Notes under the pieces: model-generated
What the model was told of the DNA's origin: nothing
The model's input: the letters and a program-made list of their open reading frames with translations, nothing else
The model's database searches: none
Source: Sulfurospirillum multivorans DSM 12446
Lineage (GTDB): Bacteria > Campylobacterota > Campylobacteria > Campylobacterales > Sulfurospirillaceae
Length of the DNA stretch: 64,000 bases
Assembly: GCF_000568815.1 (NCBI RefSeq)
Contig: NZ_CP007201.1
Location: forward strand, 1,869,654-1,933,653
Direction: 5' to 3'
Made by a program: the position numbers and the translations under genes
In this document: piece by piece, positions 1 to 64,000 of the stretch
Numbering within the stretch: position 1 is the first letter of the stretch
Layout: each line of letters begins with the position of its first letter

Positions 1-311
1 GTACTTTTTTTCGTAAGCCCACTGAGTTCCATGCGTAAACTCTCCACCAATACTTCAAAATCATCGATTTTATCTTTGAGCTGCATAATGATGTCAACAC
101 CAGCAAGATTGACCCCAAGATCGCGTGTAAGGCGCTGAATCATCTTGATTTTGTCAATATCTTGTTGTGAATAAAGCCTCATCTTCCCATCGGTCCTTGA
201 AGGCCTAACAAGCCCTTCTCGCTCATACTGGCGAAGTGTTTGAGGGTGAATGGTTAAAACTTTTGCGACAACACTGATCAAATAAACCGGTTCTTCATAC
301 CCATGATGCAT
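1..311 (-). CDS. hspR: HspR-type MerR family heat-shock repressor (C-terminus beyond window edge)
   Basis: The reading frame runs off the left edge, leaving about 103 residues. The N-terminus has a MerR-type winged helix: residues 20-45 include IHPQTLRQYEREGLVRPSR, followed by a helical stretch (IDKIKMIQRLTRDLGVNLAGV) and the beginning of a coiled coil. This is the usual HspR layout. The ATG at 311 follows a GAGGAG ribosome site. It lies 18 bp after cbpA on the same strand, the cbpA-hspR pairing known from Campylobacter and Helicobacter, where HspR represses chaperone genes through HAIR operators. A HAIR-like site is present upstream of clpB in this window (40744-40764), which fits. Confidence 0.9.
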   Translation of the reverse strand, partial: MHHGYEEPVYLISVVAKVLTIHPQTLRQYEREGLVRPSRTDGKMRLYSQQDIDKIKMIQRLTRDLGVNLAGVDIIMQLKDKIDDFEVLVESLRMELSGLTKKS

Positions 312-329
312 GGCATACTCCTCGTAAGT

Positions 330-1217
330 TTAATGTGGTAAATGTTCTTCCAACAGTGCTTTTAAGGAGCTATCCAAAGAAGCAAGAGGAGGAAGAACGA
401 TGTTAGCCACTAAGTACAAATCACCTTTACTTTGCGTTTTACGGTTCAATGCACCATACTCTTTGACTCTAAATTTTTGTCCATTTTTCGTATCTTCTTT
501 GACTTTGAGGGTAATCTCTTTATAGAGCGTATCCACAGCGATTTTACCACCAAAAAGAGCTGTTTTAAGCGGGATATCAATGCTCTTTACCAGATCATCA
601 CCTTCTCTGGTATATTCAGGACTGGAGGCGACTTCCACACTTAAGATAAGATCGCCCTTTTGACCTTGAAACGATTTACCTTTCTCTTTCACGCGCATCT
701 TTTCGCCGTTTTTGATGCCAGCAGGAATTTTGACATCAAAACTTTCATTGTTGTATGAGAGCGAATGTTTGCCACCTAAAATAGCCACATTGAAAGGAAT
801 AATAATTTTAGCACTGACATCTAAGTCTGGCTCACTAAACCCACCAAAACCGCCGCTACCAAAGCTTCCAAAGCCGCCTCGCCCACCACTGCTAAAGCCT
901 CCAAATCCACCGCCGCCTCCGCCACCGAAGATGCTACGTAAAATATCGTCTAAATTCGCACCCCCTTGTGCATTGGCAAAATCGTGGAAATTCTGACCGC
1001 CAAACATGCTATCGCCGTATTGGTCGTACTGACGACGTTTTTGCTCATCACTGAGGATTTCATAGGCAGCATTAATTTCTTTAAATTTCTCTTCCGCCCC
1101 TGAATCTTTGTTGATGTCAGGATGGTACTTACGCGCTAATCTTCGGTAAGCTTTTTTGATCTCTTCCGCACTCGCATCGACGGCGACATCTAATGTTTCA
1201 TATAAGCTCTTACTCAT
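330..1217 (-). CDS. cbpA: DnaJ-like co-chaperone CbpA
   Basis: The 295-residue protein has an N-terminal J domain (about residues 4-70) with the HPD motif in KYHPDINK, which stimulates DnaK ATPase. A glycine/phenylalanine-rich linker (about residues 95-135) and two C-terminal beta-sandwich substrate-binding domains follow. The cysteine-rich zinc finger of true DnaJ is absent, so this is the CbpA type. It is the first gene of the minus-strand pair with hspR. Its promoter must lie in 1218-1330, between it and the divergent htrA gene. A proline-rich frame antisense to the Gly/Phe linker is only a mirror of the repeats. Confidence 0.93.
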
Positions 1218-1349
1218 GAGTGTTAACCTTGTTTTGGACTCTTTTTATCCATTAATATTTATAGCGATTATACCATAAAAGTTTAGTCTAGATCAATCAA
1301 CTTCCCTGCTTCTTAACTTAATATTTACTTTATGTTTACCTCTCTCCTT

Positions 1350-1355
1350 TATAAT
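1350..1355 (+). promoter_or_regulatory. Probable -10 box of the htrA promoter
   Basis: A TATAAT hexamer lies 33 bp upstream of the htrA ATG, in the AT-rich spacer between cbpA and htrA. No good -35 box is seen. That is usual for Campylobacterota sigma70 promoters, which rely on the -10 box and periodic upstream T tracts. Confidence 0.5.
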
Positions 1356-1388
1356 TCCATAAGACAAAGATTTCAAAGGAGTTTGACT

Positions 1389-2810
1389 ATGAAAAAAATA
1401 ATTTTACTATCGCTTGTTGCATCACTATCCCTCTTTGGCGCGACGATTGACATCGCTCAAATGCCTAAAGATTCTGAACGCAAAGATGCCACAGCTTCCA
1501 ATGTGATCCTCTCTTACAATACCGCTATCAAAGAGGCTAAGAAGAGTGTTGTCAACATTGCAACGACGAAAAAAAGTAAGCAAAACGACCAACTCAATGA
1601 ACTCATGCAAAATCCGTTCTTTAAAGAGTTCTTTGGAAATAAGATGCCTGAACTCAAACAACAAGAACGTAAATCGCACTCTTTGGGTTCAGGTGTCATT
1701 ATCTCCGCCAATGGCTACATCGTTACCAACAACCACGTCGTTGAAGGGGCGGATGAGATTGTCGTAACGCTTCCCGATGATGAAAAAGAGTATAAAGCTA
1801 AAGTGATCGGCGAAGATCCTAAAACTGATCTAGCCGTTGTTAAAATCGAAGCGAAAGATCTCCAAGTAGCTAAATTTGGCGACTCGTCTAACCTCTTAGA
1901 AGGCGATCTTGTTTTTGCCATTGGTAACCCTTTTGGCGTGGGTGAGACGATCACGCAAGGTATTATCTCCGCACTCAATAAAAACAATGTCGGACTGAAT
2001 CAATACGAAAATTTCATTCAAACTGACGCTTCCATCAACCCTGGAAACTCGGGTGGTGCGCTTGTGGATAGCCGAGGGGCTCTCATTGGTATAAACAGCG
2101 CGATTCTCTCCAAAACAGGCGGAAATAACGGCATAGGCTTTGCCATTCCTTCCAATATGGTGCAAAAAATTGCAACCTCTTTGGTCGAAACAGGCAAAAT
2201 TGAGCGTGGATTTATGGGTGTTTCCATTTCCGATCTTACCAATGATCTTAAAGAGCTGTATGAGAACAAACAAGGCTCCGTTATTTTGATGATCGAGAAA
2301 AATTCGCCTGCTGAAAAAGGGGGACTTCAAGTCTCCGATCTGATTCTTGAAGTGGATGGCATCAAAGTGAAGAACTCTAATGAGCTCAAAAATACGGTTG
2401 CAAGCATTGCGCCCGATAAAACCATTACCATTACGTATGAGCGTGATAAAAAAGTCAAAACAACCAAGATCAAACTTGCAAAAATGGATTCAGAAGAGGT
2501 AGTGGCAAGCAGTGATGGCAAAGCGACAACAACGCCTATTGAAGGGCTAAGTCTTTTGGAAATCAACGATAAAACCAGAGCCCAATACCAAATCCCCAAA
2601 GAAGTTGAAGGCGTGCTTGTTCTCGAAGTCAAAGAGGACTCGAAGGCTGAAAAAATGGGCTTTAGAGAAGGCGACATCATTATCCAAGTGGAACAGATGC
2701 ACATCACCTCTCTTAAAGATTTAAACAGCGCAATTAAAGCACATAAAAACAGTAAAAAACGCGTTATCATCAACCGTCAAAACTACCGTGCTATCCTTGT
2801 AATGCCCTAA
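1389..2810 (+). CDS. htrA: Periplasmic serine protease/chaperone HtrA (Do/DegP family)
   Basis: The 473-residue precursor degrades and refolds damaged periplasmic proteins. I chose ATG 1389 because it follows AAAGGAG and starts a signal peptide (MKKIILLSLVASLSLFGA). The trypsin-like domain shows the triad His116 (TNNHVV), Asp147 (KTDLAV) and Ser221 (GNSGG). Two PDZ domains follow (about residues 285-370 and 395-470). A longer frame upstream, from 1332, would hide the signal peptide and is unlikely. The C. jejuni neighbourhood is the same (cbpA/hspR on one side, a two-component system on the other). Confidence 0.95.
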   Translation: MKKIILLSLVASLSLFGATIDIAQMPKDSERKDATASNVILSYNTAIKEAKKSVVNIATTKKSKQNDQLNELMQNPFFKEFFGNKMPELKQQERKSHSLGSGVIISANGYIVTNNHVVEGADEIVVTLPDDEKEYKAKVIGEDPKTDLAVVKIEAKDLQVAKFGDSSNLLEGDLVFAIGNPFGVGETITQGIISALNKNNVGLNQYENFIQTDASINPGNSGGALVDSRGALIGINSAILSKTGGNNGIGFAIPSNMVQKIATSLVETGKIERGFMGVSISDLTNDLKELYENKQGSVILMIEKNSPAEKGGLQVSDLILEVDGIKVKNSNELKNTVASIAPDKTITITYERDKKVKTTKIKLAKMDSEEVVASSDGKATTTPIEGLSLLEINDKTRAQYQIPKEVEGVLVLEVKEDSKAEKMGFREGDIIIQVEQMHITSLKDLNSAIKAHKNSKKRVIINRQNYRAILVMP

Positions 2811-2811
2811 T

Positions 2812-2837
2812 ATTTAGGAGGCAAAAGCCTCCTAAAT
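2812..2837. terminator. Perfect stem-loop after htrA
   Basis: Eleven-bp perfect arms (ATTTAGGAGGC and its complement) enclose an AAAA loop immediately after the htrA stop codon. There is no long U run. It probably ends or attenuates htrA transcription before the promoter of the next gene (TATAAT at 2842-2847). Confidence 0.65.
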
Positions 2838-2841
2838 AGGC

Positions 2842-2847
2842 TATAAT
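2842..2847 (+). promoter_or_regulatory. Probable -10 box for the two-component operon
   Basis: TATAAT lies 27 bp upstream of the ATG at 2874, directly behind the htrA stem-loop. The first exact copy of the TTACATGTAA palindrome (2853-2862) lies between this box and the AAGGAG ribosome site. Confidence 0.5.
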
Positions 2848-2873
2848 ATCCTTTACATGTAAGGAGTGGGTTG

Positions 2874-3554
2874 ATGACAAATGTTTTGATGATCGAGGAT
2901 GATTTAGAACTTGCCGAGATTTTGATGGAGTATTTAGAACCGTTTGATATTGCTATTACCATCGCGGACGATCCTTATCTTGGACTTTCAACCCTTGACA
3001 CTCAAAAATTTGATCTTGTTATTTTAGACCTCACGCTTCCAGGACTCGATGGTCTTGAAGTCTGCACAGAGATACGCAAACACCACAGTATACCGATCAT
3101 CATCTCCTCTGCACGCACTGACATTACTGACAAGGTGACTGCTTTGGAAAATGGTGCCGATGACTATCTTCCAAAACCTTACAATCCAAGGGAACTTCAA
3201 GCACGTATTATGAGTCTACTTCGTCGGCAAAAAGGGTTGATTCCTACCGAACAGAGTGTGCAAAAACCAAAAGATTTGATCTTGAATGAAGAGCAGATGA
3301 ACATTGTGTTACAAGGGAAACAGCTGCATCTTACCGCTGCAGAGTATGGTATTTTAGGCTATTTGATGAAAAAAGAGGGCGGTGTGGTTTCAAGAGAAGA
3401 GCTTATTTATAATATCGAAGCGATCAGCGAAGAGACGACCAATAAAAGTATCGATGTGATCATTGGCAGAATTCGTCAAAAACTGGGTGAAAACCCTAAG
3501 GAGCCTACGTATATCCATGCAATTCGTGGTGTGGGATACAAATTTTTACAATGA
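2874..3554 (+). CDS. cprR: OmpR-family response regulator, CprR-like
   Basis: The 226-residue regulator has a receiver domain (about residues 1-118) with acidic residues at 9-10, phospho-acceptor Asp52 (VILDLTLPG) and the conserved Lys in PKPYNP. A C-terminal winged-helix DNA-binding domain (about residues 135-226) follows, with the typical RQKLGENP...IRGVGYKF ending. ATG 2874 lies 7 bp after AAGGAG; a TTG one codon upstream is less likely. The gene overlaps the histidine kinase gene by 4 bp. The position next to htrA matches cprRS of C. jejuni, a cell-envelope control system; the assignment is by synteny. Confidence 0.88.
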   Translation: MTNVLMIEDDLELAEILMEYLEPFDIAITIADDPYLGLSTLDTQKFDLVILDLTLPGLDGLEVCTEIRKHHSIPIIISSARTDITDKVTALENGADDYLPKPYNPRELQARIMSLLRRQKGLIPTEQSVQKPKDLILNEEQMNIVLQGKQLHLTAAEYGILGYLMKKEGGVVSREELIYNIEAISEETTNKSIDVIIGRIRQKLGENPKEPTYIHAIRGVGYKFLQ

Positions 3555-4783
3555 CAAAATCTTCGATTTTCTACAGTATCACCTTTATTTTTTCCATCAG
3601 TATTGTCAGTATTTTTTTAGCACTCCTTTTTTTGCTGGAATATGACAAGCAAATGTATACGGAAAAACTCAATATAAAATACTCCATTATCTCGCGTGCA
3701 ACGCTTTTTCACCTGAATAACTTTATCACCAATGATGAGCTTAAAAGGCAGGTACAAGGGTACCAAATGCGTGAAATTACCGATAAAGAAGACAAAGAGC
3801 AAATCATTCAAAATGCACAAATTATTCAAAAAATTGCTGATCGTATTGGTACGAGTGCTATTTTGCGCTACGAGAGTAACCACTACCTGCACATCGAGAC
3901 GAAATACGCTTCCTTGCTTCTTAAAGATGAAGATTTTCAGCCCTACCGCTATGATCTGATTAAAGTCATTTTTGGTGTTGTTTTTGCCATTATTATCATC
4001 GCGTACATTCTCACCATCCGTAAACTAAAGCCTCTTCGTAAACTCAAACGCCAAATGGACCGTTTTGCAAAAGGTGATCTTGATATCAACTGTAAAACCG
4101 ATGGGGAAGATGAAATTTCTCAAGTCGCCAATGCTTTTCACAATGCCGTTGAACAGATCAATAAACTCAACCACTCCAGACAGCTTTTTTTACGCAACAT
4201 TATGCATGAGCTCAAAACACCGATTACCAAAGGGCGCATTAGTGCGGAGATGCTTGAAAGTGGGAAACAACGTGAGCGACTGATTGGTACGTTTGAGAAA
4301 CTTGAACTTCTGATTAACGAATTTGCCTCCATTGAGCAGATCACCTCAGGTGAAGGACTTAAAAACATTAAACCGTATCGTCTGGTGGATATGCTCGATG
4401 AGGCAATTGATCTTGCGATGATCTCGCCTTCACAGATTGAGATCGAATTGGATGATGAAATCATTTTACATGTAGACTTTAGACTCTTCACGACTGCGAT
4501 GAAAAATGTGATCGATAATGGGATAAAATACTCCATTGACCAAACCATTAAAATTGTTGCGACCAAAGAAGCTATTGCTTTCATCAGCCAAGGAAAACCC
4601 CTAAAATACGATCTTGAGCACTATTTAGAGCCTTTTGTTCAAGAAAAAAACTCTCATCAAAGTTTTGGTTTAGGGCTTTATATTGTCTATCACATTATCA
4701 AAGCCCATCATCTTAGCTTTACTTACGAACACAAAGAGGGATATAATTATTTCAATTTTGAAAAAATTGAAACGTTAGCATAG
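3551..4783 (+). CDS. cprS: Sensor histidine kinase, CprS-like
   Basis: The 410-residue membrane kinase has a first transmembrane segment at about residues 8-32, a periplasmic sensor region and a second segment at about 138-158. A HAMP linker and a dimerisation box with the phospho-accepting His in IMHELKTPI follow. The catalytic domain carries an N box (KNVIDNGIKYS) and a short G box (SFGLGLYIV). The D-x-G G1 box is weak. Its start overlaps the response regulator stop (ATGA), implying coupled translation and a cognate pair. The name follows synteny with C. jejuni htrA-cprRS. Confidence 0.85.
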   Translation: MTKSSIFYSITFIFSISIVSIFLALLFLLEYDKQMYTEKLNIKYSIISRATLFHLNNFITNDELKRQVQGYQMREITDKEDKEQIIQNAQIIQKIADRIGTSAILRYESNHYLHIETKYASLLLKDEDFQPYRYDLIKVIFGVVFAIIIIAYILTIRKLKPLRKLKRQMDRFAKGDLDINCKTDGEDEISQVANAFHNAVEQINKLNHSRQLFLRNIMHELKTPITKGRISAEMLESGKQRERLIGTFEKLELLINEFASIEQITSGEGLKNIKPYRLVDMLDEAIDLAMISPSQIEIELDDEIILHVDFRLFTTAMKNVIDNGIKYSIDQTIKIVATKEAIAFISQGKPLKYDLEHYLEPFVQEKNSHQSFGLGLYIVYHIIKAHHLSFTYEHKEGYNYFNFEKIETLA

Positions 4784-4830
4784 ATTTTACAGTACAATTA
4801 AACACACAGTAGGAATATAAAGGAGTTTTT

Positions 4831-5232
4831 ATGTCTGGTATCACTTTTTCAAAAATCAATCTTTCCCATCTTATTGATCACCATATCGCACTATTAGAGC
4901 GCTTTGGTATTAAAGACGAAGTTCCTTTTTCACTTATCTTTTTTTCCTTGGAAGAGCGTAAAGAGATCGATAGTTTAGAGATGTTCCAACGCATTCTTCG
5001 AAGAACTGATGCTATTTTTAACCACAGTAACCACTACGTTGTTATGCTGACAGGAACGGATTGGAATGGTGCTACAGAAGTGCTCTCAGGGATTCAAAAC
5101 TTCTTAGATCAAGAACCTTTTGATAACGTTGTCACCTACCCAGAAGATGGTGCTGATGCCAAAGCACTTTTACACAGACTCCGTGATTTAGTGGAAACAA
5201 ACTGCAATATTAAAACCGATCTTTTAAAGTAG
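4831..5232 (+). CDS. Small conserved protein, possible degenerate GGDEF-like fold
   Basis: The 133-residue cytoplasmic protein has no signal peptide or membrane segment. Its central pattern (DAIFNHSNHYVVMLTGTDWNGA...IQNFLDQ) resembles the fold order of GGDEF domains, but there is no GGDEF motif, so it could not be a working cyclase. The ATG follows AAAGGAG. It stands downstream of the two-component operon with its own spacer and ends at a bidirectional stem-loop. Function unknown. Confidence 0.6.
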   Translation: MSGITFSKINLSHLIDHHIALLERFGIKDEVPFSLIFFSLEERKEIDSLEMFQRILRRTDAIFNHSNHYVVMLTGTDWNGATEVLSGIQNFLDQEPFDNVVTYPEDGADAKALLHRLRDLVETNCNIKTDLLK

Positions 5233-5250
5233 GCTTTTTAAGCCTACTTC
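5227..5250. terminator. Bidirectional terminator hairpin
   Basis: Arms AGTAGGC and GCCTACT enclose a T-rich loop between two convergent genes, with A and T runs outside. It serves the small gene on the plus strand and the LolC-like gene on the minus strand. Confidence 0.7.
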
Positions 5251-6453
5251 CTACTCATTTCGAAGGGTATCTAAAACGTTAATTTGCGTCGCTTTATAGG
5301 CAGGATAATACGAAGAGAGTGCTACAATCACGCTGGTTCCAACCACCGTTAAAACAAAATCCAGCATAGAGAGATCCAGAGGCAAGCGTGCTGTGCCATA
5401 GACATCTGCAGGCAGAGAGATAATGTCAAATGAACCTAAAACAAAAAGGGCTAAAGAGCCTAAAAGAATGCCAAACACCATTCCCCCTCCCCCAATGACT
5501 AACCCAAGGTAAAAGAAGGTATTTTTTATCTCTTTCTTATATGCTCCAAGGGAGAGTAAAAGAGCGATTTCTTTACGCCTGTTCATTACCGTCATCAAAA
5601 GAGAACTGATGATGTTTAAGGATGCGATCAAAATAATCAGCATTAACACAATAAAAAGTGCGCGCTTTTCAAGGGCAAGGGCTGCAAAAAAGTTACCATT
5701 CATCTGCCACCAACCGACAATACCTAAATCATCAGGAAGCACTTTACGGATTTTTTCAATGTCTACTAAAGGATTATCCGAATAGATATGAACACCATCA
5801 AAATGTCCCTCATCGTACTGCATCACTTGCGCCAAGGATTCCAGCGTAGTGTACATGTAAGCTTTATCATACGCCATCAACCCTGAACGAAAAGAGCCTT
5901 GATAGTTAAAGCGTTTCATCTTCGGAATGAGGCTCATGCCACCTGGATCGTTTTTTGTGAAAATAAGTGTTGCTTTTTCGTCAGGTGAAAATTGGTGGGT
6001 TTTAGCGATCTCACTGCCCGTAATGAGGTCGTATTTATCCAGTGTTTTACCCTGAATCGCCTCAGCAACAATGGAATTAATCTTCGCTTCTTGCTCAAAA
6101 TGGACTCCAAAGAGCATTCCACCTTCTAAACGATTGCCTTTTTTAATAATCACTTGCGTCGAAATATAGGGGCTAAAAAGAAGTTTGGGAAATTGCTCTT
6201 TGAGCGTATTGAGTTGCGCTTGATCCACAGGCGAAAAACTACGCGAATAGATGGAGAGTGGATAATTCATCGTAAAGAGTTTCTTTTCAAACTCCTTATC
6301 AAATCCATTCATAATCGCCATGGCAACCATCAAAACAGTCAGTCCAATCGCCACACCAAAAAATGCTAAAAGCGAAATAACGGTAATAAAAGGTTGTGAC
6401 TTGTCAAATCGCAAATACTTTTTGACAAGGTAGAGACTCAGATTTTTTTGCAC
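5251..6453 (-). CDS. lolC: LolC/LolE-type lipoprotein-releasing ABC permease
   Basis: The 400-residue inner-membrane permease has an N-terminal transmembrane segment (about residues 22-48), a large periplasmic MacB-like domain (about 50-255) and three further membrane helices in the FtsX region (about 260-395). It ends YYPAYKATQINVLDTLRNE, typical of this family. It would release lipoproteins from the inner membrane for transfer to LolA, which is encoded nearby at 9168. No ATPase partner (LolD) is in this window. It lies 9 bp downstream of secA on the same strand. Campylobacterota often have a single LolC/E-type permease, so LolF is an alternative name. Confidence 0.85.
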   Translation of the reverse strand: MQKNLSLYLVKKYLRFDKSQPFITVISLLAFFGVAIGLTVLMVAMAIMNGFDKEFEKKLFTMNYPLSIYSRSFSPVDQAQLNTLKEQFPKLLFSPYISTQVIIKKGNRLEGGMLFGVHFEQEAKINSIVAEAIQGKTLDKYDLITGSEIAKTHQFSPDEKATLIFTKNDPGGMSLIPKMKRFNYQGSFRSGLMAYDKAYMYTTLESLAQVMQYDEGHFDGVHIYSDNPLVDIEKIRKVLPDDLGIVGWWQMNGNFFAALALEKRALFIVLMLIILIASLNIISSLLMTVMNRRKEIALLLSLGAYKKEIKNTFFYLGLVIGGGGMVFGILLGSLALFVLGSFDIISLPADVYGTARLPLDLSMLDFVLTVVGTSVIVALSSYYPAYKATQINVLDTLRNE

Positions 6454-6462
6454 CCTATTCCC

Positions 6463-9042
6463 TTACGCTAAAAGCCCTTTTTTAGGACCACTCTTACCAC
6501 AACACTGTTTATACTTTTTACCACTTCCGCAAGGACATGGCTCATTACGCGCTGCTTTTTTATCTTTTTCATCTTCTTCGTCGGCATAAGGACTTTGATG
6601 TTGAAGTGTGGCGTTAGCATTAGCGGCTTCCATTCTTCGAATCATCTCTTCCATGGCACGCTTCTCTTCTTCTTCTTTGTTGTCACGCAGTTGAACGATA
6701 TGCAGTGTTCTAAAGCTCTCAAATTTGATCTGCTCTACCAGTTCAATAAAGAGGTTATAGCTCTCTTTTTTGTACTCCGTTAGTGGATCTTTTTGGTTAT
6801 ACCCACGAAGTCCAATACCCGTTTTTAAGATGTCCATTTGATACAAATGGGCTCTCCACGCATTATCAAGTACTTGAAGGTATAAAATACGCTCAATCTC
6901 TTGGCGTTGCGTTGCATCCACCACAGACATTTTTGCATCAAAAATTTTCTCTAATGATTCTAAAATAAACGTACGCAATGTGTCAAAGTCTAAGCCCTCT
7001 AAAGAACTACGCTCAAAGGTTTCATTGAGGTCATCTTGAAGAACCAAGATAAGACGTTCTATGTTGTATTCACTCTGAGCAATGCCCTCATAAATCTCTG
7101 CTTTAAAGAGCAAATTGGTCACAAATTCAAAACGAATCTCTTTAATTTTGGTATCAATATCGAACGTTGGATTTAAAAGTTCATTTCTAAAGTTGTAAAT
7201 CGTTTTACGTTGCTTATTGGCAACATCGTCGTATTCAAGGAGGTGTTTACGAGACTCAAAGTGAAGTGCTTCCACTTTCTTCTGTGCATTTTCAACGGCG
7301 CGCGTCACCATTTTAGACTCGATGTGTTCACCCTCTTCAATGCCTAAACGCTCCATAATCGCTTTGATACGATCGCTTCCAAAAATCCGTAATAGATTGT
7401 CTTCCAAACTTAAATAAAAGCGACTTTTGCCGTTATCGCCTTGACGACCTGAACGTCCACGAAGCTGATTGTCGATACGACGACTTTCATGACGCTCTGT
7501 ACCAATGATATAAAGACCTCCAAGGGCTTTAATTTCATCCTCAAGCTTGATGTCGACACCACGACCTGCCATATTGGTTGCAATCGTTACAGCGCCTTTG
7601 ACACCTGCATCCTTAATAATCTGCGCCTCTTTTTCATGGTTCTTCGCATTTAAAACCGAATGTGGTACTTTTTCTTTTTTCAAAAGAGCATGCAGTAGCT
7701 CACTTTTCTCAATCGAAGCGGTACCGACAAGAACCGGCTGCCCTTTTTCATGGCACACTTTGATGTCTTTGATAACGGCTTCAAACTTCTCACGCTCTGT
7801 TTTATAGATAAGATCGTTTTTATCTTCTCTACGCATTGGCACATTGGTAGGAATCGAGATAACTTCAAGATTATAAATCTGAGCAAATTCGGTCGCTTCA
7901 GTTTGAGCCGTTCCAGTCATACCTGCTAGTTTTTTATACAGTCTAAAGTAGTTTTGAAAGGTGATGTCAGCTAAGGTTTGTGACTCTTCTTTGATCATAA
8001 CACCCTCTTTTGCCTCTAGGGCTTGGTGCAGTCCTTCAGAAAAACGTCTTCCTTCACTTAAACGACCTGTAAACTCATCAACGATGATGATTTCACCTTC
8101 GCGAACCACATAATCCACATCGGCTGTAAAAAGGTAACGTGCTTTGAGCGCTTGATCGAGATGATGGGAAAGTACCGCATTATCAAGGCTGTAGAGGTTA
8201 TCGACACCGAAAAGTTTTTCAGCATTGCTAATACCATCTTCCGTCATTAAAACCGTTCTGTTTTTTTCATCAATCGCAAAATCAGTCTCTTTGGTCAGCT
8301 GTTTAGCAACGCCATCAGCAATTTTATACCCATCAAGTGTGCGATTTGCAGGACCTGAAATAATCAAAGGCGTACGCGCTTCATCGATTAAAATAGAGTC
8401 CACTTCATCGACGATAACAAAGTTATGGGAACGTTGAACTTTTTCATCCAAAGAGTAGCGCATATTATCGCGCAAGTAGTCAAAACCAAACTCATTGTTG
8501 GTTCCATACGTAATATCACTATCGTACTGCGCTTTACGTTTGGCATCGTTTTCAAGGTCATTGGTCACAACACCCACACTCAGACCTAAGAAGTTATAGA
8601 TACGTGCCATATCCGCCGCATCTCTTTTAGCAAGATAATCATTGACGGTAACAACATGCACACCCTCACCCGACATGGCATTTAAGACAACCGGAAGTGT
8701 TGCCACAAGGGTTTTTCCTTCACCGGTTTTCATTTCAGCGATGTCGCCACCGTGTAACACCAAACCACCGACCATTTGGACATCAAAATGGCGCATTCCT
8801 GTCGTTCGTTTGCTCGCTTCACGGGTCATTGCAAACACATCATTTAAAATAGCATCTAAGGTTACTGTTCCTGCTTTGACATCGACTCTTAAAGCATTAA
8901 AGGCTTCTAACAAGGCTTCATCACTCATCTTTTCATATGTTGGCTCTAAGGCATTGATCTTTTTTACGCGTACTTGGTGCTCTTTAATAACGCGATCATT
9001 TTTAGTGCCGAAAATTTTACGAACAATATTACTCAACATCAT
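6463..9042 (-). CDS. secA: Preprotein translocase ATPase SecA
   Basis: The 859-residue motor drives export through SecYEG. The first nucleotide-binding domain has Walker A in MKTGEGKT (about residue 103) and the DEVDSILID Walker B region. The second helicase domain contains [11 protein letters not shown] and the [11 protein letters not shown] motif. The C-terminus has the zinc-binding [13 protein letters not shown] used for membrane and SecB contact. Length is normal. Two ATG codons in tandem open the frame (9042 and 9039). It shares a strand with the LolC-like gene and is divergent from lolA, so 9043-9167 holds both promoters. Confidence 0.97.
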
Positions 9043-9167
9043 GTGATTTCACCTCTATTTTCTTTACTTTTATAGCATAAGTTTCTCTTAAAACTTGGGA
9101 TTTTATCATACTTTTACTATCTATTTGATAAAACTCCATATCTTATTTATCATCTCAAGGAGTCTTT

Positions 9168-9683
9168 ATGCGTTTTTTTGGAATGTTACTCTTTTTAACC
9201 ACACTCCTTTTTGCTAAAATCGAGCACTTTAAAACGATTCAAAGTGATTTTACTCAAAAAGTAACGAACGATCAGAATAAAACCATTGTGTATGAGGGAA
9301 CGTTTTACGCAACCAACGACAAAAAAGCACTGTGGATTTATGAAAAACCTGTCTCTAAAAAGATCTATTTTAATAACACACGCGTTTTAATTATTGAGCC
9401 GGAGTTAGAGCAAGTAATTATTACAACGCTTGAAAATACGCCAAATATTGCCCAATTGTTGCAAGAGGCAAAAGAGGTTACACCAAACAGGTACATTACC
9501 CACTATCAAGAAACAACGTACACCATTCATACGCAAAAAGAGCAGATTGAAAAAGTTTCTTACCGTGATAAACTCGATAATGCTGTCGAAATTCTCTTCA
9601 CCAACCAATCCACCAATCTCTTTTTAGATGAGGAACTTTTTCGTGCAGAAATCCCAAGAGGCTACGATATTGTCCGTGAATAA
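9168..9683 (+). CDS. lolA: Periplasmic lipoprotein carrier LolA
   Basis: The 171-residue precursor has a clear signal peptide (MRFFGMLLFLTTLLFAK). The mature part has the LolA pattern: an early QSDFTQKV segment, then TFYATNDKKALWIYEKPVSKKIYF, which forms the half-open beta barrel that carries lipoproteins. An AAGGAG site precedes the ATG. No LolB is seen, as expected for Campylobacterota. The gene ends against a 20-bp perfect palindrome shared with the convergent GGDEF/EAL gene. Confidence 0.9.
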   Translation: MRFFGMLLFLTTLLFAKIEHFKTIQSDFTQKVTNDQNKTIVYEGTFYATNDKKALWIYEKPVSKKIYFNNTRVLIIEPELEQVIITTLENTPNIAQLLQEAKEVTPNRYITHYQETTYTIHTQKEQIEKVSYRDKLDNAVEILFTNQSTNLFLDEELFRAEIPRGYDIVRE

Positions 9684-9701
9684 TCTTTACATGTAAAGAT
9701 T
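9682..9701. terminator. 20-bp perfect palindrome between convergent genes
   Basis: The sequence AATCTTTACATGTAAAGATT is its own reverse complement and contains the iterated TTACATGTAA core. On the minus strand it also encodes the last residues and the TAA stop of the GGDEF/EAL gene. It probably forms a hairpin terminator for both genes. Confidence 0.6.
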
Positions 9702-12266
9702 TTCTGGCGGTGTTGGCTTTCCAAAGAAATACCCTTGGAAATAGTGACACCCCATGGCTTTGAGTCTTTCAAACTGCTCTTCGCTCTCAACACCTTCAGC
9801 GATCACTTCCATATTGAAATTTTTACCAATAGAGATGATCGTCTCTACAATCAAAGCATCACTGCGATCGGTGAGAAAATCCCGAATAAACGATTGATCA
9901 ATTTTAAGCTCATCCACATTCAGATGCTTTAAATACTGCAAACTCGAATATCCTGTTCCAAAATCGTCCAAAGAGAGGGAGACACCTAAGGCTTTGAGTG
10001 CTTGTATCTTCACAAGTGCTTTAGCACTATCTCCAATCAAAAGGCTCTCCGTAAGCTCCAAACGAATCAACGAAGGCTCAATCGCTGTCTCGTTTAATAC
10101 GCTCTCCACCACGTGGACAAAATCTTCGCGCTCAAACTGCTTGGTGCTGACATTGATGGAGACGCGCCATTGTGACTTTTGGGCATCTTTTTCCCAGCGT
10201 TTCACTTGCATCATCGCTTCGCGTAAAACCCACTGCCCTAGGGGTACAATCAGACCTGATTCTTCACATAAGGGAATAAACTGCCCAGGAGGAATCAGCT
10301 CTCCTGTAGCTTTTTTCAAACGAATCAGTGCCTCAACGCCGATAACATGCGCGTTTTGGTCAACTTGAGGTTGATAATAGAGTAAAAACTGTTTCGAATC
10401 AATTGCGTCTCTGAGTTGTTGGAGCATAGAAGATTTTTCTTCCATGACTTTTTGGATGTAAGGATCAAAAAAGCGAATCGTGTTACGTCCATCACTTTTA
10501 GCCGTATACATCGCACTATCGGCGTGACTCAGTAACTCCTCAGCACTCTCGTTCCCATCAAAAAGCCCAATGCCAATACTCACTGTCATATAAAAAGGAT
10601 GCCCATCAATGATAAAAGGCTCTTTGGTCGCCAACAAAATTTGCAACGCAATTGCTTCGGCTCTCTTAGCGGCTTCTTCAAGGACATTGCCTAGATTGGG
10701 AAGGAGTAGCGCAAACTCATCACCTCCAAAGCGTGCAATACTATTGTTCTCCTTCGTATAAGACTCCAACCTCTGCGCCATCATCACCAAGAGTTTATCG
10801 CCTGTTTCATGACCTTTGAGATCATTGATGGATTTAAAATTATCCAAATCCATAAAAAGAAGCGCCCCAAAAAGGACGTTCAGTTTATTTGTAGCAATAC
10901 AAAGCCTCATTTGCTCGATTAAGAGAGCTTTATTGGCAAGATGCGTCAGCGAATCATAATACGAGAGTTTTAAAATGCTCTCTTTTTGCATAAAGGAATT
11001 AATAGCAAACCCAATATCACCGGCTAACTCCTCGATCATAGAGCGCTCTTCGGAACTAAATCCTTCTGGAATGGTGGTGCAAATGCTCAAAACCCCTAAC
11101 GCCGTAAGGGTAAATCGATCGCTTTTCAGTGCCGTAACATAGGCTTCACTCACGTGATGACGACGCATGGTTTCTTGGCAGCTTTCAGGGACATCTTCAC
11201 TCGCTCTGGTGATGATACGAAATCCACCATTGCTAAAAACAGCCTCTTCCATGGCATTAATCTCATGCTCTTCATCAAAGCCTCGTGACTCTTTTACATG
11301 TAAATCACCGTTCTCATACAACGCGATTTTAACATGGGCAAAAGAGTCATTGGCAAAAAGGCACAACGCTGTTTCATAAAGTAACTCTTCGAGTGTTTGA
11401 GTGGTAATAAGAATTTGGTTACTATCGGCAACCGTGCGTAAAACAGAATAGAGATGTTGCTGATGAGTGTATGCTTTTTCAAGTTCAGCACTTTTTTGAA
11501 CCAATGTTTTTGTACGCTCAATGACCAACCCTTCAAGCTCTCTTTTTTGTTCAACATCGCGCTTGGTAAGCTCTCGAATTGCAATATACATTAAAACGAG
11601 CAAGGAAAACATAACCAAGGAGCTAAAAAGTACCTCCTTCAAAAAAAAAGAAAATACTTCATCAAACAGAATGTTTTTAGGAATTTTTATACTCGTAAGC
11701 CCTCTTACTTCATTCAATTTATACCCATACGCATTTTCATAGCGATTGGCAATATAAGGTAACACTTCACTCTTCTGTCCATGACACACCAAACAATACG
11801 CTTGAATCCGAAGAGGTGATGCAAAAAAGAAAAACTCTTTATCACCATCTTTAATCAGCGCTATACTCTCGTTTTTATCGGGGTTTTGATTGAAATAAGT
11901 AATGGCGTTTGTCTCAAGCGCATCCGCTTGGTTAATCGCATTTCGTGGACGATCCGAAACATTGTGCATGCGAATGCCTTGCGTCGAGCGTTTCAAAAAC
12001 TCCTCACTGATATGAGAAGAGGCATGGGCAGGTAGAAATCCAATCGTAGAATCGTTAAGATCAATCCCACTTTCTAAAAATTGTTGATGATACACATAGC
12101 GCATAGATGTAAAGTAGTCTTGAAGGGTTTTTGCTTTGGAGTAAGCACGCATCTGCGCTAAATTTTCAGCTTGATGATAGAGAAAAAAGACGATAAGCGT
12201 ATTGGCACATAAGACACAAAAAGCAATAATCCAAAAAAGACGTTTGCTAAGATTGAGCTGTCTCAT
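9687..12266 (-). CDS. Membrane GGDEF/EAL protein with a CxxCH-bearing periplasmic sensor
   Basis: The 859-residue protein has a transmembrane segment at residues 10-31 and a periplasmic DUF3365/Tll0287-like sensor region with CLVCH at 158-162, a c-type haem attachment motif. A second membrane segment lies at about 205-230, then a coiled linker and a GAF-like domain (about 270-410). The GGDEF domain has an intact ARFGGDEFALLLP, and the EAL domain has EALIRLKK and DDFGTGYSSLQ. Both catalytic motifs are present, so it may make or break cyclic di-GMP in response to redox or gas ligands. It is a single gene with its own upstream region. Confidence 0.88.
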   Translation of the reverse strand: MRQLNLSKRLFWIIAFCVLCANTLIVFFLYHQAENLAQMRAYSKAKTLQDYFTSMRYVYHQQFLESGIDLNDSTIGFLPAHASSHISEEFLKRSTQGIRMHNVSDRPRNAINQADALETNAITYFNQNPDKNESIALIKDGDKEFFFFASPLRIQAYCLVCHGQKSEVLPYIANRYENAYGYKLNEVRGLTSIKIPKNILFDEVFSFFLKEVLFSSLVMFSLLVLMYIAIRELTKRDVEQKRELEGLVIERTKTLVQKSAELEKAYTHQQHLYSVLRTVADSNQILITTQTLEELLYETALCLFANDSFAHVKIALYENGDLHVKESRGFDEEHEINAMEEAVFSNGGFRIITRASEDVPESCQETMRRHHVSEAYVTALKSDRFTLTALGVLSICTTIPEGFSSEERSMIEELAGDIGFAINSFMQKESILKLSYYDSLTHLANKALLIEQMRLCIATNKLNVLFGALLFMDLDNFKSINDLKGHETGDKLLVMMAQRLESYTKENNSIARFGGDEFALLLPNLGNVLEEAAKRAEAIALQILLATKEPFIIDGHPFYMTVSIGIGLFDGNESAEELLSHADSAMYTAKSDGRNTIRFFDPYIQKVMEEKSSMLQQLRDAIDSKQFLLYYQPQVDQNAHVIGVEALIRLKKATGELIPPGQFIPLCEESGLIVPLGQWVLREAMMQVKRWEKDAQKSQWRVSINVSTKQFEREDFVHVVESVLNETAIEPSLIRLELTESLLIGDSAKALVKIQALKALGVSLSLDDFGTGYSSLQYLKHLNVDELKIDQSFIRDFLTDRSDALIVETIISIGKNFNMEVIAEGVESEEQFERLKAMGCHYFQGYFFGKPTPPENLYM

Positions 12267-12317
12267 GCAAATCCCCCTATTGCTCCATTACAAGACTTTC
12301 TTAGATTGTAATATCTC

Positions 12318-13505
12318 TTAACTTAAAGTGTCTTGTATCTTTTGAGGCATACTGTGTAAGTAAAGATACCCTACGATTCCTGAGAGAAACGAGCCCAATA
12401 AAATGGCTAATTTATCAGCATAATGGAACAAATCCGTATCATTGTAAGCTAAGGAGTTAACAAAAAGGCTCATCGTAAAACCAATGCCTGTGAGAATGGC
12501 TACACCATATAGCTGCTTAAAATTACTACCTGTAGGTAAAGAGGCAAACCCGAGTTTAATCGCAAGAAAACTAAAGCCAAAAACACCCACTTGCTTACCC
12601 AGGAAAAGCCCTAAAATAACGCCCAAAGAGACATCAGAAGCAATAGCAGAAGGGGCAAGATCTTTAAGATCCACACCCGCATTTACAAAAGCAAAAAGAG
12701 GCAAAATAAAGAAAGCAACCCAGTAATGTAGGTCATGTTCCATCTCTTTAAGCATTGAGAAATGCTCACCTTTTCGCGTTGTCGAATACAGAGGAATACA
12801 AAATGCCAACACAACCCCCGCAATGGTGGCATGAACTCCTGATTTTAAAACACTAATCCACAGCACAATACCGACTAAAATATAGGCGGCTTTTTTGATG
12901 ACTTTTAACTGATTCATTCCCACTAAAACGACAATGGAACCTAAAGCAATGCTAATCGATACGAATGATAAATCACTGGTATAAAAGAGCGCAATAATCA
13001 CAATCGCACCTAAATCATCAATAATAGCAAGTGCCATTAAAAAGATTTTTAAAGAGACAGGAACACGGTTTCCGAGTAAAGAGAGAATACCCAAAGCAAA
13101 CGCAATATCGGTTGCCGTTGGAATCGCCCACCCATTCATAGCAAACGCATCTGTATGGTTAAAAAATGTAAAAACAAGCGCAGGAATGATCATACCACCC
13201 AGTGCTGCAATGGCGGGCAAAGCTATCTGGCTTTTAGATGAAAGTTCACCTTCTAAGACTTCGCGTTTGACTTCAAGACCTATTAGGAAAAAGAAAATCG
13301 CCATTAAACCATCATTCACCCATAAAAGCAGTGGCTTAGCAATGCCAAATGTTCCGATACTGATATGCACAGGCGTATGAAGAAAATGGGTATAGGCGTC
13401 GGTTAAAAAACTATTTTGAAGAAGCAGCGCTAAAAGTGTTACCGCAATGAGAAGAATGCCAGAAGAGGACTCTTTTTTAATAAACTCTTCTATCGTTGAA
13501 AACAT
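12318..13505 (-). CDS. nhaA: Na+/H+ antiporter NhaA
   Basis: The 395-residue polytopic protein has about 12 membrane helices. The NhaA signatures are visible: NGWAIPTATDIAFALGIL and LAIIDDLGAIVIIALFY, which contain the acidic ion-binding pair (the DD in AIIDDLG), and TGIGFTMSLFVNSLA near the C-terminus. It expels sodium in exchange for protons. It is not clearly in an operon; the spacers to both neighbours are about 50-60 bp, and the downstream neighbour is the GGDEF/EAL gene on the same strand. Confidence 0.96.
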   Translation of the reverse strand: MFSTIEEFIKKESSSGILLIAVTLLALLLQNSFLTDAYTHFLHTPVHISIGTFGIAKPLLLWVNDGLMAIFFFLIGLEVKREVLEGELSSKSQIALPAIAALGGMIIPALVFTFFNHTDAFAMNGWAIPTATDIAFALGILSLLGNRVPVSLKIFLMALAIIDDLGAIVIIALFYTSDLSFVSISIALGSIVVLVGMNQLKVIKKAAYILVGIVLWISVLKSGVHATIAGVVLAFCIPLYSTTRKGEHFSMLKEMEHDLHYWVAFFILPLFAFVNAGVDLKDLAPSAIASDVSLGVILGLFLGKQVGVFGFSFLAIKLGFASLPTGSNFKQLYGVAILTGIGFTMSLFVNSLAYNDTDLFHYADKLAILLGSFLSGIVGYLYLHSMPQKIQDTLS

Positions 13506-13568
13506 AATGACCCCTTTGTGTTGCTCTTTTTATCGTAGCATACAGAGGTAAACAGTTTATAAATACCC

Positions 13569-14906
13569 TTATTTCCCAAGGCAAAAATTGCTAAACATCT
13601 TCTCTAAAATCTCATCACGATCAAACGCTGTGGTGATCGAAGAGATGTGCTGGATCGCTGCATTGATGTGAAAAGCAAAGAGTTCTAACTCGCCCTCACC
13701 TAAAAGAGTGTAGGAACTTTGCACGTTTTCATGCGTATTTTTAACGGCATCAATTTGACGAGTAGAGGTCAGCATCAGGCTGTCTTCAACCGTTGTTTGA
13801 TCTAAGATTGTTTGTAATTTTTGGGTCAGTTCGTAGCTATCATTTTGACACGAAAGGGCTATGAAATCTCCGTTTAAATGGCTGGTTTCAAAGTGATTGG
13901 GAAGATCAATTTTATTCAAAACCATCACAATCTGTTTTGAAGCACTGTAGGTTTGAAGCAATGCGAGCATTGTTTCATCTTCATGATCATAGGGCGTACT
14001 GTTATCAAACAGTGCGATCACGATTTCGGCCTCTTCAATCGCTGCGATGGAACGTTCAATGCCAATCTTCTCAATCGTATCGTGTGCTTGTCTGATGCCC
14101 GCTGTATCGACAATGCGCACCAAATGTGACCCTATACGAAGCTCTTCTTCAATTGTATCGCGTGTCGTTCCAGCAATGTCACTGATGATCGCTCTATCGT
14201 AACTCAGAAGCGTGTTTAAAAGCGAACTTTTACCGACATTAGGCTTACCCACAATCGCGATTTTAAAGCCTTGCATCAAGCCTTGACGTCTTTGACTGCT
14301 CTCATAGGTTTTGAAAAGCTCTTTAGCTAATGTATCTAATTTAACTTTGATTTTCTCGATCATATCTAAGGGCAAATCTTCTTCCGCATAGTCAATATTC
14401 ACTTCCACAAAGGCAAGAATTTCTATCAATAACTCTCTTACATGTAAAACAAAATGACGAAGTTCGCCTTTGAGCTGGCGCGTCAGCATCTTAGCCGCGT
14501 CCACACTTTTGGTCTCGATCAGTGCGGCAATCGCTTCGGCTTCAGAGAGATCAATGCGTCCATTCAAAAAAGCACGTTTAGAAAATTCACCTGGATTGGC
14601 AAGTCGTGCCCCATGATGAAGCAATGTCTCTAAAACAATCCCCGCCACCACACTACCACCATGGCATTGAAACTCCACAACATCTTCAGCCGTAAAGCTA
14701 TGTGGTGCTTTGAAGTAAATGACAATCGCTTGATCAATGGCATCATCCTGTGCGTCATGCAAAAACGTTAGGGTAGCAAGGCGAGGCTCAAAGTTTTTTT
14801 TATGGGAGAGTTTAAGCGCCAAAGCAAGGGCATTGGGTCCACTGACGCGAACAATCGCGATGGAACCAACCCCTGCACTGGTGGCAATAGCAGCAATCGT
14901 ATCTAT
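13569..14906 (-). CDS. mnmE: tRNA modification GTPase MnmE with apparent ATA start codon
   Basis: With MnmG this makes the aminomethyl uridine at tRNA wobble position 34. The N-terminal formyl-THF domain begins DTIAAIATSAGVGSIAIVRV. The G domain has GKPNVGKSSLLN, the DIAGTTRDT switch, DTAGI and NKID. The C-terminus ends in the essential CxGK motif (FCLGK). The conserved N-terminus has no ATG, GTG or TTG; the first possible codon matching the family start is ATA at 14906, after an AGGA site and overlapping the jag stop (ATAG). A TTG at 14822 would delete about 28 conserved residues. Total length 445, normal for the family. Confidence 0.93.
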   Translation of the reverse strand: MDTIAAIATSAGVGSIAIVRVSGPNALALALKLSHKKNFEPRLATLTFLHDAQDDAIDQAIVIYFKAPHSFTAEDVVEFQCHGGSVVAGIVLETLLHHGARLANPGEFSKRAFLNGRIDLSEAEAIAALIETKSVDAAKMLTRQLKGELRHFVLHVRELLIEILAFVEVNIDYAEEDLPLDMIEKIKVKLDTLAKELFKTYESSQRRQGLMQGFKIAIVGKPNVGKSSLLNTLLSYDRAIISDIAGTTRDTIEEELRIGSHLVRIVDTAGIRQAHDTIEKIGIERSIAAIEEAEIVIALFDNSTPYDHEDETMLALLQTYSASKQIVMVLNKIDLPNHFETSHLNGDFIALSCQNDSYELTQKLQTILDQTTVEDSLMLTSTRQIDAVKNTHENVQSSYTLLGEGELELFAFHINAAIQHISSITTAFDRDEILEKMFSNFCLGK

Positions 14907-15880
14907 GCGTTTTTCCTATTAAAATCATTGACAACGATAAATTTACCGCCATCTTTACCTGATTTAATCCCAACGTATTTTTCAGGAAATTCACCACGTA
15001 ACGCTTCAAGCGCGATCTTAATCAAAACACCATCTAAAATTTTGGTTTGCCCTTTGCCGCTGTTTCGAATACGCTCAATCACAGGAATAAGATATTTTTC
15101 GATCATCTCTTCTTGATTTTTCAAAAATTCGGCAATTTCAAGGCGAATATTTAGACCGTATTTAAGGTTAATCCAGTTGTAAAGCAAATACGAGAGTGCT
15201 TTGTAACGATACCCCTCTTTACCAATCAATAACGCAGCATCTTCACCGCTAAATTCGATTAAGATCGTATCGTCGTTGTATTTAGAAACACTAGGACTTT
15301 CCAGCGTAAAGCAGCTGTATTTAAAGAGATTTTTAATTTGTACACGCACTTTATCAATGACGTCATTGAGCTCACGCTTCTCATGGTGAAAATTTTGATC
15401 AATCGCTGTTGGTGCAATGGTATGTCTAGGCTCTTTAACAGGCATAGCTTTAGGCATTTCAACCTTTGGTTCCGCTTTGGGAGTCGCTACACTAGGGGTT
15501 TCTTTAGGAGGAAGTGGCTCTGAGCGTTTAGGCTCAGAAAATTCACTCTTAGGAAATTCCCTATTTTTATTCTTATTGCGTCTATTTTTTGGACGACGAT
15601 TGCGATCTCTTCGCTGGTCATCATCACTGAGCGCCGTTTCGACCTCACGACTCTCTTCTTTACGTGGAGGTGCCACGAACTCTTTGCGTTCGCGCTCTTC
15701 TCTAAAAGGCTTAGAACCTTTACGCTGCACTTCGATAATGGCACTCTTTTTAAAAAGCCCAAGAAATCCGCTTGAGCCATTTTGAATAATATTAATCTCT
15801 AAATCGACGACCGAACAAGACAACTCACTCGCGGCTTTGGAGTAAGCTTCTTGGAGTGTTGCTGCTTCTACTTTGATCAT
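14903..15880 (-). CDS. jag: Jag/SpoIIIJ-associated RNA-binding protein (KhpB-like)
   Basis: The 325-residue protein has an N-terminal Jag_N domain (MIKVEAATLQEAYSKAASEL), a long charged, low-complexity linker (about residues 65-165) rich in Arg, Lys, Glu and Pro, and a KH-type domain with IGKEGYRYKALSYLLYNWIN. The C-terminal R3H-like end (VVNDFNRKNA) is short. It overlaps yidC by 4 bp and mnmE by a few bases, so all three are probably translated as a coupled set. It is inferred to bind RNA near the membrane insertion machinery. Confidence 0.88.
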   Translation of the reverse strand: MIKVEAATLQEAYSKAASELSCSVVDLEINIIQNGSSGFLGLFKKSAIIEVQRKGSKPFREERERKEFVAPPRKEESREVETALSDDDQRRDRNRRPKNRRNKNKNREFPKSEFSEPKRSEPLPPKETPSVATPKAEPKVEMPKAMPVKEPRHTIAPTAIDQNFHHEKRELNDVIDKVRVQIKNLFKYSCFTLESPSVSKYNDDTILIEFSGEDAALLIGKEGYRYKALSYLLYNWINLKYGLNIRLEIAEFLKNQEEMIEKYLIPVIERIRNSGKGQTKILDGVLIKIALEALRGEFPEKYVGIKSGKDGGKFIVVNDFNRKNA

Positions 15881-17463
15881 TTCTCGACCTTTGGTTCTTC
15901 ATGTTTTTTGGCAAAAAGTTTATTAACATAAAACTGTTGTACGATAGAGGCTACGTTATTGGTAAACCAGTAAAGGGTTAGACCTGCAGGGAACGTTACA
16001 AAGAAGAATGTAAAGATAAGGGGTAAAAACTTCATAATCTTCTCTTGCATTGGATCGGTAAAGGTTGTGGGTGTAATGCGTTGGTGTAAAAACATCGTAA
16101 TACCCATCAAAATTGGAAGAATAAAATAAGGATCTTTGATCGCTAGATCTTGTACCCATAAAATCCACTCAGCACCTTTAAGCTCAATCGCATTTTGTAA
16201 AACACGGTACACTGCGAAGAATACAGGAATTTGCAAAAGAATCGGCAAACATCCGCCCATTGGATTCGCACCGTTTTTCTTATAAAGTTCCATCATATGC
16301 GTATTGAGTTTTTGCTTATCATCACCATATTTTTTCTGTAACTCTTTGACTTTTGGCGCAAGCTCTTTGAGCTTGTTCATCGAAACCATACCTTTGTACG
16401 TCAAAGGATAGAGCACTAAACGAACGATAATCGTCATACCTACAATTGCCCAACCCCAGTTACCAAAAATACCATGAAGGAATGCAAGCAGTGAGAAGAG
16501 TGGTTTTGAGATAAACGTAAAGAAACCGTACTCAATAACATCCGTCAGTTCAGGGTTAATCGCATGAAGCTTGATATGCTCTTTGGGTCCTAGGTAACCA
16601 CTGAGTTTAAAATCGTCATTGCCTTTGACAAATAAAAGAGGATCTTTATCTTTGCCCACAGAGACAACACTCTCTAAGCCTTTGTCTAACTCATAAAAAA
16701 ACGTCGTGTAGTATTTATCCGCACCTGCTACGATTTTAGCATTTGCAAAATGCTCATCGCCTTTTGCACTACCATCATCAATCGTCTTAATACTGCCATC
16801 TGCTTTTTTAATCAATGCGCCATGGAAGGTATAACTATCAACCGCAAGGCTTGGTCTAAAACCAGGAGAGATGAAGTACTCTTTTGGCGTTGAAAGCTTT
16901 ACATGTAAATCATATCTGCCTGATGGAAAGAAGGTAATCGTTTTTGTCACAACAACATTACTGAGTGTTTGTGTTAAAACAATACTACCACCATTTTCAT
17001 TCACATCGACAGTATCTTTGTCTGCGCTGTACGACATAACAAACGCATCTTCGTTAACAGCTTTGTCACTAAATCGAATTTCAAGGGGTAAAAGTACTTG
17101 AGAAGCATCGATAAGCTGAAAACGCCCACCGTTATCGTCTTTATATTTGCCCTCTTCAAGATAAAACTTTGCAATTCTGCCAAGTCTGTCGATCTGAACC
17201 TCATACCCTGCCGCTTTAATCGTTGCAATCGTCTCGCCCAATTTTGATGGGCTCGTAGGCGCACCTGCAATATCAACGCTGCTGGCAGATTTTACATCAG
17301 CAGGTGCACTAGTTGTAGTGGTTGGCGTTGCATTTTGTTCAAGTGAAGTGGTTTCAATCGGAGGATTTTTGGGGATAAAAAAATGATCATACAGAGCAAA
17401 AAATAAAAATGATAGTACAGTGGCAAGTATAATGCGCATCTGAGGAGTAAGTTTATCTGTCAC
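15877..17463 (-). CDS. yidC: Membrane protein insertase YidC
   Basis: The 528-residue protein has an N-terminal membrane anchor (residues 8-25), a large periplasmic beta domain (about 60-320) and the conserved C-terminal insertase core with five helices. Core signatures are YPLTYKGMVSMNKLKELAPK, NPMGGCLPILLQIPVFFA and LTLYWFTNNVASIVQQFYV. It inserts proteins into the inner membrane with or without SecYEG. It overlaps jag and lies 10 bp after yidD. Confidence 0.96.
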   Translation of the reverse strand: MTDKLTPQMRIILATVLSFLFFALYDHFFIPKNPPIETTSLEQNATPTTTTSAPADVKSASSVDIAGAPTSPSKLGETIATIKAAGYEVQIDRLGRIAKFYLEEGKYKDDNGGRFQLIDASQVLLPLEIRFSDKAVNEDAFVMSYSADKDTVDVNENGGSIVLTQTLSNVVVTKTITFFPSGRYDLHVKLSTPKEYFISPGFRPSLAVDSYTFHGALIKKADGSIKTIDDGSAKGDEHFANAKIVAGADKYYTTFFYELDKGLESVVSVGKDKDPLLFVKGNDDFKLSGYLGPKEHIKLHAINPELTDVIEYGFFTFISKPLFSLLAFLHGIFGNWGWAIVGMTIIVRLVLYPLTYKGMVSMNKLKELAPKVKELQKKYGDDKQKLNTHMMELYKKNGANPMGGCLPILLQIPVFFAVYRVLQNAIELKGAEWILWVQDLAIKDPYFILPILMGITMFLHQRITPTTFTDPMQEKIMKFLPLIFTFFFVTFPAGLTLYWFTNNVASIVQQFYVNKLFAKKHEEPKVEK

Positions 17464-17473
17464 GAGATTCCCT

Positions 17474-17812
17474 TTAATTCGTTGTTTTAAAAGCTTTTAT
17501 AACATAAAAACTTTGCTTGTTTTTTGGCACAAACCAAAAAGTAATACGATGCGCGTGTGGTTGTTTGAGAGAAAGAGGAAGAGGAGATGCAAATTTTTTA
17601 GTCACGACTGGATAGTCGATTCCGCCAGCAAAAAGCTGATTACACCTCAAAATGCGTATAAAACTATAAAAGATAGCTTTTAAAAAACTATTGTGTAGAA
17701 GTTGCTCTTTCGCATATTGCGAACACGTAGGATAATACCTACAACTTCCATAGCCAATCAGTGTAAAAAACTTCTGATAAAGCTTTATCAACATCAGCGC
17801 TAAAGAGTTCAT
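17474..17812 (-). CDS. yidD: Membrane insertion efficiency factor YidD
   Basis: The 112-residue protein has the family core CRYYPTCSQYAKEQL...ILRCNQLFAGGIDYPV, with an N-terminal amphipathic helix for inner-membrane attachment. The tail beyond about residue 75 is basic and variable. Its ATG overlaps the rnpA stop as ATGA. It assists YidC-dependent insertion. Confidence 0.92.
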   Translation of the reverse strand: MNSLALMLIKLYQKFFTLIGYGSCRYYPTCSQYAKEQLLHNSFLKAIFYSFIRILRCNQLFAGGIDYPVVTKKFASPLPLSLKQPHAHRITFWFVPKNKQSFYVIKAFKTTN

Positions 17813-18147
17813 TCTTTAACACAGTTTAATTTTTTCACAGACCATAAAATGCCTTTTTTTAAAACATCATACGGAATGTGATTAATCTTCTCTTTTGCTA
17901 CAAAAACATACACGCCATTTTGTAAAGTGTGTTGAATTTCTAAAAAGATAGCCCGAAGTCTTCTTTTGGCTAAATTTCGCTTGATAGCATTACCGACTTT
18001 TTTACTTGCCGTAAAGCCAACTCTTTTTGCTGTATCGTTATTGTAAAAGACTAAGGCACCATCATAATGCCATTTTTTTGCATGGTTGTAAACGTATGAA
18101 TACTCTCTCGTTGCCTTGAGAGTTTCATAATCCTTTAAACGGCCAAT
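17809..18147 (-). CDS. rnpA: Ribonuclease P protein component, non-canonical start (probably ATT)
   Basis: This frame encodes about 112 residues with the RnpA core: [27 protein letters not shown], the basic RNR-type helix that grips the RNase P RNA and pre-tRNA leader. The frame between its upstream TAG and the core has no ATG, GTG or TTG. The best start is ATT at 18147, 9-10 bp after AAGG and inside the end of rpmH. It overlaps yidD at its 3' end. This frame is easily missed by gene finders. A sequencing indel is possible but is not needed to explain it. Confidence 0.88.
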
Positions 18148-18269
18148 CTGCTTCTACCTTTAGCACGACGTGCTGCGATAACTTTACGTCCGCCCTTAGT
18201 TTTCATTCTAAGTCTGAAGCCGTGAGTGCGTTTTTTAGGTGTACTATGTGGCTGATACGTTCTTTTCAT
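18135..18269 (-). CDS. rpmH: Large ribosomal subunit protein bL34
   Basis: The 44-residue basic protein [20 protein letters not shown]... has the invariant bL34 pattern through [20 protein letters not shown]. It is the first gene of the minus-strand cluster rpmH-rnpA-yidD-yidC-jag-mnmE and overlaps rnpA at its end. This cluster is often beside dnaA and the origin, but dnaA is not visible here. Confidence 0.97.
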
Positions 18270-18372
18270 CAAAAGTTCCTTTACCAAAAAATAATTTTAA
18301 GGTATGGATTTTACCTTAGCTTTACTTAAAATTGCATAAGCTTCGATTAAGCCCTGCCTTACATGTAAGCCT

Positions 18373-19947
18373 TTAGCGTAGCTCCATGACCATTTTTTTC
18401 AAAACCTCTTTATCAATTTTTGCTTCACTGGGACTGGTTTGAGGAAGCTTCTCTTTATAAACAATAATAGAAGGAATCATGTGGTTTGGCAAATGTTTTT
18501 TCAATTCAAACACAATCTCATTTTTAGAAATTTCTCTCGCAGCGCTGTAAACCATCACAATCTCTTCTTCTGTTTTTTCATTTTCAATGGAAAAAACAGC
18601 GCATTGTGCAATTAACGGCAATTTATCATGAACAACACTTTCAATTTCATAAGGGCTGATTCTAAAACCACTGACTTTGATCATATCATCCTTGCGCGAA
18701 ACAAAATAGAGATAGCCCTCTTCATCTCTGTAAACAAAATCACCGCTGGCAACGACGATCTCATCGGTCAGATCACCCTCTAAATTAACGACTTTATCTA
18801 AAATTTCAATACTTTTATAACGTTTTTGCGTATCTTCTTTGGATTTCCAATACCCTTTATAGATGTAGCCACCACGATGAATCAACTCGCCAATTTCACG
18901 AGGCTTACACTCAAGCCCTTGCTCATTAATCACATGAATTTCAACTCCAGGAATCGGCTTGCCAATCGAATTGGGGCGAATTTTAAGTTGTGCAGGATCA
19001 AGATAGGTTGAACGAAACGCTTCAGTAAGCCCATGCATAGAGTAAAACTTAGCACTTGGGTAGCGCTCTTCTATATCGGCAATCATTTTAGGCGTAATTT
19101 TTCCACCCGAAGAGGTCACAATGCGTACATTGGCTAAAAGCTTTGCATTGGGAATACGCTTAGGATCGCTTTCAAACATTTGCGTAATGTGAGGAGGCAT
19201 CAATGGAAGAACGGTGACACCATCATTGATAAGATGGTTGAAAAAATCTGCTGGAAGCACTAAAGAATGAAGCGCTAACGTCGCATGATTATAAATGGAA
19301 CAAAAAAGTTGGTTAAGACCATAATCTAAGATAAACGGCAATGTCCCCGAAATAACATCATTCTCTTTAAGTTCCAAATAGTTGGACGCCACTCTGGCAC
19401 TATCGATGAGATTGCGGTGCGTAATGACAATGCCACGAGGAAAACCCGTCAAACCAAAACTATAGGTAATTGCCGCATTTTTATAGTCGCCAATATTACA
19501 TGTAAACGCATCACTGCAACATTTATAGATCTCTTCAAAGGAGACAATGTCGCGCTCACTGGCTTCATACGTGATAATTTTTCCTTGAAAGTTGATCTCA
19601 TCAATGCTTTTGATCTTCGATTTATCGGTAATAATACATGCCATACCACAATCATTGATGATGTGTTCCACTTGCTCTGGTTTCAAAAGTCTTGAAATAG
19701 GTACGAAGATATATTCGGTTGAAAGAAGTGCCAACATTGCAATAATCTGTTCACTGCTTTTATGCGAATAAATACCGATGCGCGAACCACTTGGAAGGGC
19801 AAGTTCACTCAGATAGCGCGCGATTTGATTGACTTTACGAAACAAATCAGAATAAGTTAGTTTTTTAGTGCCATCAATCACTGCGACTTTATCAGGACAT
19901 GTCACAGCCGCTTTTTCAATCAGCGCACGAATACAATTTATAGACAT
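18373..19947 (-). CDS. Stand-alone adenylate-forming enzyme (acyl/amino-acid AMP ligase)
   Basis: The 524-residue ANL-superfamily enzyme has the A3-type loop in YSFGLTGFPRGIVITHRNL, the A5-type MHGLTEAF, the hinge and A8 region (SRKDDMIKVSGFRISPYEIE) and a late lysine in SEAKIDKEVLKK. It would activate a carboxylate as an adenylate. No carrier-protein or condensation domain is attached. It follows the glutamate mutase genes on the same strand after an 88-bp gap holding a hairpin, so its substrate may be linked to 3-methylaspartate; that is inference from context. It could also be an ordinary acyl-CoA ligase. Confidence 0.8.
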   Translation of the reverse strand: MSINCIRALIEKAAVTCPDKVAVIDGTKKLTYSDLFRKVNQIARYLSELALPSGSRIGIYSHKSSEQIIAMLALLSTEYIFVPISRLLKPEQVEHIINDCGMACIITDKSKIKSIDEINFQGKIITYEASERDIVSFEEIYKCCSDAFTCNIGDYKNAAITYSFGLTGFPRGIVITHRNLIDSARVASNYLELKENDVISGTLPFILDYGLNQLFCSIYNHATLALHSLVLPADFFNHLINDGVTVLPLMPPHITQMFESDPKRIPNAKLLANVRIVTSSGGKITPKMIADIEERYPSAKFYSMHGLTEAFRSTYLDPAQLKIRPNSIGKPIPGVEIHVINEQGLECKPREIGELIHRGGYIYKGYWKSKEDTQKRYKSIEILDKVVNLEGDLTDEIVVASGDFVYRDEEGYLYFVSRKDDMIKVSGFRISPYEIESVVHDKLPLIAQCAVFSIENEKTEEEIVMVYSAAREISKNEIVFELKKHLPNHMIPSIIVYKEKLPQTSPSEAKIDKEVLKKMVMELR

Positions 19948-19977
19948 TTTGGCTCCTTTGATTCATAATTTTTATAC

Positions 19978-20003
19978 GAGGTAAAAGCAAAGCTCTTACC
20001 TCT
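19978..20003. terminator. Stem-loop between the mutase genes and the AMP ligase
   Basis: AGGTAA-AGC pairs with GCT-TTACCT around a short A-rich loop, with single mismatches in the arms. It may partially end the glmS-glmE-glmL transcript before the ligase gene. Confidence 0.45.
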
Positions 20004-20035
20004 ACGTTCGCCACTGGGGCACTAAAGCTTGCCTC

Positions 20036-21229
20036 TTAGGAGGCAGAATTTTCATTATTTTCCATTCCCAATGTCCAGATTGCGTAGTCGTAATCCATAA
20101 CAATATTGGGAATAGCATGAAGATTCATCACTTTTTTATAGAAAAATTGCATAATGATCTGAACTTCCTCATAGGAGAGCACTTTGGTAATACCGCCTGT
20201 TAATACGATGGTATTGAGCAGTTCAAGATGCAGTGTCACATACAAAGGATGAAGTCTTGAGACTTTATACAGTACCAAAAAGATGGAAAGTTGCATCAAA
20301 ATGCGCAATGACTTCTCGCTCTCCTCTTCTAAAATATTCTCCGTCACATTCAGATACGCCAATAACTCATAAACAAACTCATTGTTTTTAGCTGCAAAAA
20401 TAAGCGTTTCACGAGACTTAAAGACACCAAGTTTTTTAAAGACTAAACGGTCATAACCGCTTTCACTGACAATGTTATCGCGCACCAAATCGCGACTGTA
20501 ATGAATGTCTGTCGTAGCTCCACCGATGTCTACGACAATGAACGGATTGACCACTTCAAAGTTCGCATCAATCAGTGGCAAAGAACGGTTCACAATGTAC
20601 GGTGTTGAGTAGATTTGATTGCCGGTGATTTCGTAGAGATGTTTGATGTCTTCTTTACCCACAATGTCCGCTTGATAGAGGTTTGTGAGGTACTCTTTTA
20701 GCTCGCCACCGTTTACATGTAACTTTTCCGTGATGATATTTCCAATCATTTTAAGCTCTGGAATGTGCGCACTTAAAAAGGAGGCGTCTTGTTTGGTTCC
20801 CACATAAACAATGTTGCTGTACTGAACGTTTTTGAGGTAGTCAAATAGCTTTTCATCAAACACATTGCCAATGCCATCAATTCCACCCACGATAATCACA
20901 ACATCTACCAGTTCACTAGGCGCTCTGCACTCTTCAATTTTACTGTATAAAATCGTATCGATGATGTTAATGCCCGAATTAAACGCTATATTTTTAGCAA
21001 ACTTCAAACTAAACGAGTTCGTAAGCCCAATAATCAGTGTACTTAAACCACCATTAGCAGAAGAGCAGATAAAAATATCCTCTTTCTTATAGTTTGCAAA
21101 AATATTGCCACATTTGGTGATCAAATCATCGTAAATATCTTTCTTAAAATCCCTAAAATACTGGCTAATACCGCTTGTCTGGCAGACTTTAAAGTAGGTG
21201 CTCCCTACATCGATGAGAAGTTTACTCAT
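20036..21229 (-). CDS. glmL: GlmL/MutL-type ASKHA ATPase associated with glutamate mutase
   Basis: The 397-residue protein begins with LLIDVGSTYFKVCQ, a phosphate-1 loop of the actin/Hsp70/hexokinase fold. It continues with a VDIGGATTDIHYS phosphate-2 loop and an IVLTGGITKVLS segment. In clostridia the MutL family protein is encoded between the two mutase subunits and is thought to reactivate or assemble the B12 enzyme. Here it overlaps glmE by 4 bp and follows it, giving the order glmS-glmE-glmL. Confidence 0.87.
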   Translation of the reverse strand: MSKLLIDVGSTYFKVCQTSGISQYFRDFKKDIYDDLITKCGNIFANYKKEDIFICSSANGGLSTLIIGLTNSFSLKFAKNIAFNSGINIIDTILYSKIEECRAPSELVDVVIIVGGIDGIGNVFDEKLFDYLKNVQYSNIVYVGTKQDASFLSAHIPELKMIGNIITEKLHVNGGELKEYLTNLYQADIVGKEDIKHLYEITGNQIYSTPYIVNRSLPLIDANFEVVNPFIVVDIGGATTDIHYSRDLVRDNIVSESGYDRLVFKKLGVFKSRETLIFAAKNNEFVYELLAYLNVTENILEEESEKSLRILMQLSIFLVLYKVSRLHPLYVTLHLELLNTIVLTGGITKVLSYEEVQIIMQFFYKKVMNLHAIPNIVMDYDYAIWTLGMENNENSAS

Positions 21230-22590
21230 AGCATCGCCCCTATGTCATGGATAATTTTATTAATCACTTCCGTTTGGCTTTCAGGCAGATTAACTTTTGA
21301 TTTTTCATAGGCAAAACAGCGATCAGGCAGTGGGAGTTTCCCTTTTTCAATGATGCGGATATTACCAGAGTCATCGCGAATCGTGATCACTTCGTTGTGA
21401 TTGATAATATGCGGTGAAAAAGGTACATCGATCAAACCGTTTTTGATGGTATTGAAGACTTTACGCCACAAGGTATCGGCAGGGTCATTAAAAACAGCGT
21501 CCATAATGGCACGCACTTCAAGCTCCAAGTTCTCCTCTTCCTCAGCATCATGAACAACAGGCAATCCTTTAAGCGTGCGAAGCGTGTATTTAGTATTGGC
21601 AACCGACTGGGCATTGCACTGCATGGTCGGAATGCCAAAGGCTTCATCACGGGTTTTAATAATGATCTTATCGGCTCGCACCATCGCGGCTATCACGGTA
21701 TTGGTGTTGATAAGCGAATCGGAGAGGTTTTTATCTCTTGGAAAAGCACCCATCCATTGATGGTACACAAGGTTAATGATAGCGTCACTTCCACCAAGCA
21801 TATCGGCATATTCGCGTGCTAGCTTTTTCAGAACATTAGAAGTCACAATGTCTTGCATCATGGAGCCATTTTGAGAGAAGCTGACCGAAAATGACTTTAC
21901 GCCCTCTTCGATGGAAAGGAGCATTTCGATGAGCTGAATGACGATGACAATGCACGGAGGAACGAGTGTCGCAGTGAGTGGTCCAAAAGACTCACGATTG
22001 ATTGGCTCATTGAGCGTTGAGTACTTTGCGCAGACTTTATCGACATACTTCCAGTATAAAAAAGCTTTATCAAGCGGGAAATTTTTTGAGTACGGGAGCA
22101 TATAGGTAATCGGGCCTCCTTCGATCTCGAAAATGCCCGAAGCGAGCGCCGTTTCCACTAAAAGCCTCGCATCAGGTGTGCCGTGACGAAGACTGACGGG
22201 TTTGTTAAAGTGCGTCATCATTTTACGTGTCGTGCGGTAGCCGTGATTGACCAATGGGTAGCCGTTGAGCATATCCATCTCGTTCTCTTCGGAGAGTGTA
22301 AGCATCTTTTTTGCCATCGCGTAGTCATTGAGTCTCGTGTTACTGTCAATCGTAAGAGGCAGAACATCGATGTCCGCTTTCATAAACTCTTCATAAAGTT
22401 CAAACATCTTTTTATAGGTTGGAAAACCGCCACGAGGCTGAACCAAAAGCCTGTCGCGCTTTTTAAAATGATGGGAGATAAACATCTCTTTATTGGCATT
22501 GCGAATAAAATCTTCAATTTCATCAAAATCAAAACTATCGGCATACTCATTGCGGGTGATGACATCACGCTCTTTTTGGAGTAGGCTCAT
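21226..22590 (-). CDS. glmE: Glutamate mutase epsilon subunit (methylaspartate mutase E)
   Basis: The 454-residue catalytic subunit has the family blocks QPRGGFPTYKKMFELYEE, DVLPLTIDSNTRLNDY, LNGYPLVNHGYRTTRK, SLRHGTPDARLL and EIEGGPITYMLPYSKN, all characteristic of the TIM-barrel subunit that binds glutamate. With GlmS it converts L-glutamate to (2S,3S)-3-methylaspartate by a radical shift using adenosylcobalamin. Length is close to that of the clostridial enzyme. It overlaps glmS and glmL by 4 bp each. Confidence 0.92.
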   Translation of the reverse strand: MSLLQKERDVITRNEYADSFDFDEIEDFIRNANKEMFISHHFKKRDRLLVQPRGGFPTYKKMFELYEEFMKADIDVLPLTIDSNTRLNDYAMAKKMLTLSEENEMDMLNGYPLVNHGYRTTRKMMTHFNKPVSLRHGTPDARLLVETALASGIFEIEGGPITYMLPYSKNFPLDKAFLYWKYVDKVCAKYSTLNEPINRESFGPLTATLVPPCIVIVIQLIEMLLSIEEGVKSFSVSFSQNGSMMQDIVTSNVLKKLAREYADMLGGSDAIINLVYHQWMGAFPRDKNLSDSLINTNTVIAAMVRADKIIIKTRDEAFGIPTMQCNAQSVANTKYTLRTLKGLPVVHDAEEEENLELEVRAIMDAVFNDPADTLWRKVFNTIKNGLIDVPFSPHIINHNEVITIRDDSGNIRIIEKGKLPLPDRCFAYEKSKVNLPESQTEVINKIIHDIGAML

Positions 22591-23006
22591 GCTCGCTCCT
22601 TCGCAAAACGCTCTATCTCATCGAGTCCCGTATTGAGATCAATTTGATGAAAGACAAGATCAAATCCATACGATTTATACTTGGGAATGATGTCGCTTTG
22701 CGCTGCTTCACCCACAGCTAGATTGCCCCCAATCACAAAAATAACCTCTTTGAGATCATACTCGGAGCGCAAAAATTGCAAATCACGACACCAGCCCTCC
22801 GCTTCACCATTGAGCGAAGAAATCAGCAGTATGTCTGCATCTGTTTCGACAACAGCGTCAATAAACTCTTCTAATGAAGTATTGACACCAAGGTTAAACA
22901 CCTCAAAACCTCTCGCTTGTAATGATATATCGATGAGCCTGTTTGCGACAACATGGATATCATTACCCACCACACCTGTGACTACTTGTAAGATACGTTT
23001 AGACAT
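22587..23006 (-). CDS. glmS: Glutamate mutase sigma subunit (B12-binding)
   Basis: The 139-residue B12-binding protein starts VTGVVGNDIHVVANRLID, matching the DxHxxG cobalamin region with His22 as the lower cobalt ligand. The motif's last Gly is Ala here. SSLNGEAEGW and FVIGGNLAVGE supply the rest of the nucleotide-tail pocket. It is the first gene of the mutase set. The spacer upstream (23007-23209) separates it from the divergent integrated element. Confidence 0.9.
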   Translation of the reverse strand: MSKRILQVVTGVVGNDIHVVANRLIDISLQARGFEVFNLGVNTSLEEFIDAVVETDADILLISSLNGEAEGWCRDLQFLRSEYDLKEVIFVIGGNLAVGEAAQSDIIPKYKSYGFDLVFHQIDLNTGLDEIERFAKERA

Positions 23007-23060
23007 TTAATTTAATACCTTTTATTTAAACTGTATTATTTATTTGTTGTTTGTCGATTT

Positions 23061-23127
23061 TACACGTTCAACCCCTTGTGACTACTTAGTGCTTTGACAC
23101 TTTATGAAAGATAGGGGTTTTCGTGTA
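23061..23127. promoter_or_regulatory. Nested stem-loop upstream of the recombinase gene
   Basis: Arms TACACG...AACCCCT and AGGGGTT...CGTGTA pair over 13 bp with a small internal bulge. The 36-nt loop contains a smaller AGTG/CACT hairpin. It lies in the non-coding 203 bp before the IS110-type gene. This is where the guide RNA (bridge RNA) of IS110-group elements is normally located. It could equally be a terminal recombination structure. Confidence 0.45.
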
Positions 23128-23143
23128 CTAACTTTTAATAATA

Positions 23144-23158
23144 ATCTAGTGACTAGAT
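23144..23158. promoter_or_regulatory. Hyphenated palindrome ATCTAGT-G-ACTAGAT
   Basis: Seven-bp perfect arms around one central base, 51 bp before the recombinase ATG. It resembles a dimeric repressor operator. It contains one of the GTGACT words that recur through the element. Confidence 0.4.
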
Positions 23159-23209
23159 CACGTTTACAAGTATAAAGAAGTACACATTATACATAAAAAA
23201 GGATTTACC

Positions 23210-24169
23210 ATGCGTAAAGTTGTTTTTGTTGGTGTAGATGTTGCCAAGGATAAGTTGGATATTTCTTTTACATGTGATGGTCAAAAATATGACTCTCTCA
23301 CGATTCTAAATAATGAGGGTTCAATATTAGGCTTTTTTGATTATTTAAAAACTACTTATAAAAAAAGTGAGTTTTTCGTTGGCTATGAGGCAACCTCCAA
23401 CTATATGCACTTACTTCAAAAGCTTCTTTGCCAACAAGATTTCAAGCAGATTATGATCAATCCTTATATGATGAGTCATTATCTAAAACATTTAAACTCA
23501 CGCACTAAAAGCGATCTCGCAGATAGTAAAGGTATCGCTAAATTCATCCAAACCCTAGATCAAGAAGATTTTAAAACAATCTTCAATCAAAATGATAAAA
23601 CACTCCGTAAATACACATCATCAATTAATCTTCTCCGTAAGCTTGATACTCAATTAAAAAACTTTATCCATTCCCAAAAAGAAAACCCTATTGACTCCTT
23701 AGATTTGTTTCTCGTCTCTTTAAAACTAACAATCAAAGAAACAAAAAAAGGTTTAGAGAAAGAAGCCGAAAATGTTTTAAAACAACTTTTCCCTCACGTT
23801 ATTGAACTTAAAGAACAGATCAAAGGCGTAGGCTACGCGCTCCTTTTAGAGTTAGTTCCTATTTTCCTAAAATCTGAAAATTACACCTTAAAACAACTTC
23901 AAAGCTTTGTAGGTCTTAGCCCTCGTATTTTTCAGAGTGGTACTTCTGTTCATAAGAAAGAATCAATGAGTAAACGTGGTAGCTCTTTAGTCCGAAAACT
24001 TTTATACCTTTCTGCTATGTCTGCCGTTCGTTATAACGACATTATCAAAGAAAAATACAATCGCCTAGTTGAAGGCGGTAAAAATAAAATGGTCGCCTTA
24101 GTTGCATGTATGTCTCACCTCTTCCGTGCCGTTTATGTCAAATTTCACCAAGGATTAGTAAATGTCTAA
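23210..24169 (+). CDS. IS110-family DEDD recombinase, likely the element's integrase
   Basis: The 319-residue protein has an N-terminal RuvC-like domain: Asp10 in VGVDVAKDKLDIS, the YEATSNY glutamate, and the SRTKSDLADSKGIAKF acidic pair. After a helical middle, the C-terminal Transposase_20 domain (about 200-300) carries FVGLSPRIFQSGTSVHKKE with the conserved serine, then SKRGSSLVRKLLYLSAMSA. The ATG lies 7 bp after AAGGA. It is not closely similar to the IS110 transposase at 50358. It leads a co-directional phage-like gene block and overlaps the next frame, so it probably integrates this element rather than being a stray insertion sequence. Confidence 0.88.
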   Translation: MRKVVFVGVDVAKDKLDISFTCDGQKYDSLTILNNEGSILGFFDYLKTTYKKSEFFVGYEATSNYMHLLQKLLCQQDFKQIMINPYMMSHYLKHLNSRTKSDLADSKGIAKFIQTLDQEDFKTIFNQNDKTLRKYTSSINLLRKLDTQLKNFIHSQKENPIDSLDLFLVSLKLTIKETKKGLEKEAENVLKQLFPHVIELKEQIKGVGYALLLELVPIFLKSENYTLKQLQSFVGLSPRIFQSGTSVHKKESMSKRGSSLVRKLLYLSAMSAVRYNDIIKEKYNRLVEGGKNKMVALVACMSHLFRAVYVKFHQGLVNV

Positions 24170-24482
24170 ATGTATCCTTTTCAACCGAATCCCACGCCAA
24201 ATGGCACATTTCTCTCTTTGCCCTGAGAGTTACGATTTTTGTATCCCTCTCGACAAATTGAGGCTTAAATTCGTAGCGATCAATGATTTAAAAGTACGTA
24301 GAGTTGAACTTTTTCTACGTCACCAAGATAGGGATTTACCAATAGGCAAAATTGAACTTTACCATTCAGGAACGATTCATAACTACGAGCACACCTTTGA
24401 AAGTGCCAAATTATTAGCCGAAGAGATTGTCATGCGTTTTAATAGTTTTGAGCCTAACGGTCAACAACAATTTCAATTTTAA
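24162..24482 (+). CDS. Unknown small protein, overlaps recombinase gene
   Basis: The 106-residue soluble protein overlaps the recombinase stop by 8 bp. It contains two cysteines in the first 20 residues and a central KVRRVELFLRHQDRDLPIGKIELYH segment with alternating charged and hydrophobic residues. I do not recognise a family. Its position between the recombinase and the replication genes suggests an early or regulatory role. Confidence 0.6.
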   Translation: MSKCILFNRIPRQMAHFSLCPESYDFCIPLDKLRLKFVAINDLKVRRVELFLRHQDRDLPIGKIELYHSGTIHNYEHTFESAKLLAEEIVMRFNSFEPNGQQQFQF

Positions 24483-24510
24483 AAAGGAGTCAACAATTTT
24501 TAAAGTCATT

Positions 24511-24654
24511 ATGAATAATAACATCATGGACACATGCAGAACGTATTCTCAGGCGCTTAGTAAAGCTAAAAAGATCAAAGCTCTTTTTTGTAAAAACCAT
24601 ACTTTTGAGGTTCTCGTTGAGGATTCCAAAGGTTCCATCTTGGATAGGTTTTAG
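24511..24654 (+). CDS. Unknown very small protein, start uncertain
   Basis: From the ATG at 24511 the product is 47 residues (MNNNIMDTCRTYSQALSKAK... ending KGSILDRF). The best ribosome site, AAAGGAG at 24483-24489, is too far from that ATG. It fits an in-frame ATT at 24496, which would add IFKVI, a plausible beta strand. So the true start may be non-canonical. No family recognised. Confidence 0.5.
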   Translation: MNNNIMDTCRTYSQALSKAKKIKALFCKNHTFEVLVEDSKGSILDRF

Positions 24655-24657
24655 TGT

Positions 24658-24852
24658 ATGAAATTTGAAGTATCAAAAACAGATTATCAAATTTTGGTTT
24701 CTGTTTTAAGCTTATTAAATAGAGGAGGTTACGGCACCACAATTACACGTGAAGATATTATTAGGGAAAGTGGCGTTTCACCATCAATGGTGACAAGAAA
24801 AATACACAATCTATATTTAAAAGAAAAACAACTAAAGGAAAGAATCGTATGA
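24658..24852 (+). CDS. Small winged-helix DNA-binding protein
   Basis: The 64-residue protein looks like a bare helix-turn-helix: TREDIIRESGVSPSMVTRKIHNLYLKEKQL. It starts 3 bp after the previous stop and overlaps the next gene by 4 bp. It is a candidate regulator of the element's early genes or lysogeny, by position only. Confidence 0.65.
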   Translation: MKFEVSKTDYQILVSVLSLLNRGGYGTTITREDIIRESGVSPSMVTRKIHNLYLKEKQLKERIV

Positions 24853-25388
24853 AAACAACAGAAAAACAAGATAGAGATTTTGACAAAAAATTTGACCTTG
24901 AGCATGAGGCTTTTTTGGCTTCAAATGGTAAAACAATCCCAGTAACCATTCACAAACCAGTAAACAATGGAGAAGCAGCCAACAACGTCGGTCTCAAAGA
25001 CATGTCACCAAAAATCGGTGAAGATGAAATGACGATGGATAAATTTAACGAAATGATGGCTCTTTACAATGCAAGAGTAAACGCAAATCAAGTCACTCTC
25101 TCCGCTCAGATTAGCGCACGTGAAGTTCAAAAAGGTAAAGAACGTTCAGATAAAGCAACGGGTGCTCCAATCCTTGACAGTGAAGGCAATCAAACCTTTT
25201 ATCCTAGCCGTTACAAAATCACACTCATTTTTAAAGGTGGCACTCTCGTTCAAAACGTCTCTGAGGCAATGTATAACGAGCTAGAACTCAATAGCACGTA
25301 CATGTTTAAAGGCTCACTAGGCTTTGTTAAAGACTTTGGTCAAGATGTTCTCTCACCTATTTGGCAATCATGGGAGAAAGTAGCGTAA
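24849..25388 (+). CDS. Putative ssDNA-binding protein of the element
   Basis: The 179-residue protein has a charged N-terminus (about 1-60). Its beta-rich core (QVTLSAQISAREVQKGK...RYKITLIFKGGTLVQNVSE...TYMFKGSLGFVKDF) has the strand pattern of an OB fold. It directly precedes the replication initiator and ends at a terminator, the position taken by gene V-type ssDNA-binding proteins in small ssDNA phages. No sequence match is claimed; the call is from context and strand pattern. Confidence 0.5.
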   Translation: MKTTEKQDRDFDKKFDLEHEAFLASNGKTIPVTIHKPVNNGEAANNVGLKDMSPKIGEDEMTMDKFNEMMALYNARVNANQVTLSAQISAREVQKGKERSDKATGAPILDSEGNQTFYPSRYKITLIFKGGTLVQNVSEAMYNELELNSTYMFKGSLGFVKDFGQDVLSPIWQSWEKVA

Positions 25389-25391
25389 TTC

Positions 25392-25414
25392 AGAGGGCTT
25401 AGCGCCCTCTTTTC
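25392..25414 (+). terminator. Rho-independent terminator
   Basis: AGAGGGC and GCCCTCT pair around TTAGC, followed by a T run. It ends the early transcript after the putative ssDNA-binding protein and before the replication gene. Confidence 0.75.
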
Positions 25415-25463
25415 GTTTCTTGAAACTCTAGTGTAGAGCTTCAAAAAGCGAAAACAAACTTCG

Positions 25464-25489
25464 CCCCCACAATGGTTTATCAAGGGGGG
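25464..25489 (+). promoter_or_regulatory. CCCCC/GGGGG stem-loop at the replication gene start
   Basis: Five C residues (25464-25468) face six G residues (25484-25489) across a 15-nt loop, 30 bp before the preferred replication gene ATG. Such G/C islands are rare in this AT-rich element. It may control initiator translation or be part of a replication origin. Confidence 0.45.
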
Positions 25490-25519
25490 TTAGGTGCGAC
25501 AAATATCAAAAGGTCTAAA

Positions 25520-26911
25520 ATGCAAAAACTGGTCAAACTTTGGCAAAATATCGACACCCTAAAATATCACCTCTACCCGTCTCTACTCTTGCAAGGTAAA
25601 GACGTTACAGCCTATAACGCTCTACTCGATACATTACTCTCCACAAAGCTCCAAGCACAAAGCCAAAAAAACGAGAATAAAAGCTTCTCCCAATACCAAC
25701 ACTCCTTTGGCGGTGACTTTTTTCAAATTATGCCCTCTACGGTGCGTGGATTTAGTGTATCCATTAAAAACCACGACATTACAATCCACTTAAAAAAGAT
25801 GGTAACCACAATAGACCCTAACCCATTCTGTAAAGTAGAATTTCGTGCCTCATTCCTCCAACGTTACGGTTATATCTCCGCTATTCAAAAAGTCAACAAG
25901 TTTTTAAGAGATTTTATAATCTCCCACTACACAATCAAGATCAGCGAAATACATTTGCAGTGTGATATACAAGGTCATAACTTCACCGTCTTAGACTTTC
26001 ACCGTACCAAATCAAAAACACGCAATAATCGTTACTACGATGATGAAATAGGCTGTGATAGCTTCTATTATTCAGGACGTAACTTCCAAGGCTTTATGAA
26101 AGGCGGTGGCGATTATTTAATGCGTGTCTACAATAAAACTAAAGAGATTAAAAAGTTTCCAAACAAAGGCTTTATCGAAGGATTATGGCGCACAAACAAA
26201 GATTACGACGAAACAAAAGAAGTCTTTAGAATCGAATTTCAGATCAGAAGAGAAAAGCTTAAAAACATGGTCATTGACGGTCAAATCCTAGACGGCTTTG
26301 AAATAATCCTCAATAACCTTAACAATCTTTGGGGTCGTTGTCTAGAAGATTTTAGCCTCCGTGACATTAGCGATCAAGATACAACCGAAATAATGTTAGG
26401 TTTTAAAACACTTAAAAATGGCACTCAAAAAATGCTCACCACTGACGCAGTACGTCAACGCTTTACACGTAGTGAAGTGCATCCTCTTTGGGCTGTTATT
26501 GGCACGTTTAACGGTCATTATCAAACTGCAAAAATTGACACTTTTGTCAAACCGTTTACAACTGATTTTATTTACGTTCATAACGCATTTAAAGCGTTCC
26601 TTTCCACATCACTTTCACACTTTGGCGATCTTCGTCCAGCTACGATTGAAGAGGCATTAACTAAAGTTCAAGAGTACACACAATCTAAGCATGAAAAGAC
26701 AGTCTTAGAAGACGTTTATAGTAAACGCCTTGATCGTTTCAATAAGCTTGAAATTTACAATCCTGACGATGAGAAACTATACGCAAATAAACACTACTTT
26801 GTTAATCGTGTATTTGACACCATAGATCAAACGTATAACGCTCTGCATGATGTTGGTGTAGGGCAAAATGATGAATTTATTGAAAAAATATCCCAATGTT
26901 ATGGAGCTTAA
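25520..26911 (+). CDS. Phage/plasmid-type replication initiation protein
   Basis: The 463-residue protein is the largest in the element. It has the look of a Rep_trans/RstA-like initiator: an N-terminal domain with NHDITIHLKKMV, then IKISEIHLQCDIQGHNFTVLDFH, a MRVYNKTKEIKK segment where such proteins keep a catalytic Tyr, and EVFRIEFQIRREKLKNM. I prefer ATG 25520 (AAAGG 7 bp upstream) over the ATG at 25472 inside the stem-loop. It is inferred to nick DNA for rolling-circle replication. Confidence 0.7.
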   Translation: MQKLVKLWQNIDTLKYHLYPSLLLQGKDVTAYNALLDTLLSTKLQAQSQKNENKSFSQYQHSFGGDFFQIMPSTVRGFSVSIKNHDITIHLKKMVTTIDPNPFCKVEFRASFLQRYGYISAIQKVNKFLRDFIISHYTIKISEIHLQCDIQGHNFTVLDFHRTKSKTRNNRYYDDEIGCDSFYYSGRNFQGFMKGGGDYLMRVYNKTKEIKKFPNKGFIEGLWRTNKDYDETKEVFRIEFQIRREKLKNMVIDGQILDGFEIILNNLNNLWGRCLEDFSLRDISDQDTTEIMLGFKTLKNGTQKMLTTDAVRQRFTRSEVHPLWAVIGTFNGHYQTAKIDTFVKPFTTDFIYVHNAFKAFLSTSLSHFGDLRPATIEEALTKVQEYTQSKHEKTVLEDVYSKRLDRFNKLEIYNPDDEKLYANKHYFVNRVFDTIDQTYNALHDVGVGQNDEFIEKISQCYGA

Positions 26912-26912
26912 A

Positions 26913-27107
26913 ATGAGTTTTAAAATTGGTTATAAATTAAGTTTTCGAATAAAAGGTTCTGATGATTTTTCTGTTATATATATGTTTCATTATCCTTCTG
27001 ACCCATTGCCTGTTTCTAATTTACTTCATTCTGAATTAGATGAATTAAATTTTGTTTCTGACGAACTCAACAATATATTTTTGAGTATGAATAAATTATC
27101 AAAGTAG
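26913..27107 (+). CDS. Unknown small protein after Rep
   Basis: The 64-residue frame begins at ATG 26913, 6 bp after a GGAG embedded in the last codons of the replication gene, so translation is probably coupled. It has a SFKIGYKLSFRIKG strand-rich start and an acidic C-terminal half. No recognised family. Confidence 0.5.
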   Translation: MSFKIGYKLSFRIKGSDDFSVIYMFHYPSDPLPVSNLLHSELDELNFVSDELNNIFLSMNKLSK

Positions 27108-27116
27108 TTTAAATAA

Positions 27117-27368
27117 ATGAAATGTCTAGTTTGCGGTAAACCTATTATCTTTAACGATAAATGCTATCGTTGCTCCTTTGGACGTCCTAAAACTTACTGT
27201 TCAGATCATTGCAGAGATTTTACAAAATACTTTAACGCTATGGTCAAACACTTAGATCAAATCGAATTAGACGACGAACATAAACGTAAAATAAGAGGCG
27301 ATATTTCTAGGGTAGGTAATTCCCTTAAGTTTCCAACGATTGTTGATTTTAGTACCAAAAGACCTTGA
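27117..27368 (+). CDS. Small zinc-ribbon-like protein
   Basis: The 83-residue protein has MKCLVCGKPI, a CYRC pair and YCSDHC, giving three cysteine pairs that suggest a treble-clef or double zinc site. A helical basic tail follows (DDEHKRKIRGDIS). It could be a nucleic-acid-binding accessory of replication. It ends next to the first 193-bp repeat. Confidence 0.6.
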   Translation: MKCLVCGKPIIFNDKCYRCSFGRPKTYCSDHCRDFTKYFNAMVKHLDQIELDDEHKRKIRGDISRVGNSLKFPTIVDFSTKRP

Positions 27369-27376
27369 GAAGAAAT

Positions 27377-27569
27377 GGAGCATCTATGATTTTTCTAACA
27401 AAACAAAAAAATCGGTTAAAACTCTCTTTTTACCGTTGGCTACGTAACTATCTTTTAGTAAGTTACTTTCAAAATGTAGGTGCAAATATCGAACGATTTT
27501 GCTTGATCTGTGATCTCTCTGATGAGATCGAATTTTTAGAAGGAAGGATTTAAATAATGATTTTAATTG
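27377..27569 (+). repeat. 193-bp direct repeat, copy A (left of the methyltransferase gene)
   Basis: Copy A matches 28378-28570 almost base for base, at a constant offset of 1001 bp. It runs from a GGAGCAT ribosome site through a complete 55-residue frame and into the first 13 bases of the next gene. After those 13 bases copy A diverges, leaving a dead 9-codon stub of the M15 peptidase start. Confidence 0.95.
27386..27553 (+). CDS. 55-residue repeat-encoded protein, copy A
   Basis: This encodes a basic helical protein (MIFLTKQKNRLKLSFYRWLR...) ending CLICDLSDEIEFLEGRI, with GGAG before the ATG. It is nearly identical to copy B at 28387. The N-terminal half is basic and aromatic; the C-terminal half is acidic with two cysteines. 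Function unknown. Confidence 0.6.
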   Translation: MIFLTKQKNRLKLSFYRWLRNYLLVSYFQNVGANIERFCLICDLSDEIEFLEGRI

Positions 27570-27582
27570 TAGGGTGTGCACA

Positions 27583-28386
27583 ATGAAACTAGTTTTATCT
27601 CTATGCTCAGGTATCGGCTTACTAGATCGTGCATTCAAAGAAGCAGGCTTCTGCGTCGTAAGTTCAGGTGACATTATTCTCGGTAAACATTATGACATCC
27701 GTAACTTTACAGGTGTTAAAGGTAAATTTGATGGAGTGATCGGCGGTCCACCATGCCCTGACTTTTCACCCTTAAAACGTGACCGCCCTGTATTGGAAGA
27801 GTCTTACGGTTTTGAAATGCTTATGGAATATAAAAGAATCGTTTTAGAGTGTGACCCCTTCTGGTTTCTTTTAGAAAATGTTTCAGGTGTACCTAACGTT
27901 AAAATAGATGGATACTCACATCAAAGATTAGACATTAATCAATCTTGGTATGAAAACGTGACTCGGCTGCGCCACATTCAATTCGGTCACAAAGATAATA
28001 AATACCTACAAATTGAAAGAAAAATTGTGACTGATCGATCACATAAATTACAATCATGTGCTTTAGCAAATGATAGCCGTTCTTTTAGAGAGCTTTGTAG
28101 ATTGCAAGGCTTAGAAGATGACTTCGACTTAAAAAGTTTTAATGTGCAAGGTAAAAAACGTGCAGTTGGAAACGGTGTTCCACTTTGTATTGGTCGAGCA
28201 CTTGCAAAGGCTGTGACTGATCTGGAAGAAATAAGTGTGACGCAACAGGATAATAAAATCTGTGCATGTGGTTGTGGTCGTATTGTGACCCATCGAGGTG
28301 GTTATTATGACTATTCATGCCGTAAACGAGCCCAAAGAAATAGAAATAAATTTGCTGTGACTGATCAACAACAAATAGGAGCATAA
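27583..28386 (+). CDS. C5-cytosine DNA methyltransferase (orphan)
   Basis: The 267-residue enzyme has motif I (LSLCSGIGLLDRAF), motif IV with catalytic Cys58 in GGPPCPDFS, motif VI ENV at 98-100, a motif VIII-like FRELCRLQGLEDDF and motif X VGNGVPLCIG. The target-recognition region is short. A C-terminal addition holds CACGCG and a CRKRAQRNRNK basic tail. No restriction enzyme is adjacent, so it probably protects the element's DNA. It sits between two 193-bp direct repeats, which marks it as an inserted cassette. ATG 27583 is chosen because it aligns with motif I. Confidence 0.88.
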   Translation: MKLVLSLCSGIGLLDRAFKEAGFCVVSSGDIILGKHYDIRNFTGVKGKFDGVIGGPPCPDFSPLKRDRPVLEESYGFEMLMEYKRIVLECDPFWFLLENVSGVPNVKIDGYSHQRLDINQSWYENVTRLRHIQFGHKDNKYLQIERKIVTDRSHKLQSCALANDSRSFRELCRLQGLEDDFDLKSFNVQGKKRAVGNGVPLCIGRALAKAVTDLEEISVTQQDNKICACGCGRIVTHRGGYYDYSCRKRAQRNRNKFAVTDQQQIGA

Positions 28387-28570
28387 ATGACTTACCTAAC
28401 AAAACAAAAAAATCGGTTAAAGCTTTCTTTTTACCGTTGGCTACGTAACTACCTCTTAATTAGTTACTTTCAAAATGTAGGTGCAAATATCGAACGATTT
28501 TGCTTGATCTGTGATCTCTCTGATGAGATCGAATTTTTAGAAGGAAGGATTTAAATAATGATTTTAATTG
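28378..28570 (+). repeat. 193-bp direct repeat, copy B (right of the methyltransferase gene)
   Basis: Copy B differs from copy A at only a handful of positions, mostly near the ATG and in the middle of the small frame. Copy B is joined to the intact M15 peptidase gene. The methyltransferase gene plus one repeat forms a 1001-bp unit. Confidence 0.95.
28387..28554 (+). CDS. 55-residue repeat-encoded protein, copy B
   Basis: The ATG directly abuts the methyltransferase stop codon. The product (MTYLTKQKNRLKLSFYRWLR...) differs from copy A at three positions. Both copies keep open frames and ribosome sites, so both may be translated. Confidence 0.6.
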   Translation: MTYLTKQKNRLKLSFYRWLRNYLLISYFQNVGANIERFCLICDLSDEIEFLEGRI

Positions 28571-28935
28571 ATTGGTCAAAATTAAAAAATTTCAAAGAAA
28601 GTGAATTTACATGTAATTGCGGTTGTGGTCTAAATAATATCAATGATGATGTTGTTCTAATGTTGGATACTGCTCGTGAGTGGGCACATATTCCTTTTAA
28701 AATTAATAGCGCTTGTCGCTGTGAAAAACATAACAAAATGGTGGGAGGTGTAACAGATAGTGCACATTGTAAAGGATTGGCGGTGGATATTTCCGCTCGT
28801 GATGATAGGTCTCGATTTATTATCGTTTCGGCTCTTATGAAAGTAGGTTTCACTCGTGTTTTAATTTATGACACGTTTGTTCATGTTGATATGGATTTGT
28901 CAAAACCAAATCCTATTTTAAAATTAATGAAATAA
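28558..28935 (+). CDS. M15-family peptidoglycan peptidase (endolysin candidate)
   Basis: The 125-residue protein shows the zinc-peptidase ligands His70 and Asp77 (SAHCKGLAVDIS) and His109 (FVHVDMD), with an N-terminal CNCGCG typical of phage M15_3 enzymes. It would cut the peptide stems of peptidoglycan. There is no signal peptide, so release would need a holin or another route. The next small gene is a candidate helper. Its presence argues for a lytic virus rather than a secreted filamentous one. Confidence 0.85.
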   Translation: MILIDWSKLKNFKESEFTCNCGCGLNNINDDVVLMLDTAREWAHIPFKINSACRCEKHNKMVGGVTDSAHCKGLAVDISARDDRSRFIIVSALMKVGFTRVLIYDTFVHVDMDLSKPNPILKLMK

Positions 28936-28945
28936 AGGAAAAAAA

Positions 28946-29266
28946 ATGAAATTAAGTGATATTCAATGGTCAACGGTTCTTAAAAATGTTGGTGGTATTG
29001 TTACCACTTTTAACCCTGCAATCGGTAGTGGTTTGGTGGTAGCTAGTGAGGTCGTAGACAAGCTTAACGGTGATTCTATGCTATCAGATAACGAAGTCTT
29101 AAGAAACAACGTTGTTGGGCTTTCAGCATGTGCTGATATTATTGCAGATTACCTACAAAAAAAAGAGTTAAATCAAGAAGTAAATGACGATAACCTTAAA
29201 CTCGTTATGGTCTCTCTACAATCGCATGACGTTCTCTTTGATAAAATCTATGCGATTATGAAGTAA
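28946..29266 (+). CDS. Small phage protein downstream of the peptidase
   Basis: The 106-residue protein has a hydrophobic stretch (VGGIVTTFNPAIGSGLVVASEVV), then a helical acidic tail. The pattern resembles small proteins beside endolysins in Campylobacterota prophages. It may be holin-like or a structural internal protein. The ATG follows a strong AAGGA site. Confidence 0.5.
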   Translation: MKLSDIQWSTVLKNVGGIVTTFNPAIGSGLVVASEVVDKLNGDSMLSDNEVLRNNVVGLSACADIIADYLQKKELNQEVNDDNLKLVMVSLQSHDVLFDKIYAIMK

Positions 29267-29276
29267 GGATGGTTTT

Positions 29277-29840
29277 ATGTCATATTTAATTAGGGTGCAA
29301 TATTTTTCTAAGGATACGGTTTCCCCTATCGATAATCAAACGCATTTTGCTGGTTCTTTAGGTTGTTTTGTTCAAGATGGTTCCAATATGGAAAGTCCAA
29401 TTTTTGTTTTTAGTGCTGATTTTATGAATGAAGATGGTTCATTGAAATATACTTTTATTAATACTTTCACTATTTCTGATGTAAATTATACTCTTAGTGT
29501 TGTATTTGATGATGCTTATGGATTTCAATGTGTTTTTGATTATCCTCATTATTTTCTTGTTGACAACTCAGCTCTTGTTTTTCTTGCTGGTCTGTTAGGT
29601 TCTAGTGGTGGCACAACCGATACCTCTCTCTTAACTTCTCTCAACGGAAATTTTGGAAGTTATCCTGATGGCGCTCAGGTTGTTGTGCAAGGTCTTACAA
29701 CAAGAACCTATACAGTCCAATCAAGCTCTTTAGGTTGGGATTCACCATCAACGGGTAGTTTGATCATTACATACCGTTTAAAGGACGCTGACGATAACTT
29801 CCTAGAAGCTCCTCATGTCCTTTTAACTTTAAAGGCTTAG
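29277..29840 (+). CDS. Beta-rich structural candidate
   Basis: The 187-residue protein has few charges and many aromatic and beta-branched residues (YLIRVQYFSKDTVSPIDNQT, YTLSVVFDDAYGFQCVFDYP). A TSLNGNFGSYPDGAQVVVQG segment and strands follow to the end. It could be a capsid, spike or fibre protein. Codons end mostly in T, unlike the host. No family recognised. Confidence 0.5.
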   Translation: MSYLIRVQYFSKDTVSPIDNQTHFAGSLGCFVQDGSNMESPIFVFSADFMNEDGSLKYTFINTFTISDVNYTLSVVFDDAYGFQCVFDYPHYFLVDNSALVFLAGLLGSSGGTTDTSLLTSLNGNFGSYPDGAQVVVQGLTTRTYTVQSSSLGWDSPSTGSLIITYRLKDADDNFLEAPHVLLTLKA

Positions 29841-29842
29841 TC

Positions 29843-30754
29843 ATGTCTAATGCTTATGCAAAAGATGTACTTTTTAATGGTAATACTGGCGGTGGCATGG
29901 TGGCTGGTGGGGGTTCTTCCTCCTCCGCTAATAATGCTTCTTATCAGGGGCGTTATACTGCCTCTAACAACGTTTCCTATGCTCGTTCGTCTTCTGTTTC
30001 GCCTTTGACGTCTTCTGAAACTACTGTTGTTTCTCAATCAGGTACTGGCGTTGGTACTGTGAAACAATATTCCTCTACTAATATTACTAATTTTAATGTT
30101 GCTGATTATGTTAAAAATTTAACTAATGCTAGTGGTGGGTCGTCTTACACGTATTACACTGATGAACAAAAAGCACAAATGTCTGCACCTGATCGTTTGC
30201 TTATTGAACAATACGAAGCAATGCAAAAAGTTTCAGAAGATCAAAATAAAAATAAACAAGCTGTAAAAGATCAAACTAAAGAAGTGGTTAACGGTATTAA
30301 TTACCAACAAGGCGATACTCTTCCCTCCGTTCTCTCTCAAAACGCTAAAGCATTAACGCAAGCTATTAACGCTTTAACGACTACGTTTACAGATCAGTTC
30401 ACTTTGCTAAATAACTACATGATGGGAGGTCTCATTTATCAACAACAATTCTTAGATATTAAAACGGCTGAAAGTGGTCTAAAAATTGAATCTATGGAGT
30501 ACAACAAAACTCAACAAACGGTGTATGATCTTGATGGTAATGCTCTTGGTCAAGCTACACCTAGAGACCTTGGTGTACAAAAAGATGCTGTTGTCGGTAT
30601 TGATCACACGGATAAAATCAATTTTGAGATACCTGATGAGCTTGAATCTGATTTGTCTTCTGATGATCTTGATATTTCTACTATTTTGGGTTATGATGAT
30701 GGTGCTGATATTTTTAAAGAATTTTATACTCGTATGGGAGGTACTGGTCTATGA
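29843..30754 (+). CDS. Serine/glycine-rich virion protein candidate
   Basis: The 303-residue protein has a low-complexity N-terminus (NGNTGGGMVAGGGSSSSANN and Ser/Thr-rich text to about residue 75). A helical middle (about 105-180) contains TDEQKAQMSAPDRLLIEQYEAMQKV, and the tail is acidic. There is no signal peptide. The layout suggests a minor virion or assembly protein. It is separated from the previous gene by 2 bp and overlaps the next by 4 bp. Confidence 0.5.
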   Translation: MSNAYAKDVLFNGNTGGGMVAGGGSSSSANNASYQGRYTASNNVSYARSSSVSPLTSSETTVVSQSGTGVGTVKQYSSTNITNFNVADYVKNLTNASGGSSYTYYTDEQKAQMSAPDRLLIEQYEAMQKVSEDQNKNKQAVKDQTKEVVNGINYQQGDTLPSVLSQNAKALTQAINALTTTFTDQFTLLNNYMMGGLIYQQQFLDIKTAESGLKIESMEYNKTQQTVYDLDGNALGQATPRDLGVQKDAVVGIDHTDKINFEIPDELESDLSSDDLDISTILGYDDGADIFKEFYTRMGGTGL

Positions 30755-30873
30755 TTAGTAATAAACAAAAAAATAAGTTTTATTCTTTTCTTGATTGGAT
30801 TGGTGTTATTATTGTTGTTGTTGGCTTGGCTTATATTCTTTTTTCTAAGGGTGGTTTTTTAGGTGGTTTTTAG
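30751..30873 (+). CDS. 40-residue single-pass membrane protein
   Basis: MISNKQKNKFYSFLDWIGVI... has a basic N-terminus and one hydrophobic helix (about residues 14-32), ending in Gly/Phe. The ATG overlaps the upstream stop as ATGA. It is a candidate for a virion membrane protein, a small coat protein or a holin. Confidence 0.55.
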   Translation: MISNKQKNKFYSFLDWIGVIIVVVGLAYILFSKGGFLGGF

Positions 30874-30919
30874 CCTATAAAATAATTTCACATAAGTTTT
30901 ATTTGTCAAGGATTGTAAG

Positions 30920-31132
30920 ATGTTGCAAAAGATTAAAGAGCAGTTTTTTGGTTGGTTATATGTTTTTGTCTTTTTTTCTTTGTTGTTTACAGTTTTTTTT
31001 GGTCGCGATATTTATGATTATTATTTTGCACCAAACCCAGTTCAGCAATATGTTGATTCTTATGAAAAGGCTTTTGGGAAAAAAATGCAAGTTCCTGAGC
31101 TTTTAAAACAATACGTTAAAGATAAGCAATAA
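30920..31132 (+). CDS. 70-residue membrane protein
   Basis: One strong membrane helix (about residues 10-27, WLYVFVFFSLLFTVFF) is followed by a soluble C-terminus (YDYYFAPNPVQQYVDSYEKAF). There is no cleavable signal. It ends this transcription unit at a clear terminator. Candidate virion membrane or assembly protein; family unknown. Confidence 0.6.
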   Translation: MLQKIKEQFFGWLYVFVFFSLLFTVFFGRDIYDYYFAPNPVQQYVDSYEKAFGKKMQVPELLKQYVKDKQ

Positions 31133-31159
31133 GCCATTAATTTGGCTTTTTGTTTTTTC
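31131..31159 (+). terminator. Rho-independent terminator
   Basis: AAGCC and GGCTT flank an AT-rich loop, followed by a long T run. The first arm includes the stop codon region of the 70-residue membrane protein gene. Confidence 0.7.
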
Positions 31160-31161
31160 TT

Positions 31162-31228
31162 AAAATTTACACCCACCCTCTTTAACCTCCCTATTTTTCA
31201 TACTTCCCAATTTGTGTTAGTCAATTTT
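31162..31228 (+). promoter_or_regulatory. Bipartite element-specific regulatory motif, copy 1
   Basis: AAAATTTACACCCACCC (31162-31178) and TTAGTCAATTTT (31217-31228) start 55 bp apart. The same two words at exactly the same spacing occur at 34905-34971. This copy lies 42 bp before the ATG at 31271. It is probably a promoter or activator site shared by two late operons. Confidence 0.6.
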
Positions 31229-31270
31229 CCAACTTAATTCTTAACATTCTCGAAAAAAAGAGGTGTTAAA

Positions 31271-32023
31271 ATGGGTCAAGTTAAAAACATTGGTCAAAAT
31301 ACAGCTGAGGAGTTTTTTGAAACAATTCTTTACATGACTGCGTATCAAGAAACGCGCACGATTATGCAAGAATATACCAAGGATATTGATAGTCCTGTTT
31401 TAAAAGAGGCTATCGAATCTGCTATGTCTGTAGCTGTTTTTGGTGCTGTTTTTTTTGCTGTACAAAAACAAGAACAAATGATTGCTTGGATTTTTGATAA
31501 AGCTGAAGTTCTTATGCTTGTTCTTATTGGTAAAGCGCGCAATTTATTATCTAAAGTTAAAAAATTTAAAGGTACTAAGCTTTATCGTTTGCTTAATTTT
31601 ATGCAAGGTAATAATTCTGAAAATTTAATGACTGCTCAAATTGTTGCTACTCATCAGGGGTTTAAGTCTAATGCTCGTGTTCATTCTAAATATGCTACTA
31701 ATCCTATTGGTGCATATCAAATGCAAACCGATACTAAAAATTCGTTGTATCAACGCGAAAACCTCCATATGAATTTCGGCAATGCTATGGCCTCACGCTA
31801 CAATCAAACTCTCCTATTCAAACTCTTCACAAAGTCATTCACTGCTCAGGATGAACTATTGATTAAAAAAATCCTAGGCAGAGAAACGGGCGCCGCTGTA
31901 TCTATCGAAGATTTAAACCAAGTCGGTGATTTCCTTTTTGTCAAAGACACCAACGGCAAAGTAACTGGGCTTTCTGAGGCGTTTTTACAGCTTGTTAATA
32001 CTCTTGGTTATGTGAATAAGTAA
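31271..32023 (+). CDS. Unknown 250-residue structural candidate
   Basis: The N-terminal half is helical with hydrophobic runs (SAMSVAVFGAVFFAVQ, VLMLVLIGKARNLL). The C-terminal half is soluble, with DELLIKKILGRETGAAVSIEDLNQVGDFLF. Codons are T-ending up to about 31740 and C-ending after that, an abrupt change inside the frame. It is the first gene after the bipartite motif. Possibly a capsid or membrane-associated protein; unrecognised. Confidence 0.5.
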   Translation: MGQVKNIGQNTAEEFFETILYMTAYQETRTIMQEYTKDIDSPVLKEAIESAMSVAVFGAVFFAVQKQEQMIAWIFDKAEVLMLVLIGKARNLLSKVKKFKGTKLYRLLNFMQGNNSENLMTAQIVATHQGFKSNARVHSKYATNPIGAYQMQTDTKNSLYQRENLHMNFGNAMASRYNQTLLFKLFTKSFTAQDELLIKKILGRETGAAVSIEDLNQVGDFLFVKDTNGKVTGLSEAFLQLVNTLGYVNK

Positions 32024-32033
32024 GGATATTTCC

Positions 32034-32903
32034 ATGAATTACGTTGAAACTATTTCACATGAGAGTGAATTTGTTGGTTTTTTTAATGGCATTCCTCTTT
32101 ATGGTAATGCTAGTCAAGGTTATTATTTTCCTCTTTTTACTATTTATCCTTTTGTAGATTCTGAGCAGGGTTCACAATTTATGGTGTCTGGTATTCGTTC
32201 CGACCCTTATGATGTGGTCAAAAATTATCATGTTATTGAATTAAATGGCTACGCATGTATGTATAATTTTCGTGGAGTTCAGAGTGTTACTATTTATTCA
32301 AATGATTCAAGGGGTTTTTTTTCAAGTTTTATGAATCTTGAAGATGGTCTTTTTTATGCTGATAGAAATTCTCAAATTTTAGCGGATGATTTTTCATATC
32401 CTTTTTTAACTCTTGAAGAGGCTTGTAATTATTTTTATTATAATGCTCCTTTTGTTCAATATAATAGTATTAAACAAAAGGTTTCTCGTTCTGATATTTA
32501 TTCTGTTAGTGATAGTGTTTCTGCTTACGACATTCATTACAATCATTTTTTATATGTTGGCATTCTTTGTTCGCCAATATGTTGTTACCCTAATTTCATC
32601 CCAATCGTCCAATCCCTTGGCGGTATCCCCGTGACAGATCAACTACAAAACCTAAAAATTATTTGCCAGCTTTTAGGAATTGACATAAATACAACTTTGA
32701 GTGATTGTGATGCAATGAAAGAATATTTAAAGCGTATCGTAACCGTTCTCGGAGGTACTTCCTCTATTGAACCAAACGAAAACCTAAAATCAATCTGCTA
32801 TCTTCTTGGCGTTGATACGGCTGAAAATGGCTTAAGTGATTGTGCATTAAGCAAAGATTATGTGAAACGAAATGGAATAATGTTAGGAGCTGAAAATGCC
32901 TAA
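32034..32903 (+). CDS. Unknown protein with beta-rich body and duplicated C-terminal module
   Basis: The 289-residue protein has an aromatic, beta-rich body (about 1-185, many Tyr/Phe). Two related helical units follow near the end: LKIICQLLGIDINTTLSDCD...YLKRIVTVLGG and LKSICYLLGVDTAENGLSDC...YVKRNGIMLGA. The coding style changes from T-ending to C-ending at about 32580, just before the repeats. It may be a capsid or spike protein carrying an exchangeable tail. Confidence 0.5.
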   Translation: MNYVETISHESEFVGFFNGIPLYGNASQGYYFPLFTIYPFVDSEQGSQFMVSGIRSDPYDVVKNYHVIELNGYACMYNFRGVQSVTIYSNDSRGFFSSFMNLEDGLFYADRNSQILADDFSYPFLTLEEACNYFYYNAPFVQYNSIKQKVSRSDIYSVSDSVSAYDIHYNHFLYVGILCSPICCYPNFIPIVQSLGGIPVTDQLQNLKIICQLLGIDINTTLSDCDAMKEYLKRIVTVLGGTSSIEPNENLKSICYLLGVDTAENGLSDCALSKDYVKRNGIMLGAENA

Positions 32904-33258
32904 ATATAGAGTACAACTTAAACAAGGTTCACGAACTATCGTTAACCACGTTGAGGCTAGCAGTTCATCTGCTGTCTTAGCTTTTTTTGAGTCTGTTTCC
33001 ACTATGCAAGTAAGCGAAATTTTAAAAGTTGATATGAAAAATGATACCATTCCCCCTGCGGACGATTTTGGCTACTACCCCGTCTTCAAAGGCATTATGA
33101 AAACAGATACACGCCGAGCTAAACAGATCATAATTAATAATGTAAAACTCGGAAAAAATGAGCAGGAAATAGCCATAGCATGTAAAACATTTTTAGAAAT
33201 TGAAGGCACAAAAGTTGACAGTCTTTACTGTGCACTTTTTAAACAAGATCGAAGTTAG
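32896..33258 (+). CDS. Unknown 120-residue protein
   Basis: A basic N-terminus (MPKYRVQLKQGSRTIVNHVEA) is followed by a beta-alpha pattern and a helical tail with GKNEQEIAIACKTFLEIEG. It overlaps the previous gene by 8 bp. It is the last gene before the long non-coding region. Function unknown. Confidence 0.5.
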   Translation: MPKYRVQLKQGSRTIVNHVEASSSSAVLAFFESVSTMQVSEILKVDMKNDTIPPADDFGYYPVFKGIMKTDTRRAKQIIINNVKLGKNEQEIAIACKTFLEIEGTKVDSLYCALFKQDRS

Positions 33259-33732
33259 CAGTTTTGAATATTCCATTTTTCCTCAAAAACCACTTTCAAA
33301 ACTCCTCCCTAATCAGCGCGTTTTCGCTCTCCTCTGCGCTCTTTCCTGCACCGCAGGTATAGGCATATATATGGTAACGTGGGACTGTGTCCCATCTTAC
33401 CCTATACAGAATGCCGTAGATAAAAGTGCGCTTAGCGCCCTCGCTCCCTTGTCAAGCTTCAACACCGATTCGAACGCCAAAAACCCTATAAAAACCTAAA
33501 AATTTTCGAAACTCCACCCTAAGCAGGCCGCTCTCTGTTCTTCCACCCCAACAAAGGTTAAGTAACAAAAACAGAGGAGCGTGAGCTCCCTCTCTTTCTG
33601 TACCAAATCTCCTTAAGTATAAAATTGATTTTCTGTGACTTTGCAGCAAAGAAAAGTGTGACGCAACAGGATAGAAAAAACGTGACTTATCTGTCACAAA
33701 AAAGAAGGTGAGAATGTGCAAAGCACACTCTC
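33259..33732. other. Hairpin-rich non-coding region, candidate replication origin/packaging site
   Basis: No credible gene is seen here. Stem-loops visible: CCTGC-ACC-GCAGG (33345-33357); a compound hairpin at 33373-33401 with TGGGAC/GTCCCA over a TGT loop and GGTAA/TTACC below, extended by outer GTATAGG/CCTATAC; GCGC-TTA-GCGC (about 33428); GGAGC-GTGA-GCTCC (about 33577); and GTGAC-TTATCT-GTCAC (33682-33697). The density of structure at the junction of two gene blocks resembles the intergenic region of ssDNA phages. Confidence 0.55.
33654..33673 (+). repeat. 20-bp exact repeat shared with the methyltransferase gene
   Basis: AAGTGTGACGCAACAGGATA here is identical to 28233-28252 inside the methyltransferase gene. 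Both copies follow a CTGTGACT word by 21-22 bp. Confidence 0.85.
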
Positions 33733-33930
33733 TTAAAACGCAGTATTCAAAGAAGTATTAATCTCATTCTCTTCTTGCTCAGAAACCAAAATCATATCAT
33801 CATCAACACTCTTAAAATAACCAAACGCTGTATCAATATCATTCTCCCGTTTGATTAAAACAACACCATGCCCAACCCCATTAACTGCGATTCGATAATC
33901 CTGTTCATCTTTCATTTTGTACATGTACAT
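33733..33930 (-). CDS. Unknown 65-residue protein, minus-strand block
   Basis: Starts MYMYKMKDEQDYRIAVNGVG and is acidic toward the end, with a short beta pattern (VVLIKRENDIDTAFGYFKS). It follows the receptor-binding candidate by 4 bp on the same strand. An ATG five residues in is an alternative start. Confidence 0.45.
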   Translation of the reverse strand: MYMYKMKDEQDYRIAVNGVGHGVVLIKRENDIDTAFGYFKSVDDDMILVSEQEENEINTSLNTAF

Positions 33931-33934
33931 CTTT

Positions 33935-34534
33935 TTATCCTTTTGTGTAGTTTAAAACAATTTTTGCGTTATATGTTGAGTAGTTGTAGAAATTTACTAT
34001 TCTTATTGTTTCATTTACTATTGCAATATTTATGTTCGTAGCTCCGTTTTGATTTATTCCAACATAAGGTAATGGCATTATTGTTTTTTCTTTTAGTGCA
34101 TAACTTCCCGATGCATTAATCCAATAATTGTAGTTTATTTCATAGTTTGGGATTGTAATGTTTTTTGTCGTCGCATTTGGCAACGCACCACAATCAACTT
34201 CAATTCCAAAAACCTCTTTACCCCCTCTTAAATATCCACACTTATATTTACTACTCGTTACGTCATAAATATTTTGTTTAGCGCTCAATAATTCGAGTGT
34301 TTCCGCTTGCGAATAAACACTAAAATCCTCCAAATTGATCGTAACGGTGCTTAACGGTTTCCATTCAATCGGTTCAACACTTTTTAACGAATAATACGAA
34401 AACGGACCATTGACCAAACAGATCAATTTTAAATCTTCCAAACTTGGAATAAACGCGTCTCTTTCCACGATCGTCTCAAACTCATAATTGTGAATTTGAT
34501 GTATGTTCCCTAATCCTACGTTTTTATGTTGCAT
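33935..34534 (-). CDS. Receptor-binding/tail-fibre-like protein
   Basis: The 199-residue protein ends in a beta-rich domain: VDCGALPNATTKNITIPNYEINYNYWINASG...TNINIAIVNETIRIVNF...YNAKIVLNYTKG. The motif order GALPN-TTK, then a Trp-containing strand, then a final Y-x-A-x-V-x-x-x-YTK is common at the tips of phage tail-fibre and baseplate proteins. The N-terminal half (ERDAFIPSLEDLKLICLVNG) resembles virion-attachment segments. No tail genes are present, so it is probably a vertex spike. It lies in a three-gene block opposite in direction to the rest of the element. Confidence 0.6.
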   Translation of the reverse strand: MQHKNVGLGNIHQIHNYEFETIVERDAFIPSLEDLKLICLVNGPFSYYSLKSVEPIEWKPLSTVTINLEDFSVYSQAETLELLSAKQNIYDVTSSKYKCGYLRGGKEVFGIEVDCGALPNATTKNITIPNYEINYNYWINASGSYALKEKTIMPLPYVGINQNGATNINIAIVNETIRIVNFYNYSTYNAKIVLNYTKG

Positions 34535-34827
34535 TACTTAATCCTTATCACTTGTTTATTATCAAACAATATTTCATTGCCTACATGTAATATTGTCGAT
34601 GGTTCAATAACTTTCTTTTGAAAAGTCATACCGCTTATGTCCGCATTGTCAAACACATCTTTAAGCATGTTTGAATAAGTTGTCATATATTCCAAATAAC
34701 CTATCACATGCTCATTCAAACATGTTAGACCGCTCTGATCTCCTAATTCCTCCATCCTCTTCCCACATTTAAAACATTTCAGTTCACTTACCTCAATAAC
34801 ATCATAAGCAACCTCAAAAAATGTCAT
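34534..34827 (-). CDS. Zinc-ribbon-containing unknown protein
   Basis: From ATG 34827 (GAGGAC upstream) the product is 97 residues. It has ELKCFKCGKRMEELG and a later Cys-Leu-Asn-Glu-His, enough for one zinc site, and a C-terminal strand-rich part. The frame extends upstream to a GTG at 34851. It leads the minus-strand block and overlaps the receptor-binding candidate by one base. Confidence 0.5.
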   Translation of the reverse strand: MTFFEVAYDVIEVSELKCFKCGKRMEELGDQSGLTCLNEHVIGYLEYMTTYSNMLKDVFDNADISGMTFQKKVIEPSTILHVGNEILFDNKQVIRIK

Positions 34828-34904
34828 AAAGTCCTCACGATCAATAATCACATTTGACCCCTTTCTCTACTTCTTTGATGTTGAAATGATATTTTGTTCA
34901 TTGC

Positions 34905-34971
34905 AAAATTTACACCCACCCCTTCCAAATGTCCTGTTTTTGGTATTTCAAAAGTATGTTTAGTCAATTTT
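34905..34971 (+). promoter_or_regulatory. Bipartite element-specific regulatory motif, copy 2
   Basis: AAAATTTACACCCACCC (34905-34921) and TTAGTCAATTTT (34960-34971) start 55 bp apart, as at 31162. The middle is only partly conserved (TCCT, a T run and TA match). It lies 62 bp before the ATG at 35034. Confidence 0.6.
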
Positions 34972-35033
34972 CAATTTCTTTTTTAAACTTCTCTTCATGT
35001 TTTGCAAAACAAAAAACACAAAAGGATTCGTGA

Positions 35034-35393
35034 ATGATTAAACAGATTATTGGCGGTGTTACTAAAAAGACCGTCTATGCTGAGATGTCCGCAGGTGATC
35101 TCACTGCCGTTCAAGCGTTAATGGAAGGTAAGCTAGAGATTTATGATAAAAAGTTTGAGGGCGGTACGGCTTCCGTTATGCCTGCTCAAATGAACTCTAT
35201 CCGTTGTTCATGCGGTAAAAAAATTAGCAAAGGTGTCTATCAAACTGCTAGTTTTAGTGTTCCTCACATTACTCAGGGTAAATCTTTTGCTGATGCAAAA
35301 GCTCTTATCATTGGTGCGTTTGACGCTGGATACGACATTGACACGAAATGTGATTACAGTAACCTTATCGGTTCAAAAAGTGAGGTAGCATAA
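35034..35393 (+). CDS. Unknown 119-residue protein, first of a three-gene late operon
   Basis: MIKQIIGGVTKKTVYAEMSA... with a central RCSCGKKI pair and a YDIDTKCDYSN end, giving three cysteines. Mixed alpha/beta; no signal or membrane helix. The stop overlaps the next start by 1 bp. It may be a structural or assembly protein. Not recognised. Confidence 0.5.
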   Translation: MIKQIIGGVTKKTVYAEMSAGDLTAVQALMEGKLEIYDKKFEGGTASVMPAQMNSIRCSCGKKISKGVYQTASFSVPHITQGKSFADAKALIIGAFDAGYDIDTKCDYSNLIGSKSEVA

Positions 35394-35737
35394 TGGCAAA
35401 GACTCTTGTATTGAATACTCTTGGTAGTACAACAAAAGGTTTTTCTCTTCCTGCTTCTGATACTGCGGCAAGTGCATTTTGTGCGGCTATGTTGGATGGT
35501 GAATACGTAGGTTATACAAAACAAAGTGAGAGCGGTTCTGATTCAGGAATTACAGCATATCATGATGTAAGTATTCAAATTGCTTCTTCAACGGGTTCAA
35601 AAACATACTTTGGCTTTTTAGCTAAAGCAGGTGTCACCGATGTTGAGATTCAAACGGCTCTCGTTGGTAAAACAATCAACGGTGTTAAGGCTGATACGGT
35701 TTTCGTTACCATGCGTGAAGTTGCGGTAGGTGTCTAA
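35393..35737 (+). CDS. Unknown 114-residue beta-rich protein, coat candidate
   Basis: MAKTLVLNTLGSTTKGFSLP... is small, low in charge and rich in Ala, Ser, Thr, Gly and Val, with alternating strands (VSIQIASSTGSKTYFGFLA, ADTVFVTMREVAV). Abundant virion proteins often look like this. It lies between two overlapping genes (1-bp overlaps), which implies coordinated expression. No family recognised. Confidence 0.5.
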   Translation: MAKTLVLNTLGSTTKGFSLPASDTAASAFCAAMLDGEYVGYTKQSESGSDSGITAYHDVSIQIASSTGSKTYFGFLAKAGVTDVEIQTALVGKTINGVKADTVFVTMREVAVGV

Positions 35738-35970
35738 TGTCAGTTTTTGAGTGGATTTCTTTAGCTCTTGCCATTTTTGGCTATGTGATCGCTTTTGGTT
35801 CTGTTATTCTCTCTCTTAGAGAACGAGTAAAACGTAATGAGGAAGATATTCGAGAATTAAAAGAAGCACAAAAAGATGCTACAGAAAAACACGAGCTTTT
35901 AGCAGTTCTGAACACTAAGCTTGACATGGTTATCAAACAACTTGACGCTAAAACAAGGTTAGAGGCTTAA
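35737..35970 (+). CDS. Single-pass membrane protein with coiled coil
   Basis: The 77-residue protein has one N-terminal helix (about residues 5-27, ISLALAIFGYVIAFGSVILSL). A charged heptad-like coiled coil follows (RERVKRNEEDIRELKEAQKDATEKHELLAVLNTKLD). The topology resembles small phage holin-associated or spanin-like proteins, but could also be a virion membrane anchor. Its end overlaps a GC-rich stem-loop. Confidence 0.55.
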   Translation: MSVFEWISLALAIFGYVIAFGSVILSLRERVKRNEEDIRELKEAQKDATEKHELLAVLNTKLDMVIKQLDAKTRLEA

Positions 35971-35978
35971 ACGCCTCT
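35961..35978 (+). terminator. Stem-loop at the end of the last element operon
   Basis: AGAGGC and GCCTCT flank a TTAAAC loop across the stop codon of the coiled-coil gene. No T run follows directly. Between here and the MITE at 36092 I see only AT-rich DNA and no gene. Confidence 0.5.
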
Positions 35979-36091
35979 TCCCTCTAAAAACTTCAAAAAA
36001 ATCACAATCTTTCAAAAAAACCGCTTTACCTCTTGACAAATCATCATATAATCTTTCATGGACTGACCTACAATTTGAATAATTTTGCATG

Positions 36092-36254
36092 AGACTTTTT
36101 TTATAGCTCTTGAAAAGATAAAGAGTATGCTCAGAGTGCGTTAATTTTCAAAACTCAAAATTGAGTCATAGCCGAAGCTATGGCGACGTTTTTAGTTTTG
36201 AAAAGTGATGTGCTATGGGCATACTCTTTTTTCAATGGGTTATAAAAAAAGTCT
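36092..36254. mobile_element. MITE-like palindromic element, copy 1
   Basis: The 163-bp element has 14-bp perfect terminal repeats (AGACTTTTTTTATA and its complement). Longer imperfect inner arms include AAAGAGTATGC...GCATACTCTTT. An inner palindromic core around CATAGCCGAAGCTATGGCG is bounded by AAAACT/AGTTTT. It codes for nothing. A second copy at 53863-54028 has the same outer arms but the core reversed. It abuts the right end of the integrated element. Confidence 0.8.
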
Positions 36255-36310
36255 ATTTTATCTTAACGTTATTAAAGGTATAATTAACACAAATTTTCTA
36301 AAGTGGATTC

Positions 36311-36670
36311 ATGTCAAAAAAAGCCTTTTTAGTACTCATTCTTCTCATTTTGAGTTTTCAGAGTTTTTTAGTTGCGTGTGGCGGAAGCTGTTTGGAGTGC
36401 CATTCAAAGCTTCGACCTTACATCAACGACCAAAACCATATCGTATTAAATGAGTGCATTACCTGTCACAATAAACCCTCCGAGCAAGGGCAATGTGGCA
36501 AAGACTGTTTCGATTGTCACTCGCGTGAAAAAGTCTACGCTCAAAAAGATGTAAGTGCTCATCAAGAGCTTAAAATCTGTGGAACATGCCACAAAGAGAC
36601 CGTTGATTTTACGCTTCCCAAACGTTCTCCGATTTCTAATCAACAAAATCTAATACAACTCTTCAAATAA
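36311..36670 (+). CDS. Small tetraheme c-type cytochrome
   Basis: The 119-residue precursor has a signal peptide (about residues 1-22) and four haem motifs: CLECH 27-31, CITCH 49-53, CFDCH 66-70 and CGTCH 90-94. It would be a periplasmic electron carrier of the short multihaem kind common in Sulfurospirillum and Campylobacter respiration. It precedes the RraA-like gene by 14 bp. Confidence 0.85.
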   Translation: MSKKAFLVLILLILSFQSFLVACGGSCLECHSKLRPYINDQNHIVLNECITCHNKPSEQGQCGKDCFDCHSREKVYAQKDVSAHQELKICGTCHKETVDFTLPKRSPISNQQNLIQLFK

Positions 36671-36684
36671 ACCTAGGAGCAATT

Positions 36685-37164
36685 ATGAAATTTTACACAG
36701 CCGATCTTTGCGACAAATACCCAGAACACGTTCACGTCCTAGCCCCCATTTTAAAATCTTACGGTGGCGCGAAACGCGTTATGGGTCAAATTGTCACCGT
36801 TAAACTTTCAGGAAGCAATAAAACACTCATTGAGCTACTCAAAAGCGAAGGGGCTGGGCAAATTGCGGTTGTCGATGTTGAGGCTAAGTTCACCGCTGTG
36901 GTTGGGGATAATCTGATGAAATTTGCTCACGAAAATAACTGGGCTGGCATTATCATCAACGGATACGTTCGTGACACTAAAAACACCAAAGAGATCGATG
37001 TAGGACTTTTTGCCCTTGGAACCTGCCCAAAAAAGACGATGGAAGCATGCGAGGGATCTTTACATGTAAGGATCCATTTTGGAGGAATTGACTTTAACGA
37101 AGGCGATTATCTCTACGCAGATCGCGATGGCATTATCGTGAGTGCTACGCCTTTGGAGATGTAA
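36685..37164 (+). CDS. rraA: RraA-family protein
   Basis: The 159-residue protein fits RraA/demethylmenaquinone methyltransferase-like proteins: TADLCDKYPEHVHVL, GGAKRVMGQIVTVK, GQIAVVDVEAKFTAVVGDNL, WAGIIINGYVRDT and GDYLYADRDGIIVS. In E. coli RraA binds RNase E, which Campylobacterota generally lack, so the role here may be an aldolase-like reaction or another RNase interaction. It carries an in-gene TTACATGTAA at 37060, read as Leu-His-Val. Confidence 0.85.
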   Translation: MKFYTADLCDKYPEHVHVLAPILKSYGGAKRVMGQIVTVKLSGSNKTLIELLKSEGAGQIAVVDVEAKFTAVVGDNLMKFAHENNWAGIIINGYVRDTKNTKEIDVGLFALGTCPKKTMEACEGSLHVRIHFGGIDFNEGDYLYADRDGIIVSATPLEM

Positions 37165-37585
37165 CCAAACAGGCTTGCATGATCATTTTCCAGCTCACAT
37201 CGAAGTGTTTGTTTATGTACGCTTTGGTGTGAGGAACACTGCACGCGGAGCAATCCAGATGTGCGACATTTTCGTACACAAACACCCCACTTTTCTTTGA
37301 ATGGATGGAGCACACACTTTTACATGTAACGCCCTCTTCCACATTCAACCCTGCATCATTAAAACGAAAATGCGGACACGCACACAGATAACAATTCAGC
37401 GCTTTTAGGTCGTGGCATTTTTGTTTGTTAGCATAAAGCAGGCAAAAATCAGGCTCTTTTTCAACCATGTTTTCGAAGAGAAAATAGTCAATGATCCTCT
37501 CTTTCGTATACTTTTGCGCGCATAATTTTTGAACAATGGCGTGATGTTTGTTAGCATGTGTTTCAAACCACTCTAAATAGCTCAT
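37145..37585 (-). CDS. Cysteine-rich conserved hypothetical protein
   Basis: From ATG 37585 (MSYLEWFETHANKHH...) the product is 146 residues with 10 or more cysteines, including FCLLYANKQKCHDLKALNCYLCACPHF and LDCSACSVPH. The spacing suggests zinc or iron-sulfur binding. No signal peptide. It overlaps rraA tail to tail by 20 bp. Function unknown. Confidence 0.65.
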   Translation of the reverse strand: MSYLEWFETHANKHHAIVQKLCAQKYTKERIIDYFLFENMVEKEPDFCLLYANKQKCHDLKALNCYLCACPHFRFNDAGLNVEEGVTCKSVCSIHSKKSGVFVYENVAHLDCSACSVPHTKAYINKHFDVSWKMIMQACLVTSPKA

Positions 37586-37658
37586 AAATTTGATTTTCCT
37601 TCCAAAAATTGGCATCGATCTTAAAGATTTTATTGTAAAATTCCGACAAAGGAATGAT

Positions 37659-38081
37659 ATGAAACGATTATTGATTATTTTAGCACTTATTTCAAGGCTC
37701 GTTGCTGAGGATGCAAACGATTTGGACGAAATTAAGGAAGAGGACATCCCAAAAATTCTCTCCATTATTAAAGACGGAACCAAAGATCATTTGCCGATGA
37801 TGTTAGATGACTACACGACGCTCGTCGACATTGTCAGTGTCAATAATGCCATCGAATACCGAAACCGTATCAATTCCTCAAATGAACACGTCAAAACAAT
37901 TTTAAAAGCCGATAAAGGCACGCTAATTAAAACAACGTTTGAAAACAATAAAAGTTACCTCTGCAGTGATTATGAAACCCGCTTACTGTTGAAAAAAGGA
38001 GCTGTGTTTGTCTATGTTTTCTACGATCTTAACGACGCTGAACTGTTTAAATTTTCGATTCAAGATAAAGATTGTCAGTAA
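37659..38081 (+). CDS. Small secreted hypothetical protein
   Basis: I chose ATG 37659 because it follows AAAGGA and starts a signal peptide (MKRLLIILALISRLVAED). The mature part is about 122 residues with two cysteines (YLCSDYE, KDCQ at the end) that may form a disulfide. It resembles small periplasmic proteins of Campylobacterota with no known role. It ends in a very strong hairpin. Confidence 0.65.
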   Translation: MKRLLIILALISRLVAEDANDLDEIKEEDIPKILSIIKDGTKDHLPMMLDDYTTLVDIVSVNNAIEYRNRINSSNEHVKTILKADKGTLIKTTFENNKSYLCSDYETRLLLKKGAVFVYVFYDLNDAELFKFSIQDKDCQ

Positions 38082-38116
38082 CTTCTTACATGTAAAAAGA
38101 TTTACATGTAAGAAGT
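38081..38116. terminator. 16-bp perfect hairpin made of two TTACATGTAA copies
   Basis: ACTTCTTACATGTAAA and its exact complement flank AAGA. It lies between two convergent genes and would terminate both. Two copies of the iterated palindrome sit head to head in the stem. Confidence 0.75.
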
Positions 38117-38125
38117 GTTTGTTCC

Positions 38126-40699
38126 TTAGTGTTGCTGTATAATGATTTCACCGTTCTTTGCATCGATAACGATGCTCTCGCCCTCATGCAATTTCTCTTC
38201 CAAAATAAGTTCCGCTAGTTTATCTTCCACAAGCTCATAAAGTGCCCTTTTAAGCGGACGCGCTCCATACACGGGGTCAAATCCAGCTTCGGCTATCAAC
38301 GCTTTTGCTGCGACCGTAAGTTCAGCTTTAATCTCTTTGGCGGCAAGTTTCGTCTCAATCTCTTTGAACATAATGCTGACAATCTCGCGCAAACCATCTT
38401 CGCTTAACGGATTGAAAATAATAATATCATCCAGTCGGTTCAAAAATTCAGGTTTAAAATGCGTTCGTAGCTCTTTCATCACCTCTTCGGTGCGTTTTTC
38501 GCCCTCGTACATCATAATCTTATCGCTGGCAATATTAGACGTTAGAATAATAATCGTGTTTTTAAAATCAACCGTAATGCCCTTATTGTCCGTTAAACGC
38601 CCTTCATCCAGCACTTGAAGCAAGATATTGAAAACATCGGGATGCGCTTTTTCAATCTCATCAAAAAGAACGACACTGTACGGTTTTCTTCTAACTGCTT
38701 CGGTAAGTTGTCCACCCTCATCGTACCCCACATACCCTGGAGGCGCACCAACCAAACGACTGACAGAATGTTTTTCCATGTATTCACTCATATCAAAACG
38801 TATTAACGCTTTGGTTGTGTCAAACAAAAAGTTAGCGAGCGCTTTAGCACTTTGAGTTTTACCCACACCCGTTGGACCTAAAAAGAGAAAACTACCAATT
38901 GGTTTATTTTGCTCACTGAGTCCCGCTTTATTGCGCTTAATCGCTCGACCAATCGCCTTAATCGCCGCATCTTGCCCTATGACCTCTTTTTTTAGATGCT
39001 CTTCCACGGCTAAGACTTTAGCTTTTTCGCCTTGAAGCATTTTAGTCACAGGAATGCCCGTCCATTTACTTACAATAGTCGCGATCATCTCTTCATCCAC
39101 ACTGTTTTTAAGCAGTGTTCCGCTCTCCACCATCTTTTCCCATCTGGCTTTAAGCTCCTCTTCTTGTTTGAGAAGTTCAGGCAATTTACCGTATTCAATC
39201 TCAGCGGCTTTGTTAAAGTCACTGTTCTTTTTAGCAGTTTCCGCCTCACGACGCAAGGCTTCGGATTGTGTCTTAATCGAAGCAATATCGTTAAAAACAC
39301 TTTTTTCTGTTTCAAATTGAATTTCAAGCGCGTTGCGTTTCTCTTTCGCATCGCTAAGCTCTTTTTCGATCATCTGGGTGCGCTCTTCATTTTTCTTATT
39401 TTTTTCCATCAAAAGCGCTTCTTTTTCAACCATCAACGTGCTCATGAGACGTTTGATGCGACTGAGCTCCGTAGGTTCACTCTCGATTTGCATCTTAAGC
39501 TCCGCTGCTGCTTCATCGATAAGGTCAATCGCTTTATCGGGTAAAAAACGATCACTGATGTAGCGTGAGCTCAGCTTCGCTGCTGCCACTAAAGCCGAAT
39601 CCATAATGGTCACATGATGGTGCGCTTCCAAGCTCTCTTTAATACCACGTAAAATTTGCAATGCTTCGTTGATGCTAGGTTCATTAACCGTTACAGGCTG
39701 AAAACGACGTTGCAATGCCGCATCTTTTTCAAAATATTTGCGGTACTCTTTGAGTGTGGTAGCACCAATTGTATGCAGTTCACCGCGCGCTAAAGCTGGT
39801 TTTAAAATGTTGGCAGCGTCCATACTCCCTTCACTCGCTCCTGCCCCCACAATGGTGTGAATTTCATCGATAAAAAGAATGATATTGCCACTTTTTTTCA
39901 CTTCATCGATGACCGCTTTGAGTCTGTCCTCAAACTCACCACGGTACTTTGCCCCTGCAATGAGTGCACTCATATCTAAAGCAATCACACTTTTATTTTG
40001 AAGACTGAGTGGCACGTCGTTGTGGGAAATTTTAAGCGCCAATCCCTCAGCTATCGCCGTTTTACCAGTTCCAGGTTCACCAATTAAAATCGGGTTGTTT
40101 TTGGTTTTACGAATTAAAATCTGCATCATACGGTGAATCTCTTCATCGCGCCCAATGACAGGATTGAGCTTGCCCTCAGAGGCTAGTTTCGTTAAATTGA
40201 TTCCGTATTTATCAAGGGATTCAAGATTTTCATCGCTACTTTGTTTGTCAATCTTTTTGTTACCACGCAACGCTTCAAGGTTTTTCTTAAACTGCAAAAG
40301 ATCAAGGTATTTTCCCAGAATTTTTTTGAGTGGATCACTATCAAGACTTGAAAGTAACCATGTATCGACGGATAAATAGCTATCGCCTTTTTGCTTCATC
40401 AAACCTTCAGCTTTTTGTAAAGATTCTACCAAAGAGCGTGAAATCGAAATATTTTCCTTACTGACATGAGACACAGTTGGAAGTTTTTGGACTTCACTCT
40501 TTACTTCAAGCTCTATCGCACTCTTATCAATATTCATTTTGTTAAAGACTTGATTGAGAATAGAAGCTGAATTGGTGATGAGTCCCCACGTTACATGTAA
40601 AGGGGTTGCTTCACTGTTTTTTGAGTGCAAAGCAAGGCTAATGGCGCTTTCGATCGCTTCGCGCATTTGATTGGTGAGTTGTTCAAAAAGTGAGTTCAT
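38126..40699 (-). CDS. clpB: Disaggregating chaperone ClpB
   Basis: The 857-residue Hsp100 protein has an N-terminal Clp_N repeat domain, then NBD1 with GEPGTGKT (about residue 205). The coiled-coil middle domain (about 405-525) is rich in Glu/Lys, and NBD2 has [12 protein letters not shown] (about 610) and a Walker [12 protein letters not shown]. The C-terminal domain ends normally. With DnaK/CbpA it rescues aggregates. A HAIR-like site 45-65 bp upstream suggests control by HspR. Confidence 0.96.
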
Positions 40700-40743
40700 A
40701 GGTCTCCTCCTGAGGTATTTGTATTTTCATATAATTTTACAAC

Positions 40744-40764
40744 TTTGAGTGCATTAATGTCAAG
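40744..40764 (-). promoter_or_regulatory. HAIR-like operator upstream of clpB (HspR binding candidate)
   Basis: TTTGAGT-N7-TGTCAAG compares with the consensus HAIR site CTTGAGT-N7-ACTCAAG, with three mismatches. HspR regulates clpB in related bacteria, and hspR is encoded at the left edge of this window. Confidence 0.5.
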
Positions 40765-40938
40765 TTTATTTAGCATTATGGCATTATATTTACTGTTTAA
40801 AAGCCATCATTTCAAGTCTTGGGTTACTTAAAATTTCGCTTGATTACCCAAGCGCCTTCATAGAAAATTTAGGGAACCTGCACTATAATCTTTGATCTCA
40901 AACTATACGCAATATCATGCGAGGAGCATACACACGCT

Positions 40939-42270
40939 ATGAAACACTTACCATTTGCTACCGTTGGCTTTATTGCCACGTTTGTGGGGATTACAACCTT
41001 TTTTTCTTCAACCCTTTTTGCGGCTGATAATGCTGAAGGCGAAAAGAGCCGTCTGGCCTCTTTGGCAAAATTTACGCGCGTTTTAGCAACGATTGAAAAA
41101 TATTATGTTGATGACATCAAAATTGATGACATCGTTAAAAAGTCAATTGAAGGACTTTTAACCAACCTCGATGCACACTCTTCGTACCTCGATGAAAAAC
41201 ACTTTAAAGATCTCAAGATTCAAACCGATGGCGAATTTGGTGGTCTTGGTATTACCGTAGGTCAAAGAGATGGCGCACTGACGGTTATTGCCCCGATGGA
41301 AGGGACACCTGCCGATAAAGCAGGTGTAAAAGCAGGCGACATCATCCTTAAAATCAACAAACAATCAACGCTCAATATGACCATCGATGAAGCGGTCAAC
41401 ATTATGCGTGGAAAACCCAATACGAGCATTGAACTCACATTGGTGCGTGAGGGAGAAAATAAACCTCTTACGATCTCGATTGTTCGCGATATTATCAAAA
41501 TCGAATCGGTTTATTCCAAGATTATTGAAAATGAAAACATCCTCTATGTGCGTGTTGTCAATTTCGATAAAAACATTGTTGGCGATGTTCAAGAAGCCAT
41601 CAATAAACATAAAAACGTCAAAGGTATTGTTTTAGATCTTAGAAACAATCCTGGTGGACTTTTAAACCAAGCTGTAGGCTTAGTCGACATCTTTGTGGAT
41701 GAGGGCATCATCGTCTCCCAAAAAGGACGTGTTGAGTCTGAAAATGCGGAATACAAAGCAACCAAATCAGGGACCAATACCAAACTACCTCTGGTTGTTT
41801 TAGTCAATGGTGGCAGTGCGAGTGCGAGTGAAATCGTCAGTGGCGCATTGCAAGATCATAAACGTGCCATTATTATTGGTGAAAAAACCTTTGGTAAAGG
41901 AAGCGTTCAAGCGGTTCTTCCTGTTGTGGACAATGAAGCGATTCGTCTGACCATCGCACGTTATTACCTTCCAAGTGGTCGCACCATTCAAGCAGAAGGT
42001 GTTACACCTGATATTACTGTTTATCCAGGTGATGTACCGACAAAAGCCAATGAGCAAACCCTTAAAGAGAAAGATCTGAAAAAACATTTAGAGGGTGAAC
42101 TGAAAAAAGTAGATGAAAACAAAACAGAAGTAAAAGAGACAAAACCAAAAGCAAAAACCAAAGAAGCAATGAAAGCCGATAAAGAGATTGTAAGTCAAGA
42201 GAATTTGTTCAAAGATTTACAACTTAAAAGTGCTGTTGATGCGATCAAAATACTTGCTATAAAAAAATAA
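40939..42270 (+). CDS. C-terminal processing peptidase (S41)
   Basis: The 443-residue precursor has a signal sequence (about 1-28), a PDZ domain (about 95-180) and an S41 catalytic core. The core contains NGGSASASEIVSGAL, with the nucleophilic Ser, and EKTFGKGSVQ, with the general-base Lys. A charged Lys/Glu-rich tail (about 375-425) precedes the end. It cleaves C-terminal tails of periplasmic proteins. It may be co-transcribed with purC, 12 bp downstream. Confidence 0.92.
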   Translation: MKHLPFATVGFIATFVGITTFFSSTLFAADNAEGEKSRLASLAKFTRVLATIEKYYVDDIKIDDIVKKSIEGLLTNLDAHSSYLDEKHFKDLKIQTDGEFGGLGITVGQRDGALTVIAPMEGTPADKAGVKAGDIILKINKQSTLNMTIDEAVNIMRGKPNTSIELTLVREGENKPLTISIVRDIIKIESVYSKIIENENILYVRVVNFDKNIVGDVQEAINKHKNVKGIVLDLRNNPGGLLNQAVGLVDIFVDEGIIVSQKGRVESENAEYKATKSGTNTKLPLVVLVNGGSASASEIVSGALQDHKRAIIIGEKTFGKGSVQAVLPVVDNEAIRLTIARYYLPSGRTIQAEGVTPDITVYPGDVPTKANEQTLKEKDLKKHLEGELKKVDENKTEVKETKPKAKTKEAMKADKEIVSQENLFKDLQLKSAVDAIKILAIKK

Positions 42271-42282
42271 GAGGAGAATCAA

Positions 42283-42996
42283 GTGAATAAAGGTGAATTG
42301 TTATACGAAGGTAAAGGTAAAAAACTGTTTTTGACAGACGATGAAAATCTTTTAGTTTCAGTGTTTAAAGATGATTTGACAGCATTTAATGCAGAAAAAA
42401 GAGGCAATGAAGCAGGCAAAGGCGCACTTAATTGTAAAATTAGTACCCAATTGTTTCACCTTCTTGAAAAACATGGCATTCAAACACACTTGGTCAAAAC
42501 GCTTAACGATACAGAGCAACTGATTAAAAAAGTAAAAATTATTCCTATTGAAGTGGTTGTTCGCAATATTGCAACCGGCTCTTTAGCTAAACGTCTTGGT
42601 ATTAAAGATGGTACGGTACTTCCTTTCACTTTGGTAGAGTTTTACTATAAAGATGATGCACTTGGCGATCCTATCATTAATGATGAACACTGCTTGTTGT
42701 TGAATCTTGTGAAGAGTGAGTCTGACCTTGAAGAGCTTAAACGCCTTGGTCGTGAGATTAACGTTATCATGAAAAGCTTTTTTGCAGAACGCAAGCTTAA
42801 ACTCGTTGATTTTAAAGTTGAGTTTGGTGTGGATAAAGAGGGTAACATCCTTCTTTCGGATGAGATCAGTCCTGATAGTTGCCGTTTTTGGGATATGGAT
42901 ACCAATGAAAAATTGGATAAAGATCGTTTCCGTCAAGGCTTAGGCGATGTCAAAGTTGCTTATGAAGAAGTCCTAAAACGTATTCTATCTCACTAA
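42283..42996 (+). CDS. purC: SAICAR synthetase PurC
   Basis: The 237-residue purine enzyme joins aspartate to CAIR. It starts with GTG after GAGGAG. Family blocks: [83 protein letters not shown]. It begins the purC-purS-purQ run. Confidence 0.96.
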
Positions 42997-43017
42997 AATC
43001 AAAGGAAAAGATAAACA

Positions 43018-43263
43018 ATGAAAGTTATTGTCAACATTCAACTCAAAAATGGCGTTTTAGATCCACAAGGAAAAGCCGTTCATCATGCACTCTCTTCTTT
43101 AAAATTTGACGAAGTGGGTGATGTGCGTATTGGGAAGCAAATCATCCTTGATATCGCTGAGAGCGATAAAGCAAAAGCACACGAGAGAGTGACCATCATG
43201 TGCGATGAGCTTTTGGCCAATACCGTTATTGAAGATTACACCATTGAGTTTCCAGCATGCTAG
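43018..43263 (+). CDS. purS: FGAM synthase small subunit PurS
   Basis: The 81-residue protein matches PurS throughout (VIVNIQLKNGVLDPQGKAVHHAL...VGDVRIGKQIILDI). It bridges PurQ and PurL in the multi-subunit FGAM synthase. It overlaps purQ by 7 bp. PurL is not in this window. Confidence 0.95.
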   Translation: MKVIVNIQLKNGVLDPQGKAVHHALSSLKFDEVGDVRIGKQIILDIAESDKAKAHERVTIMCDELLANTVIEDYTIEFPAC

Positions 43264-43928
43264 TAGCCGTTGCTGTATTTCCAGGCACCAACTGTGAAAT
43301 CGACACCAAATACGCTTTTGAAAAACTGGGACAAGAGGTTGTCCTTGTCTTTCATAAAGAAGAAAAACTACCAGAGGGAACCGATTTAGTTGTGCTTCCA
43401 GGTGGTTTTAGCTATGGCGATTATTTACGAAGTGCGGCTATTGCTAAATTTTCACCGATTATGAAAGCGGTCATTGACTTTGCCAATCAAGGTGGAAAAG
43501 TGCTTGGTATCTGCAATGGTTTTCAAATGCTGGTTGAAGCAAGACTCCTTCCTGGTGCGATGAAACGTAATGAGAATGTTCATTTTATCTCTCAGTTTCA
43601 CCATCTTAAAGTGATTGCCAATGACAATACTTTTTTACAAAAATGCTCTATGGGTGAACTTTTAAATGTGCCTATCGCGCATGGTGAGGGAAGTTTTTAC
43701 ATTGATGAGGCGGGTCTTAAAGAGCTGTATGCCAACCATCAGGTACTCCTTACCTACACCAACGAAAAAGGCGATATTCAAAACCCTAATGGCTCAGTAG
43801 ATTCGATCGCTGGTATTTGCAATAAAGCAAAAAATGTCTTTGGACTTATGCCGCATCCTGAGCGCGCTATTGAAAAGATTTTGGGCTCATCCGATGGTGT
43901 GAAAATGCTTGAGGGCTTTTTAAACTAA
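43257..43928 (+). CDS. purQ: FGAM synthase glutaminase subunit PurQ
   Basis: The 223-residue class I amidotransferase has the nucleophile Cys in VLGICNGFQMLVEA and the His-Glu pair in MPHPERA. It supplies ammonia to PurL. Family block PGGFSYGDYLRSAAIA is intact. Confidence 0.96.
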   Translation: MLVAVAVFPGTNCEIDTKYAFEKLGQEVVLVFHKEEKLPEGTDLVVLPGGFSYGDYLRSAAIAKFSPIMKAVIDFANQGGKVLGICNGFQMLVEARLLPGAMKRNENVHFISQFHHLKVIANDNTFLQKCSMGELLNVPIAHGEGSFYIDEAGLKELYANHQVLLTYTNEKGDIQNPNGSVDSIAGICNKAKNVFGLMPHPERAIEKILGSSDGVKMLEGFLN

Positions 43929-43932
43929 CGTG

Positions 43933-45021
43933 ATGAAGCAATTTTTCACACTCCTTGCACTCTTTTTAGCCTTCTTTACTTCTGCTTTTGCTGCTGAAGA
44001 GAGTGCTTTTTCAGGAAACTCAAAATCGCTGTTTATCTCTGTTGAAGAATCTCCTTCCAAAGTCTATGTGGGACAAATTTTTCCTGTAAAGCTCAAAGCT
44101 ATTGTTGCAAACGATACCATTGATGGTCTTGGAAATACATTTTCAGGTGCCACCGGTGTCGAAGTGATTAATCCCCAAAATACGTGGGAACGCTCACGTG
44201 ACAATACCTACTCCAATACCTTTTATTTTAAGATAAGCTCCAAAACAGCGGTTATGCCGCGACTGAGCGTTTCATTGATTCAGCGTCAAGAGGCATTGGA
44301 GAGTGAGGTAATTGCCTTCAATACTCCTCAATTGATTCAACTCAAAACCGATCCTCTCTTTAGCAATGTCATCGCGCAGAGCCTTACCATTAATAAATAC
44401 AAAACAACCACGTTTGATGCAAAAAATGTGATTGTCGTCTTAGAGATTGAAACGACCGGTGCAAATTTAAAAGACTTTGCCTTAAGTGGCATTGCAAAAA
44501 GCGGTATAGACTCTTTCTCCGATACAGGTACGAGCCAAAAGATTTACTATTATGCCATTGTGCCGAACTATCAAAAAAGTTTTGACTTTACCTATTTTGA
44601 TCTCACAAGCAATAAATTCAATAAAATCACGCTTCCTATGACGATTGAAAACGATGAGGTAAGCACTCAATTAGGGCTTAACCCAAAAGAGAGCATCTTT
44701 GAGTTTTACAAAACAATTGGCTATGGTGTACTCTCTTTTATCTTTTTTATTATTCTTATTAAACGCCGAAGATGGTACTATCTTCTGCTCTCATTGATCT
44801 TTTTAGCCCTCTTTTTCTTGGATCAAAACCCGCTCAATAACGCTAAACTTAAAAGCAATAGTAGCATTATGATCCTCCCAATGGAGCGCTCAACGGTCTT
44901 TTTTACGAGTGATAAAATCTTAGATATTGAAAAATTAGGTGATCGTGAAAATTACATTAAAATCTTGCTTCCTGATGGAAAAATTGGATGGACAGACCGT
45001 GAAAATATTATCAAAAATTAG
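43933..45021 (+). CDS. Secreted and membrane-anchored BatD-like hypothetical protein with SH3-like end
   Basis: The 362-residue protein has a signal peptide (about residues 1-21) and an oxygen-tolerance/BatD-like beta region early (PSKVYVGQIFPVKLKAIV). Two hydrophobic segments at about 260-295 precede a C-terminal SH3-like fold (IKILLPDGKIGWTDRENII). Orthologues of this layout are common in Campylobacterota beside purine genes, as I recall; the role is unknown. A GTG just upstream at 43930 is an alternative start. Confidence 0.65.
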   Translation: MKQFFTLLALFLAFFTSAFAAEESAFSGNSKSLFISVEESPSKVYVGQIFPVKLKAIVANDTIDGLGNTFSGATGVEVINPQNTWERSRDNTYSNTFYFKISSKTAVMPRLSVSLIQRQEALESEVIAFNTPQLIQLKTDPLFSNVIAQSLTINKYKTTTFDAKNVIVVLEIETTGANLKDFALSGIAKSGIDSFSDTGTSQKIYYYAIVPNYQKSFDFTYFDLTSNKFNKITLPMTIENDEVSTQLGLNPKESIFEFYKTIGYGVLSFIFFIILIKRRRWYYLLLSLIFLALFFLDQNPLNNAKLKSNSSIMILPMERSTVFFTSDKILDIEKLGDRENYIKILLPDGKIGWTDRENIIKN

Positions 45022-45034
45022 AGGGTTTTACGTG

Positions 45035-45688
45035 ATGGTAGAGTTTGTCATCACCGTACTGATCATCATTGTTTTGATGTACGCTTTTCGCAACCACACG
45101 CATCCGATTAGACGTACGTGGGGACACTTGCAAACCTTTTTAATGGGCTTTCGCATCAAACAAGTGGGCGAGGCAAGTCCAACCACGACGCTTTTAGTCC
45201 TGAACCATCAAAGCCTTGTGGATATTGTCGCCCTTGAGACCATTTATCCTAAAAATCTCTGCTGGGTTGCTAAAAAAGAGATTCAAGATATTCCACTTTT
45301 TGGGCATATTATCCCCGCTCCTCGTATGATCTCAATTGATCGTAAAGATAAACGCTCGATCATTAAGATGATCAAAGAAGGCAAAGAGCGTGTCAGTGAA
45401 GGTCGCGTGCTTGCCATGTTTCCTGAGGGCACACGCGGACGCGGTGATAAGCTTCTCAAATTCCAAAGTGGTGCTAAAATTTTGGCTGAGAAGTTAGAGC
45501 TTATCGTCCAACCTGCTATTATCGTAGGTGCGCGTCATATTTTTGATTCTAAAAACATTGATGCGCATGGCGGAGAAGTTCAGGTTATTTACCTTGATCC
45601 CATCAATCCTAAAGAGGATGAACAGTGGTTTGAAAAAATGCACGCAGCAATGAGCGAAAAATTAGCACTTGCGTTGGCTGTCCACTAA
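45035..45688 (+). CDS. plsC: 1-acyl-glycerol-3-phosphate acyltransferase
   Basis: The 217-residue membrane enzyme makes phosphatidic acid. It has an N-terminal membrane helix and the acyltransferase motifs NHQSLVDIVAL (H-x4-D) and FPEGTRGRGD. ATG 45035 follows GAGGG; a longer frame from 44939 overlaps the previous gene and lacks a ribosome site. It ends before a terminator. Confidence 0.9.
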   Translation: MVEFVITVLIIIVLMYAFRNHTHPIRRTWGHLQTFLMGFRIKQVGEASPTTTLLVLNHQSLVDIVALETIYPKNLCWVAKKEIQDIPLFGHIIPAPRMISIDRKDKRSIIKMIKEGKERVSEGRVLAMFPEGTRGRGDKLLKFQSGAKILAEKLELIVQPAIIVGARHIFDSKNIDAHGGEVQVIYLDPINPKEDEQWFEKMHAAMSEKLALALAVH

Positions 45689-45696
45689 AAAACTGT

Positions 45697-45724
45697 TTTG
45701 AAAGTCACAAAAGTGGCTTTCAAA
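45697..45724 (+). terminator. Terminator hairpin after plsC
   Basis: TTTGAAAG-CAC pairs with GTG-CTTTCAAA around AAAA, with one mismatched base on each arm, 9 bp after the stop codon. Confidence 0.6.
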
Positions 45725-45756
45725 TGCTTCTGATTTTGCTAAAATAACGCGAATTT

Positions 45757-45810
45757 TTTGAATGTGTCAAAAAACTTTCTTTACATGTAAAGCTTTTTGA
45801 CACATTCAAA
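45757..45810. promoter_or_regulatory. 17-bp perfect inverted repeat upstream of htpG
   Basis: TTTGAATGTGTCAAAAA and its complement flank a 20-base centre that contains TTTACATGTAAA. It ends 23 bp before the htpG ATG. It could be a hairpin in the 5' leader that controls htpG expression, or a second terminator. Confidence 0.6.
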
Positions 45811-45833
45811 CTACACATATTAAAGGATAGATT

Positions 45834-47705
45834 ATGTCAAAACATCAATTTCAAACCGAAGTCACTCAGCTTTTAGACCTGATGATTCACTCGCTCTACT
45901 CCAACAAAGAGATCTTTTTACGTGAACTTGTCTCCAATGCTTCCGATGCACTCGATAAACTCAACTACCTTACCCTCACGGATGAAACGTACAAAGCGCT
46001 CTCCTATGTGCCACGTATTGACATTGCTATCAACAAAGAGCTCAAAACACTGAGCATTAGCGACAGCGGTATTGGTATGAATGAAGAAGAGTTAATCGAA
46101 AATCTAGGAACCATCGCTAAAAGTGGTACCAAATCATTCTTGCAAAACCTCAGTGGTGACAAAAAGAAAGACTCTAGCCTGATTGGTCAATTTGGTGTCG
46201 GTTTTTACTCAGCCTTTATGGTCGCGAATAAAATCGAAGTCATTAGCCGTAAAGCAGGTGAAGAAAAAGCGTACATGTGGAGCTCAACTGCAGGTGCTGA
46301 GTATGAGATCGCCGAAGTTTCCAAAGAGAGCCACGGAACATCCATTACGCTTTATCTCAAAGACGATGAAGATGAATTTTTAGAATTTTACCGCATTCAA
46401 AACGTCATTAAAAAATACTCAAACCACATCCAATTCCCTATTTTTATGGACAAAGAGGTCAAAGAGTATGACGATGAAGGCAAAGAAAAAAGCACTGAGA
46501 TGAAAAACGAGCAGATCAACAAAGCCAGTGCGCTTTGGACAGTTGCCAAAAGTCAAATCAAACCTGAAGAGTACAAAGATTTTTACCAACAAATCTCTCA
46601 TGATAGCACCGATCCACTCCTTTGGAGCCACACGAAGGCTGAGGGAAAATACGAGTACACCACCCTCTTCTACATCCCTTCCACACCTCCAATGGATCTG
46701 TTTAGAATGGACTATAAACCAGGTGTTAAACTCTATGTTAAACGCGTTTTCATTACCGATGATGAGAAAGAATTACTTCCTACCTACCTTCGTTTTGTCA
46801 AAGGTATTATCGATGCAGAAGACCTACCACTTAACGTCAGCCGTGAGATTTTACAGCAAAACAAAGTATTAGAGACGATCAAAAAAGCTTCGGTTAAAAA
46901 AATCTTGAGTGAACTCAAATCACTTAAAGAAAAAGAGAGTGAAAAATACCTTGAGTTCTACAAAAACTTCGGTCGTGTCGTTAAAGAGGGACTTTACAAC
47001 GACTGGGACAACAAAGAAGCGCTTTTGGAACTTGTACTGTTCAAATCGTCCAAACGCGATGGATTTGTAAGCCTTAAAGAGTACAAAGAGGCGATGAAAG
47101 AAGATCAAAAAAGCATCTACTACATTACGGGTGAAAATGAGAAATTACTACGCAACTCTCCACTCATTGAGCAGTTTAAAGCTAAAGATATCGAAGTCTT
47201 ATTGCTTGATGAAGAAGTCGATGCCATCGTCTTCCCTATGGTCGGCGAGTACGATAAAACACCTATTAAGCCAGTCAATAACTCAGACATTGACGAAGAG
47301 ATCAAAGAGGACAAAGCCAAAGTAGAAGAGGATGAAAAAACCTACAAAGAAATTTTGGTCAAAATGAAAGAGATCCTCAAAGACGATGCCAAAGATGTCA
47401 AAATTTCGAGTCGTTTGAGTGACTCGCCATCATGCCTCGTGTACGATAAAAACGACCCAGATTTCCAAATGCAACAGATGCTCAAACAGATGGGACAGGA
47501 TAATCTTCCTGCTGTTAAACCTATCTTAGAGATCAATCCTGAGCATGAGATTTTCAAAAAACTCAGCGCTAAAGCGGATCTTTTAGAACTTAATGACATC
47601 GCATTTTTATTGCTTGACCAAGCCAAGCTTCAAGAGGGAATGAAAATCGAAGATACCGCCGCTTTTGCTAAACGATTGAATCGTTTTATTGCAAAAGCAC
47701 TTTAA
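45834..47705 (+). CDS. htpG: Hsp90-family chaperone HtpG
   Basis: The 623-residue protein opens [39 protein letters not shown], the GHKL ATP site, with ISDSGIGM and [11 protein letters not shown] nearby. The middle domain contains [21 protein letters not shown] and [16 protein letters not shown]. The C-terminal dimer domain ends normally. It works with DnaK in late folding. Confidence 0.96.
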
Positions 47706-47722
47706 AAAATAGCGTTACATGT

Positions 47723-47848
47723 AAGGATTTTTCCTTACATGTAAAAAATTGTACTTACCTTTCCAAACTACATTAAACCTCATTTTCATAAAACATCACA
47801 TATGACTCAAATAGCGTAAAAGTTAAAAGTTTAGCCCCGACCCCTATA
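47723..47848 (+). repeat. Tandem repeat after htpG, unit 1
   Basis: This unit begins AAGGATTTTTCCTTACATGTAA and ends with a CCCCGACCCCTAT block. It shares the order of several blocks with the next unit: ACCTTTCCAA, CATTAAACCT, CATTTTCATAAAACATCACA and AGTTAAAAGT. It is not coding. The first copy of the hairpin TTACATGTAAGGA...TCCTTACATGTAA (47715-47744) overlaps it. Confidence 0.75.
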
Positions 47849-48001
47849 AAGGATTTTTCCTTACATGTAAACGATAACTGCCTTTACCTTTCCAAGCTTC
47901 ATTAAACCTCCATTTTCATAAAACATCACACACGACGTCCAATCTTTGTAACATATAGACAGAAATTACAAAAAGTTAAAAGTAAAGCCCTGACCCCTAT
48001 A
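47849..48001 (+). repeat. Tandem repeat after htpG, unit 2
   Basis: Diverged copy of unit 1 with about 25 bp of extra sequence before its AGTTAAAAGT block. Together the units fill the space between htpG and the AT-rich operon; no gene is seen in 47706-48117. Confidence 0.75.
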
Positions 48002-48069
48002 TCTTTTGTTTTTTTCGCTATATTTTGCTTTTTATGTTCATTTATTTAGGCATATCAGACTGTTTTGTA

Positions 48070-48075
48070 TATAAT
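48070..48075 (+). promoter_or_regulatory. Probable -10 box for the HAD-PRTase-SLOG operon
   Basis: TATAAT lies 42 bp before the GTG start of the first gene, with a TTTTG stretch just upstream. No other good candidate was seen. Confidence 0.5.
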
Positions 48076-48117
48076 GTTCGTTGAATAAATAGTTATACAC
48101 AAAGGTAATAATACATT

Positions 48118-48678
48118 GTGGAAATATTAAATGAAAAAGTTTTTTTGATTTTTGACCTAGATGGAACTTTAATTGATACAGATGAGGCTAATTTTTTAGC
48201 TTATAAAGAAGCAATTCAACAAGTTAAAAATTTGAATTTACCGTCATTGTATCAAAGCACTGAAAGATTTACACGAGAACAACTAGAATCAATCATTCCA
48301 GATTTAAAGCTTCACGAATCTGAAGAGATAATTGATATAAAAAACAATGTATACAATAAATATTTACAAAAGACAAAAATCATTATTTCTACTTTAGAAA
48401 TTATAAATAAATATTCTAAAACTCATCAGATTATTTTAGCTACAAATAGCCATAAACAGAAAGCAAATCTACTTCTAGAATATCATAATTTGTCAACTAT
48501 ATTTAAACATAAGTTTTTTAAAGAAGATTATAACAATCAAGAAATTAGTAAATTTAAATATGCGATGGATTATTTGAAAATTAGTCCAAATTTAGCGGTT
48601 ATTTTTGAAAATGATAAATTAGAGATAGAACAAGCTCAACTCGCAGGTATTCCTGCTAAAAATATAGTTAATCTATAA
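48118..48678 (+). CDS. HAD-superfamily hydrolase
   Basis: The 186-residue phosphatase-like protein has motif I FDLDGTLIDTDE, with both aspartates, a motif II-type LATNSHK, a lysine region (HKFFKEDYNNQEISKFKYAMDYLKI) and a late acidic motif VIFENDKLEIEQA. Start codon is GTG 48118; ATG options nearby are out of frame. It is the first of three close genes with very AT-rich, A-ending codons, unlike the flanking host genes. It probably acts on a nucleotide or phosphosugar. Confidence 0.8.
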   Translation: MEILNEKVFLIFDLDGTLIDTDEANFLAYKEAIQQVKNLNLPSLYQSTERFTREQLESIIPDLKLHESEEIIDIKNNVYNKYLQKTKIIISTLEIINKYSKTHQIILATNSHKQKANLLLEYHNLSTIFKHKFFKEDYNNQEISKFKYAMDYLKISPNLAVIFENDKLEIEQAQLAGIPAKNIVNL

Positions 48679-48694
48679 AAAGGAGAATAAACTT

Positions 48695-49294
48695 ATGAAT
48701 AAATTTACAATTTATGCAAATGAATATTTAAGACAAAATATTCAAGGTTTTTATCACACGGACTATACTAGATATAGAAATCAAGGTAATCCTGATTATT
48801 TGAATGATTTAAAAAATACTTTCAATAATGATTCAAAAGAAAAGTTAGACAATTCCATAAACCCACTATATATAGCATTAAAAACTGATTTAACTTTATT
48901 TCCTAGAAACTTAACTATTTGCATAGTCCCAAGATCAAAAGCAGAAAATACTTATAGTCATAATCAGCTGTTATTTAAGAAGGTAGTGCAACATCTTATA
49001 CATGAATTAGCTTTTCAAGATGGCTCTGATTATTTATTTAGACATACTGATACAAGAACAACCCATTTAGCTCACTCACCAAGAGCAGCCCAATATGCGG
49101 GAAATGGTGATATGCCATATCCAGGAATCACAAAAAACACATGTAATATTTCAAATGATGTAAAAGGTAAAAATATTTTATTGATTGATGATATTTACAC
49201 AAATAATGTCAATATAGATGAAGATGCTATTCAGTCACTTTATGACAATGGTGCCAATTCCGTTATTTTTTATGCAGTGGGAAAAACAGTATGA
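48695..49294 (+). CDS. Phosphoribosyltransferase-like protein
   Basis: The 199-residue protein has the PRPP-binding motif in ILLIDDIYTNN (two acidic residues then a T-rich turn), after a beta strand and before a helix (IDEDAIQSLYDNGANSVIFYAVG). An upstream LTICIVPRSKAEN resembles the pyrophosphate loop region. It overlaps the next gene by 4 bp. The long N-terminus, unlike house-keeping PRTases, hints at a specialised effector or ComF-like protein. Confidence 0.75.
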   Translation: MNKFTIYANEYLRQNIQGFYHTDYTRYRNQGNPDYLNDLKNTFNNDSKEKLDNSINPLYIALKTDLTLFPRNLTICIVPRSKAENTYSHNQLLFKKVVQHLIHELAFQDGSDYLFRHTDTRTTHLAHSPRAAQYAGNGDMPYPGITKNTCNISNDVKGKNILLIDDIYTNNVNIDEDAIQSLYDNGANSVIFYAVGKTV

Positions 49295-50280
49295 CATATT
49301 CAGAAAATGCGATAAACATATTAACAGTAAAAACTTATAAAGGGATTGGTACTGCTTGGATTGTAAAAAATTTAAGAGGGAATGAAAGTACAGAGACAAT
49401 TGTTTCATTGCTAAATAATAATTCTAAACAAAATGAAATAATTACTATTGATGATTTTGAATTTAGTAAAAATCATATAAAAGAAAAATTAAGTAATTTT
49501 GAAGACAGTTGTGATGGTTTAATAGCAATTGGTGATAAGAATTTCCCGCGATATAGAGGTGATGTTAAAGAAAGCGAACAGCCTATTTTTCTTTTTTACA
49601 AAGGAGATATTGACTTATTAGATATTGACAACAATAATATCACTGTAATAGGTTTGCTAAATCCAGATGAAACAATCGAAACAAGAGAAAGAAAAATTGT
49701 TGAAGAAATTGTCAAACGAGATATAACAATAGTAAGCGGATTAGCTTTTGGCTGCGATAGTATTGCTCATCAGCAAGCTATAATTGGAGGTAAAACGATT
49801 GCAATTTTGCCAAGTCCACTTAATGATATATTACCTACCAAAAATAGAGATTTAGCATTTGAGATTGTAGAAGAAGGTGGTTTATTAATAACCGAATACT
49901 ATGAAAAATTTAAATCAAAAATGGAATTAAGTAGTCGCTATAAAGAGAGAGATAGATTACAGGCTTTATTTTGCGATACGATAATTTTAGCTGCTAGTTA
50001 TGCACAGGATTCAGCAACTCGTTGGAATATATATAACCAAAAACTTGATAGTGGGGCAAGATTAGCAATGGAATATGCAAAAAATTATAATATTCCTCGC
50101 GCTGTTATGTATAACCAAGATACTGATATTGATAACCCCATGTTTGATTTAAATAGACAGTTAATTTTAGAAGAAAAAAATATTACGATTTTAACTCAAA
50201 AAAATTTGGAAAAGATGATTGATAAAATAAAAGAAAAAAGATTACATTATAATAAGCCATTAAGTTTATTTGATCAATGA
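49291..50280 (+). CDS. DprA/Smf-like SLOG-domain protein
   Basis: The 329-residue protein has a DprA-type Rossmann core: AIGDKNFPRYRGD, then IVSGLAFGCDSIAHQQAIIGGKTIAILP and GGLLITEYYEKF, the nucleotide/ssDNA-binding loop. It lacks the usual C-terminal winged helix of DprA and has its own tail (ITILTQKNLEKMIDKIKEKR). It is third in an operon with a PRTase and a HAD hydrolase, a context that fits a nucleotide-sensing conflict system better than competence. Confidence 0.75.
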   Translation: MTYSENAINILTVKTYKGIGTAWIVKNLRGNESTETIVSLLNNNSKQNEIITIDDFEFSKNHIKEKLSNFEDSCDGLIAIGDKNFPRYRGDVKESEQPIFLFYKGDIDLLDIDNNNITVIGLLNPDETIETRERKIVEEIVKRDITIVSGLAFGCDSIAHQQAIIGGKTIAILPSPLNDILPTKNRDLAFEIVEEGGLLITEYYEKFKSKMELSSRYKERDRLQALFCDTIILAASYAQDSATRWNIYNQKLDSGARLAMEYAKNYNIPRAVMYNQDTDIDNPMFDLNRQLILEEKNITILTQKNLEKMIDKIKEKRLHYNKPLSLFDQ

Positions 50281-50357
50281 CAAAAAGATATAACAAAGAG
50301 AATAAAGGGGACAGTTTCCACCTTTCACCTCCCTTAAATTTTTAACTATTTTTAACT

Positions 50358-51356
50358 TCAAGCCACCCTTTTTTCATCCAGCTTTAGAAATCTATTGGTA
50401 TCATAAATCTCTCTGTTTTTAAACAGTGAAAATGCAATGACTACCATTTTACGCATCACAGCAATTTGTGCCACTGTGCTTTGTTTGCCTTTTTCTTTAA
50501 GTCTATTATAGAACATTTGCATATGAGGGTTATGATTGATAGCGATGAGGGTTGGCATAAAGAGGGTACTTCGAACAAGGCGTGAGCCTTGTTTTGATAT
50601 GCGTGATTTTCGTTTCAGTGAACTGCCTGAGCTAACCTCAATAGGATCAAGCCCACAAAATGCCACAATCTCTTTTGATGAAGCATCACCATAGCGCATA
50701 AACAAATCAAACAGCACTAAGCCTGAAATAGTGCCAATACCTTTAAGTGAAGTTATCGCAGAAAAATGCTCCTCGTAGGCTTTGTTTGCTTTAATGAGTT
50801 CAAGCATTGTGGTGATGATTTCCTTCTCTTCTGCTTTAAGTGCTTTAATCTTAACACGTAGCTTTCTAATGATAAAAAGCTCATCCTCTCTGTTCAGTGC
50901 TGCTTCGAGTTGATTGGTTTTTACCACACGCTCTTTCATCACTGTTTTATAGTAGCGTAGATAATTTTGTAGGGTTTCTAGCTTGGCATCATAATGGGGA
51001 ATAGCAATCTCTTCGCTTGGTGCAATCTTATGTATTTGATAGAGCATTCGTGCATCTACCACATCACTCTTATTGCGATTTTTAATCGTTTTGGCAAAAG
51101 CAGCACTTTGAGAAGGTTTGATGATGTAGCACAATATGGCATGTTGGGCACAAAAGCGTTTCACTAAAGTGCTATAACTTCCTGTAGGCTCGTAAATCCA
51201 AACAACCTCTACTGATTTACCATACCGTTTTTTCACTTTAGCGTACAGTTGTTTTAACCCTTTGAGACTATTTTCCGCTTCAATATCTTCATTAAACGTG
51301 CCTAGATGAATTTGTAAACTTGCCTTGGAAATATCAATTCCGATATACTCATACAC
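50358..51356 (-). CDS. IS110-family transposase
   Basis: The 332-residue DEDD recombinase has YIGIDISKASLQIH (first Asp), WIYEPTGSY (Glu) and KNRNKSDVVDARMLYQ (Asp pair). Its C-terminal Transposase_20 region has AFCGLDPIEVSSGSSLKRKSRISKQGSRLVR with the serine-rich active-site loop. Length is normal and the frame is intact. It is clearly diverged from the prophage recombinase at 23210. Confidence 0.92.
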   Translation of the reverse strand: MYEYIGIDISKASLQIHLGTFNEDIEAENSLKGLKQLYAKVKKRYGKSVEVVWIYEPTGSYSTLVKRFCAQHAILCYIIKPSQSAAFAKTIKNRNKSDVVDARMLYQIHKIAPSEEIAIPHYDAKLETLQNYLRYYKTVMKERVVKTNQLEAALNREDELFIIRKLRVKIKALKAEEKEIITTMLELIKANKAYEEHFSAITSLKGIGTISGLVLFDLFMRYGDASSKEIVAFCGLDPIEVSSGSSLKRKSRISKQGSRLVRSTLFMPTLIAINHNPHMQMFYNRLKEKGKQSTVAQIAVMRKMVVIAFSLFKNREIYDTNRFLKLDEKRVA

Positions 51357-51560
51357 AAGAACCTCCTTGAAATAAAGAAGAGTTCGTTAGTGTCGGCATC
51401 GTACCGACATGATCGTCGAACCTAAACTCTGACTCGTACAATACGGTCTGCTTTATGCGACCTTGTTTCCACTCGGGCTTTTGGGTTCGACTGCTTAACT
51501 GTCCCTCAGACTCACTTTTCATGGTCTTGGCTAATTCCAACATGTCATTGAACTCTTTGT
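51357..51560 (-). ncRNA. Candidate IS110 bridge RNA region
   Basis: The non-coding stretch upstream of the transposase is where IS110-group elements encode their target/donor guide RNA. A TGTCGG-loop-CCGACA hairpin is visible at 51391-51409, and the region is more GC-rich than its surroundings. A 64-codon open frame here has no protein-like features. Placement is by family knowledge. Confidence 0.5.
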
Positions 51561-51638
51561 ATAATACTATCCAAAAGCTCTTTTCGAGTGGATTTTGAAT
51601 GATACGAGGCTACTTTAATGGAACTAGGCAATAAATCT

Positions 51639-51671
51639 TTTACATGTAAGGATTTTTTCCTTACATGTAAA
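51639..51671. terminator. Hairpin with two TTACATGTAA copies after the YyaL-like gene
   Basis: TTTACATGTAAGGA pairs with TCCTTACATGTAAA over a T-rich loop. It supplies the stop codon of the YyaL-like gene. The same hairpin sequence occurs after htpG (47715-47744), so the accessory region lies between two copies. Confidence 0.7.
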
Positions 51672-53400
51672 GTGTGATTGCCCTCACCGCTTCGGGATAC
51701 GCATGAGTGTACTTTTGAATACCTGAGCCAAAACTCTCCAACATATCTTTCGCGCGGATAAACAACGCTGTGTCATTTTCGATCTTCGCTAATTCAAAAA
51801 GATTTTTAATCATAGTTGAAAGCGGGCTTTTGTAGCTGTTATCTTCCAAAACGGCTTTGGCACGAAAGGCTTTATCGGAGAGATACCATGTCTCTTCTTT
51901 GTAAAATTTATGCTCTGCCTCATGGCTGAGTTTCTTTGCCAACTCTAAGTAGTTTGTCTCTTTCGTATGTGCGTAGCCACGCAATAAGCTTTCGATCACA
52001 AAAGCATAATCTTCCAATAACGCTTCCACTTTCAAACTGCCACCTAAGACGATTTGATGGTACAAAATGCCGTTTACATGTAAAGTATTTAGAAGAGAAT
52101 CGAGCACGCTTTTCGCTTTCTCAATTTTTCCCGCTTCAAAAAGTGCAGTCACCATTAAAGCGTTCCATGCAGTTAAAATCTTTGTGTCAATAAACGGATA
52201 CACCACCCGTTGACGTACCTCTTTTAACATCGCGATGGCTTCATCCAAACGAGCAGGTTTTTCGTTACATGTAAGAACAGGATTGGTGGTTTGGTGCTCG
52301 AAATTTCCAAATTTTGTGATGCCAAAATAGTCCATAACAGCCTTCGTTTCCACTTCACTTAGCCCACCTTTTAAGAGCGCTTCTTTGGCTTGAAGAAAGC
52401 CAAAAACAAAGTATTTGCCCTCTTCTCCTTCACTGTCTGCATCACTGGCACTCAGGTACAACCCCTCTTTTAAAAAACGCTCATCCATCGCTTCAATGGT
52501 TTTATCAACCACTTCATTAAACAACGGTTTTTGCGTAAGCGAATACAATTTGGCATAGACTTCGATCAGCTCAGCATTGGTGTAAAGCATTTTTTCAAAA
52601 TGGGGAATCACCCAAGCTTCATCGACACTGTAACGGTAAAAGCCACCCTCAATTTGGTCGTTTATGCCTCCTTGTGCCATCGCAAACAGCGCATCTTCGC
52701 TCATATACAACGCTTCAAGGTTTTTAGTTTGGGCGTAAATATCCAAAAGTGCGTTCCATGTGGACGCATGGGGAAATTTAGGCGCACTTCCAATGCCTTT
52801 GGAAACATCATCAAAACTCGTTTTTACCTTGCTCACAAAAGCTTCAATCACCGCTTCGGTGTGAATACTCTGCTTTTGCTCAAAACTTCGCTCATACTGT
52901 TTGATCGCAGCTTCAATACTCTGCGCACTCTTTTGCACCTCTTCATACGCATCGTCAAACTTGCCCTTAATGAAACTCGTCAGCTCCCTAAATCCCATGC
53001 GACCCTGCGCACTTACTGGTGGTAGATACGTTCCTGCAAAAATAACTTGTTGCTGTGGCGTCATAATGATACTCAGAGGCCACCCACCGGAGCGTTTGGT
53101 GAGCAGATAATGCACATCTTGGTAGTATTTATCCAAATCTGGCATCTCTTCTCGATCGACTTTGATGCTGACATACGCGTCATTGAGTACCTTAGCGCTT
53201 ACGTCATCTTCAAACGTCTCACGCTCCATCACATGACACCAATGACAGGTGCTGTAGCCGATGGAGAGAAAGATCAGCTTGTTTTCATCTTTGGCTTTGG
53301 CAAGCGCTTTATCGCTCCATGCCATCCAATTAACGGGATTATGCGCATGTTGCAACAGATAGGGAGAATCCTCATGGATCAGTTCATTTGTGTGCATCAC
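51661..53400 (-). CDS. YyaL/SPATA20-like protein with thioredoxin-fold N-terminus
   Basis: The 579-residue protein opens [19 protein letters not shown] and has the CHWCHVM motif (about residue 53) of the DUF255 family. A six-hairpin glycosidase-like alpha/alpha toroid follows ([53 protein letters not shown]). The family is widespread and poorly understood; a redox or sugar-processing role is proposed. Two in-gene TTACATGTAA copies (52074 and 52265) are read as Leu-His-Val and Leu-Thr-Cys. Confidence 0.9.
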
Positions 53401-53406
53401 AGGCTC

Positions 53407-53799
53407 CTAGGGGTTGTAAGGCGTCGGTGTGTAGCCTTTTTGAATCAGCGATTTCATACCGCCTTTGAGATTGACCACTTTGTAGCCTTGCTTTGAAAGA
53501 AGCTCCGAAACAGCAGAGGTTCGACTTCCCGTACGGCAAATAAGCGCAAACTCTTGATCTTTGCTCACATATTTATCCAATGTTTTCATGAAAGCTTCCG
53601 CGTCATAGCGTCCTTGCTCATCAAAAAAGGTTAAAGGAATGGCATTTTTGACGATTCCTGTCTCTTTCCATTCGGGCATGGTTCGAATATCGATGATTTT
53701 GATGCCACTGTTAACCACCGCTTCGCTTACATCCACATGTCGCAGTTCAGCAAATAAGAAGGTAGAAAAAAGGGCGATAAGCAGTAAAATTTTAGACAT
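53407..53799 (-). CDS. Periplasmic rhodanese-domain protein
   Basis: The 130-residue precursor has a signal peptide (MSKILLLIALFSTFLFA) and one rhodanese domain with active-site Cys in LICRTGSRTSAVSELL. It would transfer sulfane sulfur in the periplasm, common in sulfur-metabolising Campylobacterota. It lies 6 bp upstream of the YyaL-like gene on the same strand. Confidence 0.88.
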   Translation of the reverse strand: MSKILLLIALFSTFLFAELRHVDVSEAVVNSGIKIIDIRTMPEWKETGIVKNAIPLTFFDEQGRYDAEAFMKTLDKYVSKDQEFALICRTGSRTSAVSELLSKQGYKVVNLKGGMKSLIQKGYTPTPYNP

Positions 53800-53862
53800 G
53801 AAAAACTCCTCACTTTTTAGGAGTTATTCTATCCCTTTTAAGTTAGCAAGACTTTAAAATTT

Positions 53863-54028
53863 ATAGGCTTTTTCATAACCTATGAAAAGATAAAGAGTTC
53901 GCTAAGAGTGCGTTAATTTTTAAAACTAAAAATATCGCCATAGCTTTGGCTATGACTCAATTTTGAGTTTTAAAAAGTGATGTGCTATAAGTGATACTCT
54001 TTTTTCAATAGGTTATGAAAAAGCCTAT
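53863..54028. mobile_element. MITE-like palindromic element, copy 2
   Basis: The 166-bp element has 21-bp perfect terminal repeats beginning ATAGGCTTTTTCATAACCTA. Outer arms match copy 1 at 36092 in the same orientation. The inner core (ATCGCCATAGCTTTGGCTATGACTC) is the reverse complement of the copy 1 core. Its right end covers the last codons and stop of the helicase gene. Confidence 0.8.
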
Positions 54029-56055
54029 TGTACCATTCCCGCTTCAACTAAAAAAGGTGAATGGGTGTAGCTGATCTTTTTGATCTTGTCATATTTGGCG
54101 TAGGAGAGGATCAGCATATCTTTCGCACGTGTGGTTGCCACGTAAAAAAGGCGTCGCTCTTCTTCTAAGCTTCCACCTTTTTGCATGAGTTTACGGTTTG
54201 GAAAGCGCCCATCCATGAGGTCGATGACATAAACTTCTTTAAACTCAAGCCCTTTGCTCGCATGAATGCTCAGCAGGTTTACACCCTCGCCTTCGCTCAT
54301 TTCATTGCTTCCAAGCGTTAAAGCATTCAAGAAGCGTTCACTTGAAGCATACGAACTTGCCAAGTCTTTCAGTAAGTGACCTTTTCGAAAAATACGCGCA
54401 CGTGCTTCTGTTTTTAATTTTTCATCGACAGTACCATCTTTTTTAATGGTACGCTTCACCGCTAAAATTTCAGCAATAGCACTAAAAACTTCCGAACTTA
54501 AAACATGATTGATAAGGCTTTGGGGCGTTTTAATGCGCGTAGCATGCTTCATAAACTTGTAAAATTGATGGAGAAATTTTGCACCATCGATGGACAATTT
54601 TGGGTGTTTTAAAATAGGACTAGAGAGAAAAAGTTCTTCAAACCCTAAACTGTAAAAACGGCTCACACTTCCAAGATCAATAATGTCATCAAAAAGCCCT
54701 AGTTGATGATTTTTAGCACGCTTTTTGAAAATATCTTCAACATCCGCTCGTGGATGAAAAAATCCTTGGTAAATGTTGCCATCACCCAGTTTAAAAAGCC
54801 CATCGAACAGCTCTTTGGAGAGTGAGCTACCCACACCTCTGGCGTATTCAAAACTATGAATAAACGCCATCATATCTTTGGGATTCACCACCACACCCAC
54901 CAAATCGAGCATCGCTTTAACTTCGGCCGAGTCAAAAAAGCTAATGCCACCTTTTCGCTTACAGGCAATGCCCTGTTCACGAAGGGTGGCTTCAATGCCA
55001 TCAGCGGTGGAGTTATTGCGAAAAATAACGGCAATATCTGAGGGCTCATGCGTAGAGTGTTTAATGAGTGTCGATATGGACTGATACTGCGAAAAAAGCT
55101 CATCGTAAATCAGCAACTTTGGTGCTTCAAATGCCCCATCGCGTGTTACTTCAAGCCTTTTTTCATACAACCGTGGATTTTTTTCAATGACACGGTTGGC
55201 TAAAGAGAGAATTTTATGCGATGAGCGGTAATTTTTATTGAGCGTAAAGACACTGGCATTGGGATAACGTGTTGCAAATGAACCGATGATGTCGATATTG
55301 GCACCATTAAACGCGTAGATACTCTGGTCGTAATCTCCCACGCAAAACAGCGACTTGGAGCGAAACGCATCAATGAGTGAGCCTTGAAGGGTATTGGTAT
55401 CTTGGTACTCATCGATCAAAACTTCATCAAAGATCAACACATCAGTGGTCTTGAGTGTGTCACGCATCAAAATCAAAAGATCGTTAAAATCCACATACCC
55501 AAATTCGCGTTTGAGCGCTTGAAACTCTTCAAAAATATCTTCGTAAATATCAAAAAAGAGCCCATGTTCGCTGTCATTGGACTCTAGCCACTCGGAAAAA
55601 CTCTGCGTTACAGTACTGTTTTGGTAGAGTGAGAAAATATCGTAAAGATACGCCGCACCATAGGCTTTTGCTGTGGAATCAATGTGATCAAATCGGCGTC
55701 TATCGTGGATGCTTTTAAGTAAAATTTTGAGATCTTTAGGCTGTTTTAAAACAATATTTCGACCCAGTTTTTTTAAAAGGCGGTAACTGACTGCATGAAA
55801 GGTACCTGATTCAATTTGGGAGGTGATATTTTTACCAAAGAAAACACCCACGCGCTCCAACATTTCTGCCGCCGCTTTGTTAGTAAAGGTCAGTAGTAAA
55901 ATACGCGAAGGCAGAATACCTTGGTTTAAAAGATGGGCAATTCTCGCCACAATGGTCGAGGTTTTCCCCGTTCCAGCACTAGCGATGATAAGGTTATGTC
56001 CTGAGGGTGCAGTTGCTGCACTTCTTTGCTCAGTATTGAGTCGGCTAAGAGGCAT
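54025..56055 (-). CDS. UvrD/Rep-type DNA helicase
   Basis: The 676-residue superfamily 1A helicase has motif I IASAGTGKTSTIVARIA, motif II LIDEYQDTN, motif III GDYDQSIYAFNGA, motif IV NYRSSHKI, and late motifs VNLLSIHASKGLEFKEVYVIDL and RRLFYVATTRAKDMLILSY. It unwinds DNA in repair or replication restart. The length is close to Rep/PcrA. The stop codon falls in the terminal repeat of the MITE, so the natural C-terminus may have been altered. Confidence 0.92.
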   Translation of the reverse strand: MPLSRLNTEQRSAATAPSGHNLIIASAGTGKTSTIVARIAHLLNQGILPSRILLLTFTNKAAAEMLERVGVFFGKNITSQIESGTFHAVSYRLLKKLGRNIVLKQPKDLKILLKSIHDRRRFDHIDSTAKAYGAAYLYDIFSLYQNSTVTQSFSEWLESNDSEHGLFFDIYEDIFEEFQALKREFGYVDFNDLLILMRDTLKTTDVLIFDEVLIDEYQDTNTLQGSLIDAFRSKSLFCVGDYDQSIYAFNGANIDIIGSFATRYPNASVFTLNKNYRSSHKILSLANRVIEKNPRLYEKRLEVTRDGAFEAPKLLIYDELFSQYQSISTLIKHSTHEPSDIAVIFRNNSTADGIEATLREQGIACKRKGGISFFDSAEVKAMLDLVGVVVNPKDMMAFIHSFEYARGVGSSLSKELFDGLFKLGDGNIYQGFFHPRADVEDIFKKRAKNHQLGLFDDIIDLGSVSRFYSLGFEELFLSSPILKHPKLSIDGAKFLHQFYKFMKHATRIKTPQSLINHVLSSEVFSAIAEILAVKRTIKKDGTVDEKLKTEARARIFRKGHLLKDLASSYASSERFLNALTLGSNEMSEGEGVNLLSIHASKGLEFKEVYVIDLMDGRFPNRKLMQKGGSLEEERRLFYVATTRAKDMLILSYAKYDKIKKISYTHSPFLVEAGMVQ

Positions 56056-56123
56056 TGGGTTCCTAGAGTAAAAAAATTAGAGGTGGGATTTTAGTCCAAA
56101 ACACCCTAAAACAAAGTAAAGCC

Positions 56124-56660
56124 TCACAGATACCAGTGACGTTTAACCAACTTTCCATCTTTATTTTCATCGACATAGACTTTTTTAGGGTCATCATCCG
56201 AGAGCCAGAGCAGATAATTCATCTCAGGAGTGCTAATCTCAATGCGTTTTTCAACGATTTCATAGTTGCCTTTGGAGAGTTGCTCAAAGACGCGGGAAAG
56301 GACATGATCAGTACGAGGAAGTTTGAGCTCTTTAAGATTGATATTGTCGTGCATAAATTGATAAATCAGCTTTTTTTGAAGCACCAATGTTGCAAAATAA
56401 GAGCCACTTTCGCGGTACTCTTTGGTACTGATAAGATTTTTGGCAACATTGCCTAAAGGGTTGATCGAATCAACTTTAGCGCACGCATCGCCGATAGCCG
56501 TTAATATTTGCTCATTTTTATCATTTCGAATCAGAAAAACGGCACCATCGTTGCACACTTTTTCAAAATTTTTCGCCTCATAATCTTTCAAAAGATCGTT
56601 GTAAGAATAGGCGTACAGATAACTGCAAAAAAGACCCAATAATGCTAAAACAACTCTCAT
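56124..56660 (-). CDS. Secreted hypothetical protein, third gene of the ATPase operon
   Basis: The 178-residue precursor has a signal peptide (MRVVLALLGLFCSYLYA). The mature part has two cysteines and a helical repeat-like pattern. It overlaps the preceding TPR-like gene by 4 bp. Likely periplasmic partner of the membrane protein upstream; family unknown. Confidence 0.65.
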   Translation of the reverse strand: MRVVLALLGLFCSYLYAYSYNDLLKDYEAKNFEKVCNDGAVFLIRNDKNEQILTAIGDACAKVDSINPLGNVAKNLISTKEYRESGSYFATLVLQKKLIYQFMHDNINLKELKLPRTDHVLSRVFEQLSKGNYEIVEKRIEISTPEMNYLLWLSDDDPKKVYVDENKDGKLVKRHWYL

Positions 56661-57301
56661 TCTTGTCCTTTATAAAAATTTAGTAGTTCGTGTGCTTCTT
56701 TAGAATTAATATAGCTTAAAAAAAGTTCCAAAGACCTTATAGCCTCTGCTCTATCTCCTAGGTAAAACTTTGCTTTGGCGTAGAGTATCCACGGTTTTTC
56801 AGAGCTTGAATTATATTTGCTTGCCTCTTTTGCCCACATGATTACTTCTGCATACGCTTTGCGCTCAAAGTAAAAATGTGCCAGTGCATAGGCGTTGTCA
56901 AACGTTGGAACGGTATTATGCGCTTTGAGCAACTGGTGTTCTTCACGTAAAGAGCGTGTGGCTTCTTCGGTCTCAACAACAGGTAGTTTTACCTCTTCTT
57001 TGTAAACATGCGGTGCTAAAAAGAGTGTTTCATCAAGTGACACTTCAGGTGTTATTGTTTCTAAAAGCGTCGTATTGCTCTCATTGCGATCACTAAGGCT
57101 TGGAATAACGATCATCGCCTTAGGCTCCTCCTTAGGTGGCACGGGCACAACAACGGGCACAATTTTGCTATGGTGTATCCAATAATATCCGCCAAATCCC
57201 CCTAAAAAAAGGAACGCTATTGTAAAAACAATACGTAAAATCCGTATCTTTTTAAGCCTCGCACACCGTTTTTCAAGCTCTTCAAAACGTACACTAGTCA
57301 T
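56657..57301 (-). CDS. Single-pass membrane protein with TPR-like C-terminus
   Basis: The 214-residue protein has a basic N-terminus, a membrane helix at about residues 22-42, a proline-rich linker (VVPVPPKEEP) and C-terminal TPR-like helices (AYALAHFYFERKAYAEVIMWAKEASKYN). The topology fits an inner-membrane assembly protein of a secretion or transformation apparatus. It overlaps both neighbours. Confidence 0.7.
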   Translation of the reverse strand: MTSVRFEELEKRCARLKKIRILRIVFTIAFLFLGGFGGYYWIHHSKIVPVVVPVPPKEEPKAMIVIPSLSDRNESNTTLLETITPEVSLDETLFLAPHVYKEEVKLPVVETEEATRSLREEHQLLKAHNTVPTFDNAYALAHFYFERKAYAEVIMWAKEASKYNSSSEKPWILYAKAKFYLGDRAEAIRSLELFLSYINSKEAHELLNFYKGQE

Positions 57302-58109
57302 GGATCAGTCCAATATCAAGTGCTGCCATCGTTAAAAGGCAACTGTTCAGTTTACGATACTTCGACAACCCCTTTTTCTGCGCATAATCGAGCAGTTTCA
57401 TGAGCGTATACAAAAACTTTTTTATCATTCTAAAGTTGCCTTTGGCATATCGGGCAATCACACGTGCTTCATTTTTAGTAAACATCAGTGCGATTTCACC
57501 GTGCGTATGCCCCATAAACAGGGTGTGAATGTAACGTAATATCTCATTTTCTTCCAAATTTCCATACTCAATGACCAGTTTTGTACGGGTTTTAAACTGC
57601 TTTTTTGCAAGCAAAGCCCGCCCCTCATCTTTATGCATGGCAAGGACAAATTGAAAGAGTTTGGTGTCACTCAGGATACGCAGGAATTCAAACTGTTCAT
57701 CATTGAGAAGTTGCGCTTCATCGATGAAGATCGTACAAAATGTGCCCACGTACGCTTCAAAAAGTTCATCCAAAAACTCACCTTGACTTTTGTTTTTATC
57801 AAAAGGCATTTCTCTGGCTTCATAGAGCTCTTTAAAAAGATCGCGTGGGTCAAAAAAAGGGTGTTCTATCAAAATACTCGCACCATTTCGCATCGCAGAG
57901 TAGTGCATGACACGCATGATGTGGCTCTTGCCAACACCGGGATCACCCATGATGAAAATAAGCGGAATAAGCGGATCGCCGATGGAAATGCTTAGTTTAT
58001 TGCGAGCAATTTCGGCACTCATGCTATCAAAATAAAACGAAGGATCAACCGTATCTTTAAAAAACTCTTTTGCGGCTTCAAAATCTCTCATTTTTACTCT
58101 TTTAATCAT
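57294..58109 (-). CDS. ExeA/GspA-like AAA+ ATPase
   Basis: The 271-residue ATPase has Walker A FIMGDPGVGKSHIM (about residue 53), Walker B CTIFIDEAQLLNDEQ and an arginine-rich end. The pattern resembles ExeA/GspA proteins and the CtsP ATPase of the C. jejuni transformation system. The next genes encode a membrane TPR-like protein and a secreted protein, consistent with a type II secretion or DNA-uptake part. No secretin gene is in this window. An internal ATG at residue 7 is a possible start. Confidence 0.7.
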   Translation of the reverse strand: MIKRVKMRDFEAAKEFFKDTVDPSFYFDSMSAEIARNKLSISIGDPLIPLIFIMGDPGVGKSHIMRVMHYSAMRNGASILIEHPFFDPRDLFKELYEAREMPFDKNKSQGEFLDELFEAYVGTFCTIFIDEAQLLNDEQFEFLRILSDTKLFQFVLAMHKDEGRALLAKKQFKTRTKLVIEYGNLEENEILRYIHTLFMGHTHGEIALMFTKNEARVIARYAKGNFRMIKKFLYTLMKLLDYAQKKGLSKYRKLNSCLLTMAALDIGLIHD

Positions 58110-58214
58110 ACTTTTTTTTAACTTTTTGATTTTAGCATATTCTGTGACGTTTGCTTGTGACTTATTTAATCTTGCTTTAGATAAAATTATAAAATATTAT
58201 TAAAAGGATAAGAT

Positions 58215-58583
58215 ATGACTATAATATTTCCAACCATGAAAGAAGATGGACTAGGAGCAAAACGTGGTGCACACTTTGGTAAAGCGACTTTTTATACTGC
58301 AGTTGATGTGATTGATGGTATTGTTCAAGAAGTGAGTGTCCATAAAAACCCTGGACATGTCACAGGAGGCTGTGCCAATGCTGTCTCCAATATTCAAGCG
58401 CTAGGTGCAAATACACTGGTTGTATCAGGAATTGGAGCAGATCCACTCAAAAAGTTTTTACATGTAGGGATTGATGTCTATTTTGATGACAAAAATGATA
58501 CCGTAGAAGATGCGTTACGCGACTTTATAGCAGGCAAAACAGCCAAGATCAATCCTGATCATAGCTGTGAACATCATCATTAA
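58215..58583 (+). CDS. NifX/NifB-type dinitrogenase cofactor-family protein
   Basis: The 122-residue protein has the family motifs DGLGAKRGAHFGKATFYT and CANAVSNIQALGANTLVVSGIG, and a His-rich end (HSCEHHH). Such proteins carry iron-molybdenum cofactors or similar clusters. No nif genes are nearby, so a general metal-cluster role is more likely. It is alone on the plus strand and overlaps the next gene tail to tail by 4 bp. Confidence 0.85.
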   Translation: MTIIFPTMKEDGLGAKRGAHFGKATFYTAVDVIDGIVQEVSVHKNPGHVTGGCANAVSNIQALGANTLVVSGIGADPLKKFLHVGIDVYFDDKNDTVEDALRDFIAGKTAKINPDHSCEHHH

Positions 58584-59083
58584 AAATTAACCGCATTCTC
58601 TTCTGGAATCAAAGAACGTTTTGGAAGAGGAGGTGCTAGGTTGAGCTGTTGAGATTGTTGTTGTTGTTTTGGAGCGTTATTTTGTTGTTGCTGTTGTTGA
58701 AAAACGCCCTCTTTTTTAATAGCATCAACGATTTCTTTTGTTGATGGATTGGTTTTGACAGTGAGCTCTTTAATGTACACGGCATCAATCACTAAACCGT
58801 GTGTTTTTTTAGCATACGCAATCAAGGTTGCTTTGAAAAGCTCTTTACCGCGTGAGGTTACAAGATCTTCGGCAAAATAACTGCCAATGACAATGTTGAG
58901 CGCATCCACGACTTTATACTCATACAGTTTAACCTCTTTGCCCTCAAAAATGAGAGCAACCATCGCTTCAACAGGCTTTTTGTCGGACTTTGCAAAGACA
59001 TTGGTTTTGAAATTCTCCAGCACCAACGTCTCCGCAAAAAGGCTTACATGTAACAGTAAAAATACGATGAAAATGCGTCTCAT
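58580..59083 (-). CDS. Secreted hypothetical protein with polyglutamine tract
   Basis: The 167-residue precursor has a signal peptide (MRRIFIVFLLLHVSLFAE), a globular part with VEAMVALIFEGKEVKLYEYK and VVDALNIVIGSYF, and a Gln-rich tail (residues about 128-147). The CAA/CAG run could be slippage-prone. It follows the next gene on the same strand by 11 bp. Function unknown. Confidence 0.65.
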   Translation of the reverse strand: MRRIFIVFLLLHVSLFAETLVLENFKTNVFAKSDKKPVEAMVALIFEGKEVKLYEYKVVDALNIVIGSYFAEDLVTSRGKELFKATLIAYAKKTHGLVIDAVYIKELTVKTNPSTKEIVDAIKKEGVFQQQQQQNNAPKQQQQSQQLNLAPPLPKRSLIPEENAVNF

Positions 59084-59094
59084 AGGAGCCTTTG

Positions 59095-59607
59095 TTATAC
59101 GGATGTGTCGAGTACACTCCCGCCAAGTTCAGCAATACGTGCGTCGACTTTTTCAAGTGCTTTTTGCATCGTAGTATAACTAATTTCAGGTAATTTTTCA
59201 CCCCACATCTGCTCCGCTTCCGCAAAACCTCTTAACATTCCCTCGCGACCGGCTTGGAGTTTTTCAAGGTCATCCCCTGCACCATTGACGACAAAATCAG
59301 CGATACGCTCACTGGTTTGGGTAATGCCAAAAAAGCCATCTTCTGAGACGAGTGCCGATGCCTCATCTTGCGTTAAATTAGCGATAGGTTTCCCCGTATA
59401 GCCAATATCTGCTAGACTAAACGTATTGGCTTGCTCACCAAACGTGGTGCTTGATTGTGCCATCATCTGTTTTTGATACTGCACCAAATACGCATTAACG
59501 ATCTCTTTACCGCTCAGCTTATTTTCCTGCGCATCGTTTAAACTGATCGTGGATTTCGTGCTGTACGTCGCACTCGAAGTACTGTCATATTTTACATTAA
59601 CTTCCAT
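59095..59607 (-). CDS. Conserved hypothetical protein, unknown function
   Basis: The 170-residue soluble protein has a Ser/Thr-rich start (KYDSTSSATYSTKSTISLND), then EIVNAYLVQYQKQMMAQ and DGFFGITQTSERIADFVVNGAGDD, a helical conserved region. Homologues in Campylobacterota are often labelled hydrogenase-4 component G, a label I do not trust since no hydrogenase genes are near. No signal peptide. Confidence 0.6.
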   Translation of the reverse strand: MEVNVKYDSTSSATYSTKSTISLNDAQENKLSGKEIVNAYLVQYQKQMMAQSSTTFGEQANTFSLADIGYTGKPIANLTQDEASALVSEDGFFGITQTSERIADFVVNGAGDDLEKLQAGREGMLRGFAEAEQMWGEKLPEISYTTMQKALEKVDARIAELGGSVLDTSV

Positions 59608-59639
59608 AGGTTGCCCCCTTGTGGTTTACATGTAAATCG

Positions 59640-60968
59640 TCAAAAGTCGCCAAAAAGTGAATCGCTTTTAACTTCTTCTATTTTTAAGATGTCCGATTTT
59701 TGGTAAAACTCCCCTACTTTGGGTGAGACTTGCACGCAGCGCGTCAAATGTTCATAAAAACGCTGATAATGGTAGTCAAGCAAAAGCTGTTTAGGGTAAC
59801 GCGCACGGGAAATCGCCACATAAAACTGGCTTTTTTCAAAAATATTGTTAATGTTGCAGACCAAAGAGTCGATGCTCATCCCTTGTGACTTATGAATCGT
59901 GATGGCATACGCCAGTTTGAGGGGAAATTGCTCAATGGAAACGAGTGGTTTTTCTTTGACTTCGCCTTCCATAACGACATTTTCATGCAACGTGTACTCT
60001 TGGCGTTCCACTTTCACGAGCTCGCCCGCTTTTTCCACGATGACCTCATTTTCATCAATCGCTTTGATGATACCTCGCTCACCATTGTAGTATTTGCCCC
60101 ATTTGTTAGTGCAAAAAAGCACCTTTGCACCCACTTTTAAGGTCAAGTCCACAGGAATGGGAAGAGCGTTTTTCCACCCTTCGATTTTGTTTACATGTAA
60201 AGACTGCTCGTGTACTTTTTCTTTGGCTTTAAGGACAATCGGCTCACTCTCAATCTGTGCTAATTTTTGGATGTTGAGCATCTCGGCTTCTTTATTTCTG
60301 CCAAACAAAACCGTTGGGTCATCATCCCACACACCTACATTCATACGCAGGGCTTCAAGGTATTCGAGTGTCTCATTATCAAGGATTCCTCGACGTATCT
60401 TGCCAAGATGTGCAAAGAAAAGATCATCGTGCGTCCGCTTGGTGATGGTAAGCTCCACCACCACAGGCTTAAAGGCATTCCATGAACTGCTCTCAAACGC
60501 ATACTCAAAACCGCCCAACAGACTATTTTCCTTGCCTTTTGAAACAGGAGGAAGCTGGAAAAAATCGCCTACAAAAAGCACACTTCCTTCAAACCCCGCA
60601 TTGCGCAACCGATAATAAATCATATCAAGCAGATCGGCTGAAACCATGCTAATCTCATCAATCACCAAAAGATCGCACCGTGTCAGCACTTTTTTGATCT
60701 CAACGAGCCTCGCTTTGGAGTAACGATCATGGCGACTTAATTCATCGAGGTGATTGCAAATGCCAAAGGCAAAAAAGCTGTGCAAGGTTTGACCGCCGAC
60801 ATTGACTGCACTGACCCCTGTACTGCCTAAAACGACGATTTGCTTGCCGACTTTTCGCAGCTCCGTAACAACTTCACCAACCAGGTAGCTCTTGCCAACG
60901 CCCGCACCACCCGTGAGCAGAACATTGTCCTTTTTTAAGATGTCGATGAGTTTTTGTGCTAAGTTCAA
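59640..60968 (-). CDS. Pif1/RecD-like DNA helicase
   Basis: The 442-residue superfamily 1B helicase has motif I VLLTGGAGVGKSYLVGEV, motif Ia GSTGVSAVNVGGQTLHSFF, motif II LVIDEISMV, motif III FVGDFFQLPPVS and motif V-VI AYAITIHKSQGMSIDSL and FYVAISRAR. This is the Pif1 pattern, with a short accessory domain. It could act in replication, recombination or structured-DNA removal. Divergent from the lipoprotein gene. Confidence 0.88.
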   Translation of the reverse strand: MNLAQKLIDILKKDNVLLTGGAGVGKSYLVGEVVTELRKVGKQIVVLGSTGVSAVNVGGQTLHSFFAFGICNHLDELSRHDRYSKARLVEIKKVLTRCDLLVIDEISMVSADLLDMIYYRLRNAGFEGSVLFVGDFFQLPPVSKGKENSLLGGFEYAFESSSWNAFKPVVVELTITKRTHDDLFFAHLGKIRRGILDNETLEYLEALRMNVGVWDDDPTVLFGRNKEAEMLNIQKLAQIESEPIVLKAKEKVHEQSLHVNKIEGWKNALPIPVDLTLKVGAKVLFCTNKWGKYYNGERGIIKAIDENEVIVEKAGELVKVERQEYTLHENVVMEGEVKEKPLVSIEQFPLKLAYAITIHKSQGMSIDSLVCNINNIFEKSQFYVAISRARYPKQLLLDYHYQRFYEHLTRCVQVSPKVGEFYQKSDILKIEEVKSDSLFGDF

Positions 60969-61028
60969 AGAGGCTTCCTAAGTTGTTTTTGGTATTATAG
61001 CACTTAGAAAAATGAAGGGGTTTAAACG

Positions 61029-63035
61029 ATGTCAATACGAAATATTTTTCTTTTTACAGGGTGCCTTTTTATACTTACAGGTTGCGCCCAAAAAGAGCTG
61101 ACACCCCAAACAGCCATTGCAGAGAAAACCGCTTCAAAAGAGATGCTGCTTTACCCTCAAAATGTGAACTTTTTAGCGCAAAACATTACGCCTCAGAGCG
61201 TTGCACAAGACGATTTTACCTACCGTTACTATTCACCATGGTTTCGAACCCATGTTAGCTCGAAAAAAGACGATGCGCTCTGGGCAAACAGGTCGTATGG
61301 ACTGAAAAATCGTTATTACGGTGAAAACTTACAACTCATTGATGGTGATGAGATCGATGCCATCATCAACGCTACAAACATAGAATCTTATGCAAGCATC
61401 AATGCCCATGCAATTATGATTCAAAATGCGCAAATGCGCAACCTCCCCACCGACAAGCCTTTTTTCAAGAAAACAACCTTGCCAGGTGAAGGGTATCCAT
61501 TTGATTACTTGCAAACATCGCGCATTCATGTGGCTGAGCCTATTATCATCTCGCATTACAGTAAAGATGGTGCTTGGGCGTTTATAGAAAGCTCTTTTGC
61601 CTCGGGATGGCTTCCTGTAGAGAGCTTTGTGCTTGTCGATGCCAAAGCGCGTACAGAGTTTCTGAGTACTGTAAAAATCGCCATCACGAAAGACAATGTG
61701 CCCCTTTACAATGGAAAACAACGCTTCATTACGTATGCCAAAGTGGGAGCCATCTTGCCTATCAGCAGTGAAGATGATGACTTTTTTTATGCTTACATGT
61801 ACACACGAGACGCCGCATTTAACGCGCAAAAGCTAGAACTGCGCATCCCCAAAAGTTTTGCGCAAACCGTGCCTCTAAGCTTTAACAAAGAGAATCTCAG
61901 CCAAATCGGCGACGCGCTTTTAGGTGAAAAATACGGATGGGGCGGCTTTCTTGCCAATCGCGACTGTTCAGCCATGACGCGCGATTTTCTCTCGCCTTTT
62001 GGCATCTGGATTCCTAGAAATTCAGCCGCACAAAAGAGTTTTGGAGAGTATGTTTCACTGAAAGATTTAACACCCAAGGAGAAAGAAGCAATGATTCTCA
62101 AAAATGGCATAGCCTTTTTAAGCCTGATCTACCTCAAAGGTCACATTATGCTTTATGCAGGCGAATTTGAAGGTAAAGCCCTTGTAATGCAAAACATTTG
62201 GGGAGTAAGAACCATGGAAGATGGGAAAGAGGGGCGCAATGTCATCGGTAAAGCCATCGTTTCTGACCTTTATGTGGGTGCAAATCAAGAGAATGTACCT
62301 GAAAAAGGACTGCTGATTAACCGCGTTGAAGGCATCATGATCAAACCTGCCAATTCTAAAAGCAACAACCTAGTTTCCAAATACCCAAGTGTGAAAACCA
62401 TCAAAGACAATACCGTCTTTTTTATGGATGGAAGCTCACTGCCTTATGATGATAAAAAAGTCAAAACGTTTGACCAGAAGCTTGAAAATACCGACATTGA
62501 AGATATGTTCACTCAAAAATACCCCGCCTTTGCACCGATTAGCGACCCCACTCTTAATGATGACCCCGGTCGTTTTCGCAATGATGCCTTTTTGAAAAAA
62601 CTCTACGGCTCTAGTAAAAGCGAGATCGAAAAAAACCTCACGACGGTAAACTGGCTTCCTAACCACGGCGGAGTAAAACTGAAATTTAACAAAAATGAAA
62701 ATGCAAGCGCACAACTGCAAAAAGTCTCTGATGAGCTTGATCGTTTGCCTGAAGAGTATATGAAGTACCTCAAAAAAGTCGATGGAACCTACTACTACCG
62801 CAAAATTGCCAAAACAGAACGTTTAAGTGCCCATAGCTACGGCATCGCCATCGACCTTGACACTCACTACTCACGCTACTGGCAGTGGGACAAAACGCAC
62901 AATTTCCACAATGAATTTCCCAAAGAGATCGTCGATATTTTTGAAAAACACGGCTTCATTTGGGGAGGCAGATGGTACCACTACGACACGATGCACTTTG
63001 AGTATCGACCTGAGTTATTTGAGAGTATAGACTAA
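61029..63035 (+). CDS. Lipoprotein with NlpC/P60 and M15 peptidoglycan hydrolase domains
   Basis: The 668-residue precursor has a lipobox ending FILTGCAQ. The N-terminal half has an NlpC/P60-stabilising region, an SH3b-like domain (about 150-260) and an NlpC/P60 core with the catalytic Cys in WGGFLANRDCSAMTRDFL and His in LKGHIMLYAGEF. The C-terminal 230 residues hold a VanY/M15-type carboxypeptidase with AHSYGIAIDLDTH, and HYDTMHFEYRPEL at the end. One protein therefore carries two different cell-wall peptidase activities. It touches the hydrolase gene downstream. Confidence 0.85.
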   Translation: MSIRNIFLFTGCLFILTGCAQKELTPQTAIAEKTASKEMLLYPQNVNFLAQNITPQSVAQDDFTYRYYSPWFRTHVSSKKDDALWANRSYGLKNRYYGENLQLIDGDEIDAIINATNIESYASINAHAIMIQNAQMRNLPTDKPFFKKTTLPGEGYPFDYLQTSRIHVAEPIIISHYSKDGAWAFIESSFASGWLPVESFVLVDAKARTEFLSTVKIAITKDNVPLYNGKQRFITYAKVGAILPISSEDDDFFYAYMYTRDAAFNAQKLELRIPKSFAQTVPLSFNKENLSQIGDALLGEKYGWGGFLANRDCSAMTRDFLSPFGIWIPRNSAAQKSFGEYVSLKDLTPKEKEAMILKNGIAFLSLIYLKGHIMLYAGEFEGKALVMQNIWGVRTMEDGKEGRNVIGKAIVSDLYVGANQENVPEKGLLINRVEGIMIKPANSKSNNLVSKYPSVKTIKDNTVFFMDGSSLPYDDKKVKTFDQKLENTDIEDMFTQKYPAFAPISDPTLNDDPGRFRNDAFLKKLYGSSKSEIEKNLTTVNWLPNHGGVKLKFNKNENASAQLQKVSDELDRLPEEYMKYLKKVDGTYYYRKIAKTERLSAHSYGIAIDLDTHYSRYWQWDKTHNFHNEFPKEIVDIFEKHGFIWGGRWYHYDTMHFEYRPELFESID

Positions 63036-63563
63036 ATGGAAGCGCTGCTCATCATCGATATGCAAGTAGGTTCGTTTCAAACCACACGTTTTGAAGCAGA
63101 AAAAGTCATCGAAAATATCAATTTGCTCTCAACATTTTTTAGGCAAAAGAATCAACCTGTCATTTTTGTGCAACACGATGGAACAAAAGAAAACTTTTTA
63201 GTTTATGGTAGCGATGAATGGCGCATTTTGCCTTCTTTGACTCAAAAAGCAAACGACTACTGCATTGAAAAAAAAGCCAATGACTGTTTTTATAAGACTA
63301 AGTTAGCAGCTCTTTTGAAAAAGCTAGGTGTTCAACAACTCTATATCTGCGGTTGTGCCACTGACTTTTGTGTCAATGCAACCGTTCATGGAGCATTGGT
63401 CAGAGATTATGCGATTACAGTCATCAATGATGGACACACAACAGCGGATCGTCCAATGTTAAAAGCAAGAGAAATTATCAACTTTCACAATTGGTTATGG
63501 GAAAATCTAACACCGACACAAAGCCGTATTGAAGTCAAAAGCACGCAGGAAATAGTCCAATAA
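63036..63563 (+). CDS. Isochorismatase-like cysteine hydrolase
   Basis: The 175-residue enzyme has the family triad: Asp in LLIIDMQVG, Lys in the FYKTKL region and the nucleophile Cys in YICGCATDFCVNATVHGAL. Substrates in this family include nicotinamide, ureidoacrylate and isochorismate; I cannot choose. Starts at the base after the lipoprotein stop codon. Confidence 0.85.
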   Translation: MEALLIIDMQVGSFQTTRFEAEKVIENINLLSTFFRQKNQPVIFVQHDGTKENFLVYGSDEWRILPSLTQKANDYCIEKKANDCFYKTKLAALLKKLGVQQLYICGCATDFCVNATVHGALVRDYAITVINDGHTTADRPMLKAREIINFHNWLWENLTPTQSRIEVKSTQEIVQ

Positions 63564-63586
63564 GAGCTTTACATGTAAAGCTCTTA
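63561..63586. terminator. 26-bp perfect palindrome between convergent genes
   Basis: The arms TAAGAGCTTTACA and its complement meet at the TTACATGTAA core. It contains both stop codon areas, ending the hydrolase gene on one strand and the DUF1737 gene on the other. Confidence 0.65.
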
Positions 63587-63772
63587 TTTCGTAAACCCAC
63601 ACGCCTTGATGTCTTTTTCATCTTCTTTCACAATCGCTTGCGCCGCGATCACAGTTTGACCATTAAACGTCACAGCAGGGTTTCCGTGTAGCTTCCAACC
63701 ATCATTTAAAAACTCCGTAATTCTCGTGCAAAAGGTTGAATCATCGGGTCCTGTGATAAGTTTGTACTGCAT
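63584..63772 (-). CDS. DUF1737-type small protein
   Basis: The 62-residue protein MQYKLITGPDDSTFCTRITE... fits the DUF1737 pattern (KLITG...F...V...L.DGWKLHGNPAVTFNG). Function unknown. It converges on the hydrolase gene. Confidence 0.7.
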   Translation of the reverse strand: MQYKLITGPDDSTFCTRITEFLNDGWKLHGNPAVTFNGQTVIAAQAIVKEDEKDIKACGFTK

Positions 63773-63808
63773 ATTTTTTCCTTTAAAATTTTTACATGTA
63801 AACGTATT

Positions 63809-64000
63809 TTAGTCTGTTTCGCTTAAAATATTGACGATAAGTTTGACCATCAACTCTTTTTGGCTTGGCTCACTTGACGCCACTAAAAGGGCAAGAGAGA
63901 CCAAAGCGTTATCGTTGATTTTTGGCTCACTATTTGACTTATAAGCAATGCCATTTTTATGTAAAAAGAGAATGAATAAAAATGAGCCAATACGTTTATT
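63809..64000 (-). CDS. Fic/Doc-family protein, C-terminal part (start beyond window)
   Basis: The frame runs off the right edge. The visible 63 residues begin NKRIGSFLFILFLHKNGI, the end of the HPFxxGNxR-type Fic motif region and the helix after it. They go on with NDNALVSLALLVASSEPSQKELMVKLIVNIL, an ending seen in Doc-like proteins of the RhuM-associated kind. It may AMPylate or phosphorylate a target; the catalytic His is off-window. Confidence 0.7.
   Translation of the reverse strand, partial: NKRIGSFLFILFLHKNGIAYKSNSEPKINDNALVSLALLVASSEPSQKELMVKLIVNILSETD

Follow-up and report, generated by a model that had tools for sequence, protein, structure and literature searches.

The window analysed here is a whole stretch of 64,000 nucleotides from contig NZ_CP007201.1 of Sulfurospirillum multivorans DSM 12446, numbered from its first letter. 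On its minus strand lie, in one operon, glmS (22587-23006, 139 aa), glmE (21226-22590, 454 aa) and glmL (20036-21229, 397 aa), together with the gene for an AMP-forming ligase (18373-19947, 524 aa), confirming the arrangement on a single strand reported in the first-pass annotation. The overlaps between glmS and glmE and between glmE and glmL are of 4 bases each, and glmL and the ligase gene lie 88 bases apart. That annotation overlooked a fifth component and drew the boundary too narrowly: a gene for an RraA-family lyase/decarboxylase on the plus strand (36685-37164), divergent from glmS, belongs to the same module. A carrier protein beside the ligase gene was considered and rejected, the 560-bp gap to yidD being occupied by rpmH and an rnpA-like frame; the small proteins (91-96 aa) encoded next to the ligase in Arcobacter were discarded as carriers too, being cytochrome-c-like. 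Neither the window nor seven related loci contain a cobalamin riboswitch that reaches the Rfam gathering score, and a comparison of neighbourhoods revealed no downstream gene recurring across contexts that would point to a product.

GlmS, the B12-binding subunit of glutamate mutase, scores 156 bits with NF002612, over the cut-off of 110. The cobalamin motif of glutamate mutase GlmS is D-x-H-x-x-G; here D-x-H is kept but the last Gly is replaced by Ala in 42 of 45 relatives, the other three being unmatched by the search pattern. The catalytic subunit GlmE, present as a single copy in the host genome, matches PF06368 (E 8e-119) and reaches 376 bits with TIGR01503, slightly below the cut-off of 390. 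It aligns to glutamate mutase 6h9e/1cb7 (1e-82), where R53, R86, R135, E157, Y163 and Y167 correspond to R66, R100, R149, E171, Y177 and Y181. Judged from this alignment, GlmE retains the substrate-site residues of a true glutamate mutase (the arginine triad, the Glu and two Tyr), and a pattern check found the three Arg and the Glu in 45 of 45 relatives. GlmL is an ATPase (PF13941, E 1.2e-25) that we call divergent because its score with NF040745, 80 bits, is far below the cut-off of 475; its gene occurs in nearly all the operons examined, and the protein probably reactivates the mutase.

The RraA gene normally adjoins glmS divergently, and is no more than 1 kb away in 49 of 70 loci. In S. multivorans the two genes are far apart because an IS110-type, phage-like element of about 13 kb (22988-36052), which does not belong to the module and has matches to IS110 transposase, endolysin and DNA methyltransferase, is inserted in the 5' end of glmS, parting it from its divergent neighbours. 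Both flanks of the element align to contiguous sequence in relatives. The first codons of glmS have been replaced by sequence of the element: the host protein begins MSKRILQ-VVTG, against MK-VVTG in a comparison with eight relatives.

Co-occurrence of RraA with the mutase is tight. Among Campylobacterota, all 30 GlmE-positive genomes have a strong match to RraA, against 3 of 268 GlmE-negative ones, one of these three being a deletion relic (hypergeometric P about 4e-38, with relatedness ignored). The enzyme scores 167 bits with NF006875, over the cut-off, and 45 of 45 sequences carry [DE]-X20-R-D, which we take to be (as D-X20-R-D or a variant) the metal and enolate motif of the RraA / HMG-CHA aldolase family, a family of class II pyruvate aldolases and oxaloacetate decarboxylases. 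The module member differs from that family in being tied to glutamate mutase and not to aromatic degradation. RNase E is not known from Campylobacterota, so a role as RNase E regulator, the usual annotation of RraA homologues, is unlikely, and we suggest that this homologue is a metabolic enzyme. A characterised aldolase of the RraA fold decarboxylates oxaloacetate (PMC5065237); for the module enzyme, we infer the reaction from family knowledge and gene context.

In vicenistatin biosynthesis, VinI and VinH constitute a glutamate mutase and VinN is a stand-alone 3-methylaspartate adenylation enzyme, to which VtlN and FlvN are related. The module resembles this system in encoding a glutamate mutase together with a stand-alone adenylation-type enzyme, and a PDB comparison with the pocket region of the host ligase as query gives VinN (3wv4/3wv5/3wvn) as the top match. 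D208, Y209, S280 and R312 of the ligase align with D230, F231, S299 and R331 of VinN, at the spacing given by the short beta13-beta14 loop of the latter, and these four VinN residues are among those that bind 3-methylaspartate (review, PMC11253843). At the position of VinN K330 the host ligase has F311, and all 67 relatives have Phe or Leu. The motifs DYGxNQ, TSSGG and HGLTEA[FL]RS are found in 67 of 67 relatives and are missing from the acyl-CoA synthetases that these genomes also encode.

Among named models, the ligase (PF00501, E 1.8e-62) is closest to TIGR03098 (ligase_PEP_1, of exosortase-A systems), with 452 bits, 140 short of the cut-off of 592; module ligases in other genomes, with 423-450 bits, are also below it. 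Thalassotalea ND16A carries both kinds of ligase. Its over-cut-off TIGR03098 member, about 31% identical to the host ligase, shares D-Y-G, S280 and GLTEAFRS, but has YTSG where the module ligase has YSFG. By its pocket residues, then, the ligase falls with VinN and TIGR03098 and not with ordinary acyl-CoA synthetases, and it is predicted to be suited to the activation of 3-methylaspartate. An AlphaFold model of the ligase (mean pLDDT 73, of moderate confidence, and weak between residues 308 and 420) returned in Foldseek only the ANL fold; VinN was not favoured, and the search carried no information on substrate.

GlmE was found in 30 of 298 Campylobacterota genomes, and the module is also present in marine gammaproteobacteria and Rhodoferax. 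The co-conservation that the first-pass annotation had proposed to look for is clear, the ligase gene being present in 62 of the 64 mutase loci with enough downstream sequence, and pairwise identities of GlmE and of the ligase correlate with r = 0.94. Within the module GlmE proteins are at least 72% identical. Carriage of this clade on plasmids was rejected, since plasmid matches all fell below 60% identity; the plasmid-borne GlmE proteins found are less than 40% identical to module GlmE, and that of Streptomyces about 31%. The combined proposal that the module is a self-contained unit acquired by horizontal transfer and that it makes and activates 3-methylaspartate is one that we regard as evenly balanced.

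The known steps that follow VinN are missing, because three closed GlmE-positive genomes (G146, G209 and G074) have a single PF00550 carrier protein each and no TIGR03099-type PLP decarboxylase exceeds the cut-off in S. multivorans or in any other Campylobacterota genome examined. The host has two PF00550 proteins and two PLP decarboxylase matches, both below the TIGR03099 cut-off. A dedicated carrier for the use of methylaspartate, which the first reading led us to search for, was thus not found in the host or in these three genomes, nor was the decarboxylase of a vicenistatin-type route. Beside the operon there is no VinL-type carrier, VinO-type PLP decarboxylase or polyketide synthase, and the module further differs from the vicenistatin system in the Phe at the K330 position, the altered P-loop of its ligase, its RraA partner and the phyla that carry it. 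Vicenistatin-type macrolactam starter biosynthesis, with VinN, is a closer precedent than the actinobacterial lipopeptide clusters to which the operon had been compared.

Our preferred reading, held with moderate confidence, is that 3-methylaspartate is both produced by the module and activated by it, for an acceptor that the module does not encode, with RraA acting on an oxaloacetate-type acid. Operon structure, conservation, co-occurrence, co-divergence and pocket residues are computed results; the mutase activity, the substrate of the ligase and the reaction of RraA are inferred. Using a cobamide coenzyme, GlmS and GlmE would turn L-glutamate into (2S,3S)-3-methylaspartate, an activity predicted from sequence, and GlmL would maintain the mutase in active form. 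The ligase would bind 3-methylaspartate as a beta-amino acid and adenylate its C4 carboxylate, after which the activated compound would pass to CoA, to the housekeeping AcpP or to an amine. The RraA-family enzyme would take oxaloacetate or 3-methyloxaloacetate, probably assisted in gammaproteobacteria by an adjacent aspartate/aromatic aminotransferase, and may turn surplus methylaspartate into 2-oxobutyrate or drive nitrogen into glutamate. The earlier proposal that methylaspartate is activated for an undescribed product agrees with the lack of methylaspartate ammonia-lyase and with a pocket that looks like those of VinN and TIGR03098, although no product can be named.

The main alternative, which we consider unlikely, is a threonine-independent supply of 2-oxobutyrate and isoleucine in which the ligase is an accessory. 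Glutamate would be converted to 3-methylaspartate, this by transamination to 3-methyloxaloacetate, and this by RraA to 2-oxobutyrate. Such a glutamate mutase route to isoleucine was reportedly proposed by Abramsky in 1962 and is said to be MetaCyc L-isoleucine biosynthesis III; if it operates here, the module would assign genes to a route of the 1960s. It would account for the tight co-occurrence of RraA with the mutase and for the retention in RraA of the catalytic motif of oxaloacetate-decarboxylating enzymes. The gammaproteobacterial module has all its parts, namely mutase, aminotransferase and candidate oxoacid decarboxylase: of 23 proteobacterial loci, 14 have an aspartate/aromatic aminotransferase gene adjoining RraA, at no more than 200 bp in 13 cases, and the contexts differ. 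PMC7476758 also cites a pathway that leads through glutamate mutase to 2-ketobutyrate. However, threonine ammonia-lyase (TIGR01127) exceeds the cut-off in all 47 genomes examined, whether or not they have the module, so the module is not needed for isoleucine supply, and we rejected this as its main role. Further, the route has no part for the ligase, which is nearly always present and co-diverges closely with the mutase, and the aminotransferase has no close counterpart in Campylobacterota, only weak local matches in 47 genomes.

Two other readings concern the ligase, and we give little credence to either. If it were a CoA ligase acting in the catabolism of a C5 dicarboxylate or a related acid, in an operon that degrades or assimilates such acids, it would have the expected AMP-forming fold, and CoA is a plausible acceptor because several genomes lack a dedicated carrier protein. 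Its pocket residues, however, are unlike those of the acyl-CoA synthetases that these bacteria also have, and the neighbourhoods have no conserved transporters, dehydrogenases or thiolases. Alternatively, the ligase may have moved past adenylate formation, to become a protein that binds a methylaspartate-derived compound or catalyses a different reaction on it. Throughout the family the P-loop is YSFGxxG in place of the canonical YTSGSTG, with a near-invariant Phe for Ser, and only 34 of 67 relatives have the A10 lysine at its usual position, so some members may adenylate weakly or not at all. Against a general loss, motifs A5, A7 and A8 are conserved, many of the ligases without the usual A10 lysine have one a residue or two away, and the host enzyme keeps it.

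Fermentation of glutamate through methylaspartate, or a methylaspartate cycle of haloarchaeal type, could explain a mutase encoded with its reactivating protein but is very improbable, since methylaspartate ammonia-lyase (TIGR01502) has no match in the whole host genome and none over the cut-off in the 34 other operon-bearing genomes (0 of 35 in all), and methylaspartate is therefore not fermented by the classical route. The clostridial fermentation operon, glmS-glmL-glmE-mal, shares GlmS, GlmE and GlmL with the module, which differs in its order (glmS-glmE-glmL) and in having no mal. The absence of the lyase noted for the locus thus extends genome-wide, and neither finding that would have spoken against the first-pass annotation, a lyase elsewhere in the genome or a ligase of evident acyl-CoA ligase descent, was made.

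The known settings of glutamate mutase are amino acid fermentation, the haloarchaeal methylaspartate cycle and a few antibiotic clusters. The module would be a fourth, found in Proteobacteria, most of them marine, and in environmental Campylobacterota, among them Sulfurospirillum. We found no paper on this module in the literature searched. An undescribed small-molecule pathway, and not glutamate fermentation, is probably what many Campylobacterota have in common with some Proteobacteria, chiefly gammaproteobacteria from the sea. More tentatively, and somewhat short of an even judgement, this may be a B12-dependent route to an undescribed metabolite from 3-methylaspartate, using a carrier-free ligase with an altered P-loop and an RraA-type lyase, and so a new primary or near-primary role for glutamate mutase, distinct from those in fermentation and antibiotic clusters. 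The module is a concrete candidate for a use of cobamides in these bacteria beyond the better known ones, and it supplies genes for probing the long-standing proposal that 2-oxobutyrate is made by way of glutamate mutase.

The four genes that the first-pass annotation had placed on one strand, glmS (22587-23006), glmE (21226-22590), glmL (20036-21229) and an AMP-forming ligase gene (18373-19947), are all real and co-directional, on the reverse strand of a 3.18-Mb Campylobacterota chromosome. They follow one another in this order, the first three joined by 4-base overlaps and 88 bases preceding the ligase gene, and directly downstream lie genes named by inspection as rpmH-rnpA-yidD-yidC-jag-mnmE. 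GlmE could be aligned over its length with clostridial glutamate mutase and keeps the arginine triad, a glutamate and two tyrosines, which have substrate-site roles in the Clostridium cochlearium enzyme. Since GlmL proves very distant from its curated model in profile searches, and GlmE falls just below the cut-off of its own, these proteins form, as judged from sequence, a separate clade; aligned module GlmE proteins share at least 72% identity with the window GlmE, and the best plasmid-borne ones less than 40%.

GlmE was found in 30 of 298 Campylobacterota genomes, from 13 genera, where the glmS-glmE-glmL-ligase order is kept almost without exception and flanking genes vary by family. The earlier boundary included the right four genes but was drawn too small, because an RraA-family gene (36685-37164 in the window) recurs divergently beside glmS in other genomes. 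Every one of the 30 GlmE-positive genomes has a strong RraA match (>140 bits), as against 3 of the remaining 268; such an overlap has a chance of about 4e-38 if genomes are treated as independent, although they are in fact related. One of these three GlmE-negative genomes, G207, carries a relic of the module (locus L157), in which a single deletion took out glmE and glmL together with most of the ligase gene and left glmS and RraA. In this Arcobacter-type genome the deletion, at about 6766-7976 of the locus, joined the first glmE codons to the end of the ligase gene.

Loci encoding GlmE relatives numbered 227 in a scan of 84,980 species genomes, and among the best 80 are Arcobacteraceae, Sulfurovum, Sulfurimonas, Vibrio, Colwellia, Thalassotalea, Halieaceae, Oceanospirillaceae, Granulosicoccus and Rhodoferax. 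The ligase gene accompanies the mutase in 62 of the 64 loci with enough downstream sequence, bearing out the co-conservation raised in the first-pass annotation, and 49 of 70 have RraA as a divergent neighbour. Across 45 complete loci, pairwise identities of the five proteins show correlations of 0.69 to 0.94, the strongest being that of GlmE with the ligase, and the five-gene module travels as a block. The placement of proteobacterial sequences among Arcobacteraceae in a GlmE tree (midpoint-rooted only, with some titles being metagenome bins that are possibly mislabelled) suggests transfer between phyla.

At whole length the ligase matches many AMP-forming enzymes, the best named family being TIGR03098, below its cut-off. 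With the pocket region alone as query, the top match in the PDB was VinN, which activates (2S,3S)-3-methylaspartate as a beta-amino acid (PMC11253843; see also PMC11284099). In VinN, D230 serves the amino group, and F231 and S299 face a shortened loop bearing K330 and R331 (reviewed in PMC11253843). These five residues align with D208, Y209, S280, F311 and R312 of the ligase, with a gap-free loop (the 16-residue offset between the PDB chain and published numbering was derived from D230). Motifs holding the aspartate, tyrosine, serine and arginine are present in all 67 module ligases checked and in an exosortase-type TIGR03098 protein of Thalassotalea, whereas the AMP ligases in the same genomes that resemble acyl-CoA synthetases lack them. 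Given this VinN-like pocket and a mutase gene in the same operon, the predicted substrate is most likely 3-methylaspartate.

Module ligases have the P-loop YSFGxxG, with an almost invariant phenylalanine, instead of YTSGSTG. The A10 lysine, which most relatives require for adenylation, sits at its usual position in 34 of 67, the host protein included. The module is a variation on the mutase-plus-adenylation pairing of vicenistatin biosynthesis, with a different partner set: the proposed search for carrier proteins, run with PF00550, returned just one in each of three closed operon-bearing genomes (G146, G209 and G074), and the decarboxylase model matched the host genome twice, both times under cut-off. 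The vicenistatin order of carrier loading and then decarboxylation cannot be assumed. Elsewhere in Campylobacterota, genomes G122 (contig C1, ~2179578-2204421) and G264 (contig C1, ~720724-725085) have probable NRPS-type clusters, with carrier domains embedded in very long open reading frames of up to 3241 aa.

The 5' end of glmS is interrupted by an element of about 13 kb (22988-36052). It encodes an IS110-type recombinase, an endolysin, a DNA methyltransferase, and replication-like and glycine-rich proteins, and looks like an integrated small phage. Relatives, with divergent genes close by, have a GlmS beginning MKVVTGVVGND; since that of the window begins MSKRILQVVTGVVGND, the element provides the start codon and has displaced the native upstream region, which leaves expression of the operon in S. 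multivorans DSM 12446 uncertain. The window also contains a second IS110-family transposase gene (50358-51356, reverse strand) and, at 36091-36254, a 164-bp palindromic MITE-like element with 25-bp imperfect terminal inverted repeats, one of five genomic copies (80-100% identity) with another at ~53869-54022.

In the old isoleucine pathway by way of glutamate mutase, mutase, aminotransferase and decarboxylase act in sequence to yield 2-oxobutyrate, and the same could apply here: of 23 proteobacterial loci, 14 have an aspartate/aromatic aminotransferase that would supply the middle step beside RraA, with a gap below 200 bp in 13. The route is cited in PMC7476758. We rank it second here, because every one of the 47 genomes examined has threonine ammonia-lyase and the ligase is left without a role. 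Classical methylaspartate fermentation is very unlikely, as the absence of methylaspartate ammonia-lyase noted earlier extends by TIGR01502 to the whole host genome, with no match above cut-off in 35 operon-bearing genomes (three sub-threshold matches were short and partial).

Most RraA homologues that carry the metal-binding motif are considered class II pyruvate aldolases, enzymes with oxaloacetate decarboxylase activity (PMC5065237), and [DE]-X20-R-D is found in 45 of 45 module RraA proteins. A second RraA clade, in Arcobacteraceae (loci L152, L153 and L154), adjoins a biotin carboxylase subunit and carbonic anhydrase, neighbours that suggest an oxaloacetate-type substrate for that clade. 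We infer that a division of labour in which the ligase would make a product and RraA would clear or balance oxoacids suits all five genes better than the isoleucine route does. The glutamate mutase module is a real conserved unit, and apparently one not yet described.

What the first reader, a model, noticed from the sequence alone, without database searches (positions are those of the whole stretch)
23040..36090. A small prophage of unrecognised type
The element combines an IS110-type recombinase, a putative ssDNA-binding protein, a Rep-like initiator, an M15 endolysin candidate, several single-pass membrane proteins, beta-rich small structural candidates and a spike-like protein. It has no Zot ATPase (expected in inoviruses), no Microviridae-type capsid protein that I recognise, and no terminase or tail. 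The set resembles what a membrane-containing or tailless ssDNA phage might carry, as in Finnlakeviridae or corticovirus-like groups, but I see no recognisable homology.
Basis: partly seen in the sequence, partly recalled or inferred. Interest (0 to 1): 0.85.

Follow-up and report, generated by a model that had tools for sequence, protein, structure and literature searches.

The report
Phage-like element integrated by bridge RNA
A small phage-like element with no recognised capsid genes sits in this bacterial chromosome, and a short RNA it appears to encode carries the address of the exact spot where it inserted, while close relatives carry different addresses that fit their own spots.

Summary
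The element is real and bounded to the base: 22987-36054 (13,068 bp). A near-identical partner lies elsewhere in the same genome, and Rep homologues occur in 24 of 397 sampled genomes of the phylum. It carries a Rep, an M15 endolysin and a conserved block of unknown proteins; no Zot, terminase or tail was found and no capsid fold was recognised, so the virion type stays open.

The IS110-type recombinase is a relative of IS621. The 223 nt before its gene appear to encode a bridge RNA with a target-binding and a donor-binding loop. Its two target guides (GTGACTACT, ATGAAAG) equal the two halves of this element's own insertion site, which is unoccupied in relatives. The second copy has other guides that match its own site at the folD start. 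Over 32 insertions, own guide-target matches beat every one of 100,000 permutations; four copies show no convincing match. Two copies in one S. diekertiae genome differ at 10 of 957 recombinase bases but at 4 of 9 left-guide bases.

Best reading: a lysis-type, probably ssDNA, temperate phage lineage with RNA-guided, naturally retargeted lysogeny. Activity and virion are untested.

The parts
22973..22986 (+). left half of the host target plus CT core (..GTGACTA-CT), host side of the left junction
   Evidence: ends; unoccupied site in relatives
22987..23209 (+). left non-coding end (LE), holds the predicted bridge RNA; begins TGTAAGAT (donor right half and -10-like box)
23078..23086 (+). left target guide GTGACTACT, identical to the left target half
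   Evidence: 9/9
23104..23110 (+). right target guide ATGAAAG, reverse complement of CT plus the right target half
   Evidence: 7/7
23137..23147 (+). left donor guide AATAATAATCT (matches ..ATAATCT at the right end)
   Evidence: sequence; conserved in 10 aligned ends
23165..23170 (+). right donor guide TACAAG (reverse complement of CTTGTA at the left end)
   Evidence: sequence
23210..24169 (+). IS110-type recombinase, 319 aa, the element's integrase
   Evidence: ISCro4 and IS621 are the nearest solved relatives; co-occurs with the element in the genus
24658..24852 (+). small conserved ORF, 64 aa (HTH-like by eye)
   Evidence: family found in 19 of 27 loci
24849..25388 (+). putative ssDNA-binding protein, 179 aa
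   Evidence: family in 25 of 27 loci; function not supported by Pfam or PDB profiles
25472..26911 (+). replication initiator (Rep), 479 aa
   Evidence: 27 of 27 loci (the loci were chosen by it); weak PHROG and Rep_trans similarity
27574..28386 (+). cytosine DNA methyltransferase, optional gene between direct repeats
   Evidence: PF00145 E 1.9e-17; repeats
28558..28935 (+). M15 endolysin candidate, 125 aa
   Evidence: slot holds a GH24 lysozyme in L055, L057, L059
28946..29266 (+). conserved 106-aa protein next to the endolysin (holin role is a guess)
   Evidence: 15 of 27 loci
29277..29840 (+). variable 187-aa protein
   Evidence: 11 of 27 loci
29843..30754 (+). 303-aa protein, low-complexity N-terminus, conserved C-terminal part
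   Evidence: 19 of 27 loci
30920..31132 (+). small protein with a hydrophobic stretch, 70 aa
   Evidence: sequence
31271..32023 (+). conserved 250-aa protein with a hydrophobic helix, role unknown
   Evidence: 25 of 27 loci; poor model
32034..32903 (+). variable 289-aa protein with two C-terminal repeats
   Evidence: 8 of 27 loci; repeats
32896..33258 (+). conserved 120-aa protein, doubled or fused in some relatives
   Evidence: 25 of 27 loci
33733..34851 (-). three ORFs on the opposite strand, optional
35034..35393 (+). 119-aa protein, paralogue of the next
   Evidence: 17 of 27 loci; alignment
35393..35737 (+). 114-aa protein, two beta-beta-alpha-beta repeats in the model
   Evidence: 22 of 27 loci; model
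35737..35970 (+). 77-aa protein, hydrophobic start and coiled coil
   Evidence: 10 of 27 loci
36033..36054 (+). right end (RE): TTGACA -35-like box, donor left half, CT core at 36053-36054
36055..36061 (+). right half of the host target (TTCATGG), host side

Best explanation
A temperate, phage-like element of Campylobacterota (13.07 kb here) that enters, and by inference leaves, the chromosome by IS110 bridge-RNA recombination. Supported by sequence: (1) the ends are CT cores with donor halves; (2) joining the right end to the left end, as in a circle, sets a -35 box against a -10-like box in front of the RNA; (3) the donor loop of the RNA matches the element's own ends and its target loop matches both halves of the host site; (4) insertion is exact at the core, mostly at the 5' ends of host genes; (5) target guides differ between copies and each fits its own site. 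Inferred: the circle replicates by the rolling-circle mode, probably with ssDNA, through Rep and the neighbouring putative SSB; particles of unknown architecture are built from the 29277-35970 block; the M15 enzyme lyses the cell; guide variants are selected because only a variant that matches a site can lysogenise.
For: Recombinase aligns over residues 4-313 with ISCro4 and IS621 transposases. Unoccupied sites run on across the junction in 10 of 10 relatives examined for copy 1 and 9 of 9 for copy 2. Left guide 9/9 in 9 of 13 copies, right guide 7/7 in 9 of 11; permutations reaching the observed sum: 0 of 100,000 left, 3 of 100,000 right. 32 copies: own sum 237, best permutation 210; in a fixed slot 21 of 32 own pairs reach 7/8 against 39 of 992 cross pairs. 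RNA structure: 10 of 26 pairs with changes on both sides, 0 of 500 shuffles; donor guides nearly constant, target guides the most variable. Same recombinase clade in 7 of 24 genomes of the genus, the same 7 that have Rep. Lysis slot holds M15 or GH24 lysozyme. No Zot, Walker A, terminase or tail.
Against: No transcript, circle, particle or plaque is shown. Folded alone, the window RNA is no more stable than shuffles (z -0.37), and Rfam has no match above gathering score. Four of 32 copies (L126, L130, L132, L133) have no convincing left guide, and without a fixed slot 248 of 992 cross pairs also reach 7/8. The right-guide permutation test is weaker because L042 and L043 share a right guide. 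The structure counted was derived from the same alignment. No capsid protein is identified. The Sulfurospirillum junction promoter is only 10 of 12 matches.
Confidence: 0.85

Rival explanations
1. The phage does not carry the recombinase: it integrates beside resident IS110 elements that supply enzyme and site.
For: The two copies in this genome share an almost identical body but recombinase genes of 79.5% identity; a tandem copy (L053/L073) has only the last 56 codons of the recombinase.
Against: In the genus this recombinase clade is found only in the 7 genomes with the phage, 0 of the other 17. The mobile unit shown by unoccupied sites includes the recombinase. The donor sequence at the far right end matches the RNA at the left end. 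Two distant relatives carry a tyrosine integrase instead.
Confidence: 0.05
2. A Zot-less filamentous phage that is extruded without lysis, with the M15 enzyme used for entry or wall passage.
For: Small circular-replicon type gene set with Rep and a putative SSB, several short hydrophobic proteins, size about 10-13 kb, integration of Nf filamentous phages by an IS110-type enzyme with CT flanks (PMC4471427, passages).
Against: The pI/Zot ATPase, the one gene shared by known inoviruses (PMC6813254, passages), is absent and no Walker A motif is present. The lysis slot holds M15 or GH24 lysozyme, i.e. two unrelated wall enzymes.
Confidence: 0.2
3. Not a virus with its own capsid but a satellite or other non-viral mobile element that borrows particles or moves by other means.
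For: No capsid gene recognised. This genome has a Zot gene elsewhere, at 1,148,388.
Against: 13 of 23 carrier genomes have no Zot hit. The block 29843-31271-32896-35034-35393 is conserved in order across four host families, which is more than most satellites would need.
Confidence: 0.15
4. The guide-target matches are chance in AT-rich DNA.
For: Without a fixed slot, cross pairs often reach 7/8 (248 of 992).
Against: Permutation and fixed-slot controls; matches on both sides at a fixed spacing; donor guides constant where target guides vary.
Confidence: 0.01

Closest known systems
IS621 and other IS110-group insertion sequences with bridge RNA (Durrant et al. 2024, PMC11208160, passages seen)
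   Same: Recombinase family, 5' non-coding end with two-loop RNA, left and right guides for target and donor, CT core, promoter expected across the joined ends.
   Different: The cargo is an 11.9-kb phage-like genome with replication and lysis genes, and closely related copies carry different target guides.
Neisseria filamentous phages Nf with pivNM/irg (described in PMC4471427, passages seen)
   Same: A phage integrated by its own IS110-type (Piv) enzyme, flanked by CT.
   Different: Nf is filamentous and targets the dRS3 repeat; this element has no Zot, has an endolysin, and its sites differ from copy to copy. Whether Nf uses a bridge RNA was not examined here.
Inoviridae and relatives (Roux et al. 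2019, PMC6813254, passages seen)
   Same: Small genome, rolling-circle type Rep, short hydrophobic proteins.
   Different: No pI/Zot ATPase; endolysin present.
Finnlakeviridae and other tailless icosahedral ssDNA phages (recalled, no call)
   Same: Small, tailless, lytic, Rep-bearing gene set by analogy.
   Different: No jelly-roll protein was found among the two proteins modelled; no sequence match to known phage proteins.

Membership tests
IS110-group bridge-RNA recombination system | Recombinase with DEDD and Transposase_20 domains related to IS621 | tested here: met
   PF01548 and PF02371 above cut-off; aligned over residues 4-313 with IS621 and ISCro4
IS110-group bridge-RNA recombination system | 5' non-coding end folding into a target-binding and a donor-binding loop | tested here: met
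   Consensus structure with compensatory changes; single-sequence folding alone is not significant
IS110-group bridge-RNA recombination system | Guides match target halves and donor ends, CT core | tested here: met
   4 of 32 copies without a convincing left guide; Sulfurimonas-type and some sister-family copies have TT at the core
IS110-group bridge-RNA recombination system | RNA is transcribed, binds the recombinase and directs recombination | not testable with these tools
   Needs RNA sequencing and a recombination assay
Inoviridae / Tubulavirales | pI/Zot morphogenesis ATPase | tested here: not met
   PF05707 absent from the element loci in 23 carrier genomes; no Walker A motif in 26 element ORFs
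Inoviridae / Tubulavirales | Non-lytic extrusion of filaments | not testable with these tools
   Endolysin gene argues against it
Finnlakeviridae, Corticoviridae and similar | Jelly-roll major capsid protein | tested here: inconclusive
   35393 model is not a jelly roll; 31271 model too poor; 29277, 29843, 32034, 32896 not modelled
Microviridae | Microviridae-type capsid protein | tested here: inconclusive
   No Pfam or PHROG hit of that kind in 20 proteins
Tailed phages (Caudoviricetes) | Terminase, portal, tail genes | tested here: not met
   No such hit above chance among 20 proteins
Temperate phage in general | Virions released on induction | not testable with these tools
   Needs culture

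The most novel reading that the evidence does not exclude
A new virus lineage of Campylobacterota in which lysogeny is RNA-guided and the guide is an evolving trait: members with nearly the same genome carry different target guides, so the virus moves to new chromosomal addresses by changing about 15 nt of RNA rather than its integrase. Its virion is of an undescribed type built from the 31271, 32896 and 35034/35393 families.
Probability: 0.6. Interest if true: 0.92.

Novelty: new variant of a known kind. Interest (0 to 1): 0.82.

Why it matters
Phage integrases are normally tied to one or a few sites by protein-DNA contacts. Here the site appears to be chosen by a short RNA, and nature has retargeted it many times (31 distinct target 8-mers in 32 copies), which gives a natural set of matched guides and targets for bridge recombination of cargo over 10 kb. 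It also exposes a phage-like lineage in four host families that the phage collection searched does not match and whose particle architecture is open.

Tried and rejected
Jelly-roll capsid: 35393 modelled well but as two beta-beta-alpha-beta repeats. Foldseek against BFVD gave no match with E <= 0.001; VIA-align against PDB chains gave best Z 5.0 over 44 residues of ribosomal proteins, i.e. nothing to go by. The 31271 model was too poor to search.

IMG/VR: the window Rep and the Sulfurospirillum/Sulfurimonas/distant-group profile found nothing. The 31271 profile and the sister-family Rep profile found the same 84-kb contig, in which the element lies among other genes. The Rep profile of the tyrosine-integrase group found 4 loci: one partial inverted copy and three contigs with only weak Rep similarity.

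Rfam on the element: two chance-level matches below gathering score. PDB profile searches with Rep, SSB, 35393 and 32896, and phmmer with the M15 protein, gave nothing credible. Pfam over 18 members of the 35034/35393 family and PHROGs over 9 members of 31271 gave only isolated weak hits. I suspected from memory a link to the Firmicutes DUF1659/DUF2922 proteins; no scan supported it.

Single-sequence folding of the window RNA is not better than shuffles; the support comes from the alignment. The 9-mer score that includes the core understates sister-family copies; I changed to the 8 bases before the core, a choice made after seeing data. In two copies (L102, L066) the best unrestricted 8-mer match lies away from the guide position, where it is 7/8 by eye. 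The fixed-slot test takes its slot from medians of found positions and misses subtypes with other spacing (L127, L128, L066-L068). Dropped before the 32-copy count: L119 (flank too short) and L123 (contig end). The gene-start observation has no random-position control.
Full report
WHAT IS THERE. The window lies at 1,869,654-1,933,653 of a single-contig 3,175,729-bp genome; from memory its size fits Sulfurospirillum multivorans, which no call names. A second copy lies near 1.05 Mb of the same genome (L041). From 24174 to the right end the two have the same length (11,881 bp) and differ at 4 positions, all between 35947 and 35996, yet their recombinase regions are only 79.5% identical. A third, broken copy (left end plus the first 53 codons of the recombinase) lies near 264 kb.

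DISTRIBUTION. Rep homologues occur in 8 of 44 genomes of the family and 24 of 397 genomes drawn from the phylum, in four families. The 16 named loci are from Sulfurospirillum, Sulfurimonas, Sulfuricurvum and MAGs labelled only at family or order level. Across 27 loci fetched by Rep, HMMs built from the window genes find SSB in 25, 31271 in 25, 32896 in 25, 35393 in 22 and 29843 in 19. The window Rep and 31271 have no match in 50,697 phage records. A sister-family Rep has none in the phage or the plasmid collection.

ENDS AND UNOCCUPIED SITES. The nearest solved relatives of the recombinase are the ISCro4 and IS621 transposases. In the seven relatives whose contig reaches it, the similarity stops at 36054-36056; the left end is set by a shared TTGTA(A/T)GAT. 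In relatives without the element the bases left of 22987 run straight into those right of 36054..GTGACTACT|TTCATGG.. This holds in 10 of 10 relatives examined out of 18 others with a match; five have the exact 9-mer, L081-L083 and L088 read GTAACTACT, and L085 has CC at the core. For copy 2 the site is ..AAACATCCT|TTTAG.., continuous in 9 of 9 examined, with one base missing at the core in L098.

THE GUIDES. The left non-coding end holds, at a constant spacing, a copy of the left target half and the reverse complement of the right half. In the window these are GTGACTACT at 23078 and ATGAAAG at 23104; in copy 2, AAACATCCT and CTAAAAG. In the first set the left guide is 9/9 in 9 of 13 copies, 8/9 in 2 and 7/9 in 2; the right guide is 7/7 in 9 of 11, the other two are 6/7, one of them cut by a contig end. 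Of 100,000 permutations none reached the observed left sum and 3 reached the right sum, where L042 and L043 share a right guide. In 32 insertions from three host groups (31 distinct targets) the own sum was 237 and the best permutation 210, but without a fixed slot cross pairs reach 7/8 in 248 of 992. In a fixed slot 21 of 32 own pairs reach 7/8 against 39 of 992 cross pairs, again with 0 of 100,000 permutations. Four copies (L126, L130, L132, L133) show no convincing left guide. The broken third copy of this genome fits too: its guide reads ATTATACCT, as does its flank (by eye).

THE RNA. An alignment of ten left ends folds into two stem-loops with large internal loops. Ten of 26 pairs have changes on both sides, which no shuffle of 500 reaches; sliding the partners by one base leaves 1-4 such pairs. 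The structure came from the same alignment, which favours it. The donor guides are nearly constant (mean pairwise difference 0.02 and 0.05) and the left target guide is the most variable of the eight regions measured (0.59). This is the layout described for IS621 (PMC11208160, passages). Joining right end to left end gives TTGAC(A/T)-17-TATGAT in the four sister-family copies scored, and 9-10 of 12 consensus matches in the seven Sulfurospirillum copies. One tandem Sulfurimonas prophage (L073) contains a naturally joined end, read as TTGACA-17-TATAAT.

RETARGETING. The two copies in S. diekertiae (L042, L043) differ at 10 of 957 bases of the recombinase gene but at 4 of 9 of the left guide, and each guide fits its own site. 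In the sister family, recombinases 91-98% identical to that of L118 (L120, L121, L122, L124) and L118 itself have four different 8-mer targets in five copies, each matched 8/8. No mechanism of guide change is shown; selection of variants that can integrate would be enough.

WHERE IT INSERTS. In 17 of 22 copies an ORF of 80 aa or more has an ATG between -24 and +108 nt of the left junction, facing away from the element (counted; no random control). Copy 1 interrupts the start of a methylaspartate (glutamate) mutase S-subunit gene. In the unoccupied sequence the ATG lies on the right-hand side of the site; the element supplies an in-frame ATG 20 nt inside its left end. Copy 2 lies at the folD start. 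In L047 the junction is at the first position of the RNase P RNA model (match cut by the contig end, 96.5 bits, just under gathering).

IS THE RECOMBINASE THE PHAGE'S OWN? Within the genus this recombinase clade occurs in 7 of 24 genomes, the same 7 that carry Rep. In two distant relatives (L055, L059) a tyrosine integrase is present. I conclude that it is the element's integrase, and that middle and ends are exchanged between elements.

IS IT A PHAGE? The slot of the M15 endolysin holds a GH24 phage lysozyme in L055, L057 and L059. No Zot, Walker A motif, terminase or tail was found. Rep has weak similarity to Rep_trans, which suggests rolling-circle replication. The capsid is unknown; the conserved pair 35034/35393 is a candidate particle protein by conservation only. 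A lysis-type ssDNA phage is my preferred reading; a filamentous phage, a satellite or a non-viral element is not excluded.

NOVELTY. Phages with an IS110-type enzyme and CT flanks are known: Neisseria Nf (PMC4471427, passages). Bridge RNAs are known in IS110 elements (PMC11208160). I found no paper that joins bridge RNA to a phage's integration in the library held (searches: listings seen; passages of PMC11208160, PMC12045711, PMC4471427 and PMC6813254 seen, none read whole). The library lacks most subscription journals.

Noticed in passing
27377-27569 and 28378-28570: A 193-bp direct repeat (94% identical) flanks the cytosine methyltransferase gene. L044, L045 and L047 lack the methyltransferase, and L047 keeps a single repeat, so this looks like a cassette gained or lost through the repeats.
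   Followed up: partly
about 50442-51347 (minus strand): A different IS110-family gene (27% identity to the element's) with two further relatives at 1,975,013 and 1,977,923 of the genome; probably ordinary insertion sequences.
   Followed up: no
genome position 1,148,388 (outside the window): A Zot-domain gene (E 2.6e-8) points to a separate, ordinary inovirus-type prophage in the same genome.
   Followed up: no
23006 and 22587-23006 (minus strand): The element's left end supplies a start codon in frame with the glutamate mutase S gene, so the gene would begin MSKRILQ instead of MK. Outward ATGs also occur near the left end of many relatives.
   Followed up: partly
L053 / L073 (Sulfurimonas sp. 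STE_9): Tandem prophages 9.07 kb apart; the second copy has a joined right-left end followed by only the last 56 codons of the recombinase.
   Followed up: partly
L057 4-20 kb: Two facing, near-identical copies of a distant relative lie head to head.
   Followed up: no
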